NCBI RefSeq assembly: GCF_013141825.1
Contig: NZ_RZNH01000006.1
Span: forward strand, 126,285-162,820
DNA from: Marinifilum caeruleilacunae
GTDB taxonomy: Bacteria; Bacteroidota; Bacteroidia; Bacteroidales; Marinifilaceae
Length of the DNA stretch: 36,536 bases
Direction: 5' to 3'
Translations under genes and position numbers: made by a program
In this document: positions 1 through 36,536 of the stretch, piece by piece
How positions within the stretch are numbered: the stretch's first letter is position 1
Layout of the letters: each line of letters begins with the position of its first letter
Notes under the pieces: generated by a model
Told to the model about the DNA's origin: nothing
What the model saw: the letters and a program-made list of their open reading frames with translations, nothing else
Databases searched by the model: none

Positions 1-77
1 CTGTGGCTCGTTTAGCCAATGGTAAATAAAGTGTCTAATACAGAAAATTATCTAAATCAGGTTTTCGGCGGTCTAAA

Positions 78-140
78 GGTGCAGCGCACCGACATATTTA
101 TAGCCTAAGGATTAGTACATATCAAAAGGTGCATCGCACC
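78..140. repeat. Pair of short palindromes GGTGCNNCGCACC
   Basis: Two nearly identical palindromic units occur 50 bases apart: GGTGCAGCGCACC at 78-90 and GGTGCATCGCACC at 128-140. Both are preceded by AAA and followed by G. They differ only at one central base. They look like a small dispersed repeat family or a pair of hairpins downstream of a gene outside the window. There is no T-run, so they are not classic terminators. Confidence 0.55.
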
Positions 141-226
141 GTGGTATAAAATATCACCTTGAACAATTAATCACACCGCCTATTTCATATTTTCTATCAT
201 TCTTAATGGCTAGTAGAAAATTGAAT

Positions 227-290
227 AAGGTTAATTAAGGTTAATTTCATTTTTCTCTTCACCCCCAATTTACATGTGCGTGTTTTACTA
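227..290 (+). promoter_or_regulatory. Shared promoter-like module upstream of the first FG-GAP gene
   Basis: AAGGTTAATT occurs twice in perfect tandem (227-246). It is followed by TTCACCC (TTCA at 258) and then GTGTTTTAC (GTG at 280, exactly 22 nt after TTCA). The same TTCA-to-GTG spacing recurs upstream of five other genes in the cluster. I infer a bipartite promoter (possibly for an alternative or ECF sigma factor) preceded by an activator or repressor site. It does not fit the usual TAnnTTTG housekeeping -7 box. Confidence 0.55.
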
Positions 291-392
291 ATAAAAGAGA
301 TAAAGGTCTGATTAGATTGTCTGATAGATCTTAACTCCAAATGCAAGTAATACGAAAAGATTTTTAATCAACTGTACGTAAAAAACGAACAT

Positions 393-2285
393 ATGAAAAG
401 AATTGTAAACCTACTATTAGTGGTTTGTTGTGTGTTATCCGCAACAGCGCAAAACAGGGAAGAGGACAAGGAGAAAACCAAGAACTTTCCTAAAATGAGG
501 GAAATTAAAAATGCAGATATTCCTGGAGCTCCACTTTTAAAGAACCCTATACTATTGACTGGAAGTAAAAATGAAATCAGAACCGAGAAACATGGTTTAA
601 TCTATCCTGCCTTTTTCGATTGGAACAAAGATGGAAAGAAGGATTTGTTATTGGGCGAGTTCGAAACGGGAGATACAGGATCAAACATCAAAGTCTATAT
701 CAATAAAGGCTCTGATAAGAAACCAAAATATACTGGTGAATATTTCTATGCAACGGATATCAAGGGAGATACCATTACCAATCATCAGTGGTGCTGTATC
801 GGAATTCATCCAAGAATTGTAGATATGGATGGCGATGGGCATTTAGATATATTGTCTGGTCAGTACAATCCTGGAAAGATTTCCTGGTGGAGAGGCTCTG
901 ATAAAGGTTTTCTACCTCGGGTTTTCATCGACCAGGAAGGATATGTTGAAGGGGCTCGCCTTACACATGACGATCCATCATGGGATCCGAAAGCAAACTC
1001 CTACTGGAACTACACTTCGGCCGACTTTGCCGACTTCAATGGTGATGGTTTATTGGATTTGTTTGTTGGTGGATCAGACGGTTTTCGTGTAGCACTAAAC
1101 AAAGGCACAAAAGTAAAACCCAAGTTTGGCCTGAGAAAATATTTGCACCATGTTGATGGAAGTATCCTGAAAGTGAATGATCCTGAGCAAAAATGGGTAG
1201 AACAAGCTAAAAAAGACGGAACCTATATTAACCTGGCAGGAGTTGGCAAAGGTTACATGACACCAACAGACTGGGATGGCGATGGAGTATTAGACCTATT
1301 GGTTACGCATGAATATTACCAAAAAGGACACAATCCTGTTGAATTTTTCCGAGGTGTTCAAACCGATAAAGGTTTACGATTCGAAGCTAAAAGAGCACTG
1401 TTTAGCGAGCTAAATGGCGATAAAGCAATGCCGGGTTGTCAGCCAATGATCACTGTTGTGGATTATAACAATGATGGCGTACAGGATATTGTGATGGGAA
1501 TTTCCATCCCAACCATTAACGGATATGATGCTGTACCGGAAATTGCCTGGAGATGGGTAAAAGATATGCAAATTGAGATGCCTGGTAAAGATGCTGGTCG
1601 TACCATTAAATGGGCAGGTGGTGTTGAAGGAGCAATTAAAAAGATTGAAGCAGATACCATGGGCTGGACTCGCAGAATGTACATGGGTAATCTGGATGAT
1701 TACAAGTATCTGACCATGCGTCACAGAGGATATACATTCGTTTTTTACGGTAAAAAGAGTGATACAAAAGCCATAGCAAAAAAAGCAGAAGCCCAACCAG
1801 CCTTCCAACGTAAGCCATGGAAAAATGAGTTGGTTAAAAGCTCCTCAACGAAAGGACCGGTAAGTTTTACGATAAAATCGCCAGAGCGTGTAAAGTATGG
1901 AAAAGAACATATGCTTGAGATTGATTTTAAGTTGAAAAAAGATTGGTACCTGTATACCGAAAACAAAGCCAATATATCGGCTGGCTTTATTCCAACAGTA
2001 GTTAGTGTTGAACTGCCAGATGGTGTTGATAAAATTGGTGAACTGGTAATGCCGAAAGAAACGCCAAAAGGAGGTATGGTAGTTTATAAGGGAGATAGTG
2101 TTTGCTTCAAGCAGAAGTTTTCATTGAAGCGCCCAACAAGAGAGCAATATATGGATAAAAACTTTAAACCTTTAAGAGAGGTGGATATTAAGGTGAAGAT
2201 CAAGTTTCAAACCTGTAACAACGAAATGTGCTTGCCACCCGAAGAACATGTGGTGGATGTAAAAGCTAATGTAAGCATGCGATAG
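393..2285 (+). CDS. FG-GAP/VCBS propeller protein with C-terminal DsbD-alpha-like domain
   Basis: Exported 630-residue protein with a Sec signal peptide ending near residue 20 (SATAQ). The body has Ca-binding type FG-GAP/VCBS motifs (D-x-N/D-x-D-G-x-x-D) near residues 77, 144, 214, 293 and 357, pointing to an integrin-like beta-propeller. A vicinal cysteine pair sits in WCCIGIHPR (Cys134-Cys135). Residues about 485-630 resemble the DsbD N-terminal (alpha) immunoglobulin-like domain, including the active-site-like C-N-N-E-M-C (608, 613) followed by LPPE, comparable to the CxxxxxCYPPE region of E. coli DsbD. The fusion suggests a propeller that receives or passes electrons by thiol-disulfide exchange; substrate unknown. 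A close paralogue lies at 10741-12624. The start codon follows an A-rich leader and gives a good signal peptide. The domain calls are fairly secure; the function is inferred. Confidence 0.85.
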   Translation: MKRIVNLLLVVCCVLSATAQNREEDKEKTKNFPKMREIKNADIPGAPLLKNPILLTGSKNEIRTEKHGLIYPAFFDWNKDGKKDLLLGEFETGDTGSNIKVYINKGSDKKPKYTGEYFYATDIKGDTITNHQWCCIGIHPRIVDMDGDGHLDILSGQYNPGKISWWRGSDKGFLPRVFIDQEGYVEGARLTHDDPSWDPKANSYWNYTSADFADFNGDGLLDLFVGGSDGFRVALNKGTKVKPKFGLRKYLHHVDGSILKVNDPEQKWVEQAKKDGTYINLAGVGKGYMTPTDWDGDGVLDLLVTHEYYQKGHNPVEFFRGVQTDKGLRFEAKRALFSELNGDKAMPGCQPMITVVDYNNDGVQDIVMGISIPTINGYDAVPEIAWRWVKDMQIEMPGKDAGRTIKWAGGVEGAIKKIEADTMGWTRRMYMGNLDDYKYLTMRHRGYTFVFYGKKSDTKAIAKKAEAQPAFQRKPWKNELVKSSSTKGPVSFTIKSPERVKYGKEHMLEIDFKLKKDWYLYTENKANISAGFIPTVVSVELPDGVDKIGELVMPKETPKGGMVVYKGDSVCFKQKFSLKRPTREQYMDKNFKPLREVDIKVKIKFQTCNNEMCLPPEEHVVDVKANVSMR

Positions 2286-2303
2286 TTTTTTTGATTAGGG
2301 TGA

Positions 2304-2339
2304 AAAGACTGTTTCCTGTAATGGGGAATGGTCTTTTTT
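2304..2339 (+). terminator. Probable intrinsic terminator after the first FG-GAP gene
   Basis: AAAGAC (2304-2309) pairs with GTCTTT (2331-2336), with an inner TTCC/GGAA stem, and the hairpin runs into a T-tract at 2333-2339. It starts 19 bases after the stop codon. Confidence 0.65.
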
Positions 2340-2340
2340 A

Positions 2341-2380
2341 AAGTCCAAAAGTCCAAAAGTCCAAAAGTCTTAAAGTCAAT
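2341..2380. repeat. 8-bp tandem repeat (AAGTCCAA)
   Basis: Three perfect copies of AAGTCCAA (2341-2364) are followed by two degraded copies (AAGTCTTA, AAGTCAAT). The array lies directly after the terminator and outside any gene. Confidence 0.8.
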
Positions 2381-2421
2381 GAGATTATTACACATTATTA
2401 ATTACTCATTGTTAACGCTCG

Positions 2422-2486
2422 AAGGTTAATTAAGGTTAAATCTCATCCAGCTCTTCATTCCATAATCAAGCATGCGTGTATTACTA
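2422..2486 (+). promoter_or_regulatory. Shared promoter-like module upstream of the first thioredoxin-TPR gene
   Basis: AAGGTTAATT (2422-2431) is followed in tandem by AAGGTTAAAT (2432-2441). TTCATTC begins at 2454 and TGCGTGTATTAC at 2473, with GTG at 2476, 22 nt after TTCA. This matches the first module closely, including TGCGTGT. The flanking sequence just 5' (ACTCATT, CGCTCG) also matches the module at 4144, showing that the two upstream regions are duplicates. Confidence 0.55.
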
Positions 2487-2547
2487 GAACAAAGGGACTT
2501 TTAGAAAATAAGTTTCAAATTAATCTAACCAAAAATAGAGATAAACA

Positions 2548-3810
2548 ATGAAGAAAGTATTACTGATTGCATTACTTGCAATTTTTAGTGTAGGTGTGAA
2601 TGCACAGGGAATTCAGTTTGAACAAGGTACATTTGCCGAAGCTTTGACAAAAGCTGAAAAAGAAAACAAATTGTTGTTTGTAGATTTTTACACCACATGG
2701 TGTGGCCCATGCAAGAAAATGTCAAAAACCATTTTCACTCAAGATGAGGTTGGTGCTTTTTTTAACCAAAACTTCATTTCTTTAAAAGTGGATGCTGAAA
2801 AAGGTGAGGGACCAGAATTGGCAGGAAAATACAATGTAAAAGGCTTTCCAACCATGATTTTTTTTAATGGCGATGGATCTGAAAACAAGCGTTTGGTAGG
2901 AGCAACTCCTGATGCGGGTTTCTTCCTGAGTTTTGCCAAGCAGGTAACAGGCGATGAGACGCCATTTTTAGAGAAGTATGAAGCTTACAAAAAGGGAAAT
3001 AGAAATCTGGATTTTGTAAGAAGCTTAATCCTTTCCGGAGGTGTATATGCCTCAACTTTACCACGCGAAGAACAGGGCCCTTGGTATGAAAAATTTGCTG
3101 ATATGGCATCCTGGTATTTTGTTTGCAAACAACCACAGCAAATGATGAACAAAGACGACTTTCGTCTGATTTCAATGTATTTAGATGGACCGAATAACGG
3201 AAATCCATTTGTGGAGCACATTTACAATAATTATGAGGCTTGGAAGAAAGTGATTCCTGTTGAAGATTTAACCATGTTCATTTTGAGAACAAACAACCAG
3301 TCGATTCACGATTCATACCAGAAGGGAAACTTGAAATTTCGTGAATACCTGGCAGCAATACATGGTCGTTTGGCCCAGGCTCATATCGATGGAAAAGCAA
3401 ATGATACGCATGAGGTGATGACCTATGTTGCCGAGGCTGGTTATTGCCTGCATGGTTTAAAAGATGTAGACGGCTACCTGGATTGGAATGAAAAATACAA
3501 AGCATACCAGAAAGAAAAAGGTGAGTTGGATGCCAGAAGCTATATGGCTACTGTTGGCAACTGTTTGCATGCTTCGAAAGATTACATTAGCGAAAAGCAG
3601 GTGAAAAGGTTGATGAAATTTATCGAATTGGGATTAAAATTAGATGCCAATGCAAGTACACTTATCGAAAATAAAGGAGATTGCTACGCATTACTTAAAA
3701 ACTCTGAAAAAGCAAAAGAGTGCTACAATAAAGTAATTGAATTAACCAAAGACAGCAGACATGCTGATTACTATAAAGAAAATATGACCAAAAAAATTCA
3801 AGCGCTATAA
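2548..3810 (+). CDS. Exported thioredoxin-fold protein with helical TPR-like tail
   Basis: 420 residues with a signal peptide (cut expected after VNA, near residue 19). The thioredoxin fold occupies about residues 20-140 with the active site TWCGPCKKM (Cys52, Cys55) and the cis-proline in GFPT (Pro101). The stretch VDAEKGEGPELA between them is shared by all four thioredoxin-like proteins of this cluster. The remaining 280 residues are helical; the last 60 (KAKECYNKVIELTKD) look like a tetratricopeptide repeat. It is a very close paralogue of the gene at 5602. The CGPC site suggests a reductant or disulfide shuffler in the periplasm, but partners are unknown. A conserved TAATCTAACCAAA leader element lies 27 nt before the start. 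The gene has its own promoter-like module and terminator, so it can be expressed alone. Confidence 0.88.
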   Translation: MKKVLLIALLAIFSVGVNAQGIQFEQGTFAEALTKAEKENKLLFVDFYTTWCGPCKKMSKTIFTQDEVGAFFNQNFISLKVDAEKGEGPELAGKYNVKGFPTMIFFNGDGSENKRLVGATPDAGFFLSFAKQVTGDETPFLEKYEAYKKGNRNLDFVRSLILSGGVYASTLPREEQGPWYEKFADMASWYFVCKQPQQMMNKDDFRLISMYLDGPNNGNPFVEHIYNNYEAWKKVIPVEDLTMFILRTNNQSIHDSYQKGNLKFREYLAAIHGRLAQAHIDGKANDTHEVMTYVAEAGYCLHGLKDVDGYLDWNEKYKAYQKEKGELDARSYMATVGNCLHASKDYISEKQVKRLMKFIELGLKLDANASTLIENKGDCYALLKNSEKAKECYNKVIELTKDSRHADYYKENMTKKIQAL

Positions 3811-3837
3811 TTAGCTTTGAATCGTGAGTAGTTTCAG

Positions 3838-3868
3838 GCCATTCCTTGTACGGGGGAATGGCTTTTTT
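3838..3868 (+). terminator. Intrinsic terminator
   Basis: GCCATTCC (3838-3845) pairs with GGAATGGC (3855-3862), followed by six T. It lies 28 bases after the stop codon of the thioredoxin gene. Confidence 0.85.
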
Positions 3869-3869
3869 A

Positions 3870-4143
3870 GTCAAAAAAATACATGAATCTGGAGGTAAAC
3901 AGGAAAGTTTCTTGACTAGAAAACTAGCTGTAATGAATGCAAGTTAGCCCTGAAAGGGCATTTCATTTCAGCCCAGGGCAAATGAGCGCAGCGAATGTCA
4001 TCCTGGCTTATGGTTGGTAAATCTCTCGTCGCAACTAGTGATCATCATTATTGTAATTCAATGCATGCGACGAAAGAAAAGAGGAAAAATTCAAGAGATT
4101 ATTATCCATTACTAGTTATCCATTACTCATTATTAACCGCTCG
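3870..4143. repeat. Intergenic stretch with a dispersed-repeat-like element
   Basis: This part of the 456-bp gap between two thioredoxin genes has no believable gene; the 79-codon frame at 3995-4234 runs through the regulatory module and looks like nothing known. It contains GCCCTGAAAGGGC (3947-3959), TTCAGCCCAGGGCAA (3967-3981), and an inverted pair TCGTCGCA (4026-4033) / TGCGACGA (4066-4073). GC-rich fragments of the kind 'GCCCTGAAAGGGC...TTCAGCCCAGGGC' are, from memory, seen as interspersed intergenic repeats in several Bacteroidota genomes. I could not verify copies elsewhere in this genome. Confidence 0.45.
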
Positions 4144-4208
4144 AAGGTTAATTAAGGTTAATTCTCACTCTTCCCTTCATTCCATTGGAAAGAGTGCGTG
4201 TTCTTCAA
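4144..4208 (+). promoter_or_regulatory. Shared promoter-like module upstream of the second thioredoxin gene
   Basis: A perfect tandem AAGGTTAATT (4144-4163) is followed by TTCATTCC (TTCA at 4176) and TGCGTGT (GTG at 4198), again 22 nt from TTCA to GTG. The AAAGGGAC a few bases downstream also recurs in the module at 2422. A TAATCTAACCAAAAA leader element follows at 4244, 23 nt before the start codon. Confidence 0.55.
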
Positions 4209-4266
4209 ATACAAAGGGACTTATAAGTAAATGAAGTTCGAATTAATCTAACCAAAAACATATACA

Positions 4267-5484
4267 ATGAAAAGATTAGTAATGATTGCTTGCCTCTTGA
4301 TGGCAACAATTGCAGTAAAAGCACATCAGGAAGGAAAAGGAATGAAATTCTTCCATGGAACTTATGAAGAGTTGCTGGCTGAGGCTAAAAAGCAAGACAA
4401 GAAAATTTTTATCGATTTCTATACCAAATGGTGCGGACCATGTAAAGCCATTGCGAAAAATGTGTTCCCGCTGGAGTCGGTTGGTAAATTCTACAACGAA
4501 CACTTTATCTGTTACAAGGTAGATGCCGAAGTTGGAGAGGGGCCCGAGCTGGCAAAGAAATACAAAGTAAAAGGCTTTCCAACATTTACTTTCACCGATG
4601 CCGAAGGGAAATCGATTTACGAAGGAACCTCAATAGGTGCAGGTGATGAAAAAGGATTTTTAAGATTGGGGCGCCTGGCCCTTGGTTTGGAAAAGAAAGA
4701 TTGGGCGTGGTACCAGGAAGAGTTCAAAAAAGGAGCGCGTTCAGTTGCTTTTCTCGATGAATATTTCCAGGCCAGAATGGCTGCAACTCACAGACCTCCA
4801 AGTGCCGACGACTGGTACATGATGTATGAATGTTATCCAGAAAATGAACGTTGGGAAGGAAAGCCTTTGCTAATGGCATTTTGGCAAGCTCGTTATGGCA
4901 ACAAATTCTACAATGTAGTAGTTAACAACAAGGAAAAATTTCCACTCTTAAAAGATGCTGCAAATGCTGTTGCCTGGTTCTGTTCTTCCTTATACGATTC
5001 TATGGGTGATGAGGCAAAACTCAAAGCTACTTTTGAAGCCATGAAAAAAGATTTTCCAGCTTATGCTGATCAGGCAAAAGATCTTTTCGATCGTGATATG
5101 TTGAGATTTAACGGACAAGAAGCTGAACATGTTCTAAAAATGATGGAATACAAGGAAAAGTATGGTGAACCTCTTGGCTTTGATCAAATGGTTGGTTTTT
5201 CGGCCTTAAAAGCAAAAGAGCTAAAGCCTGAGCATGCCGATTTTATTCGCAAAAAGTATGAAGAAGGTTTGAATGCCACTCCCGTTCATTTCTTTTCGGT
5301 AGGTGCTTATGCTTACTTAAGCTACAAAGCTGGTAAAACAGGTGAAGCAAAGGAAATTGCTAAAAAATATGCCAAAGAAGCTGAAAAATATGCTACATCA
5401 AAGAAATCAGCCTGGCCATATTCAATCGTGCAAAATTTACTAAAGGGAGAGGAGCTAAGCCCGCTTTCATTTCCAAAAAGATAA
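4267..5484 (+). CDS. Exported thioredoxin-fold protein, distinct helical tail
   Basis: 405 residues with a signal peptide ending around VKA-HQ (residue 19). The thioredoxin domain has KWCGPCKAI (Cys56, Cys59) and a cis-proline in GFPT (Pro105). The VDAEVGEGPELAKKY segment is shared with the sister genes. The C-terminal 270 residues are alpha-helical and Trp/Tyr-rich early (WYQEEF, DDWYMMYECYP), and diverge clearly from the tails of the genes at 2548 and 5602. This points to a different binding partner with the same redox head. Role inferred: periplasmic thiol-disulfide exchange. It sits between two near-identical paralogues, so the three probably arose by local duplication and divergence. Confidence 0.86.
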   Translation: MKRLVMIACLLMATIAVKAHQEGKGMKFFHGTYEELLAEAKKQDKKIFIDFYTKWCGPCKAIAKNVFPLESVGKFYNEHFICYKVDAEVGEGPELAKKYKVKGFPTFTFTDAEGKSIYEGTSIGAGDEKGFLRLGRLALGLEKKDWAWYQEEFKKGARSVAFLDEYFQARMAATHRPPSADDWYMMYECYPENERWEGKPLLMAFWQARYGNKFYNVVVNNKEKFPLLKDAANAVAWFCSSLYDSMGDEAKLKATFEAMKKDFPAYADQAKDLFDRDMLRFNGQEAEHVLKMMEYKEKYGEPLGFDQMVGFSALKAKELKPEHADFIRKKYEEGLNATPVHFFSVGAYAYLSYKAGKTGEAKEIAKKYAKEAEKYATSKKSAWPYSIVQNLLKGEELSPLSFPKR

Positions 5485-5497
5485 TTGATATTTCTCA

Positions 5498-5534
5498 AAA
5501 GCCTGTCAGAGCGAATTAAGCCTGACAGTGCTTT
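5498..5534 (+). terminator. Hairpin, probable (leaky) terminator between thioredoxin genes
   Basis: AAAAGC-CTGTCAG (5497-5509) pairs with CTGACAG (5522-5528) and GCTTTT (5530-5535), followed by GCTTTTT. The next gene lacks the shared promoter module, so this hairpin may attenuate rather than stop transcription. Confidence 0.6.
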
Positions 5535-5601
5535 TGCTTTTTCATATTGCTGAACAGCAATCAAATCTGAAAAATTAATCTAACCAAAACAAATACAAAA
5601 A

Positions 5602-6870
5602 ATGAAAAGATTACTATTGGTGGCAGTAATGGCGGTGATTTCACTGTCTGTTTCTGCACAGGGAATTCAATTCGAACACGGCACTTTTGCTGAAGCTTTA
5701 GCAAAAGCTAAAAAGGAGAACAAATTGCTATTTGTAGATTTCTACACTACATGGTGTGGCCCTTGTAAAAAAATGTCGGAAACCATCTTCACACAAAAAG
5801 AAGTTGGCGATTATTACAACAAAAATTTTATCTCTTTAAAGGTTGATGCCGAAAAAGGAGAAGGTCCAAAATTGGCAGAAGCAAATAAGGTGAAAGGTTT
5901 TCCAACAATGATTTTCTTTAATGCCGATGGAACAGAAAACAAGCGTTTGGTAGGAGCTACTCCCGATGCAGGTTTCTTTATCAGCTTTGCGAAACAGGTT
6001 ACGGGCGAAGAAAAGCCATTTCTTGAGCAATTCGAGGCATACAAAAAGGGGAATAGAAACCTCGATTTTGTAAGAAACCTGATTCTTGCAGGTGGAGTTT
6101 ATGCTTCAACTTTACCACGCGAAGAGCAAACTCCATGGTTTGAAAAGTTTGCCGAAATGGCTTCCTGGTATTTCGTGTGTAAACAACCTCACGAAATGAT
6201 GAACAAGGAAGATTTTCGCTTGATTTCGATGTATTTGGATGGTCCAAACAACGGAAATCCATTTGTGGAACACATTTATAACAATTATGAAGCCTGGGCG
6301 AAAGTTATTCCAAATGCAGATCTTTCCATGTTCATTTTCAGAACAAACAATCAATCTATTCACCAGGCATATCGTACTGGCGATTTGAAATTTCGCGAAT
6401 ACCTGGCTGCAGTTCACGGTCGATTGGCAAAGGTATATGCCGATACACCTGATGCGGATGCAGAGGATACTTTCCAGATTATGACCATGGTTGGAGAATC
6501 GGGACTTTGTTTGTACAAAAAAGATTTAGATGGTGTTCTGGATTGGAACGACAAATACCTGGCATATGAATTGGCAAAGGGAGAAGTTGAATCGTATTCT
6601 TACAACACCTCAGCTGGTCAGTTACTACAAGCTAAGGATGCCATTACTCCTGCGCATGCAAAACGCGTAATGAAAATCTTAAAAACAGGCTTGAAAAAAT
6701 ACCCTGGCGACAGAAGTCTTACCATCTCTTTGGGAGAATATTCGGCACTACTTGGTGATAAAAAAACAGCCAAAGAATGTTACGAAAAGGTAATTGAAAT
6801 GACAAAAGATGGGCGAGGTGCAGATTACTTTAAAAACCTAATGGAAGAAAAGCTACAAGCATTAAAATAA
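5602..6870 (+). CDS. Exported thioredoxin-fold protein with helical TPR-like tail, paralogue of 2548
   Basis: 422 residues with a signal peptide ending near residue 19 (SVSA-Q). The active site TWCGPCKKM is at Cys52/Cys55 and the cis-Pro in GFPT. Nearly collinear with the 2548 protein over its whole length, including the segments FVEHIYNNYEAW and RLISMYLDGPNNGNPF; differences gather in the last 140 residues. The tail ends in a TPR-like helix pair (TAKECYEKVIEMTKD). It lacks the TTCA/GTG promoter module but has the TAATCTAACCAAAA leader 26 nt before the start, so it is probably read through from the gene before it. Periplasmic thiol exchange is the likely role; why two near-identical copies are kept is not evident. 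Confidence 0.87.
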   Translation: MKRLLLVAVMAVISLSVSAQGIQFEHGTFAEALAKAKKENKLLFVDFYTTWCGPCKKMSETIFTQKEVGDYYNKNFISLKVDAEKGEGPKLAEANKVKGFPTMIFFNADGTENKRLVGATPDAGFFISFAKQVTGEEKPFLEQFEAYKKGNRNLDFVRNLILAGGVYASTLPREEQTPWFEKFAEMASWYFVCKQPHEMMNKEDFRLISMYLDGPNNGNPFVEHIYNNYEAWAKVIPNADLSMFIFRTNNQSIHQAYRTGDLKFREYLAAVHGRLAKVYADTPDADAEDTFQIMTMVGESGLCLYKKDLDGVLDWNDKYLAYELAKGEVESYSYNTSAGQLLQAKDAITPAHAKRVMKILKTGLKKYPGDRSLTISLGEYSALLGDKKTAKECYEKVIEMTKDGRGADYFKNLMEEKLQALK

Positions 6871-6891
6871 GATCTTTCACATCAATAAATT

Positions 6892-6932
6892 AACCAGTAT
6901 TGGGATTGTTTTGAATGATCCTGCTACTGGTT
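6892..6932 (+). terminator. Weak hairpin between thioredoxin and propeller lipoprotein
   Basis: AACCAGTA (6892-6899) pairs with TACTGGTT (6925-6932), but only three T follow. It may be an attenuator or an mRNA-stabilising hairpin. The 81-bp gap and absence of the shared promoter suggest the next gene is at least partly co-transcribed. Confidence 0.35.
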
Positions 6933-6951
6933 TACCCAAACAACAAAATCA

Positions 6952-8673
6952 ATGAAACTAAACACAAAATCAAGAAAGATATTCTCGATGACCAAGATGG
7001 CTATGCTGATTTTGGTATTGAGCGTTTTTGCAAGTTCTTGTAAGAACAAAGAAAAGCAAGCACAAGATGATAAACCTGGGATGTCGCTGGATGGTACGAT
7101 CGAAGGTTTTAATGGAACTCTTAAAGCCTGTACCAATTATGGTGAGAAAGAATTGGGAAAAGTAGTGGTAAAAGATGGGAAGTTTACCTTTAGTCATGAT
7201 TTTCCCGTGCCTACACAATTGTCTTTTGAGACAGACGACCGATCGGTTTACATTAATTTTTGGGCTGAAAATGCCGTAATGACCCTGCTTGCCAAAAAGG
7301 AAACCTTGCATTTTGGTGGTCAATCGATGGATCGATATGTAGCCGTGGTAACAGGTGGTGAAATGCAAGCAGGAGCCGATCATTATAGCAAGGCGCAAAA
7401 AGAGTATAGCAAGAATCACCCGAGCGAAATGGATTACTATGGGAAGATTCATACAGCCAAAACAGAAGCTGAGAAGAAGGCTTTAGAGGAAGAGCAAAAG
7501 AAAGCCAAATTGGCCTACCTGGAGTTCCAGAAAAACTACATCAAAAACAATCCTACCAATCCTTATTGCGCCCAGTTGGTATGGGTGCGATTAACCTCTA
7601 AAACAGGTGGTGAAAGTGCTGCCGTTTTGAAGGAATGGGCTGATCCTATCGATGCTAATACCCGCAAAAATCCATTTGTGGCGAAAATGTTCAAAATGTT
7701 GAACTCGATGTTGGAAACAGAGGCTGGCTTAGACAAATTCGTAGCTGGCGTGCACAACGTGAAGTACAAAGTCGACAATTCGTACAAGGGAGCGGTTCAC
7801 AAGAATGTAGTTTACCTATCGATGATGCAGAATGATAAACTTTGTGCACTTGTGAGTGATTTTGGCGTACACGACAATTACAATTCTCACAATATGACTG
7901 GTGAGAAGAAACAAGCTAAAAACTTCTTCGTTCAAATTATCGACCCAAATGGAAAAGAATTGAAGCGTTTCAATGTGAATGCAAATGGTTTGGCTTCATC
8001 AATCGCTGTGGATGATCAGGATAACATTTACGTATTGTCTACATTGCAGAAAGTAATTGAGGTAAACTTCAGAGGCAGAAAATCGAAGCAGCTTAGAAAT
8101 GTAGGTGTTGAGTGTAATGTGTACAATACCACAGGTGACAAACTGAAAACTTTCGAATTGGCTGGACGTGAGTATGCTACCGGGGCAAGGATTTATAAGG
8201 ATAAACTATTGGTTTCTGATGTGGGTAAAGGTGCATTGGGGATCTATAACAAGGAAGATGGTAAGCTTTTGTCTACAATCGACGACCTGCGCCCTTGTTG
8301 TTCAATTCTCGATTTTGATGTAGATAAAAAATCGGGACAGGTATTGGCTGCAAACCTAGGCTCTTTCCGTGTTGATGCCTATGAGTTATCAGGGAAGAAA
8401 GTTGTTTCATTTGGGAAAAGAGGAAGAAGTCTCGACGATTTTCATTCTTGCTGTAACCCTGTAAGCGTGCGCCGATTGGACAATGGAGCAGTAATTACAG
8501 TGGAAAAATCACCAACTCGCATCAAGGTTTACACCGAAGAAGGAGCTAAAATGATAGAAGGCATAGAGGAGTTGGTAGAAGGATGCTTCCACATCCCGGT
8601 GATGTCTGATAGCAAATCAAATATCTACCTGGCATCTCCCGAAAAAGGTTTGGTAAAATGTATTGTGATGTAG
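6952..8673 (+). CDS. Beta-propeller lipoprotein with vicinal Cys pairs (paralogue A)
   Basis: 573-residue lipoprotein: hydrophobic segment then lipobox FASSC (lipidated Cys30). Met13 or Met16 are possible alternative starts. Residues 45-130 form a beta-rich domain like the DUF4369-type head found ahead of TlpA thioredoxins in Bacteroidota (SLDGTIEGFNGTL, VKDGKFTF). A helical linker follows at 140-260. Residues 285-573 carry NHL/6-bladed-propeller type repeats (SIAVDDQDNIYVL, ILDFDVDKK, SNIYLASPEKGLVKC). Conserved cysteines are RPCCSILDF (449-450), SCCNPVSV (500-501), GCFHIP (545) and a penultimate-region Cys570. All recur in the paralogues at 8805 and 13296, so they are under selection. The protein has no CxxC and is probably a substrate or metal/thiol-binding partner of the neighbouring thioredoxins rather than a reductase. 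The exact ligand is unknown. Confidence 0.85.
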   Translation: MKLNTKSRKIFSMTKMAMLILVLSVFASSCKNKEKQAQDDKPGMSLDGTIEGFNGTLKACTNYGEKELGKVVVKDGKFTFSHDFPVPTQLSFETDDRSVYINFWAENAVMTLLAKKETLHFGGQSMDRYVAVVTGGEMQAGADHYSKAQKEYSKNHPSEMDYYGKIHTAKTEAEKKALEEEQKKAKLAYLEFQKNYIKNNPTNPYCAQLVWVRLTSKTGGESAAVLKEWADPIDANTRKNPFVAKMFKMLNSMLETEAGLDKFVAGVHNVKYKVDNSYKGAVHKNVVYLSMMQNDKLCALVSDFGVHDNYNSHNMTGEKKQAKNFFVQIIDPNGKELKRFNVNANGLASSIAVDDQDNIYVLSTLQKVIEVNFRGRKSKQLRNVGVECNVYNTTGDKLKTFELAGREYATGARIYKDKLLVSDVGKGALGIYNKEDGKLLSTIDDLRPCCSILDFDVDKKSGQVLAANLGSFRVDAYELSGKKVVSFGKRGRSLDDFHSCCNPVSVRRLDNGAVITVEKSPTRIKVYTEEGAKMIEGIEELVEGCFHIPVMSDSKSNIYLASPEKGLVKCIVM

Positions 8674-8711
8674 ATATCACATGAATTTGAATATTAACTA
8701 ATGCGATTTTT

Positions 8712-8739
8712 AGGCGGGTTGTAATGGCCTGCCTTTTTT
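8712..8739 (+). terminator. Terminator abutting the next promoter
   Basis: AGGCGG (8712-8717) pairs with CTGCCT (8729-8734) with one G-T pair, followed by six T. The T-run is joined directly to CTCTTCACCC of the next promoter-like module. Confidence 0.75.
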
Positions 8740-8775
8740 CTCTTCACCCTTATTTTAAATAAAGGTGTTTACTCA
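8740..8775 (+). promoter_or_regulatory. Shared promoter-like module (without tandem 10-mers) upstream of propeller B
   Basis: CTCTTCACCC (TTCA at 8743) and GGTGTTTAC (GTG at 8765) are again 22 nt apart. The AAGGTTAATT tandem is missing; a terminator occupies its place. The implied leader is short (about 30-35 nt). Confidence 0.5.
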
Positions 8776-8804
8776 ATAAACAATAACAAAAAGAAATAAG
8801 CCAA

Positions 8805-10463
8805 ATGAAAATAATGAAGCAATTCGTTGCAGGTTTACTAGTGCTTACAGTGGTTTTATCTGCTTGTAATGCAAAAAAAGAAGAAATTAAAAAAGGTGGT
8901 TTTAATCTAAACGGAACGGTAAGCACTTTTGCTGAAGGTAAAATTGTGGCATCGGTGTATAAAGATGGCGTGGGCAACGTGGCGATAGATACCCTGGAAG
9001 TGAAAGAAGGAAAATTTAGTATGAATCATGATTTTCCAATGCCTGAGGAATTAACACTTGAACAATTGGACGGAGAATGGGGAGCCAGATTCTGGGCCGA
9101 AAATGCTGATATGACAATGCTTGGAGGAAAAGACTGGAGAGATAACCAGGTGAGTGGTGGACCTATGCAGGATGGTGCTAACCAGTACCGCAAAGCAAGT
9201 GCTGAATTCTTCAAAACTCACATGAGTCCATATGAATATAGCTCACTTGTTTATCAGGCTAAGACTGAGAAAGAGAAAAAAGAGGCGGAAGAAAAAGTGA
9301 AGAAAGAGAAATTAGCACACCTGGATTTCCAGAAAAACTTTATCAAGAATAATCCGACTAATCCATATGGGGCTGATTTAATTTGGGTACGATTAACCTC
9401 AAAAACTGGTGGCGAAAGTGCTGCATATTTGAAAACCTGGGCCGATCCTATCGATCCTTCGATTAGAAATCACCCTTATGTAGCCAAAATGTTTAACATG
9501 CTGAACATGATGCTGGAAACAGAAGCAGGACTGGACAAGTTTGTGGCCAATGCTGAAAGTGTAAGCTATAAGGTAGATCAAAACTTTAAAGGTGCTGTAC
9601 ATACCAACGTTTCCTACTTGTCTATTTTTAAGGATAACAATTTGTGTGCTTTAACAGGAACAAACTTGCACGACAATTACAATAGTCATGGGAAAGAGGT
9701 AGAAAAAACCAAGACTTTTGTTCAGATCATCTCTACCGATGGAGCGGAACTAAGCCGATTCGAAGTGCAAGAGGATGGCTTGCCATCAACCATTGCAGTT
9801 GACGATCAGGATCAGATCTATATCTGTGTAGGAAAACAAAAAAAGGAAACCAGGAAATTTCGCGGACGAACATCAACCTATATGGCGCCGGCAGGAGTAA
9901 AATGTTTGGTTTACAACAAGAAGGGTGATTTGCTGAAAGAGTTCATGCTAAAAGGAGTGAAACAGGCTTCTGGATCGAGAATTTATGAGGACAAACTTTT
10001 GGTGTCGGATGTTGGAAGCCAGTTGATGCAGATTTACAAAAAAGAAGATGGTACGCCTGTTACCAAATTGGGAGATCTTCGACCATGCTGTTCAATTCTA
10101 GATTTTGATGTAGATAAGAAAGGGAACATCATTGTTGCCAACCTTGGATCTTTCCGTGTGGATGCCTACGATTTTTCGGGTAAGAAATTGGTTTCATTTG
10201 GGCAAAGAGGAAAAGGAATCAACGATTTTTGGAGTTGCTGTAATCCGGTTAGTGTTCGTAAACTCGATAACAACTGTGTAATTACTGTAGAAAAAACTCC
10301 AACAAGAATCAAAGTATACAGTAAAGATGGTGCGCAACCAATCGAAGGAATTGACGAATTGGTAGACGGATGTTTCCACATCCCGGTAATTTCCGACAGT
10401 CAGAATAACATCTACCTGGCTTCGCCAAATAAGGGTTTGGTAAAATGCGTAATTAAAGGGTAA
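8805..10463 (+). CDS. Beta-propeller lipoprotein with vicinal Cys pairs (paralogue B)
   Basis: 552-residue lipoprotein with lipobox VLSAC (Cys21). It follows the layout of the 6952 protein: DUF4369-like head (FNLNGTVSTF), charged helical linker, the shared NPTNPYGADLIWVRLTSKTG stretch, HDNYNSH, then an NHL-like propeller. The cysteine signature is intact: RPCCSILDF (about 428-429), SCCNPVSV (about 478-479), GCFHIP and the final VKC four residues from the end. The head domain has diverged more than the propeller, so the propeller with its CC pairs is the conserved working part. It has its own promoter-like module and terminator. Probably anchored in the outer or inner membrane facing the periplasm. 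Ligand and reaction are unknown; a thiol-disulfide partner of the nearby thioredoxins is my inference. Confidence 0.85.
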   Translation: MKIMKQFVAGLLVLTVVLSACNAKKEEIKKGGFNLNGTVSTFAEGKIVASVYKDGVGNVAIDTLEVKEGKFSMNHDFPMPEELTLEQLDGEWGARFWAENADMTMLGGKDWRDNQVSGGPMQDGANQYRKASAEFFKTHMSPYEYSSLVYQAKTEKEKKEAEEKVKKEKLAHLDFQKNFIKNNPTNPYGADLIWVRLTSKTGGESAAYLKTWADPIDPSIRNHPYVAKMFNMLNMMLETEAGLDKFVANAESVSYKVDQNFKGAVHTNVSYLSIFKDNNLCALTGTNLHDNYNSHGKEVEKTKTFVQIISTDGAELSRFEVQEDGLPSTIAVDDQDQIYICVGKQKKETRKFRGRTSTYMAPAGVKCLVYNKKGDLLKEFMLKGVKQASGSRIYEDKLLVSDVGSQLMQIYKKEDGTPVTKLGDLRPCCSILDFDVDKKGNIIVANLGSFRVDAYDFSGKKLVSFGQRGKGINDFWSCCNPVSVRKLDNNCVITVEKTPTRIKVYSKDGAQPIEGIDELVDGCFHIPVISDSQNNIYLASPNKGLVKCVIKG

Positions 10464-10553
10464 ATATTTTGGGATTTAAATATTTCATAGTGAATTGGCA
10501 AAATAAGTAGGTTTTGATTGCCAATTAGAGGTTTAGTTTAAATGATTGGTAAG

Positions 10554-10587
10554 GGCAGGTTTTCATTCGAAAATCTGCCTTTTTTTG
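10554..10587 (+). terminator. Strong intrinsic terminator
   Basis: GGCAG-G-TTTTC pairs with GAAAA-T-CTGCC (stem 10554-10579), followed by eight T. It lies about 90 bases after the stop codon of propeller B. Confidence 0.85.
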
Positions 10588-10648
10588 TATCTCTTTATTT
10601 GTCAGAGTATCATTAAAAAAAAGACTTTTCTGTATTTTTTTAAGATTT

Positions 10649-10684
10649 CTCTTCACCCCATATTTTATTTAGAGTGTTTTTAAG
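10649..10684 (+). promoter_or_regulatory. Shared promoter-like module upstream of the second FG-GAP fusion
   Basis: CTCTTCACCCC (TTCA at 10652) and GAGTGTTTT (GTG at 10674), 22 nt apart. No tandem AAGGTTAATT is seen upstream. A TAATCTAACCAAA leader element at 10718-10730 precedes the start codon by 23 nt. Confidence 0.5.
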
Positions 10685-10740
10685 TTACAAATAAGCAACA
10701 AAAACCAGTTGCATGTTTAATCTAACCAAATAAATACAAT

Positions 10741-12624
10741 ATGAGATATTCAAAATGGATTGTTCTGGCAGGCTCGATAGCGCTACTGTCTGCATGTGCG
10801 ACAAAAAACTCCGATCGCATTAGCTACAAACCTGCCAAGAACATGAAAACAAAGAACATGTTGAGCATTCCTGAAATTGTAAATGAAAACATTCCGGGTG
10901 CACCTCTTTTGAGTCAGCCCATTCAAATTCAGGGAGAGATAGACGAAATTATGACAGAAAAGCATGGTTACGCCTATCCGGCTTTATACGATTGGAACAG
11001 GGATGGAAAAAAAGACTTGCTGATTGGTGAATTCGAAACAGGCGAAACAGGTTCTTTCCTGCAGGTTCACCTGAACGAAGGAAGTAACGAAATTCCTAAA
11101 TATTCAGGAAAATTCGAATATGCATTAGATACAGCTGGCGATACTATTACTGCCTACTACTGGTGTTGTATTGGCCTGCATCCACGCTTTATAGACCTAA
11201 CCGGCGATGGTATCGATGATATGGTAACAGGTTCCTACAATCCAGGCATAATCTCGATGTGGGAAGGAACAGCCAATGGTTTTAAACCAGTGGTAGAAGT
11301 TGAGCAGGAAGGCGATCCAAGAAAATACATCAACGGCTTGGAACTGACCGATAGCAAAAGCTTGAATTACTGGAATTACACTTCGGCTCACTTTGCCGAT
11401 TTTAATGGCGATGGTTTATATGATTTGTTCGTGGCAGGATCTGGTGGCCTTCGTGTGGCCCTGAATGTTGGAACAAAGACCAAGCCTAAATTCGGATACC
11501 GAGAACTTTTGCTCGATCCAGAAGGAAATGCACTAGTACTGATGGATCAGGAGGTGATTGATGAGCACAACAAAAAATATGTAGGTCCGATTTCGGGAGA
11601 TATGAAATCCTATATCGAGCCAATCGATTGGGATGGCGATGGAGTACTTGATTTACTGGCCACTTCGACTTATTCGTACAAAGGACAAAATCCGATTGAG
11701 TTTTTCCGTGGCGTGAAAACTCCAAAAGGCATTCGCTTTGAGCAACGCCGCCCATTGTTTACTGCCAAAAATGGCAGCGACAGGCCATTCCCGGGATCAG
11801 CAACCCAGGTAAAAGTGGAAGATTATAACAACGACGGCGTAAACGATTTGTTGATTGGGATGAGTATCATTTCTGTACAGGACTATAGAATTGTAGATTC
11901 CCTGGCATGGAAACCACTGGATCATTTTGGATTGCCACGCGTTGGAAAAGATTTGGGACATGGATATGGTGATCCAAATCGCCATGAAGAAACCTGTAGA
12001 ATGCAGAAGCGCTTTGCAGGAGAAGATGGTAAAATTCCATGGTTCTATCAACGTCCTTTAGACGATCAGGTGAGAGATATTTACTCCTCCCGTCATCGCG
12101 GATATGTGTATGTAATGTATGGAGAGAAAGCAGAATCAAATGCTACAATTAAGGAGTACAAGGAGGCCAAAGATTTTGTTTTGCCTGATGTGTACAAATT
12201 AAAAACCAATCAGACAGCATCTACCACCAGCGGACCTGTAACTGTTTCTTTGGAAGCTACTAAAGATCCGAACCCATATTCCACGCCAATGGTAATCAGG
12301 GCAAAATTTACAATGAAAGCTGGGTGGTATTTGTATGCCGATACCAAGCACAACAGGGAGAACGATTATGTGGTAACCACATTTGAATTTGAACCTTGCG
12401 AAGGAGTGAGCCTTGCAGGCGATATTGCTACTCCCGAAATGTTTAATCCAGAGGGAACGGCAAAATTCGAAGGCGAAGAACTGGTTTTCGAGCAGGTATT
12501 TAAAATGGGGAGAGCTTTTTACGGAGTTAAAGACAAGAAAGTAGGTGTGAAAATTACCTACCAGACTTGTAATCAGGATATGTGTTTGCCACCTGTAACA
12601 ATCCGTGAAACGATTCAATTCTAA
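10741..12624 (+). CDS. FG-GAP/VCBS lipoprotein with C-terminal DsbD-alpha-like domain
   Basis: 627-residue paralogue of the protein at 393, but lipidated: lipobox LLSAC (Cys19) in place of a cleaved signal peptide. FG-GAP/VCBS motifs (DWNRDGKKDLL, DLTGDGIDDM, DFNGDGLYDLF, DWDGDGVLDLL, DYNNDGVNDLL) are spread along the first 380 residues. The vicinal pair is conserved in WCCIGLHPR (Cys142-Cys143). The C-terminal 130 residues resemble the DsbD alpha domain, ending with CNQDMCLPP (Cys610, Cys615). The matching cysteines in both copies argue that both the CC loop and the CxxxxC site matter. It is followed after 52 bp by a small thioredoxin gene, a likely electron partner. The combination of a propeller and a DsbD-alpha-like module is not one I can match to a named protein. 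Confidence 0.85.
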   Translation: MRYSKWIVLAGSIALLSACATKNSDRISYKPAKNMKTKNMLSIPEIVNENIPGAPLLSQPIQIQGEIDEIMTEKHGYAYPALYDWNRDGKKDLLIGEFETGETGSFLQVHLNEGSNEIPKYSGKFEYALDTAGDTITAYYWCCIGLHPRFIDLTGDGIDDMVTGSYNPGIISMWEGTANGFKPVVEVEQEGDPRKYINGLELTDSKSLNYWNYTSAHFADFNGDGLYDLFVAGSGGLRVALNVGTKTKPKFGYRELLLDPEGNALVLMDQEVIDEHNKKYVGPISGDMKSYIEPIDWDGDGVLDLLATSTYSYKGQNPIEFFRGVKTPKGIRFEQRRPLFTAKNGSDRPFPGSATQVKVEDYNNDGVNDLLIGMSIISVQDYRIVDSLAWKPLDHFGLPRVGKDLGHGYGDPNRHEETCRMQKRFAGEDGKIPWFYQRPLDDQVRDIYSSRHRGYVYVMYGEKAESNATIKEYKEAKDFVLPDVYKLKTNQTASTTSGPVTVSLEATKDPNPYSTPMVIRAKFTMKAGWYLYADTKHNRENDYVVTTFEFEPCEGVSLAGDIATPEMFNPEGTAKFEGEELVFEQVFKMGRAFYGVKDKKVGVKITYQTCNQDMCLPPVTIRETIQF

Positions 12625-12703
12625 CTTATCGATATAGGCACATATTTTGCTATCTTAGCAGTGTTTAAACAACAAAATGTCTAACAAGATTAAAATTTTT
12701 ACA

Positions 12704-13108
12704 ATGAAGAAATTGAAAATGGTATTGTTCGTTGGTGTAGTAATGATGTTTCTATCAACTACAGTAAAAGCCCAGGGAATTGAGTTCTTCCACGGAACAT
12801 ATGCCGAAGCACAAGCAAAAGCAAAGAAAGAAGGAAAACAACTGTTTATGGATTTTTACACCTCATGGTGTGGTCCGTGCAAAGTAATGGCGAAAAAATA
12901 TTTTACTCTCGAAAGTGTTGGCAAGGTGTACAATAAGAAGTTTATCTGCCTTAAAATTGATGCTGAAAAGGGAGAAGGTCCTGAAATTGCAAAAAAATAC
13001 GGTGTTAAAGTGTATCCTACTTTGGTTTTTGCCGATTCTTCTGGCAAAGAAGTAAAGACAATTAAAGGAATGCAAAATGAACAACAGTTGCTCGAGTTGG
13101 CAAAATAA
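12704..13108 (+). CDS. Small exported thioredoxin
   Basis: Single thioredoxin domain of 134 residues from the ATG at 12704. An upstream in-frame ATG at 12677 would add nine residues (MSNKIKIFT) before the signal peptide and is less likely. The signal peptide MKKLKMVLF... ends at VKA-Q. The active site SWCGPCKVM has its cysteines at positions 56 and 59 from this start, with cis-Pro in VYPT. It shares FFHGTYAEA and DAEKGEGPEIAKKYGV with the longer thioredoxins but has no helical tail. It lies 52-80 bp after the FG-GAP/DsbD-alpha lipoprotein without a terminator between them, so the two are probably co-transcribed and may exchange electrons in the periplasm. Confidence 0.85.
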   Translation: MKKLKMVLFVGVVMMFLSTTVKAQGIEFFHGTYAEAQAKAKKEGKQLFMDFYTSWCGPCKVMAKKYFTLESVGKVYNKKFICLKIDAEKGEGPEIAKKYGVKVYPTLVFADSSGKEVKTIKGMQNEQQLLELAK

Positions 13109-13133
13109 GTTCATCTAAAATTGAAATAGAAAG

Positions 13134-13167
13134 ATTCCTGCTTCTCAAAAGAGGCAGGAATTTTTTT
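13134..13167 (+). terminator. Intrinsic terminator
   Basis: ATTCCTGC (13134-13141) pairs with GCAGGAAT (13154-13161), followed by a run of seven T. Confidence 0.85.
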
Positions 13168-13191
13168 GTCTTGTTGGGGCGATTCTTTTTC

Positions 13192-13265
13192 AATTAACCT
13201 TAATTAACTTTAAAAGTAAGCTCCTTCTTAATTCTATTTTGATTTCATCGTGTTTTTGACTTATA
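13192..13265 (+). promoter_or_regulatory. Reversed tandem 10-mer site upstream of propeller C
   Basis: AATTAACCTT (13192-13201) and AATTAACTTT (13202-13211) are the reverse complement of the AAGGTTAATT tandem found at 227, 2422, 4144 and (less exactly) 15064. CTCCTTCTTAA follows at 13221 and CGTGTTTTTGAC at 13259. The latter resembles the GTG element, but no TTCA lies 22 nt before it, so the promoter part is degenerate here. Confidence 0.4.
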
Positions 13266-13295
13266 CAAAGGAATCTAATAAACAAAATCAACACA

Positions 13296-14876
13296 ATGAA
13301 ACTTAAAATGAAGACTTTAGCAGCCTTGTTAAGCATTCTAATGATGCTTTCGGCTTGTAACTCCCAAAAAAAAGAAGCTGGTTTTACCCTAAACGGAACC
13401 ATTCACGGATATGAAAATGGAACGCTTTTATTAAAGAAGGATTTTAACGATCCAAATCCTGTAAAGTATGAAGTAAAAGACGGGAAGTTCACCATCACCG
13501 GAGATCTATTGGATGAACCCAAAGACCTATTCATGGAAATCAAAGAAAAAGATGTTCGTTTCGGACTGTATGTTGAAAACGGCGTGAATACTTTGGAAGT
13601 GAAGCTTACCTCTAAAACGCACCCAATGATGGGAGAAATGTTTAGCATGGAAGTGATTAAAATGGAAGCTTCCATTGTGAATGAACACGAGAAGGAGATA
13701 CGCGAAAAAGACCAGCAAGTAAGAGATCAGTATTATGGCAAGAATATGGAGAAAATGGCAAGCCTTACTGATGAAGATATTAATGCTTACAAAGAGGCAA
13801 GTGCAAATGTAAATCGTGAGTTTATTAAAGCCCATCCTGATGCATACTACTCGGCTTATTTGGCTTTACGTTTGGCTCACGGTGAAGATTCTGAAGGTGT
13901 GAGAGAAGTTCTGGCGATGTTAGATCCAAAAATGGACAATTCATTGGTAAGAGCCCTTAAAACCAAATTGAAAGACATGGAACTCACTGATGTGGATCCA
14001 TCGGAAATTATCAAAGCCAAAAATGTATCGTATAAAGTTGAAAAGGCATTTGCAGGAAGTAATCATACCAATATTGTGTATATGGGGATGTTCTCGAACG
14101 ATAATGTTTGTACACTTACTAAAGATGGTAGCATTCAGATTGTAGATGCAAAAGGAAAAGAGATCAGCAAATTTAAGCCAAGCCTGGCATCACTGCCAAC
14201 TTCAATAGCTGTAGATCAGGATGATCAGATTTATGTGATGTATCCATTGACAAAAAAAGTAAGCAGGAAATTTAGAGGGAGAACGATGGAAATTGATGAA
14301 ACCTATGCGTTTGAGTGTAGTGTTTTCGATACAAAAGGAGAGCTGAAAAGCACTTTCGAGCTGGAAGGAATTGTTACTGCAACGGGAGCTCGTGTTGCCG
14401 AAGGAAAACTGTTGGTGGCCGACTGGCAAAGCAGAATAATTGGTGTGTTTAATGCGAAAACTGGTGCAAAAGAAGCTGCTTTGGAAGACATGAGACCTTG
14501 TTGTGCCATTTTGGATTTTTCGATCAATGCCAAGAACGAAGTTTTGGTTGCCAACCTTGGAGCATTTAGAGTACAGGCCTACGATTTAAGCGGCAAAAAC
14601 TTATTGGCATTTGGCAAGAGAGGTAAATCGGTAAACGATTTTCATGGATGTTGTAATCCTGTGAGTGTTGCTTACCTGGATAATGGTGCTATTGTTACGG
14701 TAGAAAAGGATCCAACACGTGTTAAAATTTTCAGCAGCGAGGGAGCGAAGCAAATTGAAGGAATCGAGGAGTTGGTAAAAGGTTGCTCTTACATTCCAAT
14801 GATTGTTGACAGCAAAGACAATTTGTACCTGGCTTCTCCTGAAAAAGGAATGATTAAATGTGTATCGGTAAGTTAA
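13296..14876 (+). CDS. Beta-propeller lipoprotein with vicinal Cys pairs (paralogue C)
   Basis: 526-residue lipoprotein, lipobox MLSAC (Cys21). DUF4369-like head (FTLNGTIHGYENGTLLL; VKDGKFTI), a charged helical middle quite different from paralogues A and B, then the NHL-like propeller. The signature cysteines are kept: RPCCAILDF, GCCNPVSV, GCSYIP and the terminal IKC. The HDNYNSH motif and the NPTNPY stretch of A and B are missing, so C is the most diverged of the three and may bind another partner. The start gives the best signal sequence; ATG five codons later is possible. Placed between the small thioredoxin gene and the iron-sulfur operon. Ligand unknown. Confidence 0.84.
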   Translation: MKLKMKTLAALLSILMMLSACNSQKKEAGFTLNGTIHGYENGTLLLKKDFNDPNPVKYEVKDGKFTITGDLLDEPKDLFMEIKEKDVRFGLYVENGVNTLEVKLTSKTHPMMGEMFSMEVIKMEASIVNEHEKEIREKDQQVRDQYYGKNMEKMASLTDEDINAYKEASANVNREFIKAHPDAYYSAYLALRLAHGEDSEGVREVLAMLDPKMDNSLVRALKTKLKDMELTDVDPSEIIKAKNVSYKVEKAFAGSNHTNIVYMGMFSNDNVCTLTKDGSIQIVDAKGKEISKFKPSLASLPTSIAVDQDDQIYVMYPLTKKVSRKFRGRTMEIDETYAFECSVFDTKGELKSTFELEGIVTATGARVAEGKLLVADWQSRIIGVFNAKTGAKEAALEDMRPCCAILDFSINAKNEVLVANLGAFRVQAYDLSGKNLLAFGKRGKSVNDFHGCCNPVSVAYLDNGAIVTVEKDPTRVKIFSSEGAKQIEGIEELVKGCSYIPMIVDSKDNLYLASPEKGMIKCVSVS

Positions 14877-15430
14877 TTTGTTCTTAGCATCGTTTGATAT
14901 AGCAATGTTGAGTTGTATTACTGATAGTTAAAAAAATGACATGCCCAATCCTCTTAATGAATAAGGATGGAGAGAAATTGGGTATGTCAAAACAAGTAAA
15001 TTCACTCTATTTAGGTTAAATAAAGTGAATAAACATTACTAAAACTCTCCTTAAACAAGCCTTCCAGTTAATTAAGGTTAAAATTGAAACCAATCATTCA
15101 TCCAAACTAATAAGTTTGGTGTCCTAATCGTAAAGCAGAAAAAACTAAAAAGGAACTTCTCGATCTTAGGTGATAGAAGAGACATGAAAAAGGATTTTAT
15201 TTAGAGGGATTATGAATAATGCAGAAAATCACTTTTTTATTCATCCATTTTTACAGGAATAGTGTCATATAGGCAAACACTTAGCGAGGTTGGTAAAACT
15301 TCCCTGACAGAAAAAGTGTTCCTTTTTTTATAAGTTTGATCAATTTTGAATTAACAGTATAGGGATTTTGATCTGTTGACCACAAACAGATGATAGGGGA
15401 ATCCGATGTAGTATATTAAAGCTTAATAAC
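14877..15430. other. Long structured intergenic region with a promoter-like module
   Basis: No gene in 554 bases. It contains a large inverted repeat, TGACATGCCCAAT (14937-14949) / ATTGGGTATGTCA (14977-14989), with an inner ATCCT/AGGAT stem and no T-run. A second is TTCACT..ATTT / AAAT..AGTGAA (15001-15029), and a third ATGAATAA (15212-15219) / TTATTCAT (15237-15244). The promoter module at 15064-15127 would give a leader of roughly 300 nt to the next gene, long enough for an RNA regulatory element. I recognise no known riboswitch. Confidence 0.55.
15064..15127 (+). promoter_or_regulatory. Shared promoter-like module upstream of the PhnD/ferredoxin operon
   Basis: CCAGTTAATT (15064-15073, 8 of 10 matches) is followed in tandem by AAGGTTAAAA (15074-15083). 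TTCATCC (TTCA at 15097) and GGTGTCCTAA (GTG at 15119) keep the 22-nt spacing. It lies 312 nt before the start codon. Confidence 0.45.
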
Positions 15431-16369
15431 ATGAAATCACTAATTAAATTATCAGCAATTGCACTATTAATAAGTGTGTTTGCAGCCTGTAACGAGAAGC
15501 CTAAGAAAGAAGTAAAGAAAGATGAAGGGTTTGAAGAAACAGCATTTATGCCTTGTTGTGGCGATCCATCGCCAAATGATAAATTGCTAACCATTAATCT
15601 TGCCCTGAACGATACTTATTGCAAGAAAACAGCATGTGCCTGTATTCATGATATCGCAGCAAGAGAGTATGAAGAGCTTCAGAAACAATTGCTGGAACAA
15701 TTCAATATCGATTTACAGATTACCTATTATATGGAACCATACATGATGGAGGATCAGTTAAGAGCCAAAACTCATGATGGTGTAATTACAAAACCCTGGA
15801 ATGCTTTCATGTTGACAAAGGAGAACAAGTTGCGTTACGAAAGAGTTGCAGATATTCTTGATGTATACGACAATCAGTGGTTAACAGGTGTTTACCTTGT
15901 AAGAAAAGATTCCGACATTAAAACTTTGGCCGATATCAATGGCAGAACATTGGTTGCAGGACAGGAAGATGCTTACGAAAAATACCATGCTCCTTTGCGC
16001 CAGTTGGATAGCCTGAATATCAAGCCTGGAAATATCTACTACAAAGCAAGTTGTCTTGAAAGTATCAACGAACTAATGGATAAGAAGGCCGAAGTTGCTA
16101 TTGTATCTGATTACGTAATGTCGGCAAGTTGTGCAGTTGATGTTGCCAGCGAGGAAGATTTTAGAGTAATTGGTGAAACAGAAAGAATGCCATTGTGTTC
16201 TGTGGTAATCGACAGAAAAAAGATCTCGAAAGAAGATGCCATGAGATTCCAGAATGCTTTGTTGGCCTTATCGAAAGACAAATCGCCAGAAGGAATGTTA
16301 AGCGCAGGATTTGTGAAACCTGCATCGTGGATTCCAAATCCATACAAAAAACCGATAGCACAAAACTAA
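15431..16369 (+). CDS. PhnD-like periplasmic binding lipoprotein, Cys-rich
   Basis: 312-residue lipoprotein, lipobox VFAAC (Cys20). Residues about 52-305 fit the PhnD/SsuA type II substrate-binding fold: INLALNDTY at the first strand, LADINGRTLVAGQEDAYEKY like the LKGKTVA hinge segment, then MDKKAEVAIVSDYV. It departs from ordinary PhnD proteins in cysteine content: MPCCGDPSP (42-43) just after the anchor, CKKTACAC (64, 69, 71), and further cysteines in KASCLES, SASCAVD and MPLCSVV. These could bind a metal or form reducible disulfides. No ABC transporter permease or ATPase follows. Instead a Tat ferredoxin begins 8 bp after the stop, so it is probably a subunit or substrate-presenting partner of the electron-transfer pair rather than an importer component. 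The fold call is moderate; the role is inferred. Confidence 0.75.
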   Translation: MKSLIKLSAIALLISVFAACNEKPKKEVKKDEGFEETAFMPCCGDPSPNDKLLTINLALNDTYCKKTACACIHDIAAREYEELQKQLLEQFNIDLQITYYMEPYMMEDQLRAKTHDGVITKPWNAFMLTKENKLRYERVADILDVYDNQWLTGVYLVRKDSDIKTLADINGRTLVAGQEDAYEKYHAPLRQLDSLNIKPGNIYYKASCLESINELMDKKAEVAIVSDYVMSASCAVDVASEEDFRVIGETERMPLCSVVIDRKKISKEDAMRFQNALLALSKDKSPEGMLSAGFVKPASWIPNPYKKPIAQN

Positions 16370-16377
16370 CATAAACT

Positions 16378-17013
16378 ATGACTGAGAAGAAGAATTGGGA
16401 CAGACGCAGCTTTTTGCGTAAAGCTGGTCAGGCCACATGTGCGCTTGCACTTGGAGGGATAGCTTACAGAATTGTAGGTCAACATTTGAATGAGGATACC
16501 GCAGGCCCAAGATCAAGATATGTTTGGCAAATTGATCCTGATAAATGTACCAATTGCGGAAAATGTGAAACAGGTTGTGTTCGCACACCATCGGCAGTGA
16601 AAGCTGTGAACGATCAGAAAAAATGCTCTTGCTGCGTGGTTTGCTACGGGCACATTTCCAATAAGCAAATCGATTCAGATAAAATCATGAGCGACGGAGA
16701 AAGAGTTTGTCCTTACGATGCAGTAACACGTAAGAACTTTTCTGGTGGCAAAGATGGATACTTTATCTACGATATTGATCACGACAAGTGCACAGGTTGC
16801 GGTAAATGTGCCGAAGCTTGTACCGATAAAGGAACAAAATCAATGTTCCTGATTATTCGTCCCGACCTGTGTTTAAATTGCAATTCATGCGACATTGCCA
16901 GAATTTGTCCGGAAGATGCAATCGATCGTTTGTATATCGGTCCAGAAGATGATTTTAAAGGAATTTATGAATTGGAGTACCCTCAAAACGATATGAACGG
17001 ATATGGCGCGTAA
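16378..17013 (+). CDS. Tat-exported 4x[4Fe-4S] ferredoxin, NapG/NosG-like
   Basis: 211 residues. Twin-arginine signal DRRSFLRK (Arg9-Arg10) with hydrophobic stretch ALALGG shows export in folded, cofactor-loaded form. Four iron-sulfur binding groups are visible: C57-x2-C60-x2-C63-x3-C67; C83-x2-C86-x2-C89 with C111-P; C138-x2-C141-x2-C144-x3-C148; C165-x2-C168-x2-C171 with C177-P. This matches NapG and the NosG ferredoxins, which take electrons from a NapH-type membrane partner. The following gene, overlapping by 11 bp, is exactly such a partner. No nitrate or nitrous-oxide reductase gene is present, so the acceptor must be different here, plausibly the upstream Cys-rich proteins (inference). 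Confidence 0.88.
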   Translation: MTEKKNWDRRSFLRKAGQATCALALGGIAYRIVGQHLNEDTAGPRSRYVWQIDPDKCTNCGKCETGCVRTPSAVKAVNDQKKCSCCVVCYGHISNKQIDSDKIMSDGERVCPYDAVTRKNFSGGKDGYFIYDIDHDKCTGCGKCAEACTDKGTKSMFLIIRPDLCLNCNSCDIARICPEDAIDRLYIGPEDDFKGIYELEYPQNDMNGYGA

Positions 17014-18052
17014 AGGATTAAAATTGAATATGAGAGTACTTTTGACACTTGCCTTTGCAATGTTTTCACTAATAGCATCGGTAAATACCAGTATGGCTTT
17101 ACCTTCGGTGCAGGAAGAGAGCCACGATTGTCATAGTGTTGATGATTTGAGCAGGGGAAATATCCGTGAGTTTAAGGACAATTACATTCCGAAGGAATAT
17201 TTTCCAACTCCTGAATACATGGTATTTGTAGATTTGGGTGTGTTGGTTTTATTGATATTAATTGGTGTATTCCTGGTTTGGAGAAGGAAATCGCAAAAGG
17301 CGATGACACTAATGGCTATTATTACATTTGCCTACCTGGGTTTTATACGTGGAGGATGTGTTTGCCCGGTTGGAGCCATTTCCAATACCACAATGGGCCT
17401 GATAACACCGGCAGAAGTTGGATTGGCCAGCCTTATTATTTTTATGGTTCCACTGATTATAGCTTTAATCATTGGTAGGGTGTTTTGTACATCAGGTTGT
17501 CCATTAGGAGCGGTACAGCATATTGTGCAGAAATCTAAAAAGACCATCAAGCTTCCAAAAAAGCTGAATAATGCACTTAAAATTGTACCAATTCTAATGC
17601 TAATTGCCACGGTATATTTTGCCATTCAGAGTGCCTGCTTCTTTGTTTGTGAGGTTGAGCCTTACAAAGTATTGTTCTTTACAGGACAAACCTGGTTCGA
17701 ACAAGCTTTGGCGTATATCCTGGGACATCCAATGGAACCTAAATTTTTATTGGCGTTCGGCATTGGAACATGGTTGTATTTAATTGCAATACTTGTTTTG
17801 GGATATTGGGTGCCACGACCATTCTGTCGTTTCTTGTGTCCTTATGGTGTATTGTTGGGAGTAGTATCATTCTTTTCGTTCAAGCCAAGAAAAATTAAAG
17901 ATCACAATTGTGTGTATTGCGGCATGTGCGAAAAAGTATGTCCAACACAAGCAATTGCCATCGATAGAAAAAACAAATACTCATACGTGTCGAATTACGA
18001 CTGTGTACAGTGTAATAAGTGTAATGATATTTGTAAGAAAGATGCTTTCTAA
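17003..18052 (+). CDS. NapH/NosR-type membrane iron-sulfur protein (quinol dehydrogenase-like)
   Basis: 349 residues, overlapping the ferredoxin gene by 11 bp (translational coupling). The ATG at 17030 (MRVLLTLAF, nine codons later) would give a cleaner signal segment. About five to six membrane segments (near 73-93, 100-115, 141-160, 191-213, 245-268, 273-292). Family marks: the paired CxxxCP motifs FCTSGCPLGA (162-166) and FCRFLCPYGV (275-279), GGCVCPVGA (119-121), EVEPYK as in the NosR C-terminal half, and two C-terminal [4Fe-4S] sites (C303/306/309/313 and C334/337/340/344). NapH passes electrons from quinol to NapG; the same is expected here. Unlike NosR there is no N-terminal FMN-binding domain. 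It ends with a strong terminator, closing a three-gene operon. Confidence 0.86.
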   Translation: MARKGLKLNMRVLLTLAFAMFSLIASVNTSMALPSVQEESHDCHSVDDLSRGNIREFKDNYIPKEYFPTPEYMVFVDLGVLVLLILIGVFLVWRRKSQKAMTLMAIITFAYLGFIRGGCVCPVGAISNTTMGLITPAEVGLASLIIFMVPLIIALIIGRVFCTSGCPLGAVQHIVQKSKKTIKLPKKLNNALKIVPILMLIATVYFAIQSACFFVCEVEPYKVLFFTGQTWFEQALAYILGHPMEPKFLLAFGIGTWLYLIAILVLGYWVPRPFCRFLCPYGVLLGVVSFFSFKPRKIKDHNCVYCGMCEKVCPTQAIAIDRKNKYSYVSNYDCVQCNKCNDICKKDAF

Positions 18053-18078
18053 AATAAAGAATCAACATCATAGTAAAG

Positions 18079-18105
18079 AACCATCCTTCGGGATGGTTTT
18101 TTTTT
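18079..18105 (+). terminator. Strong intrinsic terminator with TTCG loop
   Basis: AACCATCC (18079-18086), TTCG loop, GGATGGTT (18091-18098), followed by a T-run to 18105. It closes the PhnD-like/ferredoxin/NapH-like operon. Confidence 0.92.
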
Positions 18106-18362
18106 GTTTTTGCTAGCAAAATAACGTCAGTCTGAAATCAAAAACGAGCTTATTATTTACGGATTTTAAGCAAAAAAGGGGTGTGAATAACAATCAGTGA
18201 AAAAAAAGTAAAAAAAAATTAATTTTTTTTTCACATACAGTTTTTATCTAATCTGGATTGTACTTGAATTTCCTAGCTCTAGATAATCAGTGAGTTTACT
18301 GAGTTTGAATTAAACAATATAAATAATTGATTGTTTTCTAGGTGTCTGTTAATGTGCTAATT
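18106..18362. repeat. AT-rich spacer with a perfect A8TTAAT8 palindrome
   Basis: No gene in this part of the 475-base gap. A 20-bp perfect palindrome of A8-TTAA-T8 lies at 18211-18230, and around it GTGA8 (18197-18207) is mirrored by T-run-CAC ending at 18234. Such A-tracts bend DNA and can act as bidirectional terminators. A smaller TCAGT/ACTGA pair lies near 18290. The rest is unremarkable AT-rich DNA. Confidence 0.7.
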
Positions 18363-18426
18363 ATTAACCTTAATTAACGATATTTTTTACTTATTTCGTT
18401 CACCCAAATAGAGATTTTGGTTGTCT
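18363..18426 (+). promoter_or_regulatory. Reversed tandem 10-mer and TTCACCC upstream of dsbD
   Basis: TATTAACCTT (18363-18372) and AATTAACGAT (18373-18382) form a reversed, imperfect copy of the tandem 10-mer. TTCACCC follows at 18400, and a TTGTCTC at 18421 stands one base short of the usual GTG position. This links dsbD to the same regulation as the upstream cluster, with lower certainty. Confidence 0.4.
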
Positions 18427-18527
18427 CTATAGCAAAGGTTAAAACCAAAAATAATCAACTAATCAACCCAACAGGTTGTAATCTGATCAAATTAAGGTGA
18501 CAACCAGTTAAGACTAAAAAGAAACAG

Positions 18528-20519
18528 ATGAAAGGTAAAATTACAATTCTAGCCATTTTAATGATGGTTTTTAGCGGACTTTCTTTCGGGCAGGTGATAG
18601 AGCCTACCAAGTGGAAAGTGGAGTTTTCTAAGAAAGATGTAAAAGTAGGAGACGAATTAGATGTTGTCTTTAAAGCAACAATTGACAAAACCTGGCACGT
18701 TTACTCCAACGATTTCGATCCGGATCTAGGTCCGATCTTAATTACTTTCGAATTTGCAGCGAATTCAAGTTACGAAAGAGTAGGAGACGTTAAGCCAATC
18801 AACGCTCACAAAAAGTACGATGACATTTGGGAAGGTGAAGTAAGCTACTTCGAAAATGAAGGTGAGATGCGCCAAACCATTAAGGTAAAAGAACTACCTC
18901 TACATGTTGCAGGTACTTTCGAATTCCAGACTTGTTCTGATGAAACAGGCCAGTGTGTTATGGGCGATGATGAATTCGATCTTAAAATAGGTAATGTAGA
19001 AGAAAAAGCTATTGTAGCTGATGCTTCTACTTCAGAAAATAAGGAAAGCAAAAAAGGTCTTTGGGCCATTTTTATTGCAGCATTTGTTGGTGGTTTACTT
19101 GCCATTGTAACACCATGTGTATTCCCAATGATTCCTATGACTGTAAGTTACTTTATGCACTCAGGTGGTGGTAACAAGGCAAAAGGAAGAATGAATGCAT
19201 TCTTTTATGGATTCTCAATTATTGCAATTTACACTGTAATTGGTACCATCCTTGCCGTGGTAATGGGACCAGACTTTGCCAATTTCCTAAGTACTCACTG
19301 GGTTCCAAATATTCTATTCTTCCTGATCTTTGTACTGTTCGCTTTCTCATTCTTCGGAATGTTTGAAATTACAATGCCAAGCTGGATGGTAAACAAATCG
19401 GTAGCCAACGAAGACAAAGGTGGTTTCATGGGATCCTTCTTTATGGCCTTTACTTTGGTGCTGGTTTCATTCTCATGTACCGGTCCGATTGTAGGTTCAA
19501 TTCTTGTTGCATCGGCAGGTGGTGAAGTATTGATGCCGATTATTGGGATGTTAGGATTCTCATTAGCATTTGCATTGCCATTTACATTGTTTGCAATTTT
19601 CCCAGGATGGTTGAACAACTTACCAAAATCAGGTGGATGGTTGAACTCTGTTAAAGTCGTATTAGGTTTCCTTGAATTGGCTTTGGGTTTAAAATTCTTA
19701 AGTGTTGCCGATCAGACTTACCACTGGGGATTACTGGATAGAGAAGTTTACATTGCCATCTGGATTGTAATCTTCACACTATTAGGTTTCTATCTGTTAG
19801 GAAAATTAATGTTCGCTCACGATAGCCCATTAAAGAGTATTAGCGTACCACGATTGATGTTGGCCATTGCTTCATTCTCATTCGTAGTATATATGATTCC
19901 GGGTATGTTTGGTGCTCCACTAAAAATGTTATCAGGATTTACACCTCCACAAGCAACTCACGACTTTAACCTGAGTCAGATTGTAAGAGAGAACTCTGGC
20001 GGAGGAGCACCTGCTCACAATACAGCTCATAAAGCAAAGTATTCAGATTTCTTGCACTTGCCTCACGGCTTGCAAGGTTACTTTGACTATGATGAAGCAT
20101 TGGAAGCATCTAAACGTGAAGGAAAACCAATTTTTGTTGACTTTACAGGACATGGTTGTGTTAACTGTCGCGAAATGGAAGCGAACGTATGGTCAGATCC
20201 TGAAGTATTGAAAAGGTTACAGGAAGACTTTATCGTAGTTGCACTATATGTTGATGATAAGAAAAAATTGCCGGAAGATCAGTGGTATGTATCAGAATAC
20301 GATGGCAAGAAGAAGAAAACCATTGGAAAACAGAATGCTGATTTACAGATTCGCAAGTACAATGTAAACGCTCAGCCATACTATGTACTTCTTGATGAAA
20401 ATGGCAACGATTTAACAGAACCAACAGCTTACGATTTAGATGTAAGCAAATTTGTGAAGTTCCTTGATGAAGGAAAGGAAAATTTCAAAAAAAAAGTAAC
20501 AGCTCAAACAGTTAAGTAG
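18528..20519 (+). CDS. dsbD: Thiol:disulfide interchange protein DsbD
   Basis: 663 residues, full-length three-part DsbD. Signal peptide to about residue 21 (SFG-Q). Alpha domain at about 22-155 with Cys136 and Cys143 (TCSDETGQC). Membrane beta domain at about 175-465 with the two redox cysteines in TPCVFPMIP (Cys197) and SFSCTGP (Cys317). Thioredoxin-like gamma domain with GHGCVNCREM (Cys544, Cys547). DsbD carries electrons from cytoplasmic thioredoxin across the inner membrane and hands them to periplasmic thiol proteins. Here four exported thioredoxin-fold proteins and two other proteins with DsbD-alpha-like domains are encoded directly upstream, so they are its likely clients. The TrxB that would feed it is encoded at 25114. 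It has a promoter-like region related to the cluster's. Confidence 0.95.
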   Translation: MKGKITILAILMMVFSGLSFGQVIEPTKWKVEFSKKDVKVGDELDVVFKATIDKTWHVYSNDFDPDLGPILITFEFAANSSYERVGDVKPINAHKKYDDIWEGEVSYFENEGEMRQTIKVKELPLHVAGTFEFQTCSDETGQCVMGDDEFDLKIGNVEEKAIVADASTSENKESKKGLWAIFIAAFVGGLLAIVTPCVFPMIPMTVSYFMHSGGGNKAKGRMNAFFYGFSIIAIYTVIGTILAVVMGPDFANFLSTHWVPNILFFLIFVLFAFSFFGMFEITMPSWMVNKSVANEDKGGFMGSFFMAFTLVLVSFSCTGPIVGSILVASAGGEVLMPIIGMLGFSLAFALPFTLFAIFPGWLNNLPKSGGWLNSVKVVLGFLELALGLKFLSVADQTYHWGLLDREVYIAIWIVIFTLLGFYLLGKLMFAHDSPLKSISVPRLMLAIASFSFVVYMIPGMFGAPLKMLSGFTPPQATHDFNLSQIVRENSGGGAPAHNTAHKAKYSDFLHLPHGLQGYFDYDEALEASKREGKPIFVDFTGHGCVNCREMEANVWSDPEVLKRLQEDFIVVALYVDDKKKLPEDQWYVSEYDGKKKKTIGKQNADLQIRKYNVNAQPYYVLLDENGNDLTEPTAYDLDVSKFVKFLDEGKENFKKKVTAQTVK

Positions 20520-20877
20520 AGCTTTATATAAAGGTAGTTTAGATTAGTTAGTAAGTTTTCATATTGTTAGTGAAAACATGGTTAGTAAGGGTAGATATAG
20601 ATAATGGGAGGGAATCACCTCCTGTTATCTGATCTAAAATCAACATACAACTACCAAAATCAAAAAATTACAACAACAAATACTAGTTAGTGGTTACGAG
20701 CAGGGCAGTCAAGAACTTTACCCCAATATCTGATCTATAAACTCCCTGCTCACACCCTTTTTCATTAGAAAACCGATTACCAAAACCAATTTTTTAGTGA
20801 GTGCAAACTCATAAAAATTTAGTCTCGGACTAAAGAACTCTCGGAATGATTTTGAGAAAAACTAAAAAAACAACAAA
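20520..20877. other. Intergenic region with three hairpins
   Basis: No gene. AGATAA-TG-GGAGG (20599-20611) pairs with CCTCC-TG-TTATCT (20618-20630), a symmetric hairpin without T-run and probably the dsbD 3' end. GAGCAGGG (20698-20705) pairs with CCCTGCTC (20744-20751) over a 38-base loop. TTTAGTC-TCG-GACTAAA (20818-20834) is a perfect small hairpin in the likely leader of the peptidase gene. Confidence 0.6.
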
Positions 20878-23676
20878 ATGAAGAAATTCTTAACCTTACT
20901 CGTAATGAGTACGATTTTGTTCTCTGGAATGACCCAGGCGCAAAATACTACAACAATTCCTTTGAATCCTAAGGTAAAGCATGGTAAGCTATCTAATGGA
21001 ATGAGCTATTATGTAATGCACAACGAAGAACCAAAAGACAGAGCAAGTCTTTACTTTGTGCAAAACGTGGGTGCAATTCTGGAAGAAGATGCACAAAATG
21101 GCTTGGCTCACTTTCTGGAGCACATGGCATTTAATGGTCTTAAAAATTTCCCTGGAAAAAACATGATTAACTATCTTGAGAAAAATGGGATTCAGTTTGG
21201 TAGAGATATCAACGCCTATACTGCTCAGGATGAAACAGTATACAATATCAGTAACCTTCCTACTGGTAACGAAAATTTAATCGATTCTGCTCTTCTTGTT
21301 CTTCACGATTGGTCTGGTGGCCTATTGTTGGAAGCAGAAGAAATTGAGGCAGAAAGAGGTGTAATTCACGAAGAGTGGAGAACTCGTAGAAATTCTCGTT
21401 TCCGTATCAATTCGCAAACCAGCCCGGTAATGTACAATCACTCTCAGTACGCTAAACGCGATGTAATTGGTGATTTGGATGTTATCGATAATTTTGAGCA
21501 CAAGCAGTTGCGCGATTACTACAAGAAGTGGTATCGTCCGGATAACCAGGCAGTAGTTGTAGTAGGTGATTTCGATGTAGATAAAATGGAAGCTAAGGTA
21601 CAGGCTCTTTTCTCAAAGATTCCAATGCCTAAAAATGCTGCCGAAAGAGTATACTACCAGGTAGAAGATAGCAAAGAGCCACAATACATTTTGGCAAAAG
21701 ATAAAGAAGCAAAATCAGTTTCTATCAACTGGATTTTCCGTAAGCCAGCTTATACAACACGCGACGAGAATTACATGCGCGAAAGTTTGGTACAGGGAAT
21801 GTTCAACACCATGTTGAATAACCGCTTGAAAGAGTTGATGCAAAATCCTGATTGTCCAGCTGTAGGAATGCAGGTTGGCAATTTCGAAATGTGTCGTACC
21901 AAAGAGGCGAACTACATTGGTGTTGCTCCAAAAGAAAATAAAGAAATTGAAGCATTCGAAGCATTCATGACTGAATTTGCAAGAGTGCAACGTTTTGGAT
22001 TCACCGAATCGGAATTGGAAAGAGTAAAAACTTCTTTCCTAAGAAGCTATGAATCTTATTTACAAGGAAAAGATAAAATCTCGAATGAGGATTGGGCAAA
22101 AACTTACCAAAAGCACTTTTTGAGTGCAAATCCAGCTCCATCGGTAGAGTGGGAAGTAGAATTTGGTCAGAAAACCATTCCAAGCATTACAATTAACGAG
22201 GTAAACTCAATCTTGAGACACTATGGCAATATCAACAACAGTGTATTTGCTTTAAGTGGTCCTGATAAGGAAGAAATTAAATACCCTACCAAAGAAGAGT
22301 TGTTTGCTTCATTAAAGAAAGTAATGACTTCAAATATCGAAGCTTACGCTGATGAAACAGGTGATGCTCCATTGGTAACAGATGAATTGACTGAGAAGAA
22401 GTTTTTGGAGGAATCAGCAGTAAAAGGTACTGATGCGAAACTATATACATTAGAGAATGGTGCAAGAGTGGTTGTTCTTCCGACGGATTACAGCAAGGAT
22501 GAAATCTTGTTTAGCTCTTATAGTTTTGGAGGTAGCTCGCTTCTTGAAAGAGAAGAGATGGAATCGGGAGAAATGGCTACCATGCTAGCACAGATTTCTG
22601 GTGTAGGTGAATTCAATGCCATTCAGTTAAGAAAGAAACTAACGGGTAAAATTGCAGGTGTAAAACCTCAATTGGGTTCATTTACTGAAGGATTCTCAGG
22701 ATCTGCTTCTCCAAAAGATTTCGAAACCATGCTACAATTATTGTATCAGTATTTCGAACACCCAAGATTCGACCAGAATGTGTTCCAGGCTCAAATGGGT
22801 GCCATTAAGAACAATCTTCAAAATGCGAAAGCTGATAATGGCAAAGCATTGAAAGATACAATTGGTCAGATGATGGCAAACCACCACGAACGTGCTTTAA
22901 TGTTCAACGATGAGTTTGTAAACAACATCGATTTTGAAAAAGCAAAGAGCATTTACCTGGAAAGATTTAAAGATGCAAGCGACTTTACCTTCCTGTTTGT
23001 AGGTAATATCGATGAAGAAAAACACTTGCCATTAATTCGCAAGTACATTGGTAGCATTGCTTCTGAAGATAGAGCAGAGAACTGGGTAGACAGAAAAGTA
23101 CGCATGGGCGAAGGCAAAAAGCAAAATATCTTCGAAAGAGAAATGCAAGTGCCTAAATCTACCGTTTACCTTGCTGTGAATAACGAAATGGATTACAATC
23201 TTGAAACCAGAATGTATGCAAGAGTTGTGGCAGAATTGTTATCGAAAAGATATATGGAAACCATCCGCGAGCAAGAAGGTGGAACTTACGGAGTAAGTGT
23301 ACGTCCTTCAATCAGTAAGCGTCCATACGAACATGTTGGCATCTCTATTAGTTTCGATTGTGCTCCTGAAAAGCAAGAGAAATTAAGAGGTTTGGTTTAC
23401 AAAGAAATCGAAGACATTCTAAAAACAGTGAACGAAACTGATCTTGAAGAAATCAAAAAGAATTACATCAAGAACAGAGCTGAGGCTGTAAAACAAAATA
23501 GCTTCTGGCTAAGTGTAATTCAGTCATCATTAATGAACAATGAGGCGATTACCAATACCGAAGCCTACAACAAACTTGTAAACGGTATTAGCACGAAGAA
23601 AGTAAAAGAATTTGCTAAAAAATTATTCAAAAAATACGATTCTGTTGAGGTAGTGATGAACCCTAAGAATTCGTAA
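20878..23676 (+). CDS. Exported M16 family zinc metallopeptidase
   Basis: 932 residues with a signal peptide ending near MTQA-Q (residue 21). Inverted zinc motif HFLEH (His78, Glu81, His82) and the third ligand Glu159 at the expected distance in EIEAERGVIHEEW. The length fits a full M16 protein of two homologous halves. The second half begins near residue 510 (KLYTLENGARVVVLP) and keeps the R/Y substrate-binding style motif QEGGTYGVSVRP typical of M16 C-terminal halves. Acts in the periplasm or at the surface on peptides or misfolded chains. Not obviously tied to the redox cluster; it may be just a neighbour. Confidence 0.92.
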   Translation: MKKFLTLLVMSTILFSGMTQAQNTTTIPLNPKVKHGKLSNGMSYYVMHNEEPKDRASLYFVQNVGAILEEDAQNGLAHFLEHMAFNGLKNFPGKNMINYLEKNGIQFGRDINAYTAQDETVYNISNLPTGNENLIDSALLVLHDWSGGLLLEAEEIEAERGVIHEEWRTRRNSRFRINSQTSPVMYNHSQYAKRDVIGDLDVIDNFEHKQLRDYYKKWYRPDNQAVVVVGDFDVDKMEAKVQALFSKIPMPKNAAERVYYQVEDSKEPQYILAKDKEAKSVSINWIFRKPAYTTRDENYMRESLVQGMFNTMLNNRLKELMQNPDCPAVGMQVGNFEMCRTKEANYIGVAPKENKEIEAFEAFMTEFARVQRFGFTESELERVKTSFLRSYESYLQGKDKISNEDWAKTYQKHFLSANPAPSVEWEVEFGQKTIPSITINEVNSILRHYGNINNSVFALSGPDKEEIKYPTKEELFASLKKVMTSNIEAYADETGDAPLVTDELTEKKFLEESAVKGTDAKLYTLENGARVVVLPTDYSKDEILFSSYSFGGSSLLEREEMESGEMATMLAQISGVGEFNAIQLRKKLTGKIAGVKPQLGSFTEGFSGSASPKDFETMLQLLYQYFEHPRFDQNVFQAQMGAIKNNLQNAKADNGKALKDTIGQMMANHHERALMFNDEFVNNIDFEKAKSIYLERFKDASDFTFLFVGNIDEEKHLPLIRKYIGSIASEDRAENWVDRKVRMGEGKKQNIFEREMQVPKSTVYLAVNNEMDYNLETRMYARVVAELLSKRYMETIREQEGGTYGVSVRPSISKRPYEHVGISISFDCAPEKQEKLRGLVYKEIEDILKTVNETDLEEIKKNYIKNRAEAVKQNSFWLSVIQSSLMNNEAITNTEAYNKLVNGISTKKVKEFAKKLFKKYDSVEVVMNPKNS

Positions 23677-23709
23677 AACAAAATCAATAGTCTGTTTTGG
23701 TTTAGTTTT

Positions 23710-23745
23710 GGATCGGTCGGAGGTAAGGGGCCGGCCGGTCCGTTC
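23710..23745 (+). terminator. GC-rich hairpin after the M16 peptidase
   Basis: GGATCGGTCGG (23710-23720) pairs with CCGGCCGGTCC (23731-23741) with two G-T pairs, followed by GTTCTTT. Probable terminator with a weak U-tract. Confidence 0.7.
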
Positions 23746-23811
23746 TTTCATCTAACAACAATTAACCACCAAAAAACAAAAACAACAAACATTTAATTTT
23801 TAACTCTAATA

Positions 23812-25092
23812 ATGAAAGAAGTTTTCTTACAAAAGCTGAAGGAAGAATTTGTCCCGGCTCTTGGATGTACAGAACCAGTAGCAGTAGCATATGCAGCTGC
23901 TAAGGCACGTGAAGTGTTAACACTACAACCTGAACGCATAGAGTTCTTTGTAAGTGGTAACATTTTAAAGAATGGTATGGGAGTAGGAATTCCTGGTTCT
24001 GGTATGGTTGGATTAACAATTGCCGGAGCTTTGGGAGCTTTGGGGGGCGATCCAACAGCAGGATTGGAAGTTTTGGATGGCATCGGCAATGATGTAATGG
24101 AATTGGCAAAAGCATTTGTCGACCAGGGAAAGGTCTCAGTTGATGTAAAATACGATGTGCCAAAGTTGTACATTGAGTGTATCTGCCACAATGGCGATAA
24201 CACAGGACGAGTAGTAATTCAGGATCGACACACAAACATTGTAGCAGTTGAGAGAAATGGCGAAGTAATTTACAGCAATGCTTGTAATTCTGAAAACAAA
24301 GGAGGTACAGACTTCTCGAAGTGGAGTTTTGAAAATATTTATGCATTTATCAACACGGTTGATATTGATGAGATTCGCTTTATCGAAAAAGGAATTAAGC
24401 TGAACAAATCGATTGCAGAAGAAGGCTTGACCGGAAATTATGGCCTGCAAGTGGGTAAATCGATGATGTTGAACATTAAGAAAGGTTTGCTTTCTCCTGA
24501 TTTGATGAACCGATCAATCATGTTAACGGCAGCTGCTTCGGATGCTCGTATGGCGGGTAGTACTATGCCGGTAATGTCGAACTGCGGTAGTGGTAATCAG
24601 GGAATTAGTGTAACACTTCCGGTTGTTGTTGCAGCCGAAGAGTTGGAAGTTGAGCAGGATAACTTGCTAAGAGGCCTTGCATTGGCTTTGCTAACAACCA
24701 TTTACATGAAATCTTTTGTTGGTCAGCTATCAGCCTTGTGTGGAGTATTGCTTTCAACTGCAGGAGCAGCTTGCGGTATTACTTATATTATGGGCGGAGA
24801 TTTCCAGCAGTTGGGCATGACATTGAAAAACATGACGGGTAGTGTTACCGGTATGATTTGCGATGGTGCGAAGTACGGTTGTTCTCATAAAATTTCGGCA
24901 AGTGTTAGTGCTGCAATCCAGTCATCTCTATTGGCCATGAACCACAATGTGCTGAACGGAATGAATGGGATTATTGATGATGATGTTGAGGCGACCATTC
25001 GAAATATCGGACGTCTGGCAAACGAGGGAATGGAAGTTACTGATGAGGTGATTCTAAAGACCATGTTGGAGAAAATGAAAAAGGTATCATAA
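23812..25092 (+). CDS. cyuA: L-cysteine desulfidase / L-serine dehydratase alpha-like protein (CyuA/YhaM family)
   Basis: 426 residues, cytoplasmic. Family marks: LGCTEPVAVAYAAA (Cys19) at the N terminus, SGNILKNGMGVGIPGSG, and NCGSGNQGIS (Cys258). Cys310, Cys321, Cys350 and Cys357 (CDGAKYGC) lie in the region where this family binds its [4Fe-4S] cluster. CyuA-type enzymes break L-cysteine to pyruvate, ammonia and sulfide; the related serine dehydratases use serine. I cannot separate the two activities from sequence alone, but the length and start motif fit the UPF0597/CyuA group. trxB begins 21 bp after the stop, so the two are one transcript, and a cysteine synthase-family gene follows. Together they point to control of cytoplasmic cysteine and redox state. 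Confidence 0.85.
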   Translation: MKEVFLQKLKEEFVPALGCTEPVAVAYAAAKAREVLTLQPERIEFFVSGNILKNGMGVGIPGSGMVGLTIAGALGALGGDPTAGLEVLDGIGNDVMELAKAFVDQGKVSVDVKYDVPKLYIECICHNGDNTGRVVIQDRHTNIVAVERNGEVIYSNACNSENKGGTDFSKWSFENIYAFINTVDIDEIRFIEKGIKLNKSIAEEGLTGNYGLQVGKSMMLNIKKGLLSPDLMNRSIMLTAAASDARMAGSTMPVMSNCGSGNQGISVTLPVVVAAEELEVEQDNLLRGLALALLTTIYMKSFVGQLSALCGVLLSTAGAACGITYIMGGDFQQLGMTLKNMTGSVTGMICDGAKYGCSHKISASVSAAIQSSLLAMNHNVLNGMNGIIDDDVEATIRNIGRLANEGMEVTDEVILKTMLEKMKKVS

Positions 25093-25113
25093 GCTATAAA
25101 AGATAGATTAAAG

Positions 25114-26070
25114 ATGGATGTGAAAGAGAATAATATTGAAAAAGTAAAGTGTTTGATTATTGGTTCGGGGCCAGCAGGTTATACTGCGGGAATTTATGCC
25201 TCAAGAGCCAATTTGAATCCTGTGGTTTATGAAGGCTTACAGCCTGGTGGTCAGTTGACTACAACAACCGAGATTGATAACTTTCCGGGATATCCGGAAG
25301 GAATTAGCGGTCCGGTAATGATGGGAGAGCTTAAAAAGCAAGCTGAACGATTTGGTTGTGATTGCCGTTGGGGAATTGTTACCAATGTAGATTTTGAGCA
25401 AAGACCATATAAAGTTACCGTTGATGGCAAAACAGAAATTGAAGCTGAATCGGTAATTATTGCTACAGGTGCAACAGCAAAATACCTTGGACTGGAAAGC
25501 GAAGAGAAGTATAAAGGATCAGGAGTTTCGGCTTGTGCTACTTGCGATGGATTTTTCTATCGTGGTAAAGATGTTGCCGTTGTAGGTGGTGGTGATACTG
25601 CCTGCGAGGAAGCTTCTTACCTTGCCGGACTTTGTAATAAAGTGTATTTGGTTGTTCGCAAGGACCACTTGCGTGCTTCTAAAGCAATGCAAGATAGAGT
25701 TTTCAAAACAGAGAATATCGAAATTTTATTCGAGCACAATACAAAAGAATTAACTGGAGATATGGGAGTAGAAGGCTGTACTTTAATTAAGAAGGCCGGA
25801 ACTTCGGAAGAAGAAGAGGTGAAAATTGCCATTGATGGATTTTTCCTGGCAATCGGACATCATCCAAATTCTGATATCTTCTCGAAATATGTAAATACTG
25901 ACGAGCAGGGATACATTTTAACCGAAGCAGGAACACCAAAAACAAATGTTGAAGGTGTATTTGCTTGTGGCGATGTTCAGGATCCTGTATACCGTCAGGC
26001 CATTACTTCTGCAGCTTCTGGTTGCCAGGCAGCTATGGAGGCAGAAAGATATTTGGCAGAATTGAACTAA
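25114..26070 (+). CDS. trxB: Thioredoxin reductase
   Basis: 318 residues, the usual length. FAD-binding GSGPAGYTAG near the N terminus, GGQLTTTTEIDNFPG, redox-active CATCDG (Cys141, Cys144), NADPH-binding GGGDTACEEA, and the C-terminal FAD motif ACGDVQDPVYRQAITSAASG. It reduces cytoplasmic thioredoxin with NADPH, the electron source for the DsbD encoded at 18528. It starts 21 bp after the cyuA-like gene with no terminator between, so they form an operon; this pairing of trxB with cysteine breakdown is noteworthy. The start used gives a short charged N-terminal extension (MDVKENNIEKVK), which is plausible. Confidence 0.96.
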   Translation: MDVKENNIEKVKCLIIGSGPAGYTAGIYASRANLNPVVYEGLQPGGQLTTTTEIDNFPGYPEGISGPVMMGELKKQAERFGCDCRWGIVTNVDFEQRPYKVTVDGKTEIEAESVIIATGATAKYLGLESEEKYKGSGVSACATCDGFFYRGKDVAVVGGGDTACEEASYLAGLCNKVYLVVRKDHLRASKAMQDRVFKTENIEILFEHNTKELTGDMGVEGCTLIKKAGTSEEEEVKIAIDGFFLAIGHHPNSDIFSKYVNTDEQGYILTEAGTPKTNVEGVFACGDVQDPVYRQAITSAASGCQAAMEAERYLAELN

Positions 26071-26151
26071 TTGAATTTTCTCTCTGAAGCATTCATTGAG
26101 AAGATTTGATCTTCCATAATATCGAATTTTAAGTGTAAGTTTCAGCGAAGC

Positions 26152-26206
26152 AGGCAATCTCGACAAATTTTCAGACATGTTTTTATAATGCGAGATTGCC
26201 TCTTTT
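26152..26206 (+). terminator. Terminator after trxB
   Basis: AGGCAATCTCG (26152-26162) pairs with CGAGATTGCCT (26191-26201), followed by CTTTT. The 28-base loop is long but the 11-bp stem is perfect. Confidence 0.75.
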
Positions 26207-26278
26207 AAAAAAAAATAAGAGATAAACAGATCTCTATAAATTAAAATATGTTCAACAACTAAATAACAACCTAACAAA

Positions 26279-27394
26279 ATGATTACAAATCCCCTAAGCA
26301 AAAGACTTGTAGGAATTTCCAGTTTGATTGGAAATACACCTTTGCTGGCAATTGAGTTTGAATACAAAGGAGTAACACGAACCATTTATGCTAAAGCCGA
26401 ATACCTGAATATGACAGGTAGTATCAAGGATAGAATGGCCTTTCATATTTTGCAGAAAGCATATCAAAGCGGAGCTTTAAAAGAAGGAGATCGTATTATT
26501 GAGGCAACCAGTGGTAATACTGGAATTGCTTTTTCAGGAATCGGTCGTGCCATGGGACATCCGGTTACCATTTATATGCCCGATTGGATGAGCCAGGAAA
26601 GAATCAACCTGATTAGAAGCTATGGAGCGGATATTCAGTTGGTAAGCAAAGAAGAAGGTGGTTTCCTTGGAAGTATTGAAATGGCCAATAAACTAGCCGA
26701 AGAAGATGAGAAAACATTTTTGCCACGCCAATTTTCCAACTGGGACAATTGCGAAGCTCATTACAACACAACAGCACAAGAGTTGTGGTGGCAATTAAAA
26801 TATAGAAACTTACAACCTGATGCCTTTGTAGCAGGTGTTGGAACCGGAGGTACTGTAATGGGGGTAGGAAAATTCCTGAAAGAACAGAATCCGGAGATTA
26901 AAGTTCATCCACTGGAGCCTTCCAATTCGCCAACAATGACTACCGGTTACAAAGTGGGCAAACACCGTATTCAAGGAATTTCTGATGAGTTTATTCCATC
27001 AATCGTAGAATTGGATAAGCTGGATGATATTGTAAGTGTTGACGATGGTGACGCTATTATTATGGCGCAGAAATTGTCATCTATTTTGGGAATTGGAATC
27101 GGTATTTCATCGGGAGCAAACTTTTTGGGAGCATTGAAACTTCAGGAAGAATTAGGACCCGATGCTGTAGTGGTTACCATATTTGCCGATGACAATAAGA
27201 AATACCTGAGTACCGATTTAATGCGTGAAGAACCAGTAAAAGAAGATTTTATGGCACCAAGTGTTGATTTGCATAAATTCAGAGCCTTTAAACGAGTGTG
27301 TCACACTTGTTGTGATCCTACCGACTGTGTCGAAGGAAATTATCATGATGCATACGAAATGGTGAAATTGCCATATTGTCCGCGAAGAAATTAA
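26279..27394 (+). CDS. Cysteine synthase-family PLP enzyme with Cys-rich C-terminal tail
   Basis: 371 residues, fold type II PLP enzyme. The PLP lysine is in MTGSIKDR (Lys50), followed by the [10 protein letters not shown] loop (near residue 80) and the phosphate-binding [12 protein letters not shown]. This is the pattern of O-acetylserine sulfhydrylase / cystathionine beta-synthase proteins. It is longer than CysK by some 50 residues: the tail after about residue 325 carries [10 protein letters not shown] (341, 344, 345, 350) and PYC (367), a group that could bind a metal or form regulatory disulfides. It probably makes cysteine from O-acetylserine and sulfide, the reverse direction to the upstream desulfidase, but other acceptors are possible. 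Transcribed from its own promoter after a terminator; ends with a strong terminator. Confidence 0.88.
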
Positions 27395-27418
27395 TCAATC
27401 TAATTTCCATATCTCAAG

Positions 27419-27447
27419 CCTCTGTCATTACCGACAGAGGTTTTTTT
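27419..27447 (+). terminator. Strong intrinsic terminator
   Basis: CCTCTGTC (27419-27426), ATTACC loop, GACAGAGG (27433-27440), then seven T. It ends the cysteine synthase-like gene; the converging minus-strand gene stops at 27542. Confidence 0.92.
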
Positions 27448-27541
27448 GTAGAAAGTTATTATATGCTTTTGATTTGAATGGAGTATATCTACAAGTAAAA
27501 TTTTATTTCAAGATTTGTAAATCTGTTTAAACATGCACCAA

Positions 27542-29686
27542 TTATTCCTCACTAATTTGCGAAGCCTTTTGCACCAACTGCTGGGTTACCTCTGCAATAT
27601 TGTAAAGCAATACCAATTTTTGTCTTTGTGTTCCTCTTTCAGCATGCTCAAGGCGATCTCCAATTTTCTCAAGTACAAGGTTTAACTCCTCCGATGAGCA
27701 CTGAGAATCGTTCTTTCTTAAAGATAATGCTACAGAATGCAATGTCTTTTCAACTTCCTGGTACATCAATTTCACTTCATCGTTCATATAATCAGCAATG
27801 CTTCGATGCGCTCCAAGTGCCGATAAATAGGAAAGAAGCGCATGGTTGAGATAGGTAATCGAAAAAGCACGTTTTTGCAATTTCTGGTGTCGCTTTGGTT
27901 CAAGTTTCATGCCTCTCCATGCCAGTGACAATGAACTGTCGGCCTGGTGAGCCTGGTAACGCGAAATGCGATATGGCAGATCATCTTCGCTTGGCGATTC
28001 ATGCTCCAGCAAGATCCGGTTAAAATAATTCCTGTTTTTCTCAACTGCCGATGCCAGTAGGTTGGGCAACTGTTTGTACTGCCAGTCGGGCCACATAAAG
28101 CGAACCACCAGAATGGCAAGTGCAGCTCCGATTACAGTGTCTATCACTCTTGGAATCATCACCACAACGCCTTTGTCGGCAATCAGGTTAAAGGCAGCAA
28201 TTACAAAAATAGTAACAAAGATTACCGATGTTGCATAATTTCTTTTTAACCATGAAAAGAAGAGGTAACTGGCTACCAAAAGCAAAACAACCTGTCCTCC
28301 GGCTGTAGGTAGAATTTGTACCACCGAAACACCAATTACAACACCTGTAATTGTTCCCAGAATTCTTTGGAACAGGCGCTGTCGTGTTTCGCTATAGCTG
28401 GGCTGACAAACAAACAAACTTGTTAGCAATATCCAGTACCCCTTTTCAATATCAAAGGAAAGCATTAAAATGTAACCCAAAAGAAAACAGGTCGACAAAC
28501 GAAATGCATATTTTAATTTTGGGTGGTTCCAGTTTAACTGACTTGTAAATCGGTTCCACAAGCTGTTTGTATCTTTGTCAACTCGTGGTAAAAAGCCGGA
28601 ACTTACATTAAAATTCATGTTTTGCAGGGAAATATGCGATTGATTCAAATTCTGTAAAAGTAAACCGAGATCGTTCTTTTTCGCAGATTTCCTGATTTCT
28701 TTCAGTTGAGTTTTGATGGCATTAATGGTCCATTTAATGGATACAGGATGATGGTATTCCGTTCCCATCAGCAAGCTTTTAGATACCTCGTGCGCTGCAA
28801 GTGACAACTGCAGCATCAACTGTCCCAGGCCTTCCAGAATTTCTCGGTTGTCCGAATCGGAACTCAACAAATCGTATCGCTCATGGCTCGAGGCTGCACG
28901 TTCATGTAAACTTTGCAAAAGGATAAATTTGTGCAGGTAAGGACGCAACTCATTGCTATCCTGAATGGCATCAGCATAGGAATTCAAAACATTCTTACAG
29001 CGGCCCAAGGAGGCAATCATCTGCACATTTAAAGAGGCAAGCCTTTGCCTGGTTTTCTTTTGTATGGATTTATCGCTTGGAAATAGTTTTGATTTTTCCT
29101 TCATGTATAAGGAAAGGTTCTCAAAACCATCTGCCAATTGCTCTTCAAGTAATCGGGCAGGATGCAGGTAAAGTAGAATTAAAGAGAGCAAACCATAAAA
29201 CAATGCACCGGCAGGTAATAATATAATTTGCAAGTACCAGTTGGGAGAAATTTCGGCGCCAAGCATGGTATAAATGGCAATGAGCAAGGCACCAAATGTA
29301 ATTCCGCGATAGCGTTCACCCAATCCTCCAATCAGGATAAAAGTAACAGTTGAACCTACAAGACCAATCCCAAATAATATCGGGTAGGGCAGCAAGAGCT
29401 GTACCGAAGCACTCGAAATTACAAAGCTGAGCACAGTTAAGAGCAAGGCTTTAATTCTTCCTTTCGGATGGTCATCGGTCTCGGATAATGCACCGGCCAA
29501 TGCTCCCAAAGCAAGAGTTACCCCGATAAAAGACATTTGAAAGGCAACAAATGGAATCAGTAGCACTCCCATTGAAATGGCCGCCTTTAGGGCCAATAAG
29601 CGATTTGGATAACGCCACAAATTGCGAATCCAGAATTCATACCACTGTTGTCCTTGAAATCTATTTCCTCTAATTCTATTTTTCAT
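27542..29686 (-). CDS. FUSC family (YccS/YhfK-like) inner membrane protein
   Basis: 714 residues. Two hydrophobic blocks (about residues 25-180 and 390-540), each with several membrane segments, separated and followed by soluble helical parts. The second block has the FUSC signature QPSYSETRQRLFQRILGTITG, with WPDW at its end. This matches the YccS/YhfK and aromatic-acid-efflux-related FUSC group, whose substrates are mostly unknown. No membrane fusion partner gene lies beside it. The start codon is preceded by a TATCTTTG box on the same strand. It seems unrelated to the redox genes. Confidence 0.88.
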   Translation of the reverse strand: MKNRIRGNRFQGQQWYEFWIRNLWRYPNRLLALKAAISMGVLLIPFVAFQMSFIGVTLALGALAGALSETDDHPKGRIKALLLTVLSFVISSASVQLLLPYPILFGIGLVGSTVTFILIGGLGERYRGITFGALLIAIYTMLGAEISPNWYLQIILLPAGALFYGLLSLILLYLHPARLLEEQLADGFENLSLYMKEKSKLFPSDKSIQKKTRQRLASLNVQMIASLGRCKNVLNSYADAIQDSNELRPYLHKFILLQSLHERAASSHERYDLLSSDSDNREILEGLGQLMLQLSLAAHEVSKSLLMGTEYHHPVSIKWTINAIKTQLKEIRKSAKKNDLGLLLQNLNQSHISLQNMNFNVSSGFLPRVDKDTNSLWNRFTSQLNWNHPKLKYAFRLSTCFLLGYILMLSFDIEKGYWILLTSLFVCQPSYSETRQRLFQRILGTITGVVIGVSVVQILPTAGGQVVLLLVASYLFFSWLKRNYATSVIFVTIFVIAAFNLIADKGVVVMIPRVIDTVIGAALAILVVRFMWPDWQYKQLPNLLASAVEKNRNYFNRILLEHESPSEDDLPYRISRYQAHQADSSLSLAWRGMKLEPKRHQKLQKRAFSITYLNHALLSYLSALGAHRSIADYMNDEVKLMYQEVEKTLHSVALSLRKNDSQCSSEELNLVLEKIGDRLEHAERGTQRQKLVLLYNIAEVTQQLVQKASQISEE

Positions 29687-29706
29687 CGCTCATCAAGATT
29701 AACTGA

Positions 29707-29714
29707 CAAAGATA
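29707..29714 (-). promoter_or_regulatory. TAnnTTTG-type -7 box for the FUSC gene
   Basis: Read on the minus strand the bases are TATCTTTG, an exact match to the Bacteroidota -7 consensus TAnnTTTG. It lies 21 nt before the FUSC start codon, implying a very short leader. No clear TTG is found at the expected -33 distance. Confidence 0.5.
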
Positions 29715-29953
29715 GCAGAACTTCAAATTTGAAAGTGTGTATTTTAGAATTTATTTCAAACTTTCCATTCATAAACTTCATACTGTAAGATGTTTAAATG
29801 TAAAATAGGTCTGTTAATCAAAACTTCACATAAACTTAATCCATGTTCTATATTTGAGTTGGTTTTTTATCTATTTTAGCGACTCAACAACCATTTTGTA
29901 GGCTCTTCGTGATAAAGTGAAAACTAAACAAATCATTATTATTAACTAAGCCT

Positions 29954-32900
29954 ATGTTAACACTTTACACCTTGCGGAAGTGGTGCCTCGCGGCATTGCT
30001 AACTGTGATTCTTATGCCTGTCAATTTATTACTGGGACAGGGATTGGAAGACTTCTCAAAAATGACTCATTCAGCTGGTTCGTATCAAACGGGCAGTTTT
30101 GAAGGAAATAACTCCTTAACCTGGAATTATACGCTTTGTAGAGGTGACCAACAGATAAATGGAAAGTCCATTTGCTTTGGAAAATCTTCAAGCTCAATTA
30201 AAGCAGAAAATATTCCTAATGGGATTAAAGATTTTAAATGTAAACTTGAAAAAGAGTTTACATCATCTCCAACAAGAAAAGTAGAACTGTTTATCAATGG
30301 AGTGTCTTATGGAGAATCTCCTGCGATAACTACGGTGCAGGAATTTGTCGTAAATAATATTAATGTTGAGGGAGTATTTAGTTTAGAAATTAAGAATACC
30401 TCAGGTAGCGGCAAGCAAATTAGTGTGGATGACATCGAATGGACTGCATATGGTGATGCACCAACACAAAGCTCTGCCAAAGCCATTACATCATTCACAA
30501 TCGATGGAAAGGCTGCCACTATCAACGAAAGTGAGCACAGCATAAGTCTTACTTTACCAGCTTCCGCTGATTTGACTTCTCTAACACCTGCAATCGAAAT
30601 TTCGGACAAAGCAAGTGTGAGTCCGGCCAGTGGTGAAGCCCAGGATTTTAGTAATCCGGTAACATACACTGTTACAGCCGAAGATGCCTCAAGCCAGGAT
30701 TATCAGGTTACTGTTACGAAAGAGAGCGTGGTATCTTCAAATTTGTTAATCAATGAATTGGATTGTGATCAGAGCGGAACGGATGCAGGAGAATTTATTG
30801 AATTATACGATGGAGGTGCAGGAAATACCTCAATGGATGGTCATGTACTTGTATTTTTTAACGGAAGTAGCGATCAATCTTACCAGGCCATTGACTTATC
30901 AGGGAATAACACAAATGCAGAAGGATTTTTCGTAGTTGGAAATGCTGGTGTTGCTAATGTTGGAATTACATTTGCGGAAAATGGATTGCAAAATGGAGCC
31001 GATGCAGTTGCGATCTACCAGGCATCAGCTGCCGATTTTGCCAGCGGAACTCCTTTTACCACCAACAATTTGGTTGATCTATTGGTGTATGATACCAATG
31101 ATTCGGATGATGCAGGCTTATTGGCTGGATTACTCGCAGGAGGACAGATCAATGAAAATGAGGAAAATGATAAGGACAATCATTCCATTTACAGGGCCAC
31201 AGATGGTGAAGGCGGTGCGAGAAACACCACAGCTTATGTGGTAGGTATTCCAACACCAGGAACATCCAATGCCAGTGATGATATTTTGGTGAATATTGAG
31301 TTCTCTGCCAATGCAGGATCAGAGGCCGATGCCACAGTCATTACACTAACAGCGAATGCCAGTGCAAATGTAAGTGAGAACCAAACTGTAGATATAACTG
31401 TTGCAGGAACAGGAATTACTTCTGGCGACTATACACTATCAGGAAATCAGATTACCATTTTAGCAGGTGCGTCTTCAGGAAGTGCCACACTAACAATCGT
31501 GGACGACTCTGAAGTGGAAGGAATAGAAAACATGACGGTTTCCATTAGCAATCCTTCAGCTGGAATTAAATTAGGCTCAGGCATTAGCGGAGAGATTACG
31601 ATTGCCGACAATGATGGTGAAGCAAACGATGGTTCGGAAGAGAAACCATTTACCATTACAGAAGCTTTGGCTTTGGCAGAATCATCAACAAAATATTTTG
31701 CCTACGGTTATATTGTTAGCGTTGGAAGCGATTTTGAAGCACCATTTACAAATGCCTACTACATTTCTGTAGCCGATTCGAAGGATGAAACTAATTTCGA
31801 CAATTGTTTGAACCTGAAATTAGAAGCAGGTACCAATCGTGATACCTGGAACTTGAAGGACAATCCCGAAAATTTGGGCAAGCAAATCAAATTTGATGGT
31901 TTTAGAGATACCTATAGTGGTCATGCTTCTTTTGAAGGGAATAGTGTGATTGAAGAGCTGTCATCGGGACCCGTATTACCAACTGTTGAGTTGGCATTAT
32001 CTACAAACTCGGCATCTGAAGCCGACGCAAGTGTGATTACTCTTACTGCAAATGCCAGTGAAAGTGTAAGCGAGAACCAAACTGTTGATGTAAGTGTAAC
32101 AGGAACAGGAATTACGACTGATGATTATACACTGTCGAATCACCAGATTACGATTATGGCAGGAGAAACTTCCGGAACAGCTACTCTAACTATTGTTGAC
32201 GACTCTGAAGTGGAAGAATCGGAGAACATGACGGTTTCGATTAGTAATCCTTCTGCAGGAATTGAGTTGGGCTCAAGCATTAACGGCGATATTACAATTA
32301 CTGATAATGATGTTGAAGCAAACGATGGATCAGAAGAAAAACCATTTACCATTACAGAGGCTTTGGCTTTGGCAGAATCATCGACCAAATATTTTGCTTA
32401 TGGATATATTGTAAGTGTTGGAACTGATTTTGAAGCTCCATTTGAGAATGCTTACTACATTTCTGTTGCCGATTCGAAGGATGAAACCAATTTCGACAAT
32501 TGTTTGAACCTGAAATTAGAGGCTGGTGCCAATCGTGATACCTGGAATTTAAAGGACAATCCCGAAAATTTGGGCAAGCAAATCAAATTTGATGGTTTCA
32601 GAGATACCTATAGTGGTCATGCTTCTTTTGAAGGGAATGCTGTGATTGAAGAACTATCGTCGGGACCAGCATTGCCAGCAGTTGAGCTTAGCTTATCAAC
32701 AACATCAGCTTCGGAAGCCGATGAAACAAGCATTACCATTACTGCTACTACCTCCGAAAATGTGACAGAAAATCAAAGCATTGATTTGAGCATTTCGGGA
32801 AGTGGAATCACAGCAGGTGATTATAGCATTTCAGCAACTACACTTAGCATTCAGGCAGGATCGAACACTGCAACCAGTACTTTAAGTATTATCGATGATT

Positions 32901-35900
32901 CGGAGAATGAAGGCACTGAAAGCCTAAGTGTTAGCCTGACGAATCCTTCGGCGGGAGTTGTATTGGGAACAACAGTATCAGGAAATATCAGTATCACTGA
33001 TAATGATGGAAGTTCAGGCAGCATTCTTGATCAGTACGTTTACCTTGATCCTTCAACCACAGGCGATGGAAGCATTGTGGTAAACCTGACTCCAAAAGAG
33101 TATGTGGCAACGGTAAGCGCCAGCCACCATATGAACAGTGTAAAGGTTCCAGTTGATTATTATGGTGAAGCTGTAGGTTTAACCGGAAGTGTATTGCGAG
33201 CTAAAATCCATGACATTATTGAGGCTGGTTCGTTACAACTTAGCTACAGTTCGGTTTGGGATATGTGTGAAGATGGAGACGAAAATCCTAAAAATGCTTC
33301 GCAGGTATGGCAAATGTACATTGAAGAAGGAATTGCAAAATCTGCACATGTATCGGGAAGTACAGGTTGGAACCGAGAGCATACCTGGGCAAAATCTCAT
33401 GGAGGGTTTGGAACAGCAAATGGTCCTGGTACCGATGGTCACCACTTGAGAGCAACCGATGCTCAAGAGAATAGCAATCGCGGATCGAGAGATTTTGGAA
33501 ATGACTCGCCAGGTTACACTCCGCCAAAATCGGCAAGAGGTGATGTGGCACGTATGATTTTTTATATGGCTACCCGTTGGGAAATGACAGTCGATGACCA
33601 GTGCAAATCATCAGAATCGGCTGCACGACACGGGAAACTTTCCCACCTTTTGGAATGGCACGAGGAAGATCCGGTTGACCCTTATGAGGTGAGAAGAAAT
33701 AATGTGATTTTTGGCTACCAAAAAAACAGAAATCCATTTGTTGATCATCCTGAATTGGTGCAGTATATTTTTGGAGAAGCAAAGAATATTGCCTGGGATG
33801 GCGGACAAGGAACAACTCCGTCTAAACTAAGAGTAACAGGTGGACTTACAGATTTTGGAATGGTGAAGTACGGCAATGAATCTGCAGTACAAAGCTTTAC
33901 ATTATCGGCAAGTGAGCTGAGTGAAAATGTGAGCATTACAGCGCCTCAACACTTCCAGATTTCAAGCGATGGAAGCACATTTACTTCAAACTTAAGCCTT
34001 ACAATTACAGATGGAAGCCTGGCGGAAACAACGATTTCTGTAAAATTTGTTCCTGAGTCGGAACTTGGGGCAGAAGTAAGAGCTAATATCGAGATTACAA
34101 GTGGGGAAGAATCAAAAAGTGTTTCGGTGGTTGGAACCGAAGGAGATCCAGCATTGGTTCCGGTGGCCTTCTTAAACGAAGATTTTGAATCGGATACACA
34201 TTCGAACTGGATTTTGAAAACTGAAGTAGGCGACAGAAGCTGGGAAATTACTGAGTACTCGAGCAACAAGTACATGCAGATGTCGGCCTACCAGGCAAGC
34301 GGCGATATTGTTTCCTGGTTAATTACCCCTGAAATCGATCTGGAGAATTACAATAATGAAAAACTAAACTTTAAAACCAAAAATGGTTACTACAAAGGAA
34401 CCACTTTAGAAGTATTGATTTCGACCGATTTTGATGGCTCAGATGTGACATCGGCAACATGGAATACTTTGCCGGCAAACATTGATGAACGAAATAACTC
34501 ATCTTATGGACCTGACTTTGTAGCGTCTGGTGAAGTAGACCTGTCAGCCTATGAAGGTGGCATTTATATCGCTTTTAAATACTCGGGTAATGGTAGCAAC
34601 CTTACCACCACTTACCAGGTTGATGATGTAGTAATTGAGGGAACAAGAGTACCAATTACAGGTACATTGTCGCACAACCAAACTGCTGCCCTTCAGTTCC
34701 CATATACCGAAGTAGGTGAAAGCAGTACAGCTCAAACTTATGAATTGAGTTTCGAAACATTGGAAGGTGATATCACCGTTCAGGCAAGTAAGAATTACCA
34801 ACTTTCTTTGAATGGAACAGATTGGAATTCAGAACTTACAATTGCTAAAACGGAGACTTCTCCAATGACGATTCAGGTGAGATTGACTCCTGAGCTTGCT
34901 GTGGTGAATGGAAGTACAGGTGAAATTCTTCACAAAGCAAAAGGAGCGGAAAACCTGACACTTTCTTTGAATTCATCGGCTTCTCCTGATATTGCAGATG
35001 CTTCTACATTAGGAATGGATAAAACATTGGATGTTGTAGCCTGGAATATTGAGTGGTTTGGAGTTCCTTCAAAATCGAAAAGTGCATCGAGTTTTACGGA
35101 ACAATTGAATGCAGTTTCGCAGGAAATTATCAACTTAAATGCAGATATCTATGCTCTTCAGGAGTTGGTAGTTGACAATGTGAATGGAGATTTTATGACT
35201 CCATTGGTGGATAAACTAAACGAATTGGCAGGAGATCAAATTTACGAAGGTATTGTTGGTCCGCGTTATTCACATGATGATTCCGAACCAACAACAGAAT
35301 ATCCTGCTCAGAGAGTTTGCTATATTTTCAATAAAACATCAGTGAGCAATCTGAACGATTTCTCCATGTTTTCGGATTTGTACCAGGGAGGATCAACAAC
35401 TTCCATTGATGGATATACCGGCAATGCTTCTAAATTTTGGGCATCGGGTCGTATGCCATATTTGTTTGAAGCAGAGGTGGTAATCGATGGCAAAAAGGAT
35501 GTGGTTAAATTGATTAATATCCACGCCAAGTGTTGCCAGGACAGCCACTCAAGAAAATTAGCAGATGCTACTTTCTTAATGAATGAACTGAATACCAATT
35601 ATACTACTGATAATTTAATTGTATTGGGAGACTACAATGATTATTTGGAAGGCAGTATGACTTCCGGTAAAAGTTCACCTTACAGTTCATGGTTCGAAAC
35701 GGAGGATTATTTTGATCATGTTGTGACATCATCAACTAATATCGATCACATTGCCATTTCAAATGAATTGTACGATGAGTATCAGTTGCTGACCAATAAT
35801 ACTTCTCAAACCAATGTGAGTATTTCTGATCACCATCCAATCATGTTGAGATTGAAACTGAATACGGAGGAAAATGCTAAAAAGACGCAAAGCATCACTT

Positions 35901-36536
35901 TTACAGAGATTTCTGATAAAACCTATGGAGATGCAGCCTTTAATCTTGAAGCAAGTGCTTCATCGGAACTGGCAGTAAGCTTCGAGTTGGTATCGGGTCC
36001 GGCTACATTAAGTGGAAATGAATTGACAATTACCGGAACAGGAGAAGTTAGTGTAAAGGCAATTCAGTTAGGTGATGATGAATACGAAGCAGCAGAAGAA
36101 GTGGTAAGAACTTTCACTGTAAACAAAGCCGCTCAGGCAATCACTTTCGCAGAGATTACAGATAAAACTTATGGCGATGCAGCCTTTGAATTAACGGCAA
36201 GCGCTTCATCGGAATTGGCAGTAAGTTTTGAACTGGTATCTGGTCCGGCGACTTTAACTGGAAATGAATTGACAATTACTGGAGCAGGTTCTGTATCCGT
36301 TAAGGCAATTCAATTGGGTGATGATAATTATGCAGCAGCAGAAGAAGTGGTAAGAACTTTCACTGTAAACAAAGCCGCTCAGGCAATCACTTTCGCAGAA
36401 ATTGCAGATAAAACTTATGGCGATGCAGCCTTCAGTTTGGAAGCAAGCGCTTCATCGGAACTGGCAGTAAGCTTTGAGTTGGTATCTGGTCCGGCTACAC
36501 TGGTTGGCAACGAGATTACGATTATTGGTGCAGGTT
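29954..36536 (+). CDS. Giant secreted multidomain protein with two nuclease domains (3' end outside window)
   Basis: Open frame without a stop from ATG 29954 to the window end (over 2190 codons, partial). Signal peptide at residues 1-29 (ends LLLGQG). Approximate order: beta-rich head 30-170; Ig-like 175-255; lamin-tail-like domain (LLINELDCDQSG) 262-437; Calx-beta-like 445-555; GSEEKPFTITEALALA domain 558-668; a second copy of these two; a third Calx-beta-like 908-1018; endonuclease I domain 1025-1290 with GWNREHTWAKSH and DGHHLRATDAQENSNRGSRDFG; Ig-like; choice-of-anchor-J-like domain 1404-1566 (NEDFESDTHSNW); endonuclease/exonuclease/phosphatase domain 1690-1972 with WNIEWFG, ALQE, GDYND and SDHHP catalytic motifs; then 82-residue repeats. 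Likely an extracellular nuclease for DNA or nucleotide scavenging, or a biofilm nuclease. A type IX sorting tail would be expected in the missing C terminus. Confidence 0.9.
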   Translation, partial: MLTLYTLRKWCLAALLTVILMPVNLLLGQGLEDFSKMTHSAGSYQTGSFEGNNSLTWNYTLCRGDQQINGKSICFGKSSSSIKAENIPNGIKDFKCKLEKEFTSSPTRKVELFINGVSYGESPAITTVQEFVVNNINVEGVFSLEIKNTSGSGKQISVDDIEWTAYGDAPTQSSAKAITSFTIDGKAATINESEHSISLTLPASADLTSLTPAIEISDKASVSPASGEAQDFSNPVTYTVTAEDASSQDYQVTVTKESVVSSNLLINELDCDQSGTDAGEFIELYDGGAGNTSMDGHVLVFFNGSSDQSYQAIDLSGNNTNAEGFFVVGNAGVANVGITFAENGLQNGADAVAIYQASAADFASGTPFTTNNLVDLLVYDTNDSDDAGLLAGLLAGGQINENEENDKDNHSIYRATDGEGGARNTTAYVVGIPTPGTSNASDDILVNIEFSANAGSEADATVITLTANASANVSENQTVDITVAGTGITSGDYTLSGNQITILAGASSGSATLTIVDDSEVEGIENMTVSISNPSAGIKLGSGISGEITIADNDGEANDGSEEKPFTITEALALAESSTKYFAYGYIVSVGSDFEAPFTNAYYISVADSKDETNFDNCLNLKLEAGTNRDTWNLKDNPENLGKQIKFDGFRDTYSGHASFEGNSVIEELSSGPVLPTVELALSTNSASEADASVITLTANASESVSENQTVDVSVTGTGITTDDYTLSNHQITIMAGETSGTATLTIVDDSEVEESENMTVSISNPSAGIELGSSINGDITITDNDVEANDGSEEKPFTITEALALAESSTKYFAYGYIVSVGTDFEAPFENAYYISVADSKDETNFDNCLNLKLEAGANRDTWNLKDNPENLGKQIKFDGFRDTYSGHASFEGNAVIEELSSGPALPAVELSLSTTSASEADETSITITATTSENVTENQSIDLSISGSGITAGDYSISATTLSIQAGSNTATSTLSIIDDSENEGTESLSVSLTNPSAGVVLGTTVSGNISITDNDGSSGSILDQYVYLDPSTTGDGSIVVNLTPKEYVATVSASHHMNSVKVPVDYYGEAVGLTGSVLRAKIHDIIEAGSLQLSYSSVWDMCEDGDENPKNASQVWQMYIEEGIAKSAHVSGSTGWNREHTWAKSHGGFGTANGPGTDGHHLRATDAQENSNRGSRDFGNDSPGYTPPKSARGDVARMIFYMATRWEMTVDDQCKSSESAARHGKLSHLLEWHEEDPVDPYEVRRNNVIFGYQKNRNPFVDHPELVQYIFGEAKNIAWDGGQGTTPSKLRVTGGLTDFGMVKYGNESAVQSFTLSASELSENVSITAPQHFQISSDGSTFTSNLSLTITDGSLAETTISVKFVPESELGAEVRANIEITSGEESKSVSVVGTEGDPALVPVAFLNEDFESDTHSNWILKTEVGDRSWEITEYSSNKYMQMSAYQASGDIVSWLITPEIDLENYNNEKLNFKTKNGYYKGTTLEVLISTDFDGSDVTSATWNTLPANIDERNNSSYGPDFVASGEVDLSAYEGGIYIAFKYSGNGSNLTTTYQVDDVVIEGTRVPITGTLSHNQTAALQFPYTEVGESSTAQTYELSFETLEGDITVQASKNYQLSLNGTDWNSELTIAKTETSPMTIQVRLTPELAVVNGSTGEILHKAKGAENLTLSLNSSASPDIADASTLGMDKTLDVVAWNIEWFGVPSKSKSASSFTEQLNAVSQEIINLNADIYALQELVVDNVNGDFMTPLVDKLNELAGDQIYEGIVGPRYSHDDSEPTTEYPAQRVCYIFNKTSVSNLNDFSMFSDLYQGGSTTSIDGYTGNASKFWASGRMPYLFEAEVVIDGKKDVVKLINIHAKCCQDSHSRKLADATFLMNELNTNYTTDNLIVLGDYNDYLEGSMTSGKSSPYSSWFETEDYFDHVVTSSTNIDHIAISNELYDEYQLLTNNTSQTNVSISDHHPIMLRLKLNTEENAKKTQSITFTEISDKTYGDAAFNLEASASSELAVSFELVSGPATLSGNELTITGTGEVSVKAIQLGDDEYEAAEEVVRTFTVNKAAQAITFAEITDKTYGDAAFELTASASSELAVSFELVSGPATLTGNELTITGAGSVSVKAIQLGDDNYAAAEEVVRTFTVNKAAQAITFAEIADKTYGDAAFSLEASASSELAVSFELVSGPATLVGNEITIIGAG
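31285..32675 (+). repeat. Internal duplication, period 696 bp (232 residues)
   Basis: The Calx-beta-like plus GSEEKPFTITEA unit occurs twice in tandem; GCAAACGATGG appears at 31622 and again at 32318. The protein copies are almost identical through DSKDETNFDNCLNLKLEAG and KQIKFDGFRDTYSGHASFEG, indicating a recent duplication or gene conversion. Confidence 0.9.
35894..36536 (+). repeat. 82-residue (246 bp) tandem repeats, array runs off the window
   Basis: Units begin at 35894, 36140 and 36386 with ITF(T/A)EI.DKTYGDAAF, and contain SSELAVSFELVSGPATL and VSVKAIQLGDD. They resemble MBG/bacterial Ig-like stalk repeats of surface proteins. Two full copies and part of a third are visible. Confidence 0.9.

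Follow-up and report, generated by a model that had tools for sequence, protein, structure and literature searches.

A few respiratory enzymes of the periplasm are known to have a NapGH-type pair. Within such pairs, NapH is described as handing menaquinol electrons to NapG (PMC5928378). AioX, a protein of the PhnD fold, is described as binding arsenite through Cys106, the counterpart of Gly65 in PhnD, and as having Ser161, Ser163 and His192 as pocket residues in common with PhnD (PMC5908839), and the PhnD-like domains of TtrS and ThsS are described as sensing tetrathionate and thiosulfate (PMC5408782). In the 36,536-nucleotide stretch analysed here (the window) of the genome of the marine bacterium Marinifilum caeruleilacunae, a NapGH-like pair is tied to a vicinal-Cys NHL-type propeller and to a Cys-bearing binding-protein fold, and this association recurs across two phyla, the second being the distantly related Verrucomicrobiota.

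The run of thirteen consecutive + strand genes between 393 and 20519 is real: an ORF check recovers all 13 ORFs, and their annotation in the sequence-only reading is mostly correct. The same-strand run does not end with DsbD: M16, SDH, TrxB-like and CysK-like genes carry it on to 27394, and in the other direction it reaches upstream of the window. On comparison with relatives, the 13 genes are several gene sets lying side by side, namely a block FG1-TX1-TX2-TX3-PP1-PP2-FG2, a cassette PP3-PHN-NPG-NPH, and a DsbD-M16-SDH-TrxB-CysK neighbourhood (all features are on the + strand); a single system is not supported.

The block closes a SusC/SusD-linked thiol island of ~24 kb that is missing at the matching site in six other Marinifilum genomes (three by DNA match, three by gene order), and with it are missing seven of the 13 genes that had been assigned to one pathway. 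FG1 (393..2285) couples an FG-GAP propeller to a DsbD-alpha-like domain (FG-GAP_3 and DsbD_N in Pfam, E 4.2e-11), carries WCC and TCNNEMCLPP motifs, and stands outside the conserved cassette; its homologues scoring >500 bits in G014, G037 and G044, all genomes without PHN, argue against its placement in one set with PHN. The lipoprotein-like FG2 (10741..12624) has the same two parts, its DsbD_N match (2.4e-5, 24.8 bits) falling slightly below the 25-bit cut-off. PP1 (6952..8673) is a lipoprotein with DUF4369 and a CC-motif propeller (RPCC, SCCNP), and PP2 (8805..10463) is its paralogue. Exported thioredoxins with WCGPC, a signal-like N-terminus (judged by eye) and a Thioredoxin Pfam match are encoded by TX1 (2548..3810; long C-terminal part with weak TPR matches), TX2 (4267..5484), TX3 (5602..6870) and the small TX4 (12677..13108). 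The last of these belongs to the older PHN locus and not to the block, as its counterpart adjoins PHN in M. breve and Marinifilum sp. McD1.5.

At the other end of the run, DSD (18528..20519) is a full-length DsbD with DsbD_N, DsbD_TM and a C-terminal thioredoxin domain with CxxC, and is followed by an M16 peptidase (20878..23676), its neighbour in Marinifilum and in G043. Next come SDH (23812..25092), a PF03313 protein with no NCBIfam match that we take to be a cysteine desulfidase of the YhaM/CyuA type; TRB (25114..26070; PF07992), presumably thioredoxin-reductase-like; and CYK (26279..27394), a PLP enzyme (PF00291) with a Cys-rich C-terminus, assumed to be cysteine-synthase-like. The DsbD-M16-SDH order is also found in G043, an Ancylomarina euxinus genus-mate that lacks PHN, and DsbD, TrxB and SDH adjoin the cassette in Marinifilum only. 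Between NPH and DsbD (475 bp), a terminator-like hairpin (18075..18102; 12-bp stem and T run) lies 3′ of the cassette, 23 bases after NPH; the region contains 12 terminator-like sites (mean number in shuffles, 5.7), of which this one has the longest stem.

The cassette comprises genes for the CC-motif propeller PP3 (13296..14876), the PhnD-like lipoprotein PHN (15431..16369), the NapG-like NPG (16378..17013) and the NapH-like membrane protein NPH (17003..18052), with 554 bp between PP3 and PHN, 8 bp between PHN and NPG, and an overlap of NPG and NPH. It is rare, being found also in Ancylomarina, Puteibacter and six Verrucomicrobiota genomes, and PHN is followed by NPG-NPH in 16/16 loci, which places this order above chance. 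PP adjoins the other three genes in 10 of the 16 loci, in both phyla, and lies away from PHN in six, every one of them Marinifilum. With score thresholds set at gaps after the data had been seen, the genomes with PHN are identical to those with a full-length PP (>230 bits) in the relatives (7/58), and the six Verrucomicrobiota genomes with PHN (>180 bits) are the six with PP (>110 bits) among 387 genomes per search, the PP profile (A5) having included four of these six sequences, with G466 and G572 outside it. The co-occurrence of propeller and NapGH-like genes anticipated by the sequence-only reading thus holds in relatives and in Verrucomicrobiota, and the cysteines, whose restriction to the paralogues was to have counted against it, are conserved in two phyla. 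Downstream of the cassette in G681 lie genes for an ArsR-type regulator (above the general metalloregulator cut-off) and for DsrE2-like and HdrA2-like proteins, both matching below curated cut-offs. Such sulfur-type neighbours occur at one of the six Verrucomicrobiota loci; no sulfur genes were seen in the scanned flanking genes of four others (L098-L101), and the Akkermansiaceae flanks were read by eye. The G681 neighbours, as well as the PhnD-like sensor domains of TtrS and ThsS, hint at a sulfur substrate.

PP3 is a lipoprotein with DUF4369 and an NHL-type propeller, and its closest match is the Puteibacter cassette PP (58%, compared with 43-45% for other Marinifilum PPs). All three window PPs are lipoprotein-like (SSC/SAC lipobox) with DUF4369 above cut-off; NHL reaches 28.8 bits in PP3 (cut-off 20), and PP1 and PP2 give sub-threshold NHL or SBBP matches in Pfam. 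The propeller profile matches solved NHL propellers (TRIM2, Thin) with a best E of 5e-15. A second vicinal Cys pair, CC1, is present in 12 of 13 PHN-associated propellers versus 0/39 from loci without PHN, a comparison from which L155, a locus without PHN that has CC1, was left out by a decision made afterwards because its genome, G568, carries a PHN-like fusion on another contig. The exception among the 13, the PP adjoining PHN in Ancylomarina DW003, has CG and not CC at the first pair. CC1 and PHN may represent one joint gain.

PHN matches PF12974 (1.4e-19), the PhnD fold family, as does the Akkermansiaceae protein, and a sequence search of solved structures returned no PHN relative. An alignment of 16 sequences has 38 invariant columns, five of them Cys (C64, C69, C71, C208 and C234), and three of these lie in the first loop as CxxxxCxC. 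In all 12 cassette PHNs compared, C208 is aligned with His157 of Escherichia coli PhnD, and Ser127-Thr128 of the latter are replaced by Glu183-Lys184. The AioX residues corresponding to these PhnD positions are Ser161, Ser163 and His192, the shared pocket residues mentioned above (PMC5908839). The ligand pocket hence seems to have been rebuilt with cysteines and to have lost its oxyanion ligands, as judged from these alignments. In NPG, a Tat-like signal (RRSFL) is combined with four motifs of the CxxCxxC type; NPH bears two CX3CP motifs together with a C-terminal pair of 4Fe-4S motifs. Both proteins match Fer4 families in Pfam. All four NPH motifs are kept in 16/16 sequences; in NPG relatives the four CxxCxxC motifs are found in 15/16 rows and RRxF in 13/16, counts that include an out-of-frame AkkMAG row (its true frame has RRRF and the cluster motifs) as well as G681 and G504, which show no RRxF by the pattern used. 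By analogy with NapGH, the pair is predicted to oxidize menaquinol and to export electrons to a periplasmic partner.

We tentatively favour an explanation, to which we give somewhat less than an even chance, in which this four-gene cassette is the functional core and electrons pass from menaquinol via NPH and NPG to the cysteine centres of PHN and PP, and there most likely reduce a disulfide or a sulfur compound. NPH would take menaquinol electrons in the membrane, and these would travel through the iron-sulfur clusters of the exported NPG to the periplasm. The first acceptor may be the cysteine centre in the ligand pocket of PHN, with the vicinal Cys pairs in PP being reduced afterwards or at the same time; we infer the quinol donor, the direction, this order and the sulfur substrate. 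PHN would bind a compound bearing a disulfide or sulfane sulfur, which the thiols of PP and PHN would break or reduce. Marinifilum genomes have one PHN and 2-7 full-length PPs, and PP copies lie in SusC/SusD operons next to thioredoxins; therefore several PP modules probably share one NPH-NPG-PHN set, although the thioredoxin-adjacent PPs could instead be driven by DsbD. It is doubtful, if conceivable, that the whole of a bolder proposal holds: that the cassette encodes a periplasmic reductase for sulfur or disulfides, driven by quinol and so far undescribed, with the phosphonate-binding fold of PHN made into a five-Cys substrate or metal centre and a vicinal-Cys NHL propeller doing the chemistry, the Marinifilum propeller copies being coupled to several SusC/SusD uptake systems.

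The single PHN per several PPs would also suit a maturation module, in which NPH-NPG, with PHN, reductively activates PP as the real enzyme, with a chemistry unrelated to thiol reduction. Full-length PP was not found without PHN in the surveyed genomes, as expected of a maturase-dependent client, and NosR is described as acting in the activation of the propeller enzyme NosZ and in electron transfer to NosZ (PMC5928378). The same co-occurrence would, however, be seen just as well with a simple electron partner, and a cofactor-making enzyme is absent from the cassette. We know of no PHN counterpart in nos clusters, and consider this reading unlikely. An oxidative direction, with PP oxidizing a substrate or thiols and electrons entering menaquinone through PHN, NPG and NPH (a quinone-linked dehydrogenase or disulfide-forming route), is quite unlikely: NapGH is described as carrying menaquinol electrons outward (PMC5928378) and DsbD-family proteins, common anyway, occur in 16/16 genomes searched. 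Nevertheless, VKOR occurs in just 5/16, leaving room for another oxidant, and related CC-propellers are found with PQQ-like propellers, in L033 and L040 also with NuoEF-like proteins, a setting that fits dehydrogenation too.

Handling of a metal or metalloid, in which PHN would bind arsenite, mercury or copper in the manner of AioX and PP would reduce or detoxify it together with NPG-NPH, would agree with the suitability of CC and CxC pairs for soft metals and with the ArsR-type regulator in G681. The column of the arsenite-binding Cys106 of AioX (PMC5908839) corresponds to PHN residue 120, in a register made uncertain by a nearby alignment gap, and is Cys in 5/12 cassette PHNs but Ser or Thr in the other 7/12; as the window genes and the scanned flanking genes also showed no transporter or reductase for metals, we regard this as decidedly improbable. 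Very improbable, in our estimate, is the proposal of the sequence-only reading that one dedicated 13-gene periplasmic thiol-redox system is fed by both DsbD and NapGH. Its genes are adjacent in the source genome, and PP joins both worlds in Marinifilaceae and Puteibacter (window excluded), where, of 24 PP genes with neighbours read, 9 share a same-strand run with a TX-type thioredoxin and 3 with NPG. Yet the modules are separable in relatives, the hairpin precedes DsbD, DsbD-M16-SDH exists in the PHN-less G043, and neither the thioredoxins nor the DsbD of the window had a match in the cassette loci of Puteibacter (readable part) and the six Verrucomicrobiota. Of that idea, the uncommon set of exported cysteine proteins with a NapGH-type pair and an associated propeller stands; the single doubly fed set does not.

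If the favoured electron route is correct, it would be an additional one from the quinone pool to periplasmic thiols or sulfur compounds. Its predicted electron carriers resemble NapG and NapH, and their relatives NosR and RdhC, in the paired CX3CP and C-terminal 4Fe-4S motifs of NPH and in the four cluster motifs of the exported ferredoxin NPG. In contrast to NapG and NapH, they score far under the NCBIfam equivalog cut-offs (NPG, 42.7 of 269 bits for NapG; NPH, 58.1 of 234 bits for NapH), have PHN and PP as partners, and come with no nitrate reductase in the scanned window genes; unlike NosR and RdhC, NPH has no Pfam match to an FMN-binding domain at E 0.1. PHN shares PF12974 with PhnD, AioX and TtrS-ThsS, but falls short of the NCBIfam PhnD score (16.8 of 261.1 bits), differs from PhnD in the pocket substitutions and first-loop cysteines given above, has Thr120 at the AioX Cys106 position (register uncertain), and is accompanied, among the window ORFs scanned, by neither an ABC gene, the partner expected of PhnD, nor a histidine kinase, as would go with AioX and its XSR regulatory genes. 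In Sox thiosulfate oxidation, a periplasmic thiol carrier is aided by a protein of the CcdA/DsbD type and a thioredoxin (SoxV/SoxW), which loosely resembles the Marinifilum neighbourhood, although no Sox protein was seen here and the carrier fold is unrelated. Closer to the cassette is a cluster of Bacteroidota and Verrucomicrobiota, for which we know of no name, with a GCCNP propeller immediately 5′ of NapG-NapH; it differs in having PQQ-like propellers and in lacking PHN and the first CC pair. NapG adjoins a CC-propeller in 29/30 fetched Verrucomicrobiota loci, and this pairing offers a handle on a wider set of unassigned propellers.

The thirteen genes that the sequence-only reading had joined into one periplasmic thiol-redox system (393..20519), fed by DsbD and NapGH, lie in a 5.27 Mb genome of 202 contigs from the genus Marinifilum, in which the window occupies C168:126285-162820. 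They comprise FG1 (start 393), an FG-GAP protein with a DsbD-alpha-like domain; the exported WCGPC thioredoxins TX1 (2548), TX2 (4267) and TX3 (5602); the propeller lipoproteins PP1 (6952) and PP2 (8805); FG2 (10741), TX4 (12677) and PP3 (13296); the PhnD-like lipoprotein PHN (15431); the NapG-like NPG (16378) and NapH-like NPH (17003); and DsbD (18528). The genes and their domains were borne out with small corrections, in that FG2 falls 0.2 bits short of the DsbD_N cut-off, the PP proteins carry DUF4369 at the N-terminus and a propeller part of NHL type, and the same-strand run extends past DsbD. In PP3, NHL scores above the Pfam cut-off, and a profile of the PP propeller matched NHL propellers among solved structures (best E 5e-15). 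Downstream in Marinifilum stand DsbD, an M16 peptidase (start 20878 in the window), a PF03313 protein (SDH, 23812), which we take to be a cysteine desulfidase, a thioredoxin-reductase-like protein (TRB, 25114) and a cysteine-synthase-like enzyme (CYK, 26279). A very long ORF of 2194 aa (29954-36535) runs off the window end.

Something real had been seen, but its border was misplaced: comparison with relatives argues against one thirteen-gene pathway, and the unit to examine is PP3-PHN-NPG-NPH. M. breve has a lone DsbD-alpha gene, TX4 and PHN in succession over ∼1.5 kb, and the corresponding stretch of the window genome is split in two places. At the DsbD-alpha end, the DNA match with M. breve stops at base 8607 of L043, a further stretch of the window genome (contig position C168:114892), and on the TX4 side it begins at 12642 of the window (C168:138926), so that ∼24 kb lie between (M. 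breve, M. fragile and McD1.5 compared by DNA match; M. flexuosum, D737 and D714 by gene order). A second extra piece delimited by DNA match (13167-15009) contains PP3. Ahead of FG1 to FG2, this 24-kb block encodes, by Pfam, an ECF sigma factor, FecR, a SusC-type receptor, SusD, a DUF4369-thioredoxin (TlpA) protein and an IS200-type transposase; the genes from the sigma factor to DUF4369-TlpA and the FG, TX and PP genes after them span L043 10217-18682 and window 393-14876. The transposase gene within this block (L043 19161-19697; C168:125446-125982) lies ∼0.7 kb upstream of FG1. One set of proteins joins DUF4369 to a thioredoxin, another joins it to the CC-motif propeller. Elsewhere in the window genome, a reverse-transcriptase-like ORF (L045 10887-12188, by eye) lies ∼3 kb from another PP gene.

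Homologues of FG1 above 500 bits occur in three genomes without PHN (G014, G037 and G044), each downstream of SusC/SusD-like and TlpA-like genes (by Pfam for the G014 pair). In G043, a genome from the genus of Ancylomarina euxinus that also lacks PHN, the order is SusC, SusD, TlpA-like, DsbD-alpha-like, FG-GAP, thioredoxin-like, DsbD, M16 and SDH. Both the thiol genes linked to SusCD and the neighbourhood of DsbD therefore occur without PHN-NPG-NPH, which, with the ∼24 kb of extra DNA at the site, speaks against a single pathway. For 24 PP genes of Bacteroidota whose neighbours were read (window excluded), the same-strand run has a TX-type thioredoxin in nine, SusC in 12 and NPG in three, the SusC/SusD/TlpA labels near PPs being given by similarity to a few proteins and in part Pfam-checked. 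One PP subgroup has a neighbour of 741 aa that was considered as a possible molybdoenzyme and dropped, as by eye it is pyruvate-formate-lyase-like. In Marinifilum and its relatives, the SusCD-linked PP, TX and FG genes elaborate on the cassette, and DsbD is a neighbour. PHN and NPG are separated by 8 bp, NPG and NPH overlap, a hairpin (12-bp stem with a T run) lies 23 bases downstream of NPH, and DsbD starts 475 bp downstream of NPH.

PHN is present in 7 of 58 relatives, and a pattern scan for close relatives found it in 10 loci among 84,980 species (six Marinifilum, two Ancylomarina, Puteibacter caeruleilacunae and one Akkermansiaceae MAG). Of 387 Verrucomicrobiota genomes, 12 gave matches (six above 180 bits), as did 3 of 395 from Bacteroidota; two of these three (G316, E 2.6e-4; G422, E 1.0e-4) were set aside as weak general PhnD relatives. 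Further weak matches were left out of the counts: G741, by eye a PhnD-domain histidine kinase, G779 and a second match in G651. Mobile carriage of PHN was considered and dropped: the plasmids searched gave no match to PHN, and the viral contigs searched no relative. Across 16 loci (the window and 15 others), PHN is followed by NPG and NPH in every case, and a PP adjoins the three in ten. These ten are the six Verrucomicrobiota loci, the two from Ancylomarina, Puteibacter (where PP comes last) and the window; in the remaining six, all from other Marinifilum, PP is not next to the set. The PHN and NPH trees recover the same main groups (the two phyla, Ancylomarina, G681 with G504, and G466 with G572; 93/96 support for the Ancylomarina pair in the PHN tree), an agreement that fits inheritance as a unit, the finer branching being unsafe because of long branches; an NPG tree built on untrimmed frames was left out of account.

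PP and PHN also co-occur by genome. Among the 58 relatives, PP scores above 230 bits in exactly the seven PHN genomes (next match 82.3 bits), and in the identical set of 387 Verrucomicrobiota used for both searches, the top six genomes by PP score (112–476 bits; next 90.3) are those with PHN, with thresholds placed at the gaps after inspection of the data and a PP profile that included four of the six Verrucomicrobiota PPs. Each Marinifilum genome has between two and seven PPs of the cassette kind but a single PHN.

The CC-propellers occur in three settings. Type I, a propeller with only the GCCNP pair upstream of NapG and NapH, was found in 11 of 11 fetched Bacteroidota loci with a ∼320-aa propeller and in 23 Verrucomicrobiota loci; of these short stretches, 23 show NapG, 21 NapH and 20 a PQQ-like propeller. 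One type I locus, L033, additionally encodes PQQ-like, NuoEF-fusion and NuoG/GltD-like proteins, and L040 resembles it by eye. Clusters of PQQ-like propellers, GCCNP propeller, NapG and NapH lie at L033 5225-18737 (genome G016), at L046 on contig C69 of the window genome, and at L132-L154; we know of no function for them. Type II is the cassette PP-PHN-NPG-NPH. In type III, the propeller adjoins a fusion of a PHN-like domain with a PQQ-like propeller (L103, by Pfam; L105, by eye); such fusions lie at L103 8243-11226, L105 1607-3969 and L102 428-2425 in Verrucomicrobiota. Taking the best match per genome for 30 genomes (from 79 matches in 66 genomes), NapG adjoins the propeller in 29 of 30 Verrucomicrobiota loci, with PHN in between in six; the one exception (L155) belongs to G568, where a PHN-like fusion lies on a different contig. 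In 21 weak Bacteroidota propeller loci (best 32 bits, ∼1.5 kb of flank on each side), NapG was adjacent in none, which speaks against a universal propeller–NapG rule at that distance.

In seven PP sequences from two phyla, no variation is seen at RxCC (CC1), at GCCNP, or at a GC and a KC cysteine, and CC1 is CC in 26 of 27 Bacteroidota PPs, the sole exception being CG in the PP adjoining PHN of Ancylomarina DW003. Of 13 type II propellers sampled, 12 have CC1, as do both type III propellers and L155; it occurs in 0 of 39 other propellers from PHN-free loci, some of them in genomes with PHN or a PHN-like fusion at another site (G033, G593). One shared gain could account for the association. In PHN, an alignment of 16 sequences, seven of them from close Marinifilum, has 38 invariant columns, five of which are Cys (64, 69, 71, 208, 234); C69, C71 and C208 are retained in the three PHN-like proteins that could be used (G593, G568, G778), and C64 and C234 are not. 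The G663 row, being out of frame, is left out of these alignment counts. Alignment with E. coli PhnD puts C64–C71 in the loop that follows strand one. In each of the 12 cassette PHNs compared, C208 aligns with PhnD His157 and Glu183-Lys184 with PhnD Ser127-Thr128, in mature PhnD numbering (taken as precursor minus 26), by which Thr128 agrees with the portion of PMC5908839 consulted; there, AioX Ser161, Ser163 and His192 are pocket residues identical in PhnD. Searched by sequence, PHN has no PDB relative at E 0.01, and only eight weak matches at E 10 (best 0.17).

PHN carries a lipobox, so export by Sec is expected. Sec export makes an iron-sulfur cluster in an exported protein unlikely; such a cluster in PHN is therefore unlikely, leaving redox thiols or a soft-metal site as the options.

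Behind the G681 cassette (L097 1520-7758) stand an ArsR-type regulator, a DsrE2-like protein that scores 54.7 bits against a cut-off of 210, and a pair of HdrA2-like proteins that likewise miss their cut-offs. The regulator scores above the general metalloregulator cut-off and below those of BigR and TsoR; among known ArsR-type proteins is a sulfur-oxidation repressor that acts as a sensor of sulfane sulfur (PMC10451225, in part). No sulfur genes were found in the scanned flanks of four other Verrucomicrobiota cassette loci. VKOR occurs in 5 of 16 genomes, patchily even within Marinifilum and Ancylomarina, an uninformative pattern. High-sulfide growth is reported, in an excerpt of PMC11129491, for cultures including Ancylomarina from sulfidic Black Sea water. 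The G681 neighbours, those in Marinifilum and the sulfidic habitat, together with the role of NapH and the PhnD-fold sensors, lead us to favour, tentatively and with somewhat less than even confidence, the view that quinol would drive the reduction, via PHN and PP, of a sulfur or disulfide compound.

Literature searches, limited in reach, found no description of the PP-PHN-NPG-NPH gene set. Among known systems, NapH passes electrons from menaquinol to NapG, and its CX3CP motifs matter (sections of PMC5928378); PhnD-like domains serve as sensors of tetrathionate in TtrS and of thiosulfate in ThsS (PMC5408782, in extract), and AioX binds arsenite (PMC5908839, likewise). PP3-PHN-NPG-NPH would be a new variant of NapGH-type electron transfer.
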